64,000 nt of DNA from Buxus sempervirens (Eukaryota > Streptophyta > Magnoliopsida > Buxales > Buxaceae). Each line of letters starts with the position of its first letter. The stretch's first letter is position 1. Position numbers and translations under genes: made by a program. Positions 1-64,000 of the stretch are shown here, piece by piece. The notes beneath the pieces were generated by a model. That model had not been told where the DNA came from, made no database searches, and was given only the letters and a program-made list of their open reading frames with translations. Location of the stretch: positions 26,970,329-27,034,328 of the forward strand of contig OX387189.1 of assembly GCA_947561395.2 (NCBI GenBank), read 5' to 3'.

Positions 1-59
1 AGAAAATAACAGCCGACCCCTAGTATTCTTCGCAGAAGAGAAGAGAGAAACAGGGACAA

Positions 60-62
<3 letters not shown>

Positions 63-100
<38 letters not shown>
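63..100. repeat. Poly-C homopolymer, 38 bases
   Basis: An uninterrupted run of 38 C bases follows TG at 61-62 and precedes a T-rich stretch. Runs this long are rare in plant nuclear DNA. They can form i-motif or G-quadruplex structures and are a common place for sequencing or assembly errors. Its exact length should not be trusted. Confidence 0.95.
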
Positions 101-588
101 TTCTTTTAGTCAGGGGTATTTTGGGCATTCAAAATATGGTAAATGTGCAATGACCCTTCTCCATAATTATTTCTCAAAAGTTGCATGTTTTTATAATTAC
201 GCATCTTTTTGACATGTTTTTCTAATAATAGCTGTAAAGTAGCACTTTTTCATAACTTTCCCAAAAAAAAAAACAGCTTTTGACTAGGTTCATCACCAAC
301 TACCTCGGTGTATTAAATCAAAAGGGGAAAACAAATTAATAACGGTGCTCGGCATGTTTGACTATTCCCTCCCTTTCAAGTCATATTCAATAAAAATAAA
401 TTTAAACTTAGTGATTACTTCCAAAGAAACTAAAAATTGGTTAAAATTACCATTGGTGCCATGCATCATTCTAGCGGCGCCCATAAATCATCGTAGTAAA
501 CATGCATCACATCATCATGGTACACAACACATTATATATGACATATGATGACTGGGTACGTAACTTTTTTGATAAATAGGCAATATGA
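101..588. other. AT-rich intergenic DNA, no gene seen
   Basis: Both strands were read. Only short open frames without domain character occur. The sequence is AT-rich with short homopolymer runs and ends at the A that precedes the Helitron-like element. Confidence 0.6.
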
Positions 589-1029
589 TCTAATCTAATC
601 TAATTTATATACTAAACTAAAACAGTATTAAAACACCATATTCTCTCTCCTCTATCTATATATATAATTAATAAATATATTGTTATGGATATATTCTATT
701 TAAAAATTCCTTTTTCAGATTTTTTTTTTTTACAACTGGGTCGACCCCAACCTACCCTTGGTACCAATCTGATAAGGGCGAATTAGGGTTTTTGTCACCA
801 TCCCTAAACTACGTAAAGATATAAGGAACTGTTGCTGTTAAAATCTTGGACAATAAATAAATTACTTGCATGCTTACACATAGTAAAAAAAAATCCCAAT
901 ATTATATTTATTCATTATATTATATTTACTCATTCTAATGGTTATTTTAAATTATTAAATAATTACATATTTAAAATATAAATATATATATATATATGTT
1001 CTTGTGCTTAGCACGGGTAAAACAACTAG
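589..1029 (+). mobile_element. Non-autonomous Helitron-like element
   Basis: The element begins TCTAATCTAATCTAAT directly after an A (588) and ends CTAG (1026-1029) directly before a T (1030). That matches the Helitron rules: 5' TC, 3' CTRR, insertion between A and T. A short imperfect hairpin (GTGC TTA GCAC, 1001-1017) lies about 9-12 bases before the terminus, as in plant Helitrons. There is no Rep/helicase frame, so it would be non-autonomous. The call rests on terminal features only, and the body is AT-rich and undiagnostic. Confidence 0.55.
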
Positions 1030-2898
1030 TATGCATATACTAAAGGAGGGTCCTAAAATGCCATATTCACTCTCCTCCACATGTACATACCATACTTTCT
1101 CCAATGGCCTTTTTAGACCTCAAGTTTTATTTATGTTTAATAGCTTTATGTTTATTATCTTTATCCTTATCTTTTATTTATTATCTTTATCAAACAATTA
1201 TCCCTAACTAAAACTACATCAAAATAAAATTGCAATAAAACAAAAACAAGATAAACGTTATATAAAAAAATGACTTAGTTAAAAAAAATATAGGTAAAAA
1301 GGTTAGAAATAAGATAAAACAAAAAGAAGATAGACGTTATTTAAAAATTATCTTTTTAAGAAAATAGGAAAGGAACCCACGATAAAGATAAAAATATAGG
1401 AATATTGGTATATATTTAATAAGAAAAATATGGGAAACACAAAATAAGATATACGGAAAAAAAAACATGATTTTTAAAGATATAAGAACAATATTGGGAT
1501 AAGTCTTAAGTAGGTAATACTACTCTATTTATTTCATAATAAAAGCTATTAAATAATATATTATTAAAAAAGTAAACCCATGCTTAGCACAGGTAAATCA
1601 TATCATAAAATAATTTAAAATGACATCCTATTAAATAATTTAAATATAGTTGTCCTAATTTGTTATAACATCTTTCCACATGGCTATTTTCGGAAATTGG
1701 CATGTAATGGAACCCACAATAGACACATGGGGATCGTATCTAGTCTAATCTAATCTAATATATTTAATATATTAGGACAAAAGTAGTTGTTGGTTTCCTA
1801 TGTTATAATATGTTTATGCTAAACACAGAAACGTGTTTTCTTCTCCTATGTTTTCTATATTTTTTCCCTATTAAATGTAATTTGTTTTCTATCAAATATC
1901 TTTGTTTAATTAGACATTTTCATCGTTTTTTTATTTTTTATTTTTATGGTTAGAACAACGTATGCCTCAGTTAACAAACCTCAACTTAAGATTTAAGATT
2001 TGAACATAAAGTTCTAAGTATTTCTTAATATTTGAACATTATAATTGTTAAATATTAACGACGCACTGGGGCATATGTTAACTTAAGATTTGTGGGCACA
2101 TTTAATTATTATTTTATATTTTTTTATTTCCGGGTAAAAGTTGTAAGTACTAAGTATAATGTAATATTATAATATTATGTATGAACTTATGCATTGTTTT
2201 AAGTTGCACTATTTACGAGTTGAAATGTTTTTGTAATATTTAAGTATATTAGAAAAATTATAATATATTTAATAACGTTATAAAATTATATCAACTAGGG
2301 ATATTTTGTAACCCTTATTCAATATAATAATATGTGTTATTTTCATAATTTATATTAGACAATAACGTTCTTTGTGAAATATTGTAATGGCCTTTTTAAT
2401 TTTATTATCATATTTGAACTCGAATTCTACCTATGCCACTCTTTCCTCCATGTTGCATCGTTATATTTTTAGTATTTACTTGAACTCAAACTCTGCTTTT
2501 AATTTTGACTAACTTAACTTGAGCTAAAACTCTATGTGTGTTATACTGGGAGCCTCAAACACCAGTTTCTCTCTCCTATATGTGGCTACTTTTTTTTTTC
2601 TTCGATCTTACTCACAGAAACCTTAAACACCAATTTATTTTTCCTCTACATGACTACTTTCTCTTTCTCCAATTTTCCTTTTGGGTCCGATATCACCAAA
2701 TAAAAGATACAGAAATATGATATTAAAGAATAGAAAAAAAAAATGTCCCACCTAGGGATGGGGCAAATCTCAGTTGTTATCCAATAGGAAACATAGTATT
2801 TACTAGATAAAATTATATGTTATTTAAAAAATATATTAATAAAAATATGTAATTAAAAAATATAAGTGTGCGTACATGTTTTCACATGACGAGGAGCA
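1030..2898. other. AT-rich region with Helitron-like remnants, no gene seen
   Basis: Positions 1034-1600 resemble the Helitron-like element: a CATATACTAAA start, a CCATATTCACTCTCCTCC segment, and a second CTTAGCACAGGTAA hairpin-like end near 1577-1596. Another TCTAATCTAATCTAAT-type start is at 1745. This looks like a tandem or decayed group of related elements. From 1800 to 2898 the DNA is AT-rich with no convincing coding frame. Confidence 0.4.
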
Positions 2899-3651
2899 TG
2901 TGAGAGCGCGTGCCACGGGAAATCAGGAGTCGCCATTGCCTGAGAGGTGCAGGCAAACACCAGGGTACCTATTCAGGTTTAATTGATTGGTCTGCGGCTT
3001 TTTAGAGATTTTGGCTAAGTTCTCGCTTACGTCCAGGGAAATCCGAAGACACCCCCGGCCCGCCCCGTCGGTTTGACGGGTCCCTCGGGTTTCCCTGGTT
3101 TGAGTCAACTTAATTCTCACCCTTATTTCCTAAGCCAGCATGCATACTTGTTTGGTTGGAGTGGGGACCATCAAAAGGTGTGGGTCCCCTTTATTTCAAT
3201 TGATTTTATTTTGTTAGCCTTTGGTGAAGTGGGTTGGACAAGGGCCCCTTTGGAAGGCCCATTGGATTCCATGTTGGGCTTTAGCCAAGCCCAAGGCCCA
3301 TTAGGGTTATTGAGTAATCCTATTATTGGATTAGGTTATTTAGTTTTGGATTGATTAATTATATTTACAATGATTAGTGGATTAAAGCTTTTTAGGGCCC
3401 AAAGGGCTTGGATGTGGCCCATGGGTAATCAACCAAATGGCCTTGGGTCCATTATCAAAATGGACCCCGGTTTGGGCCAAACTGAATATGGGCCCCGTTG
3501 GAAGTCTCACAATGCCTCATTGGGTCCAAGTGGACTCAAGTCTCAAAAAATGGGTTTGAGCCAACCCAAAGGCCCAATTAATTCAAGTTAAACTTATTTG
3601 GGTCAAACCGGGCGGATCCAGGTCAAGAAATTGAGTTCTAAGGGGTAAATG

Positions 3652-3740
3652 GGTCTGACCACATACCCTATGCATATCAAACCTGACCACATATACGGTG
3701 CGGTCGGGTCTGATCCTCACTGATTATGCAGATCCGACCC
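3652..3740 (-). repeat. Palindrome array (GACCACAT…GTGCGGTC) in family B LTR
   Basis: Two to three imperfect palindromes lie in tandem. The clearest has arms GACCACAT and GTGCGGTC (3684-3705). The others are GACCACAT…ATGCATATC and GATCCTCA…TGCAGATC. The equivalent place in the related LTR at 61408-61487 holds three palindromes of the same word. On the sense (minus) strand it lies more than 1 kb downstream of the TATA box. Confidence 0.6.
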
Positions 3741-5030
3741 GAATCCCAAAAATGCCAAAAATTCCACTTGGGACCTATTCGTCCCTTCTCTAATGACCTT
3801 TGCGACCTGCTGTGGATCTCTGAGCAGACCTACAATGGTTATCAATATCATTCTTAGCTCAAAACACCCACTTTCATCAAACCATTCACATGCTTCTTCA
3901 ACTAACCAACAAACAAATACAATAACTTAAAAAGAAAGAAAAGTAATCTTGTATGAGGATGTTAATATGAAACACCTAATATCAACAAGTGAGTTAGGTG
4001 AAAAAGGGATTTCATTCTAATATTCACAATAGAGACAAATATGAGCTGAAATGGGTCTAAACAAACCTTTAATACACTACAAATGGGAGTACATGTGTAA
4101 TACTGATTTCCTAAAAAAACCATTTAAAACAGTAGAGGGATGAGATGATCGTGCACACAAGTTAATGGTGGAAACATGCTAAGTGAGATGACATTTTCTA
4201 TTATTTACATAGGATAAAAGAACGGCCATCAAAAGGGAACCTGATCTCATCTAAAAAAACTTCTTATGTGAATGCATAGTATTTACTTTAATGTTCCTAA
4301 AAAAAAGCACGTCAAGCTACACATGGATATGGATTATTAGATGAGTATGAGGTATTCTTGCATATGGCTATGGATGTAGATGAGAAAAACAAGAACAAAC
4401 AAACACATAAAAAGACAAGCAACTTATCTTAGTGGAAGGGGAAAAGGGAAAAGAAAGTTAAGGATACACAAGATGAAACAAAGAGGACAAACCCCTCTTG
4501 AAAATAGAGACAAATCAGTAATAAAAATGATGTAAAATGATCTGCATGAGACTTTCTATATTGAACAAAGACCTTCCTCCTCCCATCCTTTCGTATGAGG
4601 AGTCCCCTTTATCATGGGGACTCCCTTAGCATGCAAAATAAGATCACATGGTGAGTATAAGACAATAAAAGGTAAATCCGAAGACAATCAAGTAGAAGGA
4701 TTTGCTTAAAAGAACTTCACTTCAATATATATTGAAAAATATTCAACAAATGTTGTTACCTTGGTATTGCCTTCTCTCTTAGGAGTGTGATGGTCCTCCG
4801 AAAGATGTAGACAGCAACTCAAAAGCCTTCCTTGCTCCAAAGACAGCTTCTTGTTTGTCTTTGTGTGTAAAAAGTGGAGAAAATGAGCAAAAGAGAGACT
4901 TGGAGGGGTATTTTGGGGATTAAAAGAGGCTTAGGTGAGGGAGAAGTGGTTCAAATGGTTGCAAGTCACCGGAGGGGCAGGGTAACAACAAGGGTAAGAG
5001 AGGCTCTCCAAACAATGGCTGCTGGCCTCT

Positions 5031-5037
5031 ATTTATA
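5031..5037 (-). promoter_or_regulatory. TATA box of the minus-strand family B LTR
   Basis: The minus strand reads CTATAAAT, 13 bases downstream of the palindrome array at 5050-5203. The solo LTR at 60613-63201 has the same GCCTATAAATAG sequence at the corresponding place. Confidence 0.6.
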
Positions 5038-5049
5038 GGCAAAAATTTC

Positions 5050-5203
5050 GAATCCGCACTAAAAGTGCGGATCCCATTTTAAACGTGCGCGATCTCCATG
5101 AATCAGATAGTTGTCGCCAGCTGTCCGATCGGATCCACACTATATGTGCGGATAGGTCTTGTCCACACATATAGTGCGGACGTGCACATTTAAAATACGC
5201 GGA
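5050..5203 (-). repeat. Palindrome array (ATCCGCACT…AGTGCGGAT) upstream of TATA
   Basis: Four palindromes sit upstream of the LTR TATA box on the minus strand: ATCCGCACT…AGTGCGGAT (5050-5073), ATCCACACT…TGTGCGGAT (5131-5152), GTCCACACAT…AGTGCGGAC (5161-5180) and CGTGCACATT…AATACGCGG (5180-5203). The layout matches the TATCCGGC arrays of family A but the word is different. Confidence 0.7.
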
Positions 5204-6138
5204 TTTCAAACTCCTCATTTTGGTGAGTTTTTTTTATTATTATCCGTTATTTTAATTATATAAATCGAGATATTTGTAAAAAGTTATTATTTTAATCCCG
5301 ATTTTTATTTGTTTTGTCCTTTTCTGCCTTTTCACCAAACAAGCAATTTTCCTGAAATTTTGACTTGTCATAACTTTTTCATCTGATGTCTAATTTTAGC
5401 AAACTTAGTGGCGTTGGAATCAGGTCAAGATTCCCTATCCACTTAGTTAAAGTTTGGCAGCAAATTCAGGTTTTTGGTAGAAAGCCGAAACTGCTCCTCG
5501 GAATCCAATTTTACTTATAACTTCTTATCCGGGACTCCAATTCCGACAAACTTAATTGTGTCGAGATCATGTTAGGATCCTCTATCTTCTGGGAGCAAGT
5601 TGGACAGCTGAACTGGGCTCGAGCGGAAAGGCAATTTCTGCCCCCTAAGTTTGACTAGCCCATAATGTAACGCCCCGGATCCGAGTTACATGGACTAAAC
5701 CGTAACTCGTCACTGAAGGGTTACATATCCACCCAGGAATGCAAATCAGAGTACAGGAAACACAAAAAAACATTTAAATATATAATCAGAGTCAACTAAA
5801 CCCATCACAAATGAAATATCATATCTATATTCTGATACTCACATGATCTAAATGTTTACCCACCGATATTGTCCTTTCCAAGATCTGAAAACAAAACAAA
5901 ACTAAACGGTCTGAGATACGAATATCCTAGTAAGTAGCACATGCACGCTCATAAACATTTTTTCACAGTTCTAAAACATGCTACAGATTAAAATATACAT
6001 TGGAAACAACAATGCAAATAAACTAGATAATCCCACTATAATATATTCATAGATACAAGACAACTAGAATAAATCTGCATGCCAATCAAATCTGAGTATC
6101 AATCATAATTAACCAATCATAGCAAGACTCGTGGAAAT

Positions 6139-6770
6139 TTGACTACTTTGCCACAGCACTTCCCTCATGGAAGGCCTCTCCATCATGGAGGAAATGCATT
6201 AAAGAGATTGCAGCACTTCCCTCATGGAAGGCCTCTCCCTCATGGAGGAAATGCATTAAAGAGATTGCAGCACTTCCCTCATGGAAGGCCTCTCCTTCAT
6301 GGAGGAAACGCATTAAAGAAATCCCTCATGGAAGGCCTCTCCCTCATGGAGGAAACGCATTAAAGAGATTGCAGCACTTCCTTCATGGAAGGCCTCTCCC
6401 TCATGGAGGAAACGCATTAAAGAGATTGTAGAACTTCCTCCATGGAAGGCCTCTCCCTCATGGAGGAAACGCATTAAAGAGATTGCAGCACTTCCTTCAT
6501 GGAAGGCCTCTCCCTCATGGAGGAAACGCATTAAAGAGATTGTAGCACTTCCTTCATGGAAGGCCTCTCCCTCATGGAGGAAAAGCATTAAAGAGATTGC
6601 AGCACTTCCTTCATGGAAGGCCTCTCCTTCATGGAGGAAATGCATTAAAGAGATTGCAACACTTTCCTCATGGAAGGCCTCTCCCTCATGGGGGAAACGC
6701 ATTCAGGATACTAAACTTGCAGCACTTCCCTCATGGAAGGCCACTCTATCATAGAGGAAACGCATTGGTG
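6139..6770. repeat. 60-bp minisatellite of CTTCCYTCATGGAAGG units
   Basis: About ten tandem units of roughly 60 bp. Each contains two adjacent palindromes (CTTCCYTCATGGAAGG and CTCCCTCATGGAG) followed by AAACGCATTAAAGAGATTG. Open frames across it on both strands are repeat translations, not genes. A single diverged unit (TCCTCCATGATGGAG, CTTCCATGAGGGAAG) survives near 52805-52845 in the oppositely oriented family C LTR, so the array expanded after the copies separated. Confidence 0.9.
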
Positions 6771-7150
6771 GATGAGTGGGATAGTCTTAGGATACCCAAT
6801 AAGGTCACCATACCAAAAATCAATTAATTCTAAAACAAACAATTTCGGACCCCAAAAATATTCTAAGTCTGGTTAAAAACGTTGACCTTTGGGTATATAA
6901 TTTTTCTAGACCAATCCACGAGGAGTTTACGGCTCAAATTCTGGTTATAGTCTAGTTAGGGGTAAACAAATCTTCTAGAATTTTATGGGCTTTTAAATCA
7001 CTCATCTGGGTACCAAACTCAAAATGGGATTTTTAATAAAAATCAAGAAAACTGGAAATTTAGGCATAAACTAAAAAGTTGACTTTTTATTGGTTGGGAA
7101 TTGGACCTTGGGAGTATTTTTATTGGCTCCAAATGGGAGGTAAAACCTTA

Positions 7151-7215
7151 TTTACATGTAAAGACTTAAGTAAATGGAGCAATAAACACACAGGACATTT
7201 ACTTAAATGTCTTTC
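7151..7215. repeat. Inverted repeat shared with long family A LTRs
   Basis: Arms CTTATTTACATGTAAAG…AAGTAAATG and CATTTACTTAAA…TTCATGTAATAAG form an imperfect inverted repeat. The same one, better preserved, is at 7712-7789 and 17591-17655 inside family A LTRs. This suggests segment exchange between families A and C. Confidence 0.7.
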
Positions 7216-7831
7216 ATGTAATAAGGGTGCTTTGTAGAAAGCTCAGGTCATTTGGGAAAAGGTGTAGACACCCCAAAATTGCACGATTTTTGATAAATCT
7301 TGAAGGAGAGAAATATTTTATTGGAATTTTCAATTCTTTGCATTGGGTTTGAGATACTTAACCCATTTGAATCCAAAACCGTAAAGGAAAAGGCACGAAT
7401 TCAATCTTTTGTGCAAAGTCAAACTTTTTCTGGTTGAATTTTGTTGACTTTTGACCCCAGAAAATGAAATATTTTTTAAAGCCAGATTTCATGATAATTT
7501 TTCCCGGTAATCAGGTTTTTAGCCATGTTATTGCATAAAAGAATTTTTTGAGATTTTAAATCTTGACGAATACCTTGGTTTTAACATATTGAATCTTTTT
7601 ACCGGACTTGAAAAATCGGAATTTTTGCCTAGAACTGGAAATTTGACTTTTTATTCACTTGGAATTTGGGTCTGGAACTATTTTTAATGGATTCAAATGG
7701 GGGGTGTTTGCTTATTTACATGTAATATATTAAGTAAATGGAGATTAAAAAATACGATAGCATTTACTTAAACAATATTACATGTAAATAAGTATTGCCT
7801 GTGTTAAAATTGGGATAAAAGCTTCTTTTTT

Positions 7832-7976
7832 TGTATCTGACAGATAATGTCGGATACAAAACATCTTTATTGTATCCGACAAATAATGTCGGATACAATG
7901 GATCTTCTTTGTATCCGACAGATAATGTCGGATACAAAGAAAATTGCTTGTATCCGACCTAACATGTCAGATACAA
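7832..7976 (+). repeat. Palindrome array (TGTATCCGAC…GTCGGATACA), four units
   Basis: Four palindromes, starting near 7832, 7870, 7910 and 7949, have arms TGTATCYGAC and GTCGGATACA and spacers of about 11-14 bases between units. In other family A copies the core is CCGGC…GCCGG. Open frames here on the plus strand are repeat translations. Confidence 0.9.
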
Positions 7977-8497
7977 GCTTTTTACTCAAAATTAGGGTTT
8001 TCCGAGAGTTTCACCTTTTACCATCATATCCTTCATTAAAGGAGTGGAAATCTCGGAAATAGCCTTAGTGGTTAAGGTTGGTGGGCTATAGACCTTATGT
8101 TGTGTCTACCACGTCACCAACCCTAACCCTAGCCTTTGCCTATAAATAGGAGGCTCCTCCTCAAGCAAATGGCCAACAATTCTTGTCAAGAACTTTTGCC
8201 AAGAAGAGCTCCGAGTGAAGAGGGAAACCGCTGCTGAAGTGCTTCCAGAACCCAGGTAAGCCTCAAACCTCTTTTTAAATTCTTGTTTTTACATTTCTAG
8301 ATCTAGATCTCTTCTTCTACCTTTCTGTAGAATAAGGCCTTGATGTGTGTATGAAAACCCTTCCCCGGCTCAAAGTATCTCAAGACTCCCCCTAACCGTA
8401 AAACGTAAAGGCGGGATCTAGGAGAAACGAGACTGGGGATTGATCCTAGTGCTAGAACCTCTTTTGAATAAGCCTTTTGAATCTTTGAAGACCGTTC

Positions 8498-8790
8498 CAT
8501 ATTCAAAGTACCCCAAGATTATCTTGAAGAACCGTGTCTAACGAGGAGAGAGAACTAAGGGAAACGATAATGGAACGGAACCCTAAGTTGTTCTAGAACC
8601 CCTTTTTTTATTGATCTAAATGCATGCTATAAGCCTTGTGATTCTATGAAAACCATTCCATATTCAAAGTACCCCAAGATTATCTTGAAGAACCGTGTTT
8701 AACGGGGAGAGAGAACTAAGGGAAACGATAATGGAACGAAACCCTAGGTTGTTTCTAGAACCCTATTTTGATTGATATGAATGCATGCTA
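8498..8790 (+). repeat. Tandem duplication of about 145 bp within LTR
   Basis: Segments beginning CCATATTCAAAGTACC at about 8498 and 8651 repeat almost exactly, through GGAACGRAACCCTA. Other family A LTRs have one copy here. An older related module (GGCTCAAAGTATCTCAAGACTC) lies upstream in all copies. Confidence 0.75.
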
Positions 8791-10270
8791 TCTTTGCTAT
8801 GTTGTTGGAATGATTTTTTTACACTTACACATACATAGCACATGATTTTGGCAGGATAGGCTCATAATTCGGATTTAATGCATTCGTTGTGATAAATCTG
8901 AAATAAATAGTCCCAAGCAATTCTGGGATGTTTTTAAATGATTTTCAAAGGATTTTGATTAATCTTGCACGGATCACACACCTCTTGTCACTGTTTTGAA
9001 TTGATTTACTCCAAAAATGGCTTAACTTGACAGCAACTGTACCCCGACTTCGGATACTCATAACTTCATCGTCCGGATGCATTTTGGAGTGATTCCAGAA
9101 CCATGAAAAAGGTGAGGCTATCTAGTTTATGCCTACCAAATTTCATGAATTTCTATCAAGCGGAGTTTTTACACCTCTCTGTCGAAGTTGATAGGTCAGT
9201 TCTGATCTGAATACAGAACTTGTCACTTCGACTGAGCGCCATGTGTTCGTTTTAAGTCCGATTCGAGTGATTCTTGTTTCTGAGTTTTCCTATGGAAGTC
9301 TAGTTTTAAATTCAGTTGGTTTCATAATTTTATGACTCCATTTGTGTCGTGAGCAACAGATTTACTCAGAGCTGTTCAATAGCACTTTTCTGGGTAAATC
9401 TGTGATCTTCGGGGCCTGTTCGGGAGACCACCCAAGGCACATCCGAATGAATTTTTGTATGAGGCTAGTTTCATTTTGAAAGATGGCCATACAGACTTCA
9501 CTCACACCAAATTTCATGAATTTATATGGAGCCGCTTTTGCTAGGTGATTTTCCAAACTTGCCTACTTACCACTTTTAATTATCTCCAGCAGCAATTTTA
9601 AAGGAGGCATAACTCCTAGGATTTCAACTGGATTCAATTGAAATTTTGCATGAATCTCTTATTGATCATAATCTTTCAAATGGATTTGGTTTGAGTCAAT
9701 TTAAAATTGGATTTGAATGATTTCGAGACAAATGGTTCTTGCTTTTACCGAATTTACCGGATTTAACTCAATTTGGTTTTGTGCAACTTTTGCTTTGATT
9801 TCCATCTTTTGGTGATATTCCAGAAGTGATATTAACATAAAAGAAGATCTAGAATTCATTTGGATTTTCATATGAAGATATCATACATTTATCCTTTTTC
9901 AAGGTTTTTAATAGTTTTTAGCAAGCCTTCTTCTTTTTTAGCATGAACAACACTTGGCAACCATCTTGTGTGGGTGAATGGGGGTGCCTAACACCTTCCC
10001 CCGTTCATATCTAATCCCCTTACCCATCTCTGGATTTGAATTTCAAGTAGGGTTATTTTTACTCTAGAATTTGCCTTTTAAGCTTCTTTTGCTTATTTTA
10101 ATATTTTGGTGTCCATTCACACCTCCAAAAATCTGAATGGTGGTGACTCTCCCACTTTTTACGTTGAGCCCGTGTGTTGACGGAGGGTGAATTATCTTCG
10201 GTGATTTTTCCCATGTCTCACAAAAGGTTGGGGAAGAAAAGGGTGAAAAGCTGTCAAAATGGCATTTTTC

Positions 10271-10460
10271 TGGCTGGGCACTCGAATATTCGCTCGAGCC
10301 TGCTTCAAGCGGCCAAATTCAGCTCTCGAGTTCAGAAAACTCAGGCTGAGCGCTCGAATGGTCGCTCTAGTGGAACTTCAGGCGCACTGTTTTTAGTGCT
10401 AAAATTTGCTGGGCGCTTGATAGGTCGCTCTAGCCATACTTCAGGCGCTAGGCCAAAAAT
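10271..10460 (-). repeat. Word-rich array (GCGCTCGA…TCGCTC) in family C LTR
   Basis: Several imperfect palindromes built from GCTCGA and TCGCTC occur here, such as GAGCGCTCGAATGGTCGCTC. Flanking sequence aligns with 57660-57880 of another family C copy. There the same place holds an array of a different word (CGATTA…TAATCG). Confidence 0.55.
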
Positions 10461-11545
10461 CAGGGTTTCTACAGGTTACAGAAAAGACGCGATTTTTGAG
10501 GTTTTTCTCTGAGATTTCACCACCAAATCTTAATCCAATGACTCTAAAACTTTGGGAAGTGCTTCTAAAACATTGGGGTATACTTTTTACACAATTATAA
10601 AACAATTTAACTCATAAAACATGACAAAATCTATGGCGTTCGTCAATTGAACCCTAAAATGCCCAAATCTGAAATTTTAGTCTAGAGTTCAAATCACAGC
10701 AGTTTAAGGCACGAAAATCTTCAAGGAACACTCAAGAAACAACATCTAATCATTCCCAACTAGTTTTATGCAATTCAAACAATAAAATCTCAACATTGCA
10801 TAACCCAGGTGAAACATGGTTTCCTTTTAAAACAGAAATTTCTTCGCAGAAATAGTTTAAAGGGTGCTACTTACTTGTAAACGCGCGAACCCGACCTTTG
10901 TCCTCTTCTCCTTCCTCTTCTCCGTCTTCCTTTCCCTCTTCTCTGTGTTCCTCCCCTTTTTCCCCTAACCCTCACGAGCAAATGAAAGAACCTACGGGTT
11001 CTTTCATCTTAAAATATATATATATATATATTTAAATTTCATAAACCACAAACCGGCCCAATGAATGTGAACCGACCCAACCAACCACACCTAAATCAAT
11101 TTATAAATTAAACCATTAAACCACTAAATCAAATAAATAAACCGACCCAACCAAACCGAACCTACTCACTTAAACCGGTTCACTTGAAATGAACCGATCC
11201 ATTCAATCCAAACTCAAATTTATTACCCCGAACAAACCAAATCATTTATTTCTTTTAAAAATTTTGATCCAATTAATCCAAGTAAGTTCTTTAATCTTTA
11301 TTTACTCTTAATTAAAATGTCTTAAAATTCCAGGGTGTTACACATAACTTCTTCATCCGGAGTCTAATTTGAACAAACTCAATTACGTTAGAATCTTGTC
11401 GGAATTTCCTTTTCAATGGGAAGAAGTATGGTGGTTGATTTGTGCCCGATCAAAAAGTCATCTTTTTGAATTCTCAAGGTTCGACCTTTCCAATTAAGAT
11501 TTTCCATTTTGTCAATTTTGGGGGTGCAAAAATGAGGTGCTAACA

Positions 11546-11560
11546 ACTGCCCCTCTTTGC
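11546..11560 (-). other. Polypurine tract of the minus-strand family B element
   Basis: On the minus strand this reads GCAAAGAGGGGCAGT immediately before the LTR start TGTTAGCACC. It matches the tract of the full family A element (40186-40198, AAAGAGGGGCAGC). It is the plus-strand priming site for reverse transcription and fixes the LTR at 2899-11545 as the 3' LTR. Confidence 0.8.
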
Positions 11561-12984
11561 CGAAGTCACCTTGAGGATGAATGGGAAAGAACAAAAAGAA
11601 CCTCGTTTTTGCGCCTTGAATTTCTGTTGACATAATTGACGAGCTAAGTCCTTTTGATTTTCACAAAGTAGGGTTGGAGATGTGAAGCATTGATCTCTAG
11701 AGGATTGGGTTTTGGAGCTTGCTCACCCTTAATTTCTTGAATTTTCTGGAGCAATTCCTCTTTCTTTAACTTAAATTAAAAAGAGACAGAATTGGACTTA
11801 AGCTCGCCAACTTGTTTAGGCGTTGATGCAAAACAGTCAACAATGTTCATTTTCTTCTTATTTGTTCTATTCAAGCTTTTAGGTGTTTTCCAGTTTTAGC
11901 TTTCTTTTTGCAGACTTACGACTTTTTTTTTGGGGGGTTTGACAAGGGTTGATGATGGAAAAGGATCGAAGGAACAGGGTAGGATTGGGAAGTGGATGGG
12001 AGGAGGTTTTCTTGCTGCTGTCCGTCATTCCAGGTGCCCTCACACACCTATCCTATTCTATTTACAAAAGTGGTAAATCAAAAATTACAAAGGGGCCAAT
12101 TTGCCCAGAATTTCTTTATTTTGCTTTCTTCTTCATATCCTGAGAGATTCACCGCTTCTTTCTGCATGGCACGGCCTTCTGGGTTTGGGGAAAGCTCTTT
12201 CGTCAGCTCCTTTCATGATGAGGTAGAGGCTTTCCGATTTAGAATGACTCCACTGGGGATTGGTGAGAGCCTCTACCATTTCTTCTTTCTTGTACAACTT
12301 GCTCCTTCTAATTGGATATGGGCTTTTGAGCTTCTGCTAAGTATGGGAACTATGTTGAGGATTTGGAGAGCCTTCATGTTGTTTGGGGCTTTTAAAAGGA
12401 ACTCCACTAGGGAATAGAATCCGCCGGGGATGAGGGATTTCTTTGTGACTTTCCTGCATTGGCTCTCCTCTGCTCCGCCTTTCTTCTGCCCTTTCTTTTC
12501 TCCTGGCTTCAAGGCGCTTCTTAACGTCTTCCAACTTCTCTGCCTTGTGCGGGCCTATAAAACTCTCACAGAGCAGTAAGGTATCCAACATTCAGACGGT
12601 GAGCATAAATTTTTTATTTTTTTTAGCAAATGAAAAGGCTAGACCGGCAACCATGATGAATTGCCTTGTTAGCTTGAGGTGTTTTGGGATGGTGTGTCTG
12701 ACATGCATTCCCATAAGCGCTTGACTTTAGCTGGCGAGGGTTTACAAAATGAGGGGTGTTTCAAGGAGTGTTTCCCCCTTCCCGGTTTTGGTTTTTCTCA
12801 TTTTCTTGAGCATAGGTTTTGCAATTAAGGGTTCCTCCCTTAGGTTAGTGTCTATTCCAGCTTGAGGGTTTTTGGCCGACTTTTGCACATCATGTCCCAT
12901 TGATAAGAGAGGTCTTAAAAATGGGACGAAACGTCGGCTTGGTTTTAAGTCTGAGAATTGAAGGATTGTGAGGCTTAAATTCTT
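11561..12984 (-). mobile_element. Internal 3' region of minus-strand family B element
   Basis: This stretch joins the polypurine tract to the insertion point of the full family A element. The minus strand has short charged frames (for example 12591-12337, rich in K, R and E), but no recognisable domain, and they overlap in several phases. I call it decayed internal sequence. It resumes at 42507. Confidence 0.55.
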
Positions 12985-13078
12985 ATTCCTGTAGACACCG
13001 CAAATTGCACAATAATCATCAAAAATCATTATCTCCTTGAAGGCCAGCACAAAAATTGAAGAAAATAAGTTTTTTACC

Positions 13079-13223
13079 TGTATCCGGCAACTCAGGCCGG
13101 ATACAAGTACTCCTCTTTATATCCGGTGGAACATACCGGATACAAGAAAGCTTTAGCGTATCCGGCATTCTATGCCGGATACCTGAAGGCCCTTGTGTAT
13201 CCGGCCTAATATGCAGGATACAT
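13079..13223 (+). repeat. Palindrome array (TGTATCCGGC…GCCGGATACA), four units
   Basis: Four palindromes at about 13079-13106, 13119-13145, 13157-13182 and 13197-13223 share arms TATCCGG and CCGGATA around 6-8 base loops. The first loop contains CAACTCAGG. The same array is in the 3' LTR at 40288-40433. Some units have lost perfect symmetry (GCAGGATAC in the fourth). Confidence 0.92.
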
Positions 13224-13238
13224 AAGTTTTGCTCAAAA

Positions 13239-13369
13239 TTAGGGTTTTCCGAGAGCTTTTCACTTTTACCATCATATCCCTCATTAAATGAGTGGAAATC
13301 TCGGAAATGGCCTTAGGGTTAAGGTTGGTGGGCTCTAGACATTATGTTGTGTCTACCATCACACCAACC
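13239..13369 (+). promoter_or_regulatory. Telobox and two nested inverted repeats upstream of TATA
   Basis: An exact telobox (TTAGGGTTT, 13239-13247) overlaps a 9-bp perfect inverted repeat TTTCCGAGA (13246-13254) / TCTCGGAAA (13299-13307). Next is a hairpin with arms GGTTGGTG (13323-13330) / CACCAACC (13362-13369) and inner arms TAGAC/GTCTA. Further CCCTAACCCTA sequence abuts the TATA region. The block is kept in family A copies at 7263, 17143, 28699, 40199 and 53557, which suggests function. Teloboxes are known binding sites of plant telomere-repeat-binding factors; a role here is inferred. Confidence 0.7.
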
Positions 13370-13387
13370 CTAACCCTAGCCTTTGCC

Positions 13388-13395
13388 TATAAATA
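13388..13395 (+). promoter_or_regulatory. LTR TATA box
   Basis: TATAAATA follows the telobox and hairpin block. Equivalent boxes lie at 8141, 18006, 29098, 40597 and 53956. An ATG starts only 28 bases downstream, so transcription may begin at or just beyond that ATG. Confidence 0.8.
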
Positions 13396-13415
13396 GGAAG
13401 CTCCTCCTTAAGCAA

Positions 13416-13505
13416 ATGGCCATTAATTCTCTTGCCAATAAGTTGGAGATCCAAGAGCTCCAAGTGAAGAAGGGAACTGCCGCCGGATTGCTTCCAGAAC
13501 CCCAG
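13416..13505 (+). CDS. Candidate LTR-encoded first exon of gag
   Basis: An ATG at 13416 opens a 30-codon frame that ends exactly at CAG|GTAAG (13505/13506), a consensus plant splice donor. The best acceptor upstream of gag ends at 20634. Joining the two keeps phase 0 and the gag frame stays open. Five of seven LTR copies (13416, 18034, 29126, 40625, 53984) keep an open 29- or 30-codon frame in the same phase, although parts of the sequence differ. The copy at 8169 has a TGA and the minus copy near 52250 is out of phase. Against coding: the ATG lies only 28 bases from the start of the TATA box, so it may precede the transcription start. The exon would then be untranslated. Confidence 0.4.
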
Positions 13506-15299
13506 GTAAGCCTCAAACCTCTTCTTTATTTTCTGTATTTACATTCCTAGATCTAGATCTCTTCTTCTACCTTTCTGTAGAATAAGGCCTTCTATGTGTA
13601 TGAAAACCCTTCCCTGGCTCAAAGTATCTCAAGACTCCCCCTAGCCGTAAAACGTGAAGGCGGGATCTAGGAGAAACAAGACTGGGGATTGACCCTATTA
13701 CTAGAACCTAGTTAGAATAAAGCCTTTCAAATCTTTGAAGCCCGTTTCATATTCAAAGTACCCCATGATTATCTTGAAGAACCGTGTTTAACGGGGAGAG
13801 AGAACAAAGGGAAACGATAATGGAACAGAACCCTAGGTTGCTTTTAGAACCCTATTTTAAATGAATGAGAATGCATGCTATGTTGTTATATTGTTCTTGA
13901 ATGATTTTCACTTACACATACATTGCGCCCGTTTTGGCGGGATAGGCTCATATTTTGGGTTTATTACATTTATTGTGATAAATCTGAAATAAATGGCCTC
14001 AATCAATTCTGGAATGTTTTTAAAAGGTTTTTAAAAGATTTGGATTCATATTGCACGAATCACACACACTTTATCACAGTTTTGAGTTGGTTTTCTCCAA
14101 ATAAGGCCTAACTGGACAGCAACTGTATCCCGACTTCGGACACTCATAACTTCATCGTCCGGATGAATTTTGGTGTGATTCCAGAACCATGGGAAAGGTG
14201 AGGCTGTCTAGTTTATGCCTACCAAATTTCATTAATTTCTATCAAGCGGATTTGTGACACCTCTCTGTCGAAGTGGATTGGACAGTTCAGGTTTAAATAC
14301 AGAACTTGTCACTTCGACGGAGCGCCATGTGTTCGTTTTAAGTCCTATTCGAGCGATTTTTGTTTCTGGGCACTCCTCTATGAGTCTATTTTCAAATCTA
14401 GTTGGTTTCATAATTTTTTGACTCCATTTGTATTATTGGTAACAGATTTACTCAGAACTGCTCATCAGTACTTTTCTGGGTAAATCTGTGATCTTCGGGG
14501 CCTGTTTGGGAGATCACCCAAGGCACATCCGAATGAATTTTTGTATGAGGCTAGTTTCGTTCGAAAGATGGCCATACAGACTTCAATCACACCAAATTTC
14601 ATGAATTTTTCTAGGGGATTTTCCAAACTTGCATGCTTATCACTTTTGATTTTCCCCAGCAGCAACTTTAAAGGAGCATAACTCCTAGGATTTCAACCGG
14701 ATTTACTTAAAATTTTGCATGAGGCTCTTATTTACCATGATCTTTCAAATGGATTTGGTTTGATTCAATTTAAAATTGATTTTGAATGATTTCAAGACAA
14801 ATGGCATTACTTTTCACTGAATTTTCCAGATTTAACTCAACTTGGTTTTGTGCAACTTTCGCTTTGGATTTCCATTTTTGTTGAGATTCCAGAAGTGATA
14901 TTGACATAAAAGAGGATCTAGAATCCCTTTGGATTCCTCATGTGAAAATATCACACATTGGCTTAATTCTTTTCCAATGTTTTTAATGATTTTTAGCAAG
15001 CTTTCTTATCTTTTTTGCATGAACAAACACTTGGCAACCACCTTGTGTGGGTGAATGGGGGTGTCTAACACCTTCCCCCGTTCATAATCTAATCCCCTTA
15101 CCCATCTCTGGATTTAATTTTCAAGTAGGGTTATTTTTACCCTAGAATTTGTCTTTTAGCTATTTTTGCTTATCTTTAATCTTTTGGTGTCCATTCACAC
15201 CCCAAAATTCTGAATGGTGGCGACTCTCCCAATTTTGCGTTGAGCCCGTGTGCTAACGGAGGGGAAATCATCCCGGTGATTTTTCCCATGTCTCACAAC

Positions 15300-15317
15300 T
15301 GGCGACTCTGCTGGGGA
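15300..15317 (+). other. Primer-binding site
   Basis: TGGCGACTCTGCTGGGGA begins two bases after the 5' LTR. It resembles the tRNA-Arg-type primer-binding site described for Ogre/Tat elements. Together with the upstream TSD it identifies the LTR at 12990 as a 5' LTR. Confidence 0.85.
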
Positions 15318-17142
15318 ATTGTGGATTTAAGCCATTTTGTGTATATTCATGCTTTTTCTTTACTTTTGAATGCTTGCTATTTTGTTTATTTTGCTTGTGT
15401 ATATTGAATCTCAAATCTAATTTGTATGATTAGAAAATTCACAAGGATAAAGGCATGGGCATGTTGCTTGATTTTTGTTTAAAGGAAAAACCCATATTGT
15501 TATATGACTTTGCTATATTATGTGTTAGCATGTGTTATTTTGGGGTTTCAATGCCATGAGCTAAAAAAAATGCAATATTTGAAATCTGGAAATTTTGTGT
15601 TTATTTTGGGTATTCAAGCATGTTTCCCATGAATAAAGCTTTTTTTTTGTGCTTAATGTTTATTTTATGCCATGCTTTGGATTTGGGGGTATAGGATGAC
15701 ATGATTTGAGCATGAAAACCATGAGCAATGAAATCTGAAATTCAATAGCCATCATAAGGGTTTTCAAGCATGTTTTTACCATCAAAACTCTCCTTATACC
15801 ATGTCAAGTAGTTGCTAAATTTTTAGGCATTAATTTGGGGTATAAGTGATGCACTTTTGAGTATGAAAAATCTGGAAATTTTAGTGTATTTTGGGGGGTT
15901 TTCAAGCTTGTTTCAACCATCAAAACCTTTCTTATATCATGTCAAGTAGTGCTGAATTTTTAGGCTTCAACTTGGGTAAATGGTACACTTTGAGCATGAA
16001 AAGAGCATGAAAATTTGGAATTTTAGGGAATGCTTTTGGGTTTCAAGCATGCTTCCATGGTTTAATTGTTGTTTGCACAAATAACATGTTTGTATACTAC
16101 TTTTTGGGCATGTAATACTTGTGTGCATATTTAGTTGCTTTGGTTCTCTTGCTTGTTTGTATTTAGCTTCATTATATTGTCATATGTGCCTTGGCTTGAA
16201 ATTGAATGCATGGCTACGAAAAAGAGTGGCAAGGGGCTGGGACATTGTGAATGTTACCTCAATTTTAAATTGCACTTGAGCACTTTAAACTATTTGCACA
16301 ACCTACCCATTACCTATAGGAAGTTGAACCATGAATGTGTGTAGCTTGGCGCACCGAGGTCGTGACTTCGGAAAGCAAAAGTGAAAACATTTACCTTAGA
16401 ATTTGAGTCAATGATGTGATGACAATGGGATCTGTGATTCAATTCCGGGCATTACTAGACTTGAGTTCTAAGTTGCCAATTAAGCCAAAACCCAAAAACC
16501 ATACGCTTGAAGGTGGAGAAACACGTTTTCAGCTAAAAGTACACAATTGCGTTTGGGGAATTGGGTGTAAATGTGGGAAGGCCGATTGCATGTTTTACAG
16601 GCCAAGGTATACTATGAATACCATATTGAAGGTAATACAATGTGGCAAGGTAAAGCCATGTTCTTTTCATGAATTTGTGAATTTTGCAAAAATGATGTTC
16701 AAGCCCAATTTGGGGCAAGTTTTAGAGGCCAAGTTAAGGTGAACATCAAGTGGGAATGAAAATAACCTAATCTGGTGAAAAAATGAGTCACAAAGGGCCA
16801 TTTCGGCGTTAACCGGCAACTCAGGCCAGTTAAGAACAATCCTATTCATATTCGGTATATATTGCCGGTCACAAAGGTATATGCGTGTATCCGGTCATTA
16901 TTGCCGGATACAATAAGACATATCCTTATCCGGCACTTAATGCCGGATACATGCAGAAAATGTGTAAATTGGCTTTTTCAGCCCGAATTTCCAGAACAAA
17001 ATGCCTAAACACTGTGGATAATCCTTAGGCACCCCAAAGAAAATATAAAAATGTTTCAAAAAATAAAAAAATAAAAAAAATGTATATATTCTTTTAGGAT
17101 TAAACCTAATTTTGAAACTCAAAGAGCAAGCTAAGGTGTCAT
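15318..17142 (+). other. Leader region of the element, first part
   Basis: Non-coding leader between PBS and the nested LTR. It holds repeated paragraphs of the form AGCATGAAAA…TTTTGGGGTTTTCAAGCATG (about 15590-16050), weakly tandem. An open frame at 16416-16742 (first ATG 16419, about 107 codons, several cysteines) has no domain I recognise. It might be a relic of the extra upstream ORF that some Ogre elements carry, but I would not call it a gene. A palindrome array follows at 16809-16952. Confidence 0.55.
16809..16952 (+). repeat. Palindrome array in the leader
   Basis: Four palindromes lie in internal sequence rather than LTR: AACCGGC…GCCAGTT, ATTCGGTA…TGCCGGTC, TGTATCCGG…TGCCGGATACA and TTATCCGGC…TGCCGGATACA. 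The word is that of the element's own LTR. The only TATA-like sequence downstream is TATATATT near 17080, about 130 bp away. Confidence 0.8.
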
Positions 17143-19909
17143 TGTAGACACCCCAAAATTGCACGATTTTTGATAAATCTTGAAGGAGAGAAATATTTTA
17201 TTGGAATTTTCAATTCTTTGCATTGGGTTTGAGATACTTAACCCATTTGAATCCAAAACGGAAAAGGAAAAGGCCCGAATTCAATCTTTTGTGCAAAGTC
17301 AAACTTTTTCCGGTTGAGTTTTGTTGACTTTTGACCCCAGAAAATGAAATATTTTTTAAAGCCAAATTTCAAGATAATTTTTCCCGGTAATCAGGTTTTT
17401 AGCCATGTTATTGCATAAAAGAATTTTTTGAGATTTTAAATCTTGGCGAATACCTTGGTTTTAACATATTGAACTTTTTTTCCAGACCTGAAAAATCGGA
17501 ATTTTGCCTAGAACTGGAAAGTTGACTTTTTATTCACTTGCAATTTGGGTCTGGAACTATTTTTAATGGATTCAAATGGGGGGTGTTTGCTTATTTACAT
17601 GTAATATCTTAAGTAAATTGAGGACATTTACTTAAACGATATTACATGTAAATAAGTATTGCCTGTGTTAAAATTCGAAAAAAGGCTTTTTTCCTTGTAT
17701 CCGGCAACTCAGGCCGGATACAAATATCCTTCTTTGTATCCGGTGGAAAATGCCGGATACAAGTGGACCTCAGTGTATCCGGCATCATAGACCGGATACA
17801 TTAAGGTACTCGTGTATCCGGCCTAATATACCGGATACGCAAGTTTTGCTCAAATTTAGGGTTTTCCGAGAGCTTTTCACTTTTACCATCATATCCCTCA
17901 TTAAATGAGGGAAAATCTCGGAAATAGCCTTAGGGTTAAGGTTGGTGGGCTATAGACCTTATGTTGTGTCTACCATTCTCACCAACCTAAACCCTAACCT
18001 TTGCCTATAAATAGGAGGCTCCTCCTTAAGCAAATGGCAACCAACTCTTGTTTTGAATTCTCGCAAAGAAGAACTCCAAGAGAAGAAGAAGATCGCTGCG
18101 GGAGTGCTTCCAGAATCCAGGTAAGCCTCAAACCTCTCTTTAATTTCTGTATTTACATTCCTAGATCTAGATCTCCTCTTCTACCTTTCTGTAGAATAAA
18201 GCCTCTTTTTGTGTGTGGAAATCTTTCCCCGGCTCAAAGTATCTCAAGACTCCCCCTAGCCGTAAAACGTGAAGGTGGGATCTAGGAGAAACGAGACTGG
18301 GGATTGACCCTAGTGCTAGAACCTATGTAGCATAAAGCCTTTTGATTGATTGTAAACCGTTTCATATTCAAAGTACCCTTGATTATCTTGAAGAACCGTG
18401 TTTAACGGGGAGAGAGAACAGAGGGAAACGATAATGGAACGGAACCCTAGGCTATTTTAGAACCTCATTTTGAGGAAGATATATTCATGCTATATTGATC
18501 TTGTATGTTTTTTCAAGCTTGCACATACATAGCACTTTTTTTGGATAATAGGCTCACATTTGGGGATTTATTACATTCATTGTGATAAATCTCCAATAAA
18601 TGGCCTCAATCAAATTCTGAAATGTTTTCAATGTTTTTCAAAGGTTTTGGATTCATCTCACCCGAATCACACACACTTGATCACAGTTTTGAGTCGGTTT
18701 TACTCTAAAAGGTCCTAACTGGACAGCACCTATACCCTTATTTCGGACGCTCATAACTTCATCGTCCGGATGAATTTTGGAGCGATTCTAGAACCATGGG
18801 AAAGGTGAGGCTGTCTAGTTTATGTCTACCAAGTTTCATAAATTTCCATCGAACGTATTTTTGGCACCTCTCTGTCGAAGTTAAGTGGACAGTTCAGGTT
18901 CAAATACAGAACGTGTCACTTCGACGGAGCGCCATGTGTTCGTTTTAAGTCCAATTCAAGTGATTTATATTTCCAAGTACTCCTTTATGAGTCTATTTTT
19001 AAATCCAGTTGGTTTCATAATTTTTGGATTCCATTTGAATTATTGGTAACCGATTTACTCAGAACTGTTCATTTGTACTTTTCTGGGTAAATCTGTGATC
19101 TTCGGGGCCTGTTCGGGAGACCACCCAAGGCACATCCGAAGGGATTTTTGTATGAGGCTAGTTTCTTTGGAAAGATGACCATACAGACTTCAATCACACC
19201 AAATTTCGTGGATTTTTATGGAGTGGATGTTTCTAGACAATTTTCCAAAGTTGCTCACTCATCACTTTTAAAAATCCTCAGCAGCAACTTCAAAGGAGCA
19301 TAACTCCTAGGATTTTTATCGGAATGAAGTGAAATTTTGCATGAGACCCTTATTTACTATAATCTTTCAAATGGATTTGGTTTGATTTGATTTCAAATTG
19401 TATTTGAATGATTTCAAAACAAATGGCATTACTTTCACCGAATTTTCCGGATTTGATTCAACTTGGTTTTTGAATAACTTGTGCTTTGATTTCCATCTTT
19501 TGTGATATTCCAGAAATGATATTGACATAAGAGAGGATCTAGAATCCATTTAGATCCTCATGTGAAAATATCATACATTGGTCCTTTTTCAAGGTTTTCT
19601 ATGATTTTAGCAAGCTTTCTTATTTTTGCATGAACATACACTTGGCTACCACTTCGTGTGAATGAATGGGGGTGCCTAACACCTTCCCCCGTTCATAATC
19701 TAATCCCCTTACCCGTCTCTGGATTTGATTTTCAAGTAGGGTTATTTTTACCCTAGAATGTTTCTTTTGTCTCTTTTTTACTTATTTTTTATCCTTTGGT
19801 GTCCATTTTCACCTCAAAAATTCTGAATGGTGGCGACTCTCCCATTTTTGCGTTGAGCCCGTGTGTTGACGGAGGGATGATCATTCCGGTGATTTTTCCA
19901 TGTCTCACA
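17143..19909 (+). mobile_element. Family A solo LTR, long form, in the leader, TSD GTCAT
   Basis: The LTR runs TGTAGACACCCC to ATGTCTCACA and is flanked by GTCAT (17138-17142 and 19910-19914). Length is 2767 bp. Its first 540 bp match the long-form LTR at 7263, including the inverted repeat (17591-17655), and are absent from the host element's own LTRs, so it belongs to a separate subfamily. The palindrome array is at 17696-17839, TATA at 18006, and an open first-exon frame from 18034 ends at CAG|GTAAG. Confidence 0.93.
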
Positions 19910-20003
19910 GTCATATTTTTTGATACCAATTCAATTCAAACATGTGTCAATCAAGCTTTTGAACTAGAAAACTGAGAAGATTCAGCAAATTTAAAAAAAA
20001 ACC

Positions 20004-20480
20004 TTGGTTGGTTATATTTATCAATCAAATCAAAAAAATTGTGGGACCTTTGGAAGCCCTAAAATATTCCATAAAAACCTTGGTTGGTTATTTTTATCAA
20101 TCAAATCAAAAAAATTGTGGGACCTTTGGAAGCCCTAAAATATTCCAAAAAAACCTTGGTTGGTTATTTTTATCAATCAAATAAAAAATTGTGGGACCTC
20201 TAGAAGCCCTAAAATATTCCATGAAACCTTGGTTGGTTATTTTTATCAATCAAATCAAAACATTTGTGGGACACTTGGAAGCCCTAGAATATTCCAAGAA
20301 ACCTTTGGTTGGTTATTTTTATCAATCAAATCAAAACATTTGTGGGACACTTGGAAGCCCTAGAACATTCCAAGAAACCTTTGGTTGGTTATTTTTATCA
20401 ATCAAATCAAAACATTTGTGGGACACTTGGAAGCCATAGAATATTCCAAGAAACCTTTGGTTGGTTATTTTTATCAATCG
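20004..20480 (+). repeat. 76-bp tandem repeat, six units plus a partial
   Basis: Units begin TTGGTTGGTTA at 20004, 20080, 20156, 20229, 20305, 20381 and 20457, so the period is 76 bp with one unit of 73. Frames across it encode repeated GYFYQSNQN-like peptides in several phases and are not genes. It lies just upstream of the gag splice acceptor. Tandem repeats in untranslated regions are common in Tat/Ogre elements. Confidence 0.95.
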
Positions 20481-20616
20481 AATGTATAAAAAACAAAAAA
20501 CGAAAAAATAAAAAATAAAATAAAATAAAAAACAAATCCGGACTTGTGTTCACCTAACCTACTTGTCTACATGTATAGGGGTGTGACCCAAGTTAAATGG
20601 AATCTGACATGTCTCT

Positions 20617-20634
20617 TTGCTTTTCTTTCCCCAG
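20617..20634 (+). promoter_or_regulatory. Predicted splice acceptor before gag
   Basis: TTGCTTTTCTTTCCCCAG is a pyrimidine-rich tract ending in CAG, followed by GT at 20635. It lies immediately upstream of the conserved PVTRSKA gag start and has no in-frame ATG before it. It pairs logically with the LTR donor at 13505/13506. That intron would remove the rest of the LTR, the PBS and the leader. Confidence 0.55.
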
Positions 20635-22850
20635 GTACACTTATTTGCAATCATTGCTCCCGTGACCAGATCCAAAGCCAAAGCCATGAACACTGAAGAG
20701 AACCAAGCCCAAGCTACTGTCCCCGCTCAAGACTTTGCTCAGCTGCAGGAGCAAGTGGCTGGTCTGGCCAAGATGCTGGAGGACTTACTAGCGGCTCAGG
20801 CCCAACAGGCCCAAGCCCAAAACCAAGCATCGACTTCCCATCAGGTACCACCACCTCAGGCCTACATTCCGCCTCCGGCTCAACCCATGCCTGAGCCCAT
20901 TTCTGAACCGATCCCTGAACCCATTCTGATCAGGGAAAATATAGCAGAATCCAAGAAAGAACTGGAGAAGGAAAAAGCCAGGGAAGAAACTGAAAGGAAA
21001 ATGCTGCTCATGATAGAAAGGATACAGGAAGAGTTGAAGGAGGTAAAAGGGGGAAACAGCTACGGGGGTACCACTTTTGATGATCTCTGCATGTACCCTG
21101 ATGTATGTCTACCGGCCAAATTCAAGTGCCGGGACTTTGACAAATTCGACGGCACAGGCTGCCCTATGAGTCACCTGAAACTATACTGCGGGGCCCTATG
21201 CCAATTTGGCCGGGATGACGGCATACCAATCCAACTCTTCCAGAGGAGTTTGACTGGGTCAGCTCTTAGATGGTTCGCCACAGTGAACCATGGAAGGATC
21301 AGGAGGTGGAAGGACTTGGCCGACGCCTTTTTGGACCAATATAAGTTTAACTCTGAGATCGTGCCAGACCAGTACGACATGATGAGAATGAGCAAAGGGA
21401 AAGATGAGCCTGTACGGCAGTACGCCAAGAGGTGGAGAGAGGCCACCTCCCAGGTCAGGCTGCTTATGCAGGAACCGGAAATGATCTCAAAGTTCATGGG
21501 CACACTGGGGCAGCCTTTCTACAACCATTTGGTGGAGCAGATCACCACCAATTTTGCAGCCCTGGTACAGGTGGTGGACCGGATCGAGGAAGGGGTCAGG
21601 TCAGGAAGGCTTATAGACTATTCAACTCTAACTGGGCAAGCTGATTCCTCTGCCTCCATGGCCCAGAAGAAGGGGGCTGGGTTCAAAAAGACCGGGGCCC
21701 GAAAAGAAGGAGAAGTGAACCTGATCCAGGCTCCTCCAGCTAAGAAGCCGCTCCATGTGAATATCTCTGCACCCCAATAGGCCCAGCAGGCCCAGCAGTC
21801 GTATCAGACCCCACTCAATGTCAACTTCTCCCCCTCCGTTCCTGCAAACCCAAGGAGGACTTTTTCCAAGGAAGAGAGGGAGGCCTGGTTGGCAACAAGG
21901 AGGAACTGAGTCTTTACTCCCCTTCCCGTATCTCTTTCCCAACTACTGCCAACTCTGTTGAAAGGGGAATATGTGACTCTGAAAGAGCCCAGCCCAAACG
22001 CCACCAAGGGAAGGAATTTTGACCCAGCGGTCACCTGTGACTTCCACATGGGTGCACCAGGACATTCTACAGATGCTTGCTGGTGTTGAAGCACGCGGTC
22101 CAAGACTTGTTGGACCAGAAGGCCTTGGTGTTCAACACTGCTGCACCCGCCCTGTCCGGGAATGATATTGGGAAGAACCCTCTGCCTTACCACAATGGGG
22201 TAGGCCCATCCAACTCCATCACTGCCATATTCACTACTAGAAGGGCCTTTGACCCATCTCAGCTCATAGCTCCAGTAGGGACCACGGTCCAGGTCCGATT
22301 TTTCCAAGAAAAGGAAGAAGAGGAGATCAACATGGTCTCCCAGAAAAATAATCCTGCTGCCGAGGACATAAGCTCCTCTTTAAACCGGGTCTCCTCTCTT
22401 ATGGCCCAGATGAATATTGCAAGGCATCCATTGGTCTTCAATTGCAGTCCACCCATTTGTTCACCATCCAAGCCATCCAAGGCTCCACTGGTCATCAACC
22501 TTGACCCCACCACTGCTTCCATTACTTCTTCTGTTCCCACAAAATCCAAGCTCCAGCCCTTGGTTGTAAATGTTCAGCCAGCCCAAACTATCCCTAAACA
22601 GGCCTATACATCCCGGTCCAAACTCCAGCCATTAGTGGTTAATATCCCCAAATTAGCCTATTCTGAGGCCGCTGTACCATGGAACTACAGCGAGGGAATC
22701 ACGGCTACGGTTCCAATGGTTAGGAACCAGAACCAGGAGGAGGTGAACCTCATGACGAGGTCGGGGAGATGTACAGGGGGTGAGGAGAAAGAAAAGGAGA
22801 CAGAGGCAGAAAAAGAGAAAAAAGAAAACAAAAAGGAAAAAATAAAGTAG
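20635..22850 (+). pseudogene. gag: gag polyprotein, broken
   Basis: Nucleocapsid/capsid protein of a Tat-type element. The first segment (20635-21780) has an APVTRSKA start, a Q/A-rich coiled coil, a charged coiled coil, and then the retrotransposon gag domain (about 21090-21630) with the usual LTGSALRWF, DLADAFLDQYKFN and QYAKRWRE motifs. The first ATG in frame is 20686, after APVTRSKAKA, so translation may need the spliced first exon. Breaks: TAG at 21778-21780, TGA at 21907-21909, and a frameshift near 22076-22080 just after a zinc-knuckle-like CX2HX6HX4C motif (22036-22080). The C-terminal part (22077-22850) is a proline- and lysine-rich linker, then shifts again in an A-rich stretch before protease. 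Confidence 0.88.
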
Positions 22851-23683
22851 GAGAAGACACCCCCCAGGGTGCAGAAAATGAGGCATCAGACCTCATAAAA
22901 ATAATTAAGAAAAGTGAATTCAATCTTGTGGATCAGCTGAACAAGGTCCCGGCCCAGATCTCAATACTGGGCCTTTTGCTGAATTCTGAAAAGCATAGGG
23001 ATGCATTGTTAAGGGTGCTACAGAGTGCACATGTATCCCAGACCATTGATCCAGACCAGCTAGGCAAAATGGTTGGTCAAATCTTGTCACATAATGTGAT
23101 AAGTTTCTCTGAGGGTGAGATCAGCCCAGGTGGGTGCTATCACGTTGACCCTTTACACATCACAGTGCTTTGTAAGGGCAGCATGATTGCACGGGTTTTG
23201 ATTGACAACGGGTCGGCATTAAATGTCTGCCCGTTAATCACTTTTGTCAAGCTGGGTCTGAACCAATCAAAGATTAAACAGAATGGGCGGATAGTGAGGG
23301 CTTTTGATAACTCCAAGACCCACTCCCTAGGGGAGATTGAACTGCCGGTCACAATTGGGCCAAATATCTTCAACATCACATTCGAGGTGATGGATATACC
23401 CGCAGCCTTCAATTTGCTCCTAGGGAGGCCATGGATACATTCGGCTAGGGCAATACCATCGACGCTCCACCAGAGGGTGAAATATATAAAAGGGCAAAGA
23501 GTGATAACAGTCCTAGCCGAGAATTTGGTGCCTCCCATTGTGTCACCTGACGTACCCTTAATAAATGTAGACTTGACTGTTGACAAGATTGCATTCCATT
23601 CGTTTCAGTTCGATACGTTTAATTACATCCCTGGGGGTGTGAGAAAGAAAAAAGAAAAGGAACAACTGCAGAAAAAATGGTGA
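22850..23683 (+). pseudogene. pro: Aspartic protease domain, frame-shifted from neighbours
   Basis: The frame enters upstream in a lysine-rich stretch and is open to a stop at 23681-23683. A helical DLIKIIKKSEFN…VDQLNKVPAQISIL segment typical of Tat pre-protease regions comes first. Next is the protease core with VLIDNGSALNV (catalytic Asp; DNG in place of the usual DTG/DSG) and FNLLLGRPWIH near its end. It processes Gag-Pol in an intact element. It sits in a different frame from both gag's end and the following pol frame. Confidence 0.85.
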
Positions 23684-25943
23684 AGAAAGTGATGGAAAAA
23701 TACCACTTTCACCCGGGGAAAAGCCTGGGAATCAATTTGCAGGGAATGGTGGAGCCAATCACGGCCAAGAAACTGATCCCTAAAGTAGGGTTGGGATTCA
23801 AGCCCAGAGGTTGGAGAACGATGAAGCATGAAGAAGGAGAGAAAAGAAGTAAAGGAAAACTCCCTCATTTAAGGGAAAGTTTCCCTAAACCCTCCTATAC
23901 AATCCAAATATCTCCTCCTATGGACCAGTCCAAGCCTCCCTACCGCAACATCAACCCATTTCAAAAGCCTTTTGTTTCGGCCTTGCAACCATACAACCCA
24001 TCTCCAATACTGGGAGCAGCCGACGGGCCTGAGCCACAACCAGAGCAGCGGACAAACTTCTCTGAGGATGTTGGGGCTTTATTCGCCATGACTGAAGGCG
24101 AAAAAACTGGTAGTGACAACGAGCTACCATTCATTGACTGGGCCGCAGTGAAAATCCCAGATGATGTCATATCTGGACTGGGCCCCGTAGCAGAAAAGGG
24201 CAGTACCCACCCGGTGATGATGGCATCGGATTCTGGGCTGGAGGAGCAGGATTTCCCTATTTCCCCTGCTCCCAAGAATTTTATATTGAATAATTGGAAG
24301 GAAACTCCCCTTACCTTTGAAGCAGCGTTTGTTCGGCAAACTAACGCGGCTTCCAAAAAAAAAACTCCAATAGTGGAGTGCCATTTCCCTGAAGGTCCTA
24401 ATGGGCCTTCGTCTTCAGGGGGATTATGTTTAGAGGGCTCACAAAAAAACCAAAAAGATTTTTCTATTTTTTCTAGGAAATTTAATTTTTTCAAAAGGGT
24501 CCAAACCACCTATGAACCATATAATCAAACCGAATTGGACCAGGTTGAATATGACTTCGACTTCAAGCTCGACTTTGACCTCATGGGGATCGAAGAAGAG
24601 ACCGAGGTCGAAGAAGAAGACATTCCAAAAGAAATTGAATACCAATTGGAATGTCATGAAAAGGGGGTCCAACCTAATATTGAAGAGACCATATCCATAA
24701 ATCTTGGGACCGAAGAGGACCCAAAGATTATGAAAATCGGGTCATGCTTGTCTAATGTGCAGCAAAATGAAATGTCACGATTCTTGGCAGATTATAAGGA
24801 TGTGTTTGCTTGGTCGTATCGGGACATGCCGGGGTTGGACACGGACATGGTGGTGCATAAGTTGCCAATTTTGCCAGGGGTTAAGCCGATTAAACAGAAG
24901 CTGAGAAGATTGAAACCTGAATGGACCTTGAAGGTCAAGGATGAAGTGGTCAAACAATTCCAAGCAGGATTTCTGGCGGTCTTCACGTACCCCGAGTGGC
25001 TCGCAAACATAGTGCCGGTACCAAAGAAGGACGGGAAAGTCAGAATGTGCGTGGACTACAGAGATCTAAATAAGGCAAGCCCAAAGGATGATTTTCTGCT
25101 TCCACACATAGACATCTTGGTGGATAATACTGCGGCACATAGCCTATTCTCGTTCATGGATGGTTTCTCTGGATACAATCAGATCAAGATGGCTAAGGAG
25201 GATCAAGAGAAAACAGCATTCATCACTCCTTAGGGCACCTACCACTATACAGTCATGCCGTTTGGGCTTAAGAACGCTGGGGCAACATACCAGCGGGCCA
25301 TGACAGCACTATTCCATGACATGATTCATAAGGAAATGGAGGTCTATGTGGACGATATGATTGCCAAATCATGCAAAGAGGAGGACCACTTGATCAATCT
25401 GAAGAAAGTGTTTGATTGGCTCAGGAAGTACAATCTACGGCTTAACCCGGCTAAGTGCGCCTTTGGGGCTACATCAGGGAAGTTACTGGGGTTTATAGTG
25501 AGCCGAAGAGGAATTGAAATTGACCCGGCTAAAGCCAAGGCCATAATTGAAATGCCAGCACCCAGAACTGAGAAGGAGGTTCGTGGTTTTCTTGGGAGGA
25601 TTCAGTACATAAGCCGGTTCATAGCGCAGCTCACTGCTATCTGTGAACCAATTTTCAAGCTTCTAAGGAAGGATAACCAGACGGTCTGGAATGAGGATTG
25701 CCAGCAGGCCTTCGATACGATCAAGGAATATTTACTGAACCCACCTGTACTAGTGCCACCAACCCCAGGAAGACCACTGATCCTGTACTTGTCAGTGTTG
25801 GAAACGTCGATAGGATGTGTCTTGGGGCAGCATGATGAGACTGGTAGAAAAGAAAGGGCCATTTACTATCTGAGTAAAAAATTCACGGAATATGAAGCCA
25901 AGTACTCACCATTGGAGAAGACTTGCTGTGCTCTAGTGTGGGC
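23677..25943 (+). pseudogene. pol: pol: G-patch, reverse transcriptase and start of RNase H
   Basis: The frame begins next to an AAAAAA run (23674-23679) where it overlaps the protease frame. A degenerate G-patch comes first (HPGKSLG…LQGMVEP…VGLGFKP), then a long acidic linker, then RT from about 24770. Motifs: VPKKDGKVRMCVDYRDLNKA, SFMDGFSGYNQIKM, MPFGLKNAGATYQ and YVDD (25345-25356). The C-terminal thumb and the first RNase H (IYYLSKKFTEYE, YSPLEK) run to the family C insertion at 25944. An in-frame TAG at 25231-25233 replaces the usual Trp in the TPWGTY motif. Some Ogre elements have an intron between protease and RT; I see no clear pair here. Confidence 0.9.
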
Positions 25944-28287
25944 TGTAACGCCCCGAACCCGGGTCAGTGCAAACCGGCACCCGACTCGAACCCGGATCGC
26001 TACTGTAACAACCCCAATTTAGTTCAACAACCAAATCCAAGGTGTTACTGGCCCATATCATATACAACATCAAAACATACCAGACCAAAGAATTCAAAAT
26101 CCATTATCTTATTATACTATTAGAGTTGCGGAAACAAGTATGTGCGGAAGTGTAGTTCAAAATCCTCAACTGAACATAAAGTTTGACCATCAATTAGTAA
26201 TATCAAAGTCTGGTAAAATAACTGGGTACTATCTCTCTCATCTCTCAATACATCAACCCAATGAATAATAATAATCCAATCAAATGTACTAAGTCTATAG
26301 CAACAATCCACCTCAGACAAGATCTGGATAATAGTAATCCTCCGGAGAATACTCAGCTATCTCTCCTTAGAAGTCTAAGAGATCCCCCTCTCGCGTATCA
26401 GCTGAAAAAAATGGAATAACAGTAGGGTGAGATACGAATATCCCAGTAGGTAACACATGCATGATTAAACAGTTAATATAAGTAAAGTAACAGTTCATGC
26501 ACGATTAAGCAACATCGACTAATCAGGCTCGCATAATCATTTATACTATTCATGAACACAAAACAGTTTGATAAACAGTTTTAGAAATGAACTCAGCAAG
26601 TTTAATATGAGAATACAATAGTCAAATCAGTAACATAGTTCACACATTGCCAGGATGTACTAAGCAGTCACATCAGACCAATATCTCAATCACATGCCTC
26701 CCACATGTATACAATAATACTACCAAGTGTTATGATTTCAGTGTCATTGTAGGACTCACAAAGATAGATAAACCTTTTGAGATGATTCTCAACCAATTGC
26801 TATACCACCGTGCGACTTAGGAGCGATGCTACTAATGATACTCAAGCCCCATGCAACGCAGCTTAGAAAAGAGCCGTAATCACCGACTTATTGCACACAT
26901 ACCCATCAGAGTTGGCATGTACCACCAGCATGCAGCACCAGAATCAATACATGGAGATGGTCGCTTATCCACATGTATAGGGAATCACCAGCGGCTCACC
27001 GGGGTATCCCTCCAGACATAGGACCTTCCTAGACAAACTAACTTGCAAAGGAAGCGCGTTGCATATAGGAGTAACTCAACCCAAATGACATATCCCTCAG
27101 CTATCTAGCTACGACTATGGATCCATAACCAGCTATGCCCACTAGACTCCAAAATTCCCTAAAGTATCATAATTCTATAAGGTTTGGTGCCTAGCGGCAT
27201 ATAATGGTTATATCTGTACATTTACTTCAATATTTGTTCATCTGAATTCTGAATTCTCTTTATAATGTATTCTGATTTATAATGTCATTTAGAGGTGTTT
27301 TGATAATCAAAGTGTAGTTAGGCTTTTCCAAAATCACATTTCTCAATTACCTTTGAAACTTGGCAACTAATGTCCTAAATATCTCCCTAATTTATTTTTC
27401 TGTAAAACAGGGATTTAGGTAGTTTATTTTGGTCTTAAAGTACCTTAATTAATCATTAAAATTGTCTAAAAATAGTTTAGAATTGAATTAGGTTCGAAAT
27501 TATGAAAATCTGGATTTTCTGCTTAGAGCGCCTAGGATCGCTCAGGATCGCCCTGGCGGTCCCTGGTCGGCGGTAGTGCAAATTCGAGTGCCCACGGTCC
27601 GTCTTCTCGCGGTCTACGGCGTCCTAATTTTTTTAACCAGCGCCGAGGAGCGCCGATGATCGCCGAGAACAGTCGAGGTCGGCGGTCATACAAAATCGAG
27701 CAGAAACAGTTCTAAATCATGATTTTTCTCGTCTAAACTCATTCTAATGTATTTATAACATGCTTATCTAGCTAAATACACCAATACATATAATAGAAAC
27801 ATGCATTGCGATTAAACTAAGGAAAAATCCAATTTCCAAAAGCAAAACGGTGTCACCTACCTCGTATACGCGCGTTCCTCTTCTTCTCTTCTGAACAGCA
27901 ACCCTCCAATCTCTCTTCAGTTGCAAAGCAACACTCAGAGCAAGGTAACCTGGTCTTCCTCCCTCCTTCTCCTTCTTCTCTTCTCGGTCGTTCAACGTTC
28001 GTCGCTTGCGGCTGAGTAATACAAGCGACAATACGATTTAGGTTATTTTATACCTATATATACTTTCTGATCCCATGCATCTCCCATGCAAACTCTCCTA
28101 TACACCTTGCCCAATTAGAATACATACCTCGATATCTCACGATCGGACGGTCAGATCTGCATCTAATTCTAGATCTCCGCTAAATTGATCACCCCCTACA
28201 ATAATAAATTACTTCCATCAATCCTAACTCTCAATAATATTATTTACTAATTTAATTTATTATTTAAGGAAAATTCGGGGTTTCACA
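25944..28287 (-). mobile_element. Family C solo LTR in RNase H, TSD TGGGC
   Basis: The insertion runs TGTAACGCCCCG (25944) to GGGGTTTCACA (28287), flanked by TGGGC (25939-25943 and 28288-28292). Length is 2344 bp. A second TGTAACAACCCC lies 60 bp inside the left end. Sense is assigned to the minus strand because a TATATATAGGTATAAAAT run near 28050 is followed, on that strand, by a GA-rich leader and a donor-like GAG|GTAGGT near 27860. A GGCGATC/GATCGCC word-rich stretch lies at 27521-27690. Pol coding resumes directly after the right-hand duplication. Confidence 0.9.
27521..27690 (-). repeat. Word-rich array (GCGCC…GATCGCC) in family C LTR
   Basis: Short inverted words built from GGATCGC, GGCGGTC and GCGCCGATGATCGCC cluster here in otherwise AT-rich DNA. 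Arrays with other words lie in other family C LTRs at 10271-10460, 49080-49200 and 57697-57870. Symmetry is weaker than in the family A arrays. Confidence 0.45.
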
Positions 28288-28698
28288 TGGGCCACTCAGA
28301 GGCTAAGGCATTACTTCCTTAGTCACTCCACACTATTGATATCCCGGATGGACCCACTGAAGTATTTATTTGAGAAACCGGCACTGACTGGCAGGACGGC
28401 AAAGTGGCAACTGCTACTGTCCAAGTTTGACCTCACATACATCACCCAGAAGGCGATCAAGGGTCAAACCATAGCTGATCACCTGGCTGCACATCCTCTG
28501 CCAGAATATTAACCCTTGATGACCAACTTTCCCGATGATGCAATACTGTACAGCGAAGAGGAGGAAAGTGAGAGTTCTTGGTAGATGTTTTTTGATGGGG
28601 CCGCCAACATGAATGGAAATGGAATAGGGGCAGTCTTGGTCAAACCAGATGGTTCACACAACCCGATTGCAGTAAAGCTGAGATTCCAGTGCACCAAT
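28288..28698 (+). pseudogene. pol: pol: RNase H end and start of second RNase H
   Basis: Continues the frame cut at 25943: the RNase H C-terminal/connection segment (ISRMDPLKYLFEKPALTGR, KFDLTYI, KGQTIADHLAAHP), then the start of an archaeal-type second RNase H (MFFDGAANMNGNGIGAVLV). Dual RNase H is characteristic of the Tat branch. Stops are TAA (28510-28512) and TAG (28582-28584, replacing the usual Trp before the FFDGA motif). It is cut at 28698 by the next LTR. Confidence 0.88.
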
Positions 28699-31020
28699 TG
28701 TAGACACCCCAAATTGCACAAACAATCATAAAAAATCATTATCTCCTTGAAAGCCAGCACAGAAATTGAAGAAAATGAATTTTCACCTGTATCCGGCAAC
28801 TCAGGCCGGATACAAGTAGTCCTCTTTGTATCCGGTGACAAATACCGGATACAAGCAGTGCTTAGTGTATCCAGTATTATATACCGGATACCTTAAGGTC
28901 CTTGTGTATCCGGCCTGATATACCGGATACACAAGTTTTGCTCAAAATTAGGGTTTTCTGAGAGCTTTTCACTTTTACCATCATATCCCTCATTAAATGA
29001 GGGGAAATCTCGGAAATAGCCTTAGGGTTAAGGTTGGTGGGCTATAGACATTATGTTGTGTCTACCAATCTCACCAACCCTAACCGTAACCTTTGCCTAT
29101 AAATAGGAGGCTCCTCTTTAAGCAAATGGCCATTAACTCTTGTTTTGAATTCTCGCCAAGACGAACTCCAAGAGAAGAAGAAAACCGCTGCGGGATCACA
29201 TCCAGAACCCAGGTAAGCCTCAAACTTTTCTTTTATTTTCTGTCTTTACATTCCTAGATCTAGATCTATTCTTCTACCTTTCTGTAGAATAAGGCCTTCT
29301 TTGTGTGTGAAAACCCTTCCCCGGCTCAAAGTATCTCGAGACTCCCCCCAGCCGTAAAACGTGGAGGCGGGATCTAGGAGAAACGAGACTGGGGATTGAC
29401 CCTAGCATTAGAACCTATGTAGCATAAAGCCTTTTGATTGATTGTAAACCGTTTCATATTCAAAGTACCCTTGATTATCTTGAAGAACCGTGTTTAACGG
29501 GGAGAGAGAACAGAGGGAAACAATAATGGAACGGAACCCTAGGCTATTTTAGAACCTCATTTTGATAAATATGTATGCATGCTATTGATCTTGTTTGGTT
29601 TTTCACACTTGCACATACATAGTGCCATTTTGGCGAGATAGGCTCATATTTGGGGTTTATTGCATTTATTGTGATAAATCTCAAATAAATGGCCTCAATC
29701 AATTCGAGAATGTTTTCAAATGATTTTTCAAAGATTTGTGTTCATCTTGCACGAATGGCACACACTTTATCACAATTTTGAGTTGGTTTTACTCAAAAAG
29801 GGCCTGACTGGACAGCACCTGTATCCTTAGTTCGGACGCTCATAACTTCATCGTCCGGATGAATTTTGGAGCGATTCTGGAACCATGGGAAAGGTTAGGC
29901 TGTCTAGTTCATGTCCACCAAATTTCATAAATTTCTATCAAACGGATTTTTGACACCTCTCTGTCGAAGTTGATTGGACAGTTCAGGTTCGAATACAGAA
30001 CTTGTCACTTCGATGGAGCGCCATGTGTTTGTTTTAAGTTTGATTCGAGTGATTTTTGTTTCTGGGCACTCCTTTATAAGTCTATTTTTAAATCCAGTTG
30101 GTTTCATAATTTTTTGACTCCATTTGAATTATTGGTAGCCGATTTACTCAGAACTGCTCAATGGCACGTTTCTGGGTAAATCTGTGATCTTCGGGGCCTG
30201 TTCGGGAGATCACCCAAGGCACATCCGAAGGGATTTTTGTATGAGGCTAGTTTATTTCGAACGATGGCCATACAGACTTCAATCACACCAAATTTCGTGG
30301 ATTTTTATGAAGTGGATTTTTCTAGACAATTTTCCAAAGTTGCCCACTTATCACTTTTTGATTATCCCCAACAGCAACTTTAAAGGAGCATAACTCCTAG
30401 GATTTTAATCGGAATGAAGTGAAATTTTGCATGAGACTCTTATTTACTGTAATCTTTCAAATGGATTTAGTTTGGTTCAATTTAAAATTGTATTTGAATG
30501 ATTTCAAGACAAATGGCATTACTTTTCACCGAATTTTCCGGATTTGATTCAACTTGGCTTTGGACATTCTTTTGCTTGGATTTTTTTATCCTTTTATGAC
30601 ATTTCAGAAATTATATTGACATAAGAGAAGATCTAAAATCCATTTGGATCTTCATGTGAATATATCATACACTTGTTCCTTTTTCAAGGCTTTCCATGAT
30701 TTTCTGGCAAGCTTCCTATTTTCTTTTAGCATGAACAAACACTTGGCAACCACCCTGTGTGGGTGAATGGGGGTGCCTAACACCTTCCCCCGTTCATAAT
30801 CTAATCCCCTTACCCATCTCTGGATTTGATTTTCAAGTAGGGTTATTTTTACCCTAGAATTTGCCTTTTAGTACTTTTTGGCTATTTTTGCTTATTTGTG
30901 ATGATTTTGGTGTCCATTCTCACCTCAAAATTATGAATGCTGGCGACTCTCCCATTTTTGCGTTGAGCCCGTGTGTTGACGGAGGGGAGATCACTCGGGT
31001 GATTTTTCCCGTGTCTCACA
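28699..31020 (+). mobile_element. Family A solo LTR in second RNase H, TSD CCAAT
   Basis: TGTAGACACCCC to GTGTCTCACA, 2322 bp, flanked by CCAAT (28694-28698 and 31021-31025). The short form, with array 28789-28932, TATA at 29098, and an open 29-codon first-exon frame from 29126 to CAG|GTAAG. It splits the second RNase H just before its TNNIAEYEA motif. Confidence 0.95.
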
Positions 31021-32233
31021 CCAATAATATTGCAGAATATGAAGCATGCATAATTGGGTTGCAAGCCGCCATGGATTATGAAGTGGAGGAACTTGACGTA
31101 TATGGGGATTCGAGTCTTATCATCTTCCAAACAACTGGTGAGTGGAAAACCAAGGATCACAAATTGATCCCCTATCACCAGTATTTGGAAGAAATACGCA
31201 CAAATTTCACTCGAATTTCCTTCAACTATATGCCAAGGGCCAAGAATCAGTTTGCGGATGCTCTAGCAACATTGGCTTCAATGGTCAGCATACCAGAAGG
31301 GGTAGACATCAGACCACTGGAAATTCAGGTCCGAGATGAACCGGCTTACTGTCTCGTTCTAGAGGGAGCACCAGAAGAAGAAACACCATGGTTTCAAGAT
31401 ATCAAAAATTTCTTGAACAATCGAAGTCTGCCAGAAAATGCCACTGCTACTGAGAAGAGGACAATACAGAGATTGGCGAGTCAATTTCTGCTAAGTGGTG
31501 GACATTTGTACAAGATGTCACATAACGATATTCTGCTCAGATGTGTGGCTAAGGCTGAGTCAGAAAGGTTAATCGAGACTGTACATGGAGGAGTTTGTGG
31601 ACCCCATATGAACGGACACATGCTTGCAAAGAAGATCCTACGGTTGGGCTACTACTGGTCGACCATGGAACATGATTGCTGTGTACATGTTAGGAGGTGC
31701 CACCAATGTCAGATATATGCGGATAACAAGCATGCACCCCCAGGTGAGTTGCACAACATGACATCACCATGGCCCTTCTCTATGTGGGGTATAGACGTCA
31801 TTGGCATGATTTCGCCTATGGCATCGAACGAGCACAGATTCATCCTGGTGACGATTGATTACTTCACTAAATGGGTAGAAGCAGCATCATATGCAAACAT
31901 CACAAGCAACCATGTTATTAAGTTTTTGAAGCACAATATCATTTGTCGCTATGGACTGCCAAGTGCCATAGTATCAGACAATGCTTCAATTATTAAGAAC
32001 AAGGACATGAAGAAGATGTGTGAGCAGTTTCAGATCACCCACCACAAGTCAGCTCCGTACAGGCCAAAGATGAATGGGGCAGTAGAAGCAGCAAACAAAA
32101 ATATAAAGAAAATCATTCAAAAGATGGTAGTGAGTTACAAAGATTGGCACGAAATGCTACTGCTTGCTCTACATGATACAGAACCTCGATCCGGACTTCA
32201 ACTGGGGCGACCCCGTACTCCCTCGTCTATGGG
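31021..32233 (+). pseudogene. pol: pol: second RNase H end and integrase core
   Basis: Resumes with NNIAEYEACIIGLQAA, DVYGDSSLI and QFADALATLAS, the remaining E, D and D of the second RNase H. A spacer leads to integrase: an HHCC zinc finger (VHGGVCGPH … RRCHQCQ), then the catalytic core with Asp in WGIDVIG, Asp in VSDNAS and Glu in NGAVEAANK. All three DDE positions are present, but the usual DNGTQF-type motif reads DNASI. A one-base frameshift near 32172-32180 moves the end into another frame. Confidence 0.9.
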
Positions 32234-32635
32234 ATGGAAGCAGTCTTGCCCGTGGAAGTAGAGATCCCATCACTCAGAGTGCTCACGGAAGCAGAACTGG
32301 AAGAACCCGAATGGATACAGTCAAGACATGATCAACTCAACCTGATAGAAGAAAAACGGTTGAAAGCGCTTTGTCATGGACAGTTGTACAAGAAGAGAAT
32401 GGCCCGGGCCTACAATAAGAAAGTGAGGCCCATAAATTTCCAAGAAGGAAACCTAGTTCTAAAGAAAATTCTACCATTTTTGGAAGACCCTCGTGGTAAG
32501 TTCAAGCCTAATTGGGAAGGGCCTTATGTCGTCAAGAAGGTCCTGTCAGGGGGTGCACTCATCTTAGCAGAAATGGATGGGATAGATTTTCCTGAGCCAA
32601 TTAACTCCGATGCAGTAAAAAGGTATTTTCCTTGA
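32181..32635 (+). pseudogene. pol: pol: integrase C-terminal domain
   Basis: After the frameshift the frame runs through YRTSIRTSTGATPYSLVYG and EAVLPVEVEIPSLR to a stop at 32633-32635. A KFKPNWEGPYVVKKVL segment is the GPY/F module. No chromodomain follows, which fits Tat rather than chromovirus elements. This is the end of the sense coding region. Confidence 0.9.
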
Positions 32636-33546
32636 GTGAATATTTCTAGGAAATGATCCGAGGCCATTTTTCTTTATTTCCTTCCAAATTTGAATCCCTA
32701 GTCTAGTCAAATTGAGCCGGTTCGTTTCTTTGATAAACCCAAACCGGATTTACAGTTAAATTGGGGCAAAGTTAAGGAAAAAAGAAAAAAAAAGAAGAGG
32801 AAAAGCAATGAAAAATGGCAAATGAAAGCCAAGTGCAAAGAAGGCAATTTGGGGAAAAAGGGTTAAATTCATCATGACTGTAAGTCCGGTTGACCTATTT
32901 CCATACTTGAAAATTTTTGGGCCTTTAATACCCTTTCTTTCATAAACCGAGCCTAGCCTTTATTTCGTCCTATTGTTAAGCCCTCGGTGATCTTAGTTTA
33001 TTCATTCAAATGTCAGAGTAAGATTGGTGATGACGGAATGCAGAAGCCGGCCCTAGTGAAAACCGTAATTGGCGCTAGGGGCAATATTGGCAAAAAGGCA
33101 AAAAGAAAAAAAAAAGGAAGAAAAATCAGAGGTTGAGTTGATCATAAAGATCTAAGCTTGAAGCAAAATCGGCATGAGCAGAATGGGGTCAGTTTTGGCA
33201 TTTGGGGATGACTCTAAAGGTCCTAAGATGGACGGTTCTGATCCCTCATTATTTTTTGGACTACCTTTTTTATTATTTAACCTGGTTCTAATTCCTTTAA
33301 TTATAGGTGATTAAGTGCATGGACCAAATTTCAAAAAAAAAACATAAAAAGGAAAAACTATACTTTGGCCAGTGATGATAAATCAAATACTTTTCATAAA
33401 ACCTTTGTTTTTACAAGCATCTGAGCATTCTGAGGCCAATAATATAAAAATTTTATTTTGAATTAAAACCTTTGTCTTTCCACTATTGGAGTTTGCTTTT
33501 GTACAAAGGTAGGAAAAAAGAAAAAAAATGTGTGCAGGAAATAAGG
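32636..33546. other. Spacer between pol and antisense genes
   Basis: No gene is seen on either strand. The plus strand has an A-rich stretch and a TTGGGGCAAAG motif near 32760 typical of DNA after Tat integrase. It probably holds the poly-A regions of the second antisense gene. Confidence 0.6.
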
Positions 33547-35221
33547 CTAATCTCTGTCTCCTAGCCGCTCCTCAAGCTCCCGAATCCGAGCTGCCTGAGC
33601 TGCGATAACTCCAGAAGCCCCCTCTGCAGCGGGATCACTCAAGAAGGAAATGATCTCATCTGAAAGAGTCTGCCTAATCCGCATGCTCCTAAGGTCGGCT
33701 AAAGCATCCTGGTGCTTCTGGCTCAGTGCTCGGACTTCAAGACAGCGAGCCTGCCTATGCTCCTCAAGTTGCTTCTCCATAGCCAAACGGCAAGATACCT
33801 GCTCTGCAAGTTGCCTTTCCATGTCAAGGCCCCGTATCCTAAGCTCCTGGGCCTCTCATACCCATGTCTGCTGAAGTCGCTTGTGGGAAGCTCTCTCAGA
33901 CTCTAAAATATCCTCATAAGTAGGAGCCAAGACTGCAGGAGGATCTTCGGGTACTGGGGCCTGACTCTGTATCTACTCCTTGATCCAGAAGAGATAATCC
34001 TTCACATGGGCTTCTGAGAAGACGGGGCTACGCATGAAGCGAACATAGGACCACTCCCTCATCAACCAGGCATTCAGCTTCATGGTAGCTGGAGAAAGGG
34101 GCCAAAGATGATCCTCATACCCACTTGGGATTATAATCCCCTGGGTCGCTCTGAACTGACGAAGGACCCGCAAAGGAAGATAAAGCACTGCATGTCTCAG
34201 GCCAACCAGAATCAGGAAATTACAGTCTCGGAAGCTGATCACTGTCTCTGCATTGGGCTGGTAGATACCAAGCCACCTCACCTGATCATCCTGGAGTGAA
34301 CCCAAGAAAGTAAACCAGCCCTATTTACCTCCTGGAATGTCGGGACACCCCCGGTTGCTCATCAAGATAAGAACCTTCAAGCTGGGGAAGAAGTGTCGAT
34401 TGATCTCCTCAATCTGACTCAAGTGATCAAGTAGCCAAAGCTGCAAAGAAAGAGAGATATATCAGCATTGTAAAAGAAAAAAAAAAGCAAAAAGGCAAAA
34501 AAAAAAAATTTACCTACAGGACCGGGGCACATGCTAAGAAGCGTTTCGACTTCCTATTGTAGCAGTCAGTCAGTGCCTGATACATCTCTGCCAAAATCAT
34601 AGGGGCCAACCTCTCCCGCTCCCTAACCTGGCATACCACTGAGATTAGAGCCAAGTCTACCTCATCATCATCTCGTGGGAAAAGTAGCTGGTTGACCACT
34701 ATCAGAGTCAAGGCATTAAACCTAGCTTCCTTATTTTCCCCTCTCAAGAGCTTCTCAGTCAAAAAAGACTTAAACAATGTCAAAAGGGTGTCAAAGTCCC
34801 CTAAGTCCTTCTTCCCTATGCCCAAGAAAGTAGAAGCCTCCTTCTTGTAGCTGGGCCTAAGGGGTGGATTCACTACCTTCTCTGCGAACCTCAAACCCAA
34901 GATGGTTTCAACCTCTTCAATGGTTGGGGTCATCTCATGGTCCCCAAAACGAAAAAGGTTTAGGTCCGGTACCCAATGACCAATCATGGCTTCAATAATC
35001 TCCCACTTGAAGGGAACCTTCGGGATAAGTAGAATGTGGCCTAGATGGTTAGAATCCCATCTCCTCTCCTCATCCAGGGTCATAGAATTAACCCACCTAT
35101 TATAAAAAGAGTCCATGGGATTGTACCTAGTAAGATTAGGTGGTTTTGATCTAAAAGGCTGTTTTGCAGGAGAGGTTGTGTGGACAGACAATGGCAAGGC
35201 AGAAGATAATCCGGATTCCAT
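33547..35221 (-). pseudogene. Antisense gene 2, DUF7745/plant-mobile-domain-like
   Basis: Encoded opposite to gag-pol. From ATG 35221, exon 1 (35221-34514) has MTLDEERRWDSNHLGHILLI, KWEIIEAMIGHWVPDLNLF and HEMTPTIEEVETILGL, features I associate with plant DUF7745 proteins, relatives of the plant mobile domain. An intron with GT (34513-34512) and AG (34442-34441) ends, 73 bp, joins in phase to exon 2 (34440-33547). Exon 2 has a second globular part (DDQVRWLGIY, LRHAVLYLPLRVLRQF) and a C-terminal coiled coil (QLAEQVSCRLAMEKQLEEH). Stops: TAG 34516-34514 (last codon of exon 1, likely from CAG), TAG 34323-34321, TAG 33975-33973, TGA 33858-33856. The intact form would be about 533 residues. The function is not known to me. 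The family name is from memory of motifs, so moderate confidence. Confidence 0.65.
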
Positions 35222-35332
35222 TAGATATGATGGGAGCAAGCTAGAACTCAAGGGGAGGAAGAAAAAGGCGAAAAAGGGGGTTTCTAAACTCAAAAACTCG
35301 TAAAAAAAATACACAAATCCGAAGCTGGTTGC

Positions 35333-35339
35333 ATTTATA
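35333..35339 (-). promoter_or_regulatory. TATA box of antisense gene 2
   Basis: The minus strand reads TTATAAATGC. It lies 11 bases downstream of a four-unit palindrome array and about 110 bases upstream of the ATG at 35221. This gives a compact promoter with a predicted 5' leader of about 80 bases. Confidence 0.7.
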
Positions 35340-35349
35340 ACATCTTTAA

Positions 35350-35494
35350 TGTATCCGGTAACTCAGACCGGATATAAAAGGTTCTATTCATATCCGGTTA
35401 AGTATGCCGGATACAAAGGGGACCATGTGTATCCGACATGTTATACCGGATACAAAGAACAATCAATGTATCCGGTCTGATATGCCGGATACAA
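35350..35494 (-). repeat. Palindrome array in the antisense gene 2 promoter
   Basis: Four palindromes at about 35350-35377, 35391-35415, 35427-35453 and 35467-35494 have arms TGTATCCGG and CCGGATACA and a period of about 39 bases. It is the same word as in the element's LTR arrays, here in a unique internal position between the two antisense genes. Frames through it are repeat translations. Confidence 0.9.
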
Positions 35495-35692
35495 AGAAAA
35501 AATGCAAAAAAAAGAGTAAAGGGAGGAAAATCCGAATTTTTTACCTGTTTTACCTGCTTATATGTTATATTTGCAATAAATTGAAAACAAAATATGGGCA
35601 ATACAAGAGAGAATGAATAAAAAATGTTTTCTTATATATATGCAAGTTTTCTGTACAAAAAGGTAAAAATACATAAAAATCCTAATCTCCTA

Positions 35693-38419
35693 CTACTGTG
35701 CAGGATCATCCCCGCATCCTCCTCTACGGCCTCTCCCTCGAAGTGATCGGCCCCTAGAGTATGCCAGAATACGCTCGGCAGCGTGACGAGGAAGCCGACC
35801 CACCACTTGCTGGATCTGATACTCCAAGCAATACTCCTCGAGGTCTGGGGGCGAAGCAGGAGCAGAATCTGGAGAGGATGCCTCAGGCTCAGCACAAGCA
35901 GGCTCGACGGGACCCGTAGATCCAGAAGGCCCAGCAACATCAAAGGAAGGGCCAGGAGCAGAAATATCTGTGCCAAATGGAGATAAAGTCAGAAATAAAA
36001 ACGTCAAAATGAACCAAAAAGGGAAAATTAAAGAAAACATACCAGGGATATCTACAGTAGGGACTGGGGGATCCAGCTCCACTGGGTCAGCAGCAGGGAT
36101 GTCCTCCGGCTTAGGAACCATCACGAGAGATGAAGGAGCAGCCGGGGCATCCGCAGCAGCAGCTGGGACGTCCACAGGATCAGTAGCCCGAGCGGGAGAC
36201 GGGTCAGGAATAAGGAAATCATGCTCAAAGGCAGCGTCATGATCCGGGACCGGGCCCTGCAAATGTCAAACCGGCATATTAGAATAGCAGAATAGCAGAA
36301 ACATGAAAGAAATGAAATTATAAGAAGACCAGATACCTGTCTAGTCTGGAGCTCAACAACCAGGGCCTCCAGCTCTCTAATCCTAGCATCCCGCTGGGCC
36401 ACGACCGCATCATGCTCTGCGATCATATCATCGATCGCGGCCCGCTGGCTCTCGAACCGGTCCCGGATAGTATTCAGCTCGTGTACCTGCCAACAAGAAC
36501 AGAATTGGGGTCAGAAATACAGAAGGGAAGAAAAGTGGATGAAAATATGAAGATTACAAGACTCACCGTGTCCTCATGGATCCGGATACAGATCCCGCCG
36601 ATCTCGGTCACCCCGGCACGAGTGGGTCGATCCATCAAGCACCCAATAGATACTCTCTGGATCCACTCGTCATAATCCCCGGCTACTGTGAGTCCCTCCG
36701 CATCCTGGAAATGATCAAACTGATCAGAATGAAAACCCGGCAGGAGCGTGTCGGGACCCACAGGAGGAGGGGGAACGGGGATACGAAGTGCGCCGGTGTG
36801 CTAGTAGTACAGGCGCTCTCCCAAGTACATCACCCTACCAAGCCTCACAAGGCACTGTTAGGGCTGACGTCGCCGATCTCTATCAAAGGCGTCCTGTACA
36901 GCCATCTCATGGGCCACTCCGACATCCACGTCATCAAAGCGGGCCAGGATAAGCTGCAAAGAAGAGAAAAGGTCAGATACAGTCAAGATGCAGGAAAAGA
37001 AATAAAAGGAAAAAGGAGAGGGGGTTTACATCAGATTGGCGGGCAAGGTCCAAGTGCACCCAAGCAGTGCGAGGCTGACTCCTATCAGCATCTCGGACCT
37101 GGGCCGACCAGCGTAAAGCAACAGGGAAATCCGCAACCCCAGGTACCGGGGATGGGCGGAAGAAGGTCATATAGGTGTACATAAACACCTGGCAAAAGAA
37201 AAATCAGTCAGAAATAAAGGAAGATAAAGCCCAAGGAATGAGACAAGACAACTTAATACCTGTAGGATCTGCCAGAAAAACCAGCAGCTGACCCCATCAC
37301 CTCTCGAGGATGCCAGGCCTCGAACCGCTCGGCACAACCCGGCCAGGATGGTCCCATATATAAGCCGACCCCATGCTAGCTGGCGGGTCTAATGGAAATC
37401 TCGCAAAGCATCCAAGAAAAGCGGGCTGACGCTGGTTGTATCCTCCGGGAAGAAGCAGCTCCCGAGCATCAGCAGGAAAACATGTCGGAAGATGGGAACA
37501 AAGGCTGCGTCCTCCACAGCGACGGTCGCATGTCTCCCCGGGTAATGACGAGCCAGGCTCTCCCGCAACCAACTGATAGAGAGGCGACCACTCCGCCCAT
37601 CCCAAGCAGCATGAGGCAGGTCCGGATATCCCAGGAGGAGGCCGATATCCTCCGCAAAAGGCCGATCCAAGACGATGGTCCGCCCCGTCAAAGGAATACC
37701 AGTGATCATCACAACATCGGAGGGGCAGATCCCCAACTCCACATCCGGCAAATGGAATGACTGAGTCTCCGGAAAATATCTCTCCATCATGGCGAAGATG
37801 AGTGGACGGTCGGCTCTGAACGATGGGATGCTAAGGAAATGATCCAAGCAGCACCTCCCAAACTCACGTCTAAGTGCTGGGGAAAGCGACTGTGCCAACT
37901 CACTGAATCTCCCCCATCTGCCTCGCAGATGGAAAGAATGATATGGAAGAGGCACATCGGCCCAAATGCACATAGAGGGGTGGCTATCCAAGCCACTGAG
38001 GAGCTTTGTATCATGAACAGATGCTCTCAGCTCCTCAGAGACCCCTAGCAAAGCTACAGTGGCACCATCCTGAGCCGCACCTCTGGCTCTGCCTCGGCCT
38101 CGGCCTCTGCAACGGCCTCCCTCACCCTCAGGGGCCTGACCCTGAACTCTGCCTCGGCCTCTGCCTCGACCTCGAGCAGGAGCAACAACGGGCTAAAATT
38201 CAAAGGAAAAGTGTGAAGATTGGTATGGGAAGAGAATGGAATGAAGAAAAGAAGGATTTAGAAGCCTACCTCAGCAGAACCCTCAGCAGAGCTCTCTCTG
38301 GAATCATCTAGAGGCTCTGAAAGGGTAGCACTAGAACTCGTCTCGATCCGAGCTCGAGACGAAGAAGGTTGATCAACAGGGTCAGCCTCCTCTCGCACAC
38401 GGGAGCGACTCCTAGCCAT
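35693..38419 (-). pseudogene. Antisense gene 1: seven-exon plant-mobile-domain-like protein
   Basis: From ATG 38419, seven exons with GT-AG introns fit in phase: 38419-38270, 38192-37260, 37188-37030, 36953-36567, 36486-36337, 36256-36043, 35967-35693 (2268 nt, 755 residues if open). In order: an Arg/Ser-rich start (MARSRSRVREE), an RG-rich segment (ARGRGRGRGR), a core resembling the plant mobile domain PF10536 (RPLIFAMMERYFPETQSFHLPDVELGICPSDVVMITGIPLTGR region), a coiled coil in exon 5 (VHELNTIRDRF…RIRELEALVVELQ), and an acidic Ala/Pro-rich tail. Stops: TAG 37391-37389, TAA 36860-36858, TAG 36803-36801. Splice sites all look good, so decay is recent. Plant mobile domains occur in host silencing-related proteins (MAIN, MAIL1) and in transposons. 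The role here is unknown. Confidence 0.72.
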
Positions 38420-39573
38420 CTACACAGGGAAGTGTTTTATAAATTTATCAAAAATTTTTACTTTGCTTCTGATCTAGATTCAGTTCAAATTTATCAGGAA
38501 TCCTACTTTGCTGTTGATCTAGATTCAGTTCAAATTTCACCTGGCTCTAGGTTTTAGTTCAAATTACCTTGCTTTTAGCCTAGGTCCTAGTTCATCAGAG
38601 ATCTTAGAAGGTTTTGTTCAAAATTATCATGAATTATGTCTTTAGGGAGTTTTATCTCCTTCGGGAAAGGACGAATATTTCTGTTCTAAAACATTCCTTC
38701 CTAACCCTAAAAGAGTCTTACAGAACTTAATATTTCCCAAATGTTTTGTGATTTCAGGATATGGGAAAATTGGGGCCCAAGGATCAGAAGCACGAATTGT
38801 GGGCAGAATTACAGAAATTGACAAGTCAATTAGAAAAAGTTCACAGCAAAATTGAAAGTGAGCAGATGCCTCTACTTCCAGCAATACTGAAGCCAAAAAG
38901 CATGCAATCAAAAATTCCAGGGGGAGGTCACCACCAACAAGAGATTAGAAAAAAAAATCCCAACAGGAAATCAGCAGTTCAGCATGAAAAACATTATCCA
39001 AAAAAAAAAAAGCATGCAATTAACAGTTCTATAAAGACACCGGCAGTTCTTGGACTCACCCAATAAACAATGCAGTATCCTAAGGAATCATGGACCAAGA
39101 ATTGAATAATTGGAGCAAAATTGCAAGGAAAAAAGACAGCAAAATGGCATAAACAGTATTGAAAGTACAGGATTAGAATGGCATGTCATTCCAACATTCT
39201 AATCAGATATGGATTTCGATTGCAAGAAAAATCTGAACATGAGCTCGCTGACCTGGACGAGCAATGGAGAAATCAACCACCTGATTGCAAGCGAGTAAAT
39301 CGGATTGGTGAGGAATCAGTCGCACCAAAAGTCATCGCTCCAATGCCAAGGTAAGGAATCGCCAAAAGTCAGGAGAAAACCGAGCTAGGGCTTAACTTTG
39401 CCGTGAATGGGCGATCAGAGGAATGTCGCCGAAATCAATGACAGTCGCCGGAGCTACCGGAAATGGCCGGAGAAGAAGGGGGAGCCGTCGGGGACGAAGA
39501 AGAAGTACAATGCGTCCGGTTTGAGTAATCGGAGAAGGAAGAAAAGAATGGGGAAAGTCGCGGTCGCGCGCGA
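38420..39573 (-). other. Upstream leader of antisense gene 1, no separate gene
   Basis: On the minus strand this lies between the TATA box (39574-39580) and the ATG (38419). It would be an unusually long 5' leader of about 1.1 kb, perhaps with an intron. Near its start it is rich in CCGGCCATTTCCGG-type words. No domain is seen in the short open frames on either strand. Confidence 0.5.
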
Positions 39574-39580
39574 CTTATAA
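39574..39580 (-). promoter_or_regulatory. TATA box of antisense gene 1
   Basis: The minus strand reads GGTTTTATAAGTCG, only about 5 bases downstream of a two-unit palindrome array. The next bases (GCGCGCGACCGCGAC) are GC-rich. It faces antisense gene 1. Confidence 0.65.
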
Positions 39581-39585
39581 AACCT

Positions 39586-39653
39586 TGTGTATCCGGTGAA
39601 TCAGGCCGGATACACACGAGCCCTGCCTTATCCGGTATGCTATACCGGATACA
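39586..39653 (-). repeat. Two-unit palindrome array in the antisense gene 1 promoter
   Basis: Palindromes TGTGTATCCGG…CCGGATACACA (39586-39616) and TTATCCGGTA…TACCGGATA (39628-39653) use the element's own word. Both arms are perfect or nearly so. Confidence 0.85.
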
Positions 39654-39790
39654 AAAGAAAAAAAAAGGAAAAAAGAGAAAAAGAAATGAAAAAAGGAAAA
39701 AAGAAAAGGAAAAAAAGGAAGAAAAAAAAAGGGAAAAAAGAAGAAAAAAAAAAGAAAAAAAGAAAAAGAAAGAAGAAGATTGAAAAAGAG
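39654..39790. repeat. Purine-rich low-complexity tract
   Basis: About 137 bases made almost only of A and G. It gives lysine-rich frames on plus and Phe/Ser-rich frames on minus, neither of them genes. It borders the antisense promoter array on its upstream side. Confidence 0.9.
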
Positions 39791-40185
39791 CAAAAATGTG
39801 CTACAAATTCCACTATTTTCTCACAAAATCCTATTTTTGCCTTAAAATCCACCTCACAGCCACGAGAGCTCAGTGGAATTTAGGACAACTTTGGGAAATG
39901 TGTTGGTCAAAAAGGAAGATATCCACTCAATTTTCAACTTGGTTTGATAAAAAATCAGTTTTCAAGAAATCCTATTTTCGGGCTTAAAATCCACTTCATA
40001 GCCATGAGAGCTCAGTGGAATTTAAGAATTCTTGGAGAAATGCCCCCTTAAAGTTAGGGCTTTTTGGCAAATCTTCACCCAAAAATTATTTTTTACAAAA
40101 TTGAATTGAATCAAGCAAATCATGCTTAAGGGAGTGCAATTTGGGCTTGTCTAATCTTTGCAGCTCACTGCTTCACAGCTCCCGC
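39791..40185 (+). other. 3' untranslated region of the element
   Basis: A diverged direct repeat of about 45 bp, containing AAAATCCACYTCAYAGCCAYG, occurs at about 39842-39885 and 39985-40022. No coding frame. It leads into the polypurine tract. Confidence 0.6.
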
Positions 40186-40198
40186 AAAGAGGGGCAGC
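40186..40198 (+). other. Polypurine tract of the full element
   Basis: AAAGAGGGGCAGC immediately precedes the 3' LTR. It primes plus-strand DNA synthesis. An equivalent tract is at 11546-11560 on the minus strand. Confidence 0.85.
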
Positions 40199-42506
40199 TG
40201 TAGACACCCCAAATTGCACAATAATCATCAAAAATCATTATCTCCTTGAAGGCCAGCACAAAAATTGAAGAAAATAAGTTTTTTACCTATATCCCGCAAC
40301 TCAGGCTGGATACAAGTACTCCTCTTTGTATCCGGTGGAACATACCGGATACAAGAAAGCTTTAGCGTATCCGGCATTCTATGCCGAATACCTTAAGGCC
40401 CTTGTGTATCCGGCCTAATATGCCGGATACATAAGTTTTGCTCAAAATTAGGGTTTTCCGAGAGCTTTTCACTTTTACCATCATATCCCTCATTAAATGA
40501 GTGGAAATCTCGGAAATGGCCTTAGGGTTAAGGTTGGTGGGCTCTAGACATTAGGTTGTGTCTACCATCACACCAACCCTAACCGTAACCTTTGCCTATA
40601 AATAGGAAGCTCCTCCTTAAGCAAATGGCCATTAATTCTCTTGCCAATAAGTTGGAGATCCAAGAGCTCCGAGTGAAAAAGGTAACCGCCGCCGGATTGC
40701 TTCCAGAACCCCAGGTAAGCCTCAAACCTCTTCTTTATTTTCTGTATTTACATTCCTAGATCTAGATCTCTTCTTCTACCTTTCTGTAGAATAAGGCCTT
40801 CTATGTGTATGAAAACCCTTCCCTGGCTCAAAGTATCTCAAGACTCCCCCTAGCTGTAAAACGTGAAGGCGGGATCTAGGAGAAACAAGACTGGGGATTG
40901 ACCCTATTACTAGAACCTAGTTAGAATAAAGCCTTTCAAATCTTTGAAGCCCGTTTCATATTCAAAGTACCCCATGATTATCTTGAAGAACCGTGTTTAA
41001 CGGGGAGAGAGAACAAAGGGAAACGATAATGGAACGGAACCCTAGGTTGCTTTTAGAACCCTATTTTAAATGAATGAGATTGCATGCTATGTTGTTATAT
41101 TGTTCTTGAATGATTTTCACTTACACATACATTGCACCCGTTTTGGCGGGATAGGCTCATATTTTGGGTTTATTACATTTATTGTGATAAATCTGAAATA
41201 AATGGCCTCAATCAATTCTGGAATGTTTTTAAAAGGTTTTTAAAAGATTTGGATTCATCTTGCACGAATCACACACACTTTATCACAGTTTTGAGTTGGT
41301 TTTCTCCAAATAAGGCCTAACTGGACAGCAACTGTACCCCGACTTCGAACACTCATAACTTCATCGTCCGGATGAATTTTGGTGTGATTCCAGAATCATG
41401 GGAAAGGTGAGGCTGTCTAGTTTATGCCTACCAAATTTCATTAATTTCTATCAAGCGGATTTGTGACACCTCTCTGCCGAAGTGGATTGGACAGTTCAGG
41501 TTTAAATACGGAACTTGTCACTTCGACGGAGCGCCATGTGTTCGTTTTAATTCCTATTCGAGTGATTTTTGTTTCTGGGCACTCCTCTATGAGTCTATTT
41601 TCAAATCCAGTTGGTTTCATAATTTTTTGACTCCATTTGTATTATTGGCAATAGATTTACTCAAAACTGCTCATCAGTACTTTTCTGGGTAAATCTGTGA
41701 TCTTCGGGGCCTGTTCGGGAGACCACCCAAGGCACATCCGAATGAATTTTTGTATGAGGCTAGTTTCGTTCGAAATATGGCCATACAGACTTCAATCACA
41801 CCAAATTTCATGGATTTTTCTAGGGGATTTTCCAAACTTGCATGCTTATCACTTTTGATTTTCCCCAGCAGCAACTTTAAAGGAGCATAACTCCTAGGAT
41901 TTCAACCGGATTTACTTAAAATTTTGCATGAGGCTCTTATTTACCATGATCTTTCAAATGGATTTGGTTTGATTCAATTTAAAATTGATTTTGAATGATT
42001 TCAAGACAAATGGCATTACTTTTCACCAAATTTTCCGAATTTAACTCAACTTGGTTTTGTGCAACTTTCGCTTTGGATTTCCATTTTTGTTGAGATTCCA
42101 GAAGTGATATTGACGTAAAAGAGGATCTAGAATCCCTTTGGATTCCTCATGTGAAAATATCACACATTGGCTTAATTCTTTTCCAATGTTTTTAATGATT
42201 CTTAGCATGCTTTCTTATCTTTTTTGCATGAACAAACACTTGGCAACCACCTTGTGTGGGTGAATGGGGATGCCTAACACCTTCCCCCACTCATAGTCTA
42301 ATCCCCTTACCCATCTCTGGATTTGATTTTCAAGTTGGGTTATTTTTACCCTAGAATTTGTCTTTTAGCTATTTTTGCTTATCTTTAATCTTTTGGTGTC
42401 CATTCACACCCCAAAATTCTGAATGGTGGCGACTCTCCCAATTTTGCGTTGAGCCCATGTGCTGACGGAGGGGAAATCATCCCGGTGATTTTTCCCATGT
42501 CTCACA
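40199..42506 (+). mobile_element. 3' LTR of the full family A element
   Basis: It has the same 2308-bp length as the 5' LTR and ends at the right-hand ATTCC duplication (42507-42511). Array 40288-40433, TATA at 40597, first-exon frame from 40625 open for 30 codons to CAG|GTAAG. Differences from the 5' LTR are substitutions, many of them C/T or G/A. Confidence 0.95.
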
Positions 42507-43735
42507 ATTCCTTCATTCTCAGGTTTCATTCTGTATCCTGCCTAAGCTCATTTTTCCTTCTTAGATTCCTTTATCATTGTTTTGCATGAATTTAAGTGTC
42601 ACATCCTCTACAATCAAAAAGGACTTTTTGATGGGATGAAATGAAGGCTGAGGCTTTTGGTTCATGAAAGTCCTTTATGCATGGGTTGTGTCATGTTCTC
42701 CCTTTTCTTGACCGCTTGGGCTTTGCCGACACTCTTTCATTTCCTTTTCTTTTGAGGCCTATTGTGACATTTGCTTCTTCCTCTAGCATTTTTGCTTTTT
42801 TCTTTCTTTTGCTCTAGGGTCACCCTTGCCATTTGCTTTGATTGACGTGCCCTAGAATGCTTTCTGTTTTCTTTTCTCTTTGCTTTTGCTTACTCATATT
42901 TTTTCTTCTTAACCAAGTGTGATTTTTAGGGCTCATGACTCAATGGGTTAGAAGAAATAAATTTGGGCTCAAATAGTTTGACTAGGGATATGGCTTTTGA
43001 AGTTTGGGCAAGTAAGCAAAGATGGCATTTCATCCTTTTACAGAGGTTGTGACAACTTGATTGAACTGTTTCATGCAAAGTAATTCAGGAATCTATTCGT
43101 CCTTTTTATTTCTTTTTCAGCTTTGCCCCAGTCTGGGGTGGCTAGACACAAAACGGGTATTTGAATAACACGATCAAGCCCGAAATGTTTTGACTAGTGG
43201 TTTTTTAGATTCAGGATGTATAAAGGATGGCCTCTCGTCCTTTCTTAAAGACATGAAGTTAAAGCCGGCCTCAACCCTTAGCTAGTTTTGACACTTTCAC
43301 TCTTCCACATTTTCTCTCTTTTTTTTTCCTCTCAAGGGTTATCCTACCCCAGTGTAAAAATAAGTTTGGGAGAAAAATCAAGACATAGATCAAGAAAGGG
43401 TTGCCTTTGGCTCAGTCAAGGTTCTCATGGGACAGTATACTGCACCCAGCTGAAAACACCTTTGAGCAACTCGGCATTTTTCCATGATCATAATCGTGCC
43501 AAAAGTTGTGGTCTCAGAGTGATATCATCATTGACCAAACACTTGCATTTTTTCCTTTCCTTTTTATGGAAATATATGCAAATTACAGAATTAAAAGGTA
43601 GATATAACAAAAAGGCATCAAAAGTAAAGGAACCCCCTTTTCAGATGTCAGCTTTTGGGTTGTGAAGGGCACAGATCTCCAATTCCTAGGCAGTGAGTTG
43701 TCTTTGTCAATTTCAACCACCTTCTCTGGTTCCAT
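42507..43735 (-). mobile_element. Internal region of minus-strand family B element, continued
   Basis: Continues the sequence cut at 12989 after the TSD. On the minus strand an ACTGGGGCAAAGCTG motif near 43130 resembles the DNA after integrase in the full element. No coding frame is convincing. The plus-strand frame at 43288-43665 lacks any domain. Confidence 0.5.
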
Positions 43736-44201
43736 TCAATCAGTTGTGACCATGTTGATGAACTCTTCTGGATCACTCTCATCTAATGATGTATCTTGCA
43801 GTTCCTCATAGGCAGACTCATCTTGGCTCTCCTCTAAGTCAGACATATTCATGAGATCAGGAGTGGATGGTGGCACCCCTTCAACCATGATATGAGGGAG
43901 GTCGGGCCATTCAGGCATTTCCTGCGAAAGGGAGTCATGATCTGACTTGGGTGATGGTGTGTAAGTGAGGGATAGTGGATGCGAGCTCCGCTCTGAGGTT
44001 GCAGATATGCAATCAGAAGGCCATTCAGTAGACCTCTGGAGAGGGACTTTCGAACTGCCCACTGAAGAATCCAGGCCATGTGGCCTACCTCGGAACCAGA
44101 GTCCTCCAGAACTACCTACTCCTTCCCTGGCAGAAGGTGACGGAGAATCACTGATCCATCCACAATTGACTTGACACCGTGGTCCGGTAACTTCCTTACT
44201 A
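43736..44201 (-). pseudogene. Acidic Ser/Pro-rich ORF cut by a family B LTR
   Basis: An open minus-strand frame of about 155 codons ends at a stop at 43736-43738. Its upstream end meets the LTR starting at 44202, so the N-terminus is lost, and codons beyond 44201 are LTR sequence read through. Composition is acidic and serine-rich, with MPEWPDLPHIMVEGVPPS and MSDLEESQDESAYEE segments. I do not recognise it. It would be sense for the minus-strand family B element, about 2.7 kb from its 3' LTR once the large insertion is removed. Confidence 0.4.
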
Positions 44202-44763
44202 TGTAAGCACCTCATTTTTGCGCCCCCGGAAGAACGGGAAATGCAAACCCTAAAGAGGCAAAATTTGACTTTTTGATCAAGTGATAATTGACCACCTTGA
44301 TTTATCTCAATGGATAGAGAATCTCGACACTGTTCCAACACAATTGAGTTTGCTGGGATCGGAGTCCAGATGAAGGATCTGCAGGCTGGTCAAACTTGAG
44401 GGGGAGCAGAAATTGACTTTCTACTAAACCCCAAATCAGCTACTTAACCCTACCCCAATGAATAGAGGACTCTGATATGGTTCTAACGCAACTGAGTTTG
44501 CCCAAATCGGAGTCCAGATGAAGAAGATATGAGCAGTTGAAGTTTCCGAGCAGCAAAGCCAGAAACTGCACATGTGAAAAAAGAACTGCATACGTGGCAG
44601 GAAACGCAAATAAATATCTCAATGGGCAATCTGTAAATATCCAAAATCTGCAAAATATCTCAGGGACTGAACTAAAATTGGGCAGGGGCAATCTGCGATT
44701 ATCTTAGGTGTCAAATCAGTCAAATCCGAGGGCAATTTGCAAATATCAAACATTCGCCTTTTG

Positions 44764-45008
44764 ATCCGACGAAATATGCCGGATATGCATGAACTTCTTT
44801 GTATCCGGCATTATATGCCGGATACAAAAAATCTCCGCTGAAAGCTTGTCAGGATTTTCCAACAAATTTTCAGCGGCATTTAATTTTTGTAATTATGTTG
44901 TTTGTATCCGACATTTGATGCCGGATACAAAGCATATATAGTGTATCCGACCATGGAGGCCAGATACAAACAAAATATAGTGTATCCAGCCTCTAAGGCC
45001 GAATACAA
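44764..45008 (+). repeat. Palindrome array next to the TATA box, five units
   Basis: Palindromes with arms near GATCCGAC…GCCGGATAT, TGTATCCGGCA…TGCCGGATACA, TGTATCCGAC…GCCGGATACA, TGTATCCGAC…GCCAGATACA and TGTATCCAGC…GCCGAATACA. The last ends about 10 bases before TATAAAAA. The word is close to that of family A although the LTR family is different. Confidence 0.85.
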
Positions 45009-45017
45009 AAGTTGAAC

Positions 45018-45025
45018 TATAAAAA
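45018..45025 (+). promoter_or_regulatory. TATA box of family B 5' LTR
   Basis: TATAAAAA lies directly downstream of the palindrome array and upstream of a GCCAGCAACCCCCCTGG…GGGTTGCTGGC hairpin (about 45028-45058), which would be at the 5' end of the transcript. Confidence 0.65.
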
Positions 45026-46958
45026 CGCCAGCAACCCCCCTGGCCGAGGGTTGCTGGCCTTACCTCCTGTCTCCCCTCCTATGCTGGCTCGAAACCTTCC
45101 CCTTCCACTACTCTTTGCCTCCTACACCCCCTAAACCCACTCCCAAGGCTTTCTAAGCCCTCCACCATCCTTCTCCACCACATCCAAGTTTGAAGAAAGA
45201 GGCTTTGCTGCTGTTGAAGCTAGGAGGAGAGCTTCCGGCCTTGTCTTGCGGCAAAGAGTGACTCTACACACCATAGGGAGAGCTTAAAGTTTAAGGGTAA
45301 GGTTCCTTACCATATTTTATTGCACATATGTTAAAATGAAGGCTTTCTAAAGGGTTTACCATGCTTGCTTTCTTCCATGGCAAAAAATCTGTTTCCATGC
45401 TAATGGTGCATGCATTATCCTCTTGTTTCCACCATACGAAGGTCTCCATGTTAAGAGATGGCATTCGTAGGGTTTTCATGAGAGAGTGAGGGCATAGCTT
45501 GGAGTGTCATGTGGTTGCTGTTTTAGGCATAATGTCATTGTCCTCCTCCTTGGTTTCCATAGGGGAGCATGTTCCCCGAATATCCTTTCTAATGTACCCC
45601 TTTATGTAACCCCCCACTTCCCTTTCTTTATCTCTTTAAGTTGAAATGCATAGGTGAAATTAGTATGATCTTGCTGTAAGTTACAAGTGATATGATATGA
45701 TAGGTCGTTGTTTTTGTATGCATGTAGCTTAGTTGTCGATCTGTGCATGCCGGAATCCACCATCACTTGAAGCATGTTTTTCCTCATCTCTAGTTGTCGA
45801 TCTCTATTGTTGCACCACCATAGCTGCTGTTTTTTTTTAATAAACCAAGCTTGCTGCTGATTGTGTGCACTAACCTTGTCCTTGTTTACTTGCTGTTTTT
45901 TTTGGTATATGTATGAGCAAGGTCCCCTCACCCGTAGCCCCCCTATTATGGCTCACACCAGCTGCTACTGGAGGCAACAACAGCACCCCCCCATCCCCAG
46001 TAGCATGTTTAAACCTCACTAAAATTCAATTTAATAGTTGCTATTCCCCTTGTTTATAGCAGGCCTTTGTTTGCTTTTCATGAATACTTATGCAACGTAT
46101 CACTGTTTTGTGCCAATAAGCATGTTCCCCTCACCTCTTAACCCCCCCGGCTATGAATCCAAGGAGCTGCTGTTGGGGACAGCAGCCCACCCCTTCTCTT
46201 TGCCTATCACCTTGCACCCATTATCACTTGTGAAACTTCTTTCTCTGTTGTTGTACCTGCTTAGGCTCAGCATGCTTCTTTCATTTTTTACTTGCATAAG
46301 GTGATTTCCTACTTGGTTATTTCAAGCACATGTACCCCACTAGCACCAAGCATGAAAGATCTTCCTCTCACCCTCCTCTCTATTCTGTTTTCTAGCTCCT
46401 ACCTTAGCCTTTTCTCCTCCCCACAGCTGCTGTCCCCACCCTCCTACAGCATGCATGTCACCCAAGTAGGATCACATGGTTGGCCTCTTGTTATTCACAC
46501 ATACTGCATGCACTAATTCTTTTCAAAGTTAGAGACATACTAGGCCATTTACGCTCACTTCTTTACTATATCCCCATGTACACATGCACCCACAATATTT
46601 GGAGCATGCATGAAGAAACATGCGATTTGCATGTTTTAAAAGTGTAGATTTAGGTTTGTCGTTTGCTCGGACTTTCTTGATTAAGTATGTTTGTTGTTTC
46701 TTGAGCCATGGAAATCCAAAACAGGGACAATTTGGTCCCTGTTTCACTGACATGCATGACCCAAGATAGACGAGGCAACCTCAATGCCTCTTACCCCCCT
46801 TTCCTTTGCTAAAAAGCACCAAAAGTGACCAAATTAGGTCATTCCCCACTCCCTGAATCATTGTGGGCCATCTCTAGGGCCCACACAATTTTAGGGCACC
46901 CCTGGGAAGCCTACAAGCATGATCCCTTTGAGAAAATCCCAAAAACAGCTTGCTGTTA

Positions 46959-47106
46959 GTTGATCCAACAACTCAGATCGGATCAGCGGGGGGCCCATTT
47001 GTAGCCGACCAACCTGGTCGGCTACATGTATTTTGGTGTGTAGCCGACCTCTTAGGTTGGTTACAAGTAAGTTTATGTGTAGCCAACAACTCAGGTCGGC
47101 TACACT
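46959..47106 (+). repeat. Palindrome array (TGTAGCCGACC…GGTCGGCTACA), four units
   Basis: The units are TGATCCAAC…GATCGGATCA (46960-46985), TGTAGCCGACC…GGTCGGCTACA, TGTAGCCGACC…GGTTGGTTACA and TGTAGCCAAC…GTCGGCTACA. The loop CAACTCAGR in the first and last matches the loop of the first family A palindrome while the stems differ. It lies about 2 kb downstream of the TATA box. Confidence 0.85.
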
Positions 47107-49079
47107 GTTACAAGTGTTGTTTTATGCATTTCTTGATTTGTACACCACTCTAATGTCATGGTTAAACTAAACTAAGCAAGCCAATAGGGTTTTTGAGTCA
47201 CCCGGAAACCCAACATGGGCCATGGACCACCAGTCCAACCAGGAACACTTGTGGGCCTTCCAACGGGGCCCACCAAGCGCAACAAATAATAGAATACAAG
47301 CATGTAACTTAAGCAAGGTAAGTGAATTAGCTAATCGAGCCGGGCAGGCCAAACCCAATGCAACCCACCCGAACCTGATTTGTGGCATGAGCTAATTTAG
47401 CATGGTTTGGCCGAGACCATGGGCTAGGGCCTATGGGGCCCGCCAAAGCCCACCAACCAAGCAAGTAAGGGTTCAAACCCTAACTTGAAAGAAAACCTTG
47501 GGCTTTCCAGCCCAAGTCTGGACTACGGGCCCCAAGCCCAGTGACCAGCCCATGTTGGAAAATCTAACAAGACAACTTAAAAACTCTTGGCAACACTTGT
47601 GTGGCCCACCCAGGGGCCTGCAAACCAATACCGGTCCACTTTTGCATGAAAGACATCTAAGACTCCAATTTGAACAATTAAATAAACTCATCTAACCTAA
47701 GCCCAAAGGGCCTCATAAGCTTAGATTGAGGCCCACCAGGGGATATGTGGGCTTAACCAAGCCCACCAAGGACACCATGGGCCTTCCGACGGGGCCCACC
47801 CAATCAGACTCAGACCACTTAAATTAAACAACATAAAAGCAATTAAAGGGACCCACACCACTTAAGTGGTCCCTCCAGACTTACCAAATTGCATGCTGGA
47901 TTAGGAATCGGGTGAGAAATCAGTGAGTTGACTCAAACCAAGAGGAACCTATGGGACCCGTCACCCGACGGGACGGACTGGGGTGTCTACAGACTTCCCT
48001 GAACCGTAACCAAGACCTTACTTAGAATCTCAAGCCTCAGACCAACCCAATAGACAAACTTAGGCACCCAGGTGTCCGCCTGCAATGTAAAACCCCGACT
48101 TTTTAATAATATTAAAACTTGGATTTTAGGGTTTAGTAATTTATTTAATTGATGGAAAGTTTGAAAAAGGAGATTAAGTGGTCAAACTTGAATTCTCGGG
48201 TGAATCTGGGTGGAAAATCTAATTATATAGATAAGAAGCATCAATTATATTTTATTATATTTTTAACTTATTGTTTTAGGGTGGAGTGTCACAAAGACAA
48301 GTTAGGAATTTCACAAATATCAGCTTAGGCGAATTAAAGGTGAATGATTCTTGTATTATAATTGTAATATATAAGTAGATAATATAAGATGAATTAAATG
48401 GATTTAAATAAGTGATGTGTAATAGTATGGGTGGCAAATCAGTAGATTGAGGGTTATTAGGGCGTTGGTTTAGAGAGTTCGGTGGAGGAGCACCACACTG
48501 GATCATGAAGAGAAGCTGGAGAGGTTTTTGAGAGTAAGTGTAAATGACTATCCGAGCGTTTAGAACAGTTACAACTGTTCAATATCTAGAGAAAACAAAA
48601 CGTTGGATCTGGGAGTTTGAGAGGGGTTGGACTATCAAAAATGTATTGCATTGTTTTAGAAAAAAAAAAAAGAAGAGATTTTCGGTGATGTTCAAGAGTG
48701 GACGACCAATTCTGTTGGAGCGGAAATCGTCCAAGTCCCAGATCAGAAATTTTTAGTTGTCGGAGAATTTCGGAGTGCTGCCAAGTTCCTGATCGGTGGT
48801 GATTTTTGTGGAGTTGGGTTCCAAAAAAACTCAGGCAAGTAGCACCTCTGTTTTGTCATGTTTTATGAACATTTAGAGAACTACTATTGCATCAGCGAGA
48901 TTGTCGTGTTTTGTTCATGATTTAAATGATGGATCTCTGTGTTCAATTGTTTGATTAGATTTAATTTGAGATGGTTTAGAGATGCTATTTAGAGGATGTT
49001 TTTGATGATAATCATGTTTCGGATAGAAGCTTTTGGTTTAGAGTTGAAGTTTTAGCATTTACCGTAAGTTGGAAGTTAC

Positions 49080-49200
49080 CAAAGTAGAAGAAAATACCTG
49101 GCACCAACCTTTAGTATCTGGCGCTAACCTCAAAAAATGAACTAGCGACTAAGGGATTTTACCTGGTGCTAACCTCTCCGAGTTAGCACCAGCCAAAAAA
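49080..49200 (+). repeat. Word array (TGGCGCTAACC / GGTTAGCACCA) in family C LTR
   Basis: Repeats of CTGGCGCTAACCT/CTGGTGCTAACCTC and the inverse GTTAGCACCAG occur here, for example CTGGTGCTAAC…GTTAGCACCAG at 49161-49188. It lies downstream of the donor-like site in the sense direction, where other family C copies carry other words. Confidence 0.6.
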
Positions 49201-50210
49201 AATTTCTATACAGTGCGGCTACTTTAATACATGTTTATAAATATAACTTTAACTTCTAGAACCTCTTCAAATAGGTTCATCTAAGTCCTAATTAACGTCT
49301 AGGCTTATTAGAAATCTATGGAAAGCAAGTGACTAGTATCAATTAGAGGATTATAGTAAAATAAATATTAGATTTCATGTTGTAAATTTCTGCAGCATGG
49401 AGGTTGGGTCTCATTTGAGTTTGTTCTTGTGTCAAGTCCAATTTTAATAATCCTCTTGATTTATCCAAAGTATAAAATGAAGTTCATGAGCTGTAGAACC
49501 ATATGAGAATTAGTTCAAACATTAAAGAATAATGATAAATAGATATTGGGATCAAATATTAGAAGCTTAGAAAATTCTGATTTTCTAGCTCAATGTAAAT
49601 GTAAAATGTGGCTGATTTGGTAATTGTGTTAAACTATAAATTTAGTTTCTGAAACCTGATTAAATTAGTTTATTTAAGATCAAAGTAACATCTAGAGTAT
49701 TAGGTTTATATGAAAATCAGATTATTAAAGTGGATTAAGGGTATTGTTGGGAGACATAATACTAATGGCTTGTAGCAAATTTCTGCAATGTGGAATTGTT
49801 CATTGGGAACAGATTTTCATGTTCTAGCTTATGGTATTACTCCATCTGGTTTATCCAAAAGTTATTTGGGATTCAATGAGCTGTGGTAATCTATGGAAAT
49901 TAAATTAGACAATGAGGAATGAGGAAATATTTGGTCTTAGACCCAATTAGTAAGAGTTAGCAAATTTGAAGTAGTGAACTATTGGGATGGTCATTGGGAA
50001 GTTATCGAATTGATTTAACCTCACAATGGAATTGCTGAATTTTACATTCTGATCTGAATTGTATTTGATATTGGATTCTACATATGTTTATTGGTTGTTG
50101 TCTTGATTAAATATCAATGTCTTCACTATATGTACAAGTTGCTCAAAATTTTTACTATTGAATGGATTTAGCGGCTATCTGAACTAAATTGTTTTGGTTT
50201 GTTATATAAG

Positions 50211-52639
50211 TGTGAGACATGGAGGAAAAATCAATCCATTGACTTTTCGGTCATCACACGGAATTCATAAAAATGGGAGAGTCGCCACCATTCTTTTTAG
50301 GTGTGAATGGACACCAAAATTCATCAAAATAAGCAAAAAAACAAATCTTGAGTAAAAATTACCCTACTTGAAAATAAAATCCAGAGATGAATAAGGGGAT
50401 TAGATTATGAACGGGGGGGAGGTGTTAGGCACCCCCATTCACCCACACAAGGTGGTTGCCAAGTGTTGTTCATGCTCAAAATAAAGAATGCTTGCTAAAG
50501 TAATCAAAAAAGGCTTGAAAAAGATTAAACACATGTATGATTCCTCCACACGAAAAGTCCAATGAATCTTAGACTTTCTTTTATGGAAGTATAACTTCTG
50601 GGACATCACCATTAAAATGGAAATCAAAGCAAAACTTGAACACAACCAAGTTAAGACAAATCCGGAAAATTCGGTAAAAGATGGAGCCATTTGACCATAA
50701 ACCATTCAAATCAAATTCAAATTGAATCAAACCAAATCCATTTAAAAGATTATGATAAATAGAAGACTCATGAAAATTTTCAATTAAATTCGGTTAAAAT
50801 CCTGAGAGTTATGCTCATTTGAAATCTGTTGTTGGAAATCGGTAAAAGTAACAAGTGGGCAACTTTGGAAACTCATTTTGGGAGATTGGCTCCATATAAA
50901 TCCGTGAAAATTTGCATGGATGAAGTATGTAATGCCATCTTTCAAATGAAATAGGCCTCACACCAAACTCCATTCGGATGTGACTTGTGTGACCTCACGA
51001 ACATGCCCAGAGGATCACAGATCAGCACAGAATTGTGCAATAGGGCAGCTCTCAGTAAATCAGTCACACAAGATACAAATGAAATCAAAAAATTATGAAA
51101 CCAATTGGATTTGAAATTAGACTCCCAAATTAAAATACAAAAACAAAAATCACTCAAATCAGACTTAAATTGAGCAGATGGTACTCATTTGAAGTGACAA
51201 GTTCAGCAATCTGGTCTTAACTGACCTGTCAACTTCGACTGAATGGTGTCAAAAATCCACTTCATAAAAATGGCTGAAATTTTACAGACATAAACTAGAC
51301 AGTCTCATCTTTCACATGTCTTTGGAATCACTCCAAAATTCATCCGGACGATGAAGTTATAAGCGTCCGAAGTTAGGGTACAGATGTTGTCCAGTTTTGC
51401 CATTTTTAAGTAAAATTAACCCAAAACAGTGATCAAGTGTGTGTAATCCGTGCAATCTAAATCCAAATCATTTAAAAAAGTGTTGAAAAACCTCCAGGAG
51501 GAAATAAGACCCAAGCTTGGCTCACCATTCTCTTTGATTGGAGAGAATATGCCAAAAACCCTAAAATGGAGCGAAAATGCCCAAAACCGGGAGGTTAGCC
51601 CATGAGGCCTTCAATACTCAAAGATAACTTGCTTGAAATCATTTTGAAAATCATTAGGAGATATCCCCGAACTGCTTAGGGCTATTTATTTCAGATCTAT
51701 CACAATGAATGCGATAGATCCGAAATACAAGCCGATTCCGACAAAATGAGTGCGATGTGTGCATGTGTAAAAATCATCTTAACACATCATGACATATAGC
51801 ATTCAAAGCATATCAATTAAATGGGGGTTCTAAAAACTAGGGTTCCATTCCATTCTCGTTTCCCCTAGTTCTCTCTCCCCGTTTTACGATTTCAAGATAG
51901 TCTTGGAGTACTTTGAGTATGAAACGGTTTTCACAAAACAAAATGCCATTCAAGAGGGTTCTATAACTAAGGATCAATTCCCAGTCTCGTTTCCCCTAGA
52001 TCCCTCTTCACGTTTTATGGCTAGAGGGAGTCTCAAGGTACTTTGAGTAGGGAAAGGGGTTGCATACACAAAGAGTAGGCCATTATTCTACAAAAAGGTA
52101 GAAGAAGGATCTAACCCTAGAATGTAAAGACATTAAAATAAAGAAGTTCCAGGCTTACCTGGGTTTCTAGAAGCAATGCGGCAGCGGTTCCCTTCTTCAC
52201 TCGGAGCTTTCCAATCTCCAACTTCTTGCTCTGAAAACCTTGGCCATTTGCTTGAGGAGAGGCCTCCTATTTATAAGCAAAGGCTAGGGTAAGGGGGAAC
52301 CCTAATGGTAGACACAAAAAAGTATCTACCATTCTCCCACTTAACCCTAGGGTTATTTCCGAGAGTTCCACTTCTTAAACAAAGGATATGATGGTAAAAA
52401 GTGAAAACTTTCGGAAAACAAGGGATTATATTTATATCCGACATATGTCATCAGATACAATGATACTTGCTTGTATCCAACAACTTCCGTCGGATATAAG
52501 AACCCTTTCTTGTATCCGATGACTTGTGTCGAATACAATAGAGAACATTTCAAACTGAATTTTTGTGTTGGTTACAAAATATAGAATGATTTTGGCTACT
52601 TTTTCCTCATTTTCTCAGCGCAATTTTGGGGTGTCTACA
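50211..52639 (-). mobile_element. Family A solo LTR, minus strand, TSD ATAAG
   Basis: Plus strand reads TGTGAGACATGG (50211) to GGGGTGTCTACA (52639), flanked by ATAAG (50206-50210 and 52640-52644). Length is 2429 bp. It is diverged from the other copies. The array at 52432-52539 has three units with TATCCGAC-type arms. Minus TATA is near 52277 (CTTATAAATAGGAGG). Its first-exon frame is interrupted and out of phase. Confidence 0.93.
52432..52539 (-). repeat. Palindrome array, three units (TATCCGAC type)
   Basis: Imperfect palindromes TATATCCGACA…ATCAGATACA, TGTATCCAAC…GTCGGATATA and TGTATCCGAT…GTCGAATACA. One unit fewer than in other family A LTRs, and stem mismatches show decay. Confidence 0.8.
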
Positions 52640-53472
52640 ATAAGTGACTGAAATTACATTGAGAATGATTTTAAGCTGATTTGCAAGCTATATCTATTAA
52701 TTTGCCAAATTTACATAAGGGCAAGACTTAGTGTGGATCCACAGTCTAGTTGTAGGTGAACTTTGTACTTTTTGTTTGGATTAAGTCTAGGGTTCCTTCA
52801 TGCATTTCCTCCATGATGGAGAAGCCTTCCATGAGGGAAGTGCTGCAACAACTCCCTTTCCACCAAGAGGGTGAGGTCACACGAGTATTTCCGCCATGAG
52901 GGCAATGAATTGGTTGTTTGAGCTGTTGTAGTATTTCGACTGGATTGTTTGGAACACTAGTGCTTAGCCACACAAAATAGACAAATTTCATGAGTCCCAA
53001 TACATAAGATTTCCGAATGTGATTGACGATGTATTTCCGAGATTAGACGGATTACTCGTGGTTAATCGTCGTGTATTTTTAATCGTGCATGTTTTAGTAC
53101 TGTTATAACTATATTTTGTACATGCATTGCTACTTGCTGAGATAGTCGTATCTCACTGTTTTGTTTTGTTTTTAGATTTCAGAGAGGATGATACAAGCGG
53201 GTATATGCTTGGTTCAGGTGAGTTCGGGAAAATTTTAGTTGACTCTGATTATGTTATTGCCATTTCATGTTTTCCTTACTCTGATATAGCCATCCTATAT
53301 AGAAAAGTTAACTCCTCGGGGAAGAGTTACGGTTTCATTACGTAACCCAATTCCGGGGTGTTACAAACCCCATCAGGCGGTGGTGACTCCAACATTCCCG
53401 TTTTACCCTCCCGGAGGCACGCATGAAAATCTGTGCGCCCCACGGTGCGGCATTTCCGACGCACGCACAGCC

Positions 53473-53490
53473 TGGTAACTCCACTGGGGA
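53473..53490 (+). other. Primer-binding site of the family B element
   Basis: TGGTAACTCCACTGGGGA starts three bases after the LTR end. It resembles the family A site, with differences at the fourth, tenth and neighbouring positions. It shows the LTR at 44202 is a 5' LTR. Confidence 0.75.
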
Positions 53491-53556
53491 CTTCTCAACC
53501 CAGTAGGACCCTGATTAGAATGAGTCAATGTAAGGGGGATTAGTTGGTTAGGGTTC

Positions 53557-55877
53557 TGTAGACACCCCAAATTGCACAATAATCATCAAAAATCATTATC
53601 TCCTTGAAGGCCAGCACAAAAATTGAAGAAAATAAGTTTTTTACCTGTATCCGGCAACTCAGGCCGGATACAAGTACTCCTCTTTGTATCCGGTGGAACA
53701 TACCGGATACAAGAAAGCTTTAGCGTATCCGGCATTCTATGCCGGATACCTTAAGGCCCTTGTTTATCCGGCCTAACATGCAGGATACATAAGTTTTGCT
53801 CAAAATTAGGGTTTTCCGAGAGCTTTTCACTTTTACCATCATATCCCTCATTAAATGAGTGGAAATCTCGGAAATAGCCTTAGGGTTAAGGTTGGTGGGC
53901 TATAGACATTATGTTGTGTCTACCATTCTCACCAACCCTAACCCTAGCCTTTGCCTATAAATAGGAGGCTCCTCCTTAAGCAAATGGCCATTAACTCTTG
54001 CCTTGAATTCTCGCCAAGAAGAGCTCCAAGAGAAGAGGGAAACCGCTGCGGAAGTGCTTCCAGAACCCAGGTAAGCCTCAAACCCCTTTTTAATTTTTGT
54101 CTTTACATTTCTAGATCTAGATCTCTTCTTCTACCTTTCTGTAGAATAAAGCCTTTTTGTGTGTATGAAAATCCTTCCTCGGCTCAAAGTATCTCAAGAC
54201 TCCCCCTAGCCGTAAAACGTGAAGGCGGGATCTAGGAGAAACGAGACTGGGGATTAACCCTAGTACTAGAACCCTATCTTGCATAAGCCTTCTGAATCTA
54301 TGTAAACCGTTCTATATTCAAAGTACCCCATGATTATCTTGAAGAATCGTGTTTAACGGGAAGAGAGAACAAAGAGAAACGATAATGGAACGGAACCCTA
54401 GGTTGTTTTAGAACCGTATTTTGATGAATATGAGAATGCATGCTATGTTGTCATATTGTTCTTGAATGATTTTCACTTACACATACATTGCATCCGTTTT
54501 GGCGGGATAGGCACATATGTTGGGTTTATTGCATTTATTGTGATAAATCTGAAATAAATGGCCTCAATCAATTCTGTAATGTTTTTAAAAGGTTTTTAAA
54601 GGATTTGTATTCATTTTGCACGAATCACACACACTTTATCACAGTTTTGAGTTGGTTTTGTTCAAAAAGGGCTTTACTTGACAGCAACTGTACCCCAACT
54701 TCGGACACTCATAACTTCATCGTCCGGATGAATTTTGGAGTGATTCTAGAACCATGGGAAAGGTGAGGCTGTCTATTTTATGTCCACCAAATGTTATTAA
54801 TTTCTATCGAACGGATGTTTTACACCTCTCTGTCGAAGTTGATTGGACAGTTCAGGTTCAAATACAGAACTTGTCACTTCGACGGAGCGCCATGTGTTCG
54901 TTTTAAGTCCGATTCAAGTGATTTTTGTTTCTGGGTACTCCTTTATGAGTCTATTTTCAAATACATTTGGTTTCATAATTGTTTGACTCCATTTGTATTA
55001 TTGGTAACAGATTTACTCAGAACTGCTCAATGGCACTTTTCTGGGTAAATCTGTGATCTTCAGGGCGTGTTCGGGAGACCACCCAAGGCACATCCGAGTG
55101 AATTTTTGTATGAGGCTAGTTTCTTTCGAAAGATGGCCATACAGACTTCAATCACACCAAATTTCATGGATTTGTATGGAGTGGATTTTTCTAGGTGATT
55201 TTCCAAACTTGCCTACTTGCCACTTTTGATTTTCTCCAGCAGCAACTTCAAAGGAGCATAACTCCTAGGATTTTAATCGGAATGGGGTGAAATTTTGCAT
55301 GAGACTATTATTTACCATAACTTTTCAAATGGATTTGGTTTGGTTCCATTTAAAATTGGATTTGAATGATTTCAAGACTAATGGCATTACTTTTCACCGA
55401 ATTTTTCGGATTTGATTCAACTTGGCTTTGTACACTCTTTTGCTTGGATTTTTATCCTTATATGACATTTCAGAAATGATATTGACATAAGAGAAGATCT
55501 AAAATCCATTTGGATCTTCATGTGAATATATCATACACTTGTTCCTTTTTCAAGGCTTTTGATAATTTTTAGCAAGCTTTCTTATTTCTTTTTTTGCATG
55601 AACAAACACTTGGCAACCACCTTGTGTGGGTGAATGGGGGTGCCTAACACCTTCCCCAGTTCATAATCTAATCCCCTTACCCATCTCTGGATTTGATTTT
55701 CAAGTAGGGTTATTTTTACCCTAGAAGTTGTCTTTTAGCTATTTTTGCTTATTTTTGAACTTTTTGGTGTCCATTCTCACCTCAAAATTTTGAATGGTGG
55801 CTACTCTCCCAATTTTGCGTTGAGCCCGTATACGGACGGAGGGTGAATCATCCCGGTGATTTTTCCCGTGTCTCACA
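53557..55877 (+). mobile_element. Family A solo LTR, TSD GGTTC
   Basis: TGTAGACACCCC to CGTGTCTCACA, 2321 bp, flanked by GGTTC (53552-53556 and 55878-55882). Short form, close to the full element's LTRs. Array 53646-53790, TATA at 53956, first-exon frame from 53984 open for 29 codons to CAG|GTAAG. It lies 67 bases downstream of the family B PBS. Confidence 0.95.
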
Positions 55878-56076
55878 GGTTCTCACTATCTCGTTTAGTA
55901 AAGTATAGAATACACGCTAATACATCTTCTGGGAAGTCCTGTCAAAGGGACACGATAATTGCCCAAGGAAAGTGGAATTTAAGCGGTCCCCTGTGACCCT
56001 CCACTTACCTGGGGACTCTCCCGGAATCTCGTATTGCGTGAACGTTATATATGCACATGCATATATAACATTCATA
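55878..56076 (+). mobile_element. Internal leader of family B element, with near-palindrome
   Basis: Leader sequence after the nested LTR. Around 56037-56090 a near-perfect inverted structure has arms TGAACGTTATATATG and CATATATAACGTTCA. The structure overlaps the presumed left end of the next family C LTR. No gene. Confidence 0.5.
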
Positions 56077-57696
56077 TATAACGTTCACGGCACCGACTTG
56101 TCCTCGGGCCCTACTTATGGGCCCAAAAGAACCTAATAAGTATAATCATCCTGGGCAATTACAAAGTAATCATCAGAGTGTATAAGCAATAAGAAGCATG
56201 GAATAAAATTTTCCATCTAACAAAAGGTCACCTGTATAATAACTCCAAAAGATAAGATATCTATGGGTACAAAAGACAACTAAGATCTCACCATCACTAT
56301 CTCTCACATGAACATTCATATATAACATTGATAATCTAAAGATAGTTCTCAAGTTTATAAGTCCAAAAAGAATATTTTCATCCCATTTACAATTCCCCAA
56401 AAACAAAATACAACATCACAAGAGAATCATACTATGGGTGGTAGTAGTCCTCGGGCATGTACTTAAGATCACCCTCAACCTCTACCCCAGTACGTGGCTC
56501 ATCAAAAGGATCTGAAAACAAATCTGGTAAAATAAAACACGCGTGAGACGAGAGTCCCAGTAAGTAGCAAACATGCATGTATAGAAACAGTTTATGCAGT
56601 TTTATAACATCATGATAATATTCACAAACATAAAGTGTAATTCTCAGGTCAAAGTATCTCAATCGGATAAAAGCAATCAAATACTGCAAGCATGTCTTAT
56701 TAAGACTCATGGATTAGTGTGTCTCTAAATTAGATTAATGACCACTGTCCATTTGCCACCTACACGACTTACAGAACGAAGCCTATCTAGGGACATCTCA
56801 GCAAGTGGAGCACCCATGTACGGGTTGGCAAGTGACAACCAAACCAATAATCAAGGCCAAGTGGAATACCCTATCCACTACTAAACCAAACCGTATGAAT
56901 CACAAGAACTCTCGTTGATACCCCACGGCGGGTGGTTGCCGTAGCACCTTTATGCCCCAAAAGGGCCTCACTGATACCCCACAATGGAAAGTTATATGGG
57001 CAAGGACATTAACGCTAACAAGCCAATACCAACACGCTGACTAGACTCATTGTGGATCCACATTAAGAACAACGTCTTATTAGACGACTCACAATTCAAA
57101 ACCAAACCATTTAAATCCATGAATAAAACCAGTGCTCAAACAAGGGCCAAGTGAAATTCCTCATCCACCACCAATAAAATCATAGGCCAAGAGTCTTGTC
57201 AAATCACATAATAGTTTTTCAACCTCGCTTTCATAAATCCAAATCAAGCGAAATGAATACCATAAAATCTTCAAAATACATATTCGGTGAGTGGGATAGT
57301 CTTAAGATTCCCAATAAAGTTACCATACCAAAAATCAATAGATTTCGAGACAAAAAATTTTTGACCTTGAAAAATATTCCAAGTTTGGTTAAAAACGTGG
57401 ACTTTTTGGGTATATGATTTTTCTAGGTAAATCTACAAGAAGTTTTGGGCTCAAATTTGGATCATAGTCTAATGAAGGGTAGACGACTTTTTTAGAATTT
57501 TATGAGATTCTTAATCACTCATTTGGGTATCAAACTCGAAAAGTAGGCTTTGATGAAAATCGGGCAAAATTGAAAATTTAGGTATGAACTGGAAATTTGA
57601 CTTTTTATTAGTGAGGAATTAGGTCTTGGGAAACTGTTGTAGGAGGTTTAGGTTGTTTGGAAAACTGTTGAGGAAGAAAGGGGTGAAGAACTTCAA

Positions 57697-57870
57697 AATA
57701 GGGCTCACGATTAGTTTTCACGATTAATCGCCAGAAGCGATTAGCTCCCACGATTAGGTCCGCAATTAGTCACCGACCAAATCCTAATTTGCGATTAGCT
57801 TTGGTATTAATCATCTAGACTAATCCTGTTACTAACAGAGACTGTTTTTGGGGGTTTGGGCTCAGGATTA
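57697..57870 (-). repeat. Word array (CGATTA…TAATCG) in family C LTR
   Basis: Many CGATTAG/CTAATCG-type words occur, including CACGATTAATCGCC and GCGATTAGC…. The left flank (GAGGAAGAAAGGGGTGAAGA) aligns with 10230-10250, where the homologous LTR has GCTCGA words instead. Confidence 0.6.
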
Positions 57871-59164
57871 ATCACCACCTCGGGTTCTAAATTTTTTTTT
57901 CTTTTGGCTATTTTCCAACACCAAATCCATACAAACCATTCATAACATTTCCAACACCAAATGGAATGATCATAAAACATCCGAACATGCTCAAAAACAC
58001 CTTCCAAAATAGGAATCTGTCCAAAATACATATAAACACATGTCCAACCACATGAATCCTCATTCAACCTACCAAACTCAAACCCAAAACTGAAATGTGA
58101 TCAATATAGGTTAGAAATCCATAGCAAATCAATAGAAAACTAAACAAGATTGTTATACAACCAAAACCCTACGAATTTTAGAAGCAAAAAACCAACATGC
58201 AAGATCATTTTTTCAAATAAATCAAACTCTAGAGAGAGAATACGAATTTTTATAATACATTTTGGTTTGAAGGGCTTGCTACTTACTTGTTAATGGATAA
58301 GCTTACTTCTCTTCAATCTCTCCTCTTCTTCTCCTTCTTTTCCTCCTTGTCCTTCCTCTTCAAGCTTTCAAGCAAGCTCCCACTCTTCTTCTTGTTCTAC
58401 ACATCCAATACAAAAGAATGAGGGTTCAAAACACTTAATATTTTAGTTAGGGCATCCTTTTATATGCTTTATTTTTGGTCTTTTAAATTTGCCCCTAAAC
58501 AAAACCTTTATTCCACTAAATCCTTAAGATGTACCTAAGGTATGCTAGGGGGTACCTTAGTGTTAAGTGAGGATACCTTAGTGTTATTTGAAGGGTACCT
58601 TGGTGTTTTAAGAGGGTTTACCGTAGTTATTCAAGGAGTTATACTTTAGGCATGCTTAAGAGGTATAGGAAGTTACACAAGGGGTACTTTAGTTATACAA
58701 AGGGGGTACCTTAGTTATATAAGAGGGTATTTCAATTATAAAAATGAGGGTACCTTAGGTATTCAAGTTGGGTACCTTAGGCAAAGCAAGGGGGTACCTT
58801 AGGTGTAGAAGTGGGGTATCTTAGGCAATACAAGTGGGTACCTTAGTTATATAAAGGGATACTTTAGGTAATCCTTGGGTGGTACCTTGGGTAATGCATG
58901 GGTGTACTTTGGGTAATATATGAGTGTACCTTAGGCATCACAACGAGGTACTTTAGGTATACAAGTGGGGTACTTTAGGCAATACAAAAGGGTACTTTAG
59001 GTATACAAGTGGGGTTCTTTAGGCAATTCAAAGGGTACTTTATATATACAAATGGGATAACTTAGGCAATACGAGTGAGGTACTTTAGGCAATACAAGTA
59101 GGGTACCTTAATTCTATAAGGGGTACTTCAGGTAATACTTGGGTGGTACATTGGGTAATGCATA

Positions 59165-59488
59165 TTTAACATCCTGTCAGACAGCTATGAATGGGTAGTC
59201 TCACTTGGAGTTCTACAGGCATGGATGTGCATATGGTTGGGATCCCACAACGCTCAGGGATGCTATAAGTAGTCTTAAGATCCCCTACTAAGCAAGAGGC
59301 CTTTTAAGGTAAAACATGGGACTAAATCCCCTTGGAACCCTGAAGTTAAGCGTGTTCAAGTAAGAGCAGTGCTAGGATGGGTGACCACTGGGAAGTTTTC
59401 TTGTGTTATCCCTTGAGAACAATTCCATGAGGGCCCATTGGGCCCAGAATGGACAATATCTTGCTAGGTATGGGTCTAGGACGTTATA
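59165..59488 (+). mobile_element. Cassandra-like TRIM solo LTR carrying 5S sequence, TSD GCATA
   Basis: A 324-bp unit flanked by GCATA (59160-59164 and 59489-59493). Its ends TTTAACATCC and GACGTTATA look like mutated TGTAACATCC and GAYGTTACA. It contains a 5S rRNA-derived segment (59321-59412) and a GGACAATATC segment near its end, both known from Cassandra TRIM LTRs. The flanking minisatellite is restored exactly if it is removed. It is a solo LTR. Confidence 0.8.
59321..59412 (+). pseudogene. 5S rRNA-derived segment in the Cassandra-like LTR
   Basis: It corresponds to the later three quarters of plant 5S rRNA, with AAGTTAAGCGTG and GGATGGGTGACC matching the internal RNA polymerase III promoter regions (A box and C box) and CTGGGAAG further on. 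Several substitutions occur and the 5' end is not 5S. It is not a functional rRNA gene. Confidence 0.85.
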
Positions 59489-59560
59489 GCATAGGTGTAC
59501 TTTGGGTAATGCATGGGTGTACTTTACTTATACAATGCTGGATTTCATGCATTCTTGGTC

Positions 59561-59770
59561 TCCTCTTCTCCACACCGTTCATAACCAAAGAAAATTAAGA
59601 TTTGTTAGGATAAGGCGCACACATGATACTCCGTCATGTAGAAAATTGGCTTTTGTGTGTCTTTTAAACACACGGTAGACTTCCCAACAGTCCAATTTCC
59701 AAAAATACCGTTAGTAGACACCTATTTTTGTCTACGGGAGATGCAAAGATGGAAAATGTCCCTTTACTGC
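59561..59770. other. Short unassigned region, no gene
   Basis: Contains a perfect hairpin GTAGACA…TGTCTAC (59714-59736) and no coding frame. It lies between the decayed family C LTR and a family B LTR start. Confidence 0.5.
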
Positions 59771-61407
59771 TGTCAGCACCTCATTTTTGCGCACCAAAAG
59801 TGCCGAAAATGAAAACCCTAATTGAAAAGTTAAACCCGAAAGGGTCAAAAAGTTTACTTTTTATGTGGTGCAAACCAGTCACCATACTTCTTATCATTGG
59901 AAAGAGGATTCCGATACGATTACAACGCAACTGAGTTTGCCCAAATCGGAGTCCAAATGAAGAAGTTATGAGCTAGTCAAATCTGGGAATAGTAGAAATC
60001 GACCTTTTGCTAAACCCCAGATCAGCTGTCCGATCTGGTCCTAGCAGAAAAAGCACTTCGACACGATTGTAACGCAACCAAGTTTGCTGGAATAGGGGTC
60101 TTAGATAAGGAGATATGAGCAAAACCGGCTTCCGACGAGCAATTTTGACTTTCTTCTAAAAGTTGAATCAGCAGTTCAATGTTATACTGGCGGATAGAGA
60201 TTTCCGACACTATTCCAATGCAACTGAGTTTGCTGGAATGAGACTCCGGATGAAGAAGTTATAGGCCGGTCAAACCTGAAAATAGCAGAAATTGGCTTTC
60301 TACTAAACCCCAGGTCAGCCGCCCAAACTTGTGCAAGCAGAAAGAGCATCTCGACACGATTCCAATGCAACTGAGTTTGCTAGAATCAGAGTCCCAGATT
60401 GAAAGATGTTAGGTTCAATATTTTATGTTGGCTTAATTTCATGCCAAAAAATGTGTTTAGTGTGTTTAGAATGTTTAGATTGAGTCCAAAAAGTCATGTT
60501 TCAAACAGCATTGCAAACGGAGTTAAAATGAGCTTTTTATGCTCAACGTTAGATTAACGTTTGATGTGGCATTCAAATGTTCAGTGTTTACAGAGAAACC
60601 CGACAGTGGCGTTGTGCGCACCTGATTTCGGGCCGCACGCGAGTTGTATATGAAATGATGCTCGCCTAGGGACTGATTTGGAGTCGCCACTGCCTGAGAG
60701 GTGCAGGCAGACACAAACGGGGCACCTATTCGGGCCTAATTATTCTGATATGCAGCTTTATTAGAGATCTAAGCAAGTTCTCGGTTACGTCTAGGGAAGT
60801 CTGAAGACACCCTAGCCCGCCCCCGTCGATTGACAGGTCCCATGGGTCTCCTTGGTTTGAGTCAACTTAGTTTTCACCCAATTCCTAAGCCAGCATGCAC
60901 ACTTATTTGGTCTGAGTGGGGACCATTGAGGGTGTGGGTCCCCTTTTGTTTGATTTTATCTTTTTATCAATTAGTGAAGTGGGTCTGGTATGGGCCCCGT
61001 TGGAAGGCCCAGTGGAATCCGAGTTAGGCTTAAGTCAAACCCAAGGCCCAATTCGGGTTATTGGGTAACCCTTATTGGATTTTGGCTATTTGGTTTAAGG
61101 AGTTATTGAATATTCACACAATTAGTGAGTTTGAGTTTTTAGGGCCCATTGGGCTTGGATTTGGCCCACAGGCTGTTAATCATATGGCCATTAACCCATT
61201 TATAAAAAAACGGGCTTTGGTTGGGCCAGACGGCATCTGGGCCCCTTCGGAGAGCACAAGAAACCTTGGTGGGCCCATTGGGCCCACAGTCTCAAAATGG
61301 GCTAGGAAAAGCCCAAAAATCCCAAATGGATCAGATCAAGTCTAAATGGGTTGGATTGGGTCCAACCGGGTTGAAAAAATGACTTTTTAAGTTAATTGCA
61401 AATCTGA

Positions 61408-61487
61408 AAACCACATATTTACTGCGGTTTAAGCCTGACCGCATATAAAGTGCGGTCAAGCCTAAACCGCACCAAAAATGCGGTTTC
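61408..61487 (-). repeat. Palindrome array (ACCGCATA…GTGCGGT), three units
   Basis: AACCACATAT…CTGCGGTT, GACCGCATATAAAGTGCGGTC (near perfect) and AACCGCACC…ATGCGGTT lie in tandem. The array is positionally equivalent to 3652-3740 in the other minus-strand family B LTR. Confidence 0.85.
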
Positions 61488-62398
61488 GGCCCGATTTCCC
61501 AAAAAACGCCTCCGCGGCCTCGGGATTTGGTTCGTTTGCTCCTTTTTGACGTCCGCCGACTTTGGTTGGTGATTTTGCCGGCTTCCAAGTGGTGCAAAGC
61601 TCTTATCTTTGGTTCAACCATCTTCTCTGTTATGTTCCACAGAAAGAAAGATCTTAATTCCTCTTTTATTTGTTTAAGCCATGCATACGTGAGGATCTTA
61701 CCGAGAAAGGAAAGAGGGAAAGATTATGGGGTACATAAGATGATTAAAGGAGGACAGACCCCTCCCCAAAGCAAGATGATCAAATCAGAATGTAGTTAAT
61801 GTAGAAAATGTTAAAAGAACCCCTTTCACTTTGTATGGAATCTCTATCCTCCCATCTTTTCGCGTATGTGAGTCTCTCATCGCGAGAGCTCACATACCAT
61901 GCACAGAAGCAAAACAGGTTAGATTTATAGCAACAAAGGAGAAGATTGAAATCACAAAAAGGAAGACTCTAGCTTTAAGCAATTGGAATCTTATATATCA
62001 AATATAAAATCAATATAAAGCTCACCGTGCTATTATTACCTTGTTCTGAGGTGTTGAGGTTCTCCGATTGATTTTGGCAGCACTTCCGCACTCCCTTTAA
62101 TTCTCCGAAATGGGTTTGAAAAGGGGTTCCCTTGTTTTGGGTTGAGAGAAATAAAAGATGGGGACAGTGGGTGGATTTTGGCAGCGCTTCCGCGCTCCTG
62201 TTGATTTTCCGAAATGGGTTTGAAAAGGGGCCCACTAGCTTCTTATGCTGAAAGAGATGAAAAGGATGGGCTAAAGGGCAAAATGGGGATTTTTCTGGGC
62301 TAGTGGGATTTTGGCAGGGTATGGACATGGAGAAGGCAAGGAAAGAGAGGGGGAATGGCCAAGGGGACCAGCTTACACAAATGGGGGGGCTGGCCCCC

Positions 62399-62406
62399 TA
62401 TTTATA
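62399..62406 (-). promoter_or_regulatory. TATA box of minus-strand family B solo LTR
   Basis: The minus strand reads GCCTATAAATAGGGGG. It lies 14 bases downstream of the palindrome array at 62420-62630. Confidence 0.65.
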
Positions 62407-62419
62407 GGCTTTTTTTTCG

Positions 62420-62630
62420 TGCCCATATTTGAACTGTGGGCATGCCTTGCCCGTAATTCAAATACGAGCATGCCTTGCCTGTATTTCAAATGCAGGTGAA
62501 AAACTCACGTTTTCAAATCTCGCCGAATCGGCCAGTTGTCGCCGTACGGGACGCGTGTCCCGCTTTTAGAAGGCTTGCCCGTATTTGAAGTGCAGGCATG
62601 CCTCGCCCGCACTTGAAATACAGGGGCGCA
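62420..62630 (-). repeat. Palindrome array (CCTGTATTTCAAATGCAGG type)
   Basis: Units include GCCCATAT…CTGTGGGC (62421-62441), CCCGTAATTCAAATACGAG, CCTGTATTTCAAATGCAGG, CGGGACGCGTGTCCCG, CCCGTATTTGAAGTGCAGG and CCCGCACTTGAAATACAGGG. The word has no similarity to TATCCGGC, but number, size and place upstream of TATA are the same. Confidence 0.8.
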
Positions 62631-63201
62631 CGTTTTTTAATTGCTAGATTTGAAACACTTTATTAAATTTGATTTTTAATAAAGATTTTATTCTGATTTA
62701 TTATTATTATATTATAAAAATCTTAGATTTTTTATTAAAAATATTATTAAAATATTAAGATATTTTTATTAAATGATTATTTTATTCATTTATTCTACCT
62801 TTTTTCTGCTGTTTTGCCACATGGGCAGCTTTCTTTGAAACTTCAACTGCCCATAACTTTTCCGTCCGAACTCCGATTTCAGCAAATTTGGTGTCGTTGG
62901 AATCGGCTCAGAACCCACTATCCAATGGGATCAAATGGGGCAGTTGAATCGGGGTCGAGCAGAAAGTCAACTTTCGCTTCCCCAAAAGTTTGACCGGATC
63001 ATAACTTCCTCACCCGGACTCCGATTCCAGCAAACTCAGTTGTGTTGGAACCCTGTCAAAACGTTCTTTTCAATGAGATGAAGTTTTATGGCAAATTATC
63101 CTTGGATCAAAAAATCAAATTTTGGCCCCCTTAGGGTTTGAATTTTTAATTAAAATTTTCATTTTCTGCATTTTTTGGGGTGCAAAAATCAGGTGTCTAC
63201 A

Positions 63202-63404
63202 GGCGTTCTCCAACGTTAGCTGTGGCGTTCAACCGTTGAAATTCTGCAAAGAAACCCGAGAGTGGCATTCTCCAACGTTAGCTATGGCATTCGAACGTTC
63301 AGTATCTGCAGAGAAACGGTGGTTCAACGTGAGACCCACGTGAGACCAATGTGAGACACGGAATTGAATGTGAGATGCAACGTTCGAATGTTCAATTTCT
63401 GCAC
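63202..63404 (+). repeat. AACGTT-word array, continued from 60535-60612
   Basis: Diverged units of about 75-80 bp contain CCAACGTTAGC, GGCATTCGAACGTTCAG and CTGCANAGAAACCC. The left part, with CAACGTTAGATTAACGTTTG, lies at 60535-60612. The two parts are split by the solo LTR, whose GGCGT duplication falls within a unit. The array precedes the TATA box at 63588. Confidence 0.75.
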
Positions 63405-63587
63405 TTTCCGAATAGTTACAAAAAATTACACAACTTACTCATTTTAATTCGGATTGACTTCAAACTTCTTGGGGAACCTTTAAATAGGATTAGGGTCATT
63501 CTAAACCTAAGTGAGCCACGTTTTAGAAGCCCTAAATATCCTTTTCTCTTCTAGAAAACCCTTCTTCTAAGTTTTCCTCTTTTGAGC

Positions 63588-63594
63588 TATAAAG
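63588..63594 (+). promoter_or_regulatory. TATA box of the truncated family B-related LTR
   Basis: GAGCTATAAAGCC is followed by a pyrimidine-rich TTTCTTTTCTTCTTTCTTCC leader. It lies about 180 bases downstream of the AACGTT array. Confidence 0.55.
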
Positions 63595-64000
63595 CCTTTC
63601 TTTTCTTCTTTCTTCCTCTACCTTGGAGTTCTGGGTTTGGGAAATTGAATCGTGGGAGTTCCTACGGATACCAGGCGAGTTCATTTGGGTGATCGTGTGA
63701 GAAGATCTTCAGAGTTCTTAGGTGTTGCTGTGGAGCAAATCTGAAGAGTTCTTTAGATACTTTCAAGTCTGTGAGTTGCAGAGTCTAGCATAGGGATGTT
63801 GAGTCGTCTGAACTACAGGTTGTAAGTCTTCTTCTTATAGTGGATCTTTTAGGTGGTTCCTGCATAGCTCGGAGGGTTTTTCTCTTGTGAGAGTTCTCAT
63901 AGAGTTTTCCCTTCGTCACCAAATTACTTGTCTTGTTTATCTCTTTACATGCTTTATTTGTTTTGCAATTTGGGTGGCTTGCTTCTTTGCAATTATTTTC

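Follow-up and report, generated by a model that had tools for sequence, protein, structure and literature searches.

The complete element and its antisense genes

The DNA analysed here, which we call the window, is a stretch of 64,000 nt from Buxus sempervirens (GCA_947561395.2, contig OX387189.1, forward strand 26,970,329-27,034,328), and all sequence comparisons were made within it. It carries several plant LTR retrotransposons whose promoters contain rows of short mirror-symmetric DNA words. Only one element in the window has an internal region:

12990..42506, plus strand: complete Tat/Ogre-type Ty3/gypsy element (Pfam domains), LTRs 12990-15297 and 40199-42506
16808..16951, plus strand: leader array of four periodic units, between primer binding site and gag
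20608..26019, plus strand: gag and pol parts (Retrotrans_gag, G-patch, RT, RNase H; Pfam)
31021..32258, plus strand: second RNase H-like domain (RVT_3) and integrase; the solo LTR 28699-31020 and further DNA lie between these and RT
34517..35221, minus strand: first exon of PMD gene 2, its start codon and boundaries placed by eye, with an in-frame stop after it
35350..35493, minus strand: promoter array of PMD gene 2, four units at 39 bp, the final one centred 24 bp from TATAAA (35339)
37392..38192, minus strand: exon of PMD gene 1 with the PMD (1e-9)
39588..39653, minus strand: promoter array of PMD gene 1, two units at 39 bp, the final one centred 22 bp from TATAAG (39579)

The LTRs of this element are 2308 bp long and 97.8% identical, a 5-bp target duplication (ATTCC) is present on both sides, and a primer-binding-site-like sequence, TGGCGACTCTGCTGGGGA, is found at 15300. 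These long paired LTRs, together with the duplication and the putative primer binding site, agree with a Tat/Ogre-type element, as does the dual RNase H seen with Pfam (RT_RNaseH, and RVT_3 ahead of integrase). Two solo LTRs are nested inside the element. A leader reading frame at 16407-16739 gave no match in a Pfam search.

The two plant mobile domain (PMD) genes lie antisense between pol and the 3′ LTR. Both are broken copies, and their PMD proteins are 27% identical. With 38.1 and 38.5 bits, the two genes exceed the gathering score of Pfam PF10536 (34.9), though gene 2 fits DUF7745 better (72 bits; DUF7745 6.1e-20, PMD 1.3e-9, measured on the frame 34517-35362), and a sub-threshold continuation of its domain is found at 33976-34320 (E 0.02-0.03). 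Gene 1 appears to extend over approximately 38419-35690 with introns and in-frame stops, limits again being set by eye. The window holds no further convincing PMD copy, the best other match having an E of 0.88. NCBIfam gave no match to either PMD and one match to gag far under the cut-off, and a PDB search by sequence with PMD gene 2 returned nothing up to E 1. For PMD gene 1, the PDB returned two carveol dehydrogenase chains (E 0.011 and 0.53), which match only the glycine/arginine-rich N-terminal part and which we judge meaningless. A coiled coil for dimerization was noticed by eye, but the Pfam coiled-coil model stays below its cut-off (E 0.0058 and 0.051) and a crude heptad test gave no significant result (shuffle fractions 0.78 and 0.91); the idea was dropped. 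A structure predicted from two sequences had a pLDDT of 34.7, too low to be of use. Searches for relatives in viral contigs (PMD, RT and exact dyad queries) and prokaryote genomes (RT) found none, which is uninformative on the spread in plants.

Sixteen dyad arrays in LTRs, leader and gene promoters

An earlier note on this DNA had claimed more than a dozen palindrome arrays, and indeed we find 16, with two to five units each and 59 units in all. Besides the three internal arrays given above, they fall into those of family A and those of a C type:

13079..13222, plus strand: array A13 in the 5′ LTR of the complete element, four dyads TGTATCCGGC with a 39-bp period, the final one centred 179 bp upstream of TATA
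40288..40431, plus strand: array A40 in its 3′ LTR, four dyads with a 39-bp period, the final one centred 179 bp upstream of TATA
17696..17839, plus strand: array A17 in solo LTR 17143-19909 (duplication GTCAT)
28788..28931, plus strand: array A28 in solo LTR 28699-31020 (duplication CCAAT)
53646..53789, plus strand: array A53 in solo LTR 53557-55877 (duplication GGTTC)
7832..7975, plus strand: array A7 in solo LTR 7263-10222 (duplication AAAGG), word TGTATCCGAC
52433..52537, minus strand: array A52 in solo LTR 52639-50211 (duplication CTTAT), three dyads, word TGTATCCGAC
5049..5184, minus strand: array C1a, word ATCCGCAC, three units at 28 and 81 bp, the final one centred 25 bp from TATAAA (5037)
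3682..3736, minus strand: array C1b, downstream in the LTR of C1a, two weak units (GACCGCA, TGATCC) at 28 bp
62418..62628, minus strand: array C2a, word GCCCGTA, five units at 28, 100, 28 and 28 bp, the final one centred 25 bp from TATAAA (62406)
61406..61488, minus strand: array C2b, downstream in the LTR of C2a, three units (AACCGCA, GACCGCA), 28-bp period
44761..45007, plus strand: array C3a, five units TGTATCCGRC at 39, 103, 39 and 39 bp, the final one centred 24 bp from TATAAA (45018)
46960..47104, plus strand: array C3b, three TGTAGCC units and one TTGATCC unit at 40, 39 and 39 bp

The placement upstream of LTR TATA boxes, as proposed in the earlier note, thus describes part of the arrays only: three lie downstream of TATA inside their LTRs, one in the leader and two at the antisense PMD promoters. 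The three downstream arrays (C1b, C2b and C3b) have no TATA within 200 bp; for C2b the closest downstream TATAWA is at 215 bp, and for C1b and C3b none was found within 400 bp. Their words differ from that of the promoter array in the same LTR.

Five promoters, i.e., those of three LTRs and both PMD genes, have their last dyad at 22-25 bp upstream of TATA. A search of the interval 14-60 bp ahead of 105 TATAAA/G sites gave nine dyad matches, six of them at 22-25 bp (raw counts); five of the six are C1a, C2a, C3a and the two PMD genes, and the sixth lies inside a dyad. Because C1a and C2a look related by eye, the five promoters represent at most four independent cases. The A-type LTRs keep another distance, 179-180 bp rather than 25, in six of the seven (A13, A40, A17, A28, A53 and A7).

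The complete element carries one word in five places: in both LTRs, in the leader and at both PMD promoters. The leader array includes one badly paired unit (5/11) and one with a deviant outer word, TTAACC. Over six comparisons among the 5′ LTR, the leader and the two PMD promoter arrays, the arms are 68-89% identical and the spacers and linkers 29-44%. The first spacer, ACTCA, is common to the arrays of the LTR, the leader and PMD gene 2.

AACGTT words at 63202, which had been taken for a further LTR array, were rejected: they lie outside the LTR, a minus-strand solo LTR that starts at 63201 and has an ACGCC repeat on its flanks, and a search for CCG-core dyads at these words found none. In the window as a whole, AACGTT occurs 15 times, the mean of 30 shuffles being 8.4.

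A persistent core with lineage-specific flanks

Almost all units are built on CCG-N11-CGG, and the lineages differ in the bases beside this core. With a criterion of at least 5/6 core bases and at least 8/11 pairs, we counted 46 dyads with this core, as compared to a mean of 0.57 and a maximum of 4 in 60 dinucleotide shuffles, so that the chance pattern named in the earlier note as a possible refutation does not account for them. Dyad neighbours at most 100 bp apart numbered 29, and none occurred in the shuffles. The bare motif CCG-N11-CGG is found 37 times in the window (expected 2.6; maximum 6 in 100 shuffles). Other spacings peak as well (CCG-N24-CGG 23, CCG-N37-CGG 40, CGG-N9-CCG 27, CGG-N22-CCG 28, CGG-N35-CCG 41), which follows arithmetically from the 39-bp period and from the fact that CCGG contains both CCG and CGG. 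Intervals between units are 39 or 28 bp in 27 of 31 cases, counting one array per orthologous group. The dyad arrays are genuine, and their abundance is far over chance expectation.

The units inside an array agree with each other, as had been noted before: arm identity is 0.69-0.94 in 15 of the 16 arrays, the exception being C1b (0.50). The central 5 bp are 0.20-0.63 identical in 15 of 16, and in C2a, the exception, they are more alike (0.88) than the arms (0.69). The base after CCG is uniform across all half-sites in 13 of 16 arrays (mixed in C2a, C3a and PMD gene 2), as is the base before CCG (mixed in the leader, C3b and C1b). In A13 and A7, the base after CCG is G in 8/8 and A in 8/8 half-sites, respectively, despite 159/172 identical positions between array and TATA. 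Of the claim that the word changes with the lineage, the change of the flanks is borne out; a free change is not, since the CCG core and the N11 spacing persist. Nor does each lineage have a different word, family A and the array at 44761-45007 nearly sharing one.

Pairing of the two arms

The earlier note had further claimed that both arms change together between lineages. This was upheld: 243 of 301 non-core cells are paired, the permutation mean is 149, and the observed value was reached in 0/5000 permutations. The dyads of this test were picked partly because they were paired, and it was repeated with units set by the period alone (35 units in 11 arrays), which gave 202 of 245 paired cells (mean 135.5; reached in 0/5000). 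Both tests omit four orthologous family-A LTR arrays (A40, A17, A28 and A53), and in the period-fixed one C1b is also missing, as are two units of C3a, two of C2a, one of C1a and one of C3b. Pairing beyond the common word of an array was reached by 83/5000 permutations with dyads chosen partly for pairing, and by 693/5000 with period-defined units. In the repeat, the overall pairing effect holds, and the one within arrays is lost. The arms pair at the level of the lineage, with unit-level compensation weak or absent. Among 54 distinct units of the 59, the arm mismatches comprise 17 G-T and 21 A-C, without a wobble excess.

Possible binders of the arrays

Taken together, the observation of the earlier note is partly confirmed: arrays, agreement of units and joint arm change stand, in contrast to free word change, an exclusive position upstream of TATA and the AACGTT words. 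Its interpretation likewise is supported in part, namely for a dimeric DNA-binding factor with fast-changing specificity, which agrees with the fixed spacing, the like half-sites, the mostly unlike spacers and the array-wide flank changes; the hairpin offered as its alternative is disfavoured. The earlier reading overlooked the core common to the words, the arrays inside the element and the PMD genes, and these suggest a possible binder.

In the complete element, the LTR words are repeated ahead of two accessory genes, as expected for a protein that activates its own element. The same array at the element promoter and at an accessory-gene promoter, here found in one element, is also one of the features expected of a self-binding regulator. 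We propose that the arrays may be clusters of operators recognized by a dimeric protein that binds DNA sequence-specifically. Its half-site would be a CCG core with lineage-specific flanks, two half-sites would face each other across 11 bp, and dimers would be stacked every 39 or 28 bp. The best candidate for this protein would be the antisense PMD protein or proteins made by the element, alone or with a partner; since the two are only 27% identical and share one word, they may not both be binders. The bound protein would act on the LTR promoter, and hence on genomic RNA, as well as on the promoters of the PMD genes themselves, closing a self-regulating circuit that presumably activates transcription or removes silencing. 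If specificity and sites change together as families diverge, each family would address its own copies. We hold it to be about an even chance that the arrays are operators bound by the PMD protein of the element or its partner and control both the LTR and the protein's own gene. Points that speak against it are the broken state of both PMD genes, the three arrays downstream of TATA with their differing words, the larger TATA distance in the A-type LTRs, the alike centres in C2a and the mixed flanking bases of some arrays.

The arrays could instead be bound by a host transcription factor, a plant cis-element having been borrowed and the same enhancer placed on the antisense genes. GCCGAC in C3b, which we take to be the core of the cold/drought DRE, and TATCC, which presumably resembles MYB-type sites, count in its favour. 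Host factors are also often recruited by plant LTRs, as far as the accessible part of PMC12786077 describes. However, the related LTRs of A13 and A7 differ beside the core in all half-sites, and GCCCGTA, AACCGCA and TGTATCCGG would need different factors that all use CCG-N11-CGG, at the same TATA distance in three LTRs. This explanation is therefore unlikely.

It is quite improbable that another protein of the element is the binder, e.g., one from the leader frame or a part of gag/pol, with the PMD genes merely being controlled. The element does encode Gag, a G-patch segment and the unassigned leader frame, and the leader carries an array; but arrays are present at both PMD promoters, as autoregulation predicts, and the leader frame is without a Pfam match.

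That the dyads are hairpins or cruciforms, serving RNA packaging, processing or small-RNA precursors, with pairing rather than sequence under selection, we regard as very improbable. Folding is conceivable with arms of approximately 8-11 bp and a short loop between them, genomic RNA would include U3, leader and antisense promoter alike, and the 83/5000 permutations reaching the within-array pairing point in this direction. Against it, half-sites are much alike over the units and arrays of one lineage, the within-array pairing becomes unremarkable with period-fixed units, and a G-U bias is not seen; the weak or absent unit-level compensation together with the latter favours the dimeric factor. 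Finally, it is hardly credible that the arrays merely survive, without selection, from an old tandem repeat whose copies were homogenized by duplication and gene conversion: the recurrence of ACTCA does indicate that the LTR, leader and PMD gene 2 arrays share ancestry, but conversion would level arms and spacers alike, whereas the latter have diverged far more than the arms and the spacing is kept.

Comparison with known systems

In foamy viruses, the internal promoter drives Tas itself. Tas is described as a retroelement factor that acts on the LTR and the internal promoter (PMC4929722, PMC8670036, in part), and the Buxus element has one array at both. It differs from the Tas system in that its accessory genes are antisense PMD genes and its sites symmetric arrays to which binding would be expected.

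A second parallel is the anti-silencing protein VANC of the Arabidopsis VANDAL elements, where the available portions of PMC5735166 and PMC10398659 likewise report arrays of short motifs in several non-coding regions that differ between related families, and propose co-evolution of motif and protein. VANDAL, however, is a Mutator-like DNA transposon with a VANC protein, whereas the present element is an LTR retrotransposon with PMD genes, a different protein family; the VANDAL motifs are tandem repeats of 8-9 bases, and the word "palindrome" is absent from the accessible text of PMC5735166.

PMD-bearing Ogre/Tat elements are also Ty3/gypsy elements with PMD open reading frames (PMC6317226, PMC5418596), and the parts of these articles at hand describe neither an array nor a binding site. 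The PMD is given as present in 57% of Ogre elements (PMC6317226, in part) and as the most frequent non-canonical domain, of unknown function, in a screen of plant LTR retrotransposons (PMC9289625, in part). Its relatives MAIN and MAIL1 control silencing in Arabidopsis, according to a section of PMC5418596. In tea, PMD genes are a source of phased siRNAs (PMC10673657). Similar to our proposal, these host PMD proteins are needed for motif-bearing promoters, one motif being found on 25/26 genes that require them in all mutants tested; the DOWN motif in the MORC1 promoter, CATGCAGTTT, is unlike CCG-N11-CGG, and recognition by the PMD is hypothetical there too (PMC7156037, PMC9899485, both in part). 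In Retand and Grande, antisense genes also lie between pol and the 3′ LTR and are predicted to be DNA-binding or nuclear, the Grande gene encoding a nuclear protein and having its own promoter; unlike PMD genes, those of Retand encode TRP28 and other domains, and matching LTR sites are not described in the available part of PMC11963269.

An array at LTR and PMD promoter that can be read from the sequence would make PMD function directly testable. We tentatively suggest, with some reservation, that the PMD proteins of Tat/Ogre elements may form a large group of dimeric regulators that bind DNA and evolve fast. Each would recognize the half-site of its family, CCG between two variable bases, in the CCG-N11-CGG arrays of the LTR and of its own promoter. 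In that case, the host silencing factors MAIN and MAIL1 would have a retrotransposon self-activator as their ancestor, or have an ancestor in common with one. If true, plant LTR retrotransposons would possess lineage-specific transcription switches, comparable to those of foamy viruses and VANDALs.

Results

The window reads as plant DNA filled with Ty3/gypsy LTR retrotransposons. The LTRs of the complete element (12990-15297 and 40199-42506) are 97.8% identical, and a primer-binding-site-like sequence directly follows the first. It encodes Retrotrans_gag, G-patch, RT, RNase H, a second RNase H-like domain and integrase, and would be of the Tat/Ogre type, as judged by domain order alone; the G-patch match lies at 23623-25230, in the pol region upstream of RT. 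Two plant mobile domain (PMD) genes are the only accessory genes recognised in it. Both have introns, as judged by eye, and both copies are broken by in-frame stops. Besides family A, a second LTR type is present as C1 (minus), C2 (minus) and C3 (plus).

Features of the window
12990-42506, plus strand: complete element, LTR pair, target duplication ATTCC at both ends
34517-35221, antisense: PMD gene 2, first exon, between integrase and 3' LTR (DUF7745, 6.1e-20; PMD, 1.3e-9)
35350-35493: array in front of PMD gene 2
37392-38192, antisense: PMD gene 1, exon, between integrase and 3' LTR (PMD, 1e-9)
39588-39653: array in front of PMD gene 1
17143-19909: family A solo LTR nested in the complete element, own 5-bp duplication
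28699-31020: family A solo LTR nested in the complete element, own 5-bp duplication
7263-10222: family A solo LTR, own 5-bp duplication
52639-50211: family A solo LTR, own 5-bp duplication
53557-55877: family A solo LTR, own 5-bp duplication
63201 to about 60613, minus strand: C2 LTR, duplication ACGCC

Tandem repeats of 57 bp (6104-6777) and of 76 bp (19923-20564) were also seen, the latter separating gag of the complete element from a nested solo LTR. A block bearing AACGTT is repeated on both flanks of the C2 solo LTR (63202-63400 and 60545-60562), and no CCG-core dyad was found in its larger part. No relatives came out of the two collections scanned, viral contigs and prokaryote genome contigs.

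The palindromes described in the earlier note are real. Units are dyads of two facing half-sites, almost all with the core CCG-N11-CGG, which occurs 37 times in the window against a mean of 2.6 and a maximum of 6 in 100 shuffles. Dyads with core plus arm pairing number 46 (0.57 in shuffles), and close-neighbour dyads 29 (0 in shuffles). When each of the 64 trinucleotides was scanned without bias at 25 spacings, CCG-N11-CGG ranked second in the whole window, behind GTA-N19-TAC, itself the outer portion of that motif. It ranks first (20 versus 4.2) once masking removes family A LTRs and tandem repeats, and second (11 versus 1.6), behind AAA-N7-TTT, when the complete element is masked too. Further peaks at CCG-N24-CGG (23) and CCG-N37-CGG (40) arise from the 39-bp period. 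In total there are 16 arrays with 59 units, or 12 arrays when each set of orthologous LTR copies counts as one. Taking one array per orthologous group, the 31 unit intervals are 39 bp (20 cases), 28 bp (seven cases) and the odd values 40, 81, 100 and 103. The two main spacings differ by 11 bp, about one helix turn, and would keep successive dimers aligned along the same side of the DNA.

Half-site words of the arrays
Family A: TGTATCCGGCA
A7 and A52 (family A LTRs): TGTATCCGACA
C3b (downstream array of C3): TGTAGCCGACC
C1a (promoter array of C1): ATCCGCACT
C2b (downstream array of C2): AACCGCA and GACCGCA
C2a (promoter array of C2): GCCCGTA

Every listed word contains the core and faces its mirror at one common distance. 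Thus, the different word claimed for each lineage comes down to the flanking bases, while core and facing distance are common property. Among 86 half-sites of 43 units, the core bases are C in 82, C in 76 and G in 73 (1.73, 1.48 and 1.29 bits), and the next most conserved base is an A two positions before CCG (1.24 bits). The base after CCG carries only 0.19 bits overall, yet is uniform within 13 of 16 arrays: G in 8/8 half-sites of A13 (5' LTR of the complete element), A in 8/8 of A7 and of C3b, C in 6/6 of C1a and of C2b. It is mixed in C2a (T 6, C 4), C3a (G 7, A 3) and the PMD gene 2 array (G 7, A 1). Uniformity within 13 of 16 arrays also holds for the base before CCG (for example T 8/8 in A13, C 10/10 in C2a, A 6/6 in C2b), which is mixed in the leader array (T 5, A 3), C3b (G 5, T 2, A 1) and C1b (T 2, A 2). 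Between the A7 and A13 LTRs, the base after CCG differs in all eight half-sites despite identity at 159 of 172 positions in the stretch from array to TATA.

The arms pair at 243 of 301 non-core cells, against a mean of 149 when right arms are dealt over all units; for period-fixed units, 202 of 245 cells are paired against a mean of 135.5, and in neither case do any of 5000 deals reach the observed value. Compared over seven arrays whose words differ, arms of one array match at 6.3 of 7 positions and arms of different arrays at 2.9, and 2 of 5040 array permutations, true order included, reach the observed agreement sum. Dealing right arms only within arrays gives a mean of 230 paired cells, and 83 of 5000 such deals reach the observed 243; with period-fixed units, 693 of 5000 reach the observed value. 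The earlier proposal that both arms change together therefore applies between arrays and at most weakly unit by unit, and arm agreement stems chiefly from one half-site per array, not from each hairpin's own compensation. Arms are 0.69-0.94 identical within arrays (C1b, 0.50), the central five bases 0.20-0.63 (with the exception of C2a, 0.88) and the outer bases 0.08-0.50. Arm mismatches in 378 cells of 54 distinct units comprise 17 G-T, 21 A-C and 8 others, and thus lack the strand preference expected from folded RNA, which argues against recognition of a hairpin. Transitions account for 38 of the 46, as decay of methylated cytosines would produce.

One word occurs at five sites of the complete element: both LTRs, the leader array (16808-16951) and the fronts of both PMD genes. 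Across the arrays of the 5' LTR, the leader and the PMD genes, arms are 68-89% identical and the rest 29-44%. The first spacer, ACTCA, recurs in the LTR, leader and PMD gene 2 arrays, so that the arrays are taken as ancient duplicates of a single module, preserved mainly in the arms. Just upstream of the leader array, a sense reading frame of 111 codons (16407-16742) had no match in a Pfam search.

The last dyad centre lies upstream of TATA by 25 bp in C1a and C2a, 24 bp in C3a and at PMD gene 2, and 22 bp at PMD gene 1; since C1a and C2a appear related by eye, these five promoters are at most four independent cases. A search 14-60 bp upstream of 105 TATAAA/G sites gave a raw count of nine hits. 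Six fall at 22-25 bp, namely the five promoters and a TATAAA that lies within a C2b dyad; two fall at 49 bp (TATA strings inside arrays) and one at 53 bp (the next C2a unit). Among the seven family A LTRs, the array-to-TATA distance was measured in six, all but A52, and is 179-180 bp. The upstream position claimed by the earlier note thus suits C1a, C2a, C3a and these six LTRs, but C1b, C2b and C3b lie downstream of TATA in their own LTRs. Read in either direction, none of these three has a further TATAWA in the next 200 bp downstream, the nearest being at 215 bp (C2b); they may be additional putative binding sites. These second arrays (3682-3736, 46960-47104, 61406-61488) stand about 1-2 kb downstream of the promoter array and share its unit-spacing class, with a different word. 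A perfect GC-rich inverted repeat directly follows the TATA box at the PMD gene 1 promoter (39555-39576) and at C3a (45027-45058).

Discussion

We propose that a dimeric protein reading CCG and flanking bases would occupy the arrays and control the LTR as well as the internal antisense genes, the whole case being built on one window. Bases beside the core change in step between related families, such that a factor co-evolving with the element is likelier than one host factor. Because the PMD genes are the sole recognised accessory genes and have arrays at their own promoters, a PMD protein, acting singly or with a partner, is the predicted binder, a prediction to which we give an even chance. 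Activation or anti-silencing would be likelier than repression as the effect of binding, since the element gains from it.

Excerpts of the literature place PMD reading frames in 57% of Ogre elements (PMC6317226) and confine PMD-A clades to Gypsy elements (PMC5418596). The host PMD proteins MAIN and MAIL1 are described there as acting on genes bearing a promoter motif, with direct recognition as a hypothesis (PMC7156037, PMC9899485), and tea as having 175 phased-siRNA loci at PMD genes (PMC10673657). For antisense proteins, DNA binding is predicted in Retand, and that of Grande is nuclear and has its own promoter (PMC11963269). Among the matches listed, mostly openly accessible literature represented by excerpts, no paper linked PMD genes to LTR palindromes. 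As far as such excerpts describe them, the circuit proposed here resembles those of foamy virus Tas and of VANC (PMC5735166, PMC10398659).
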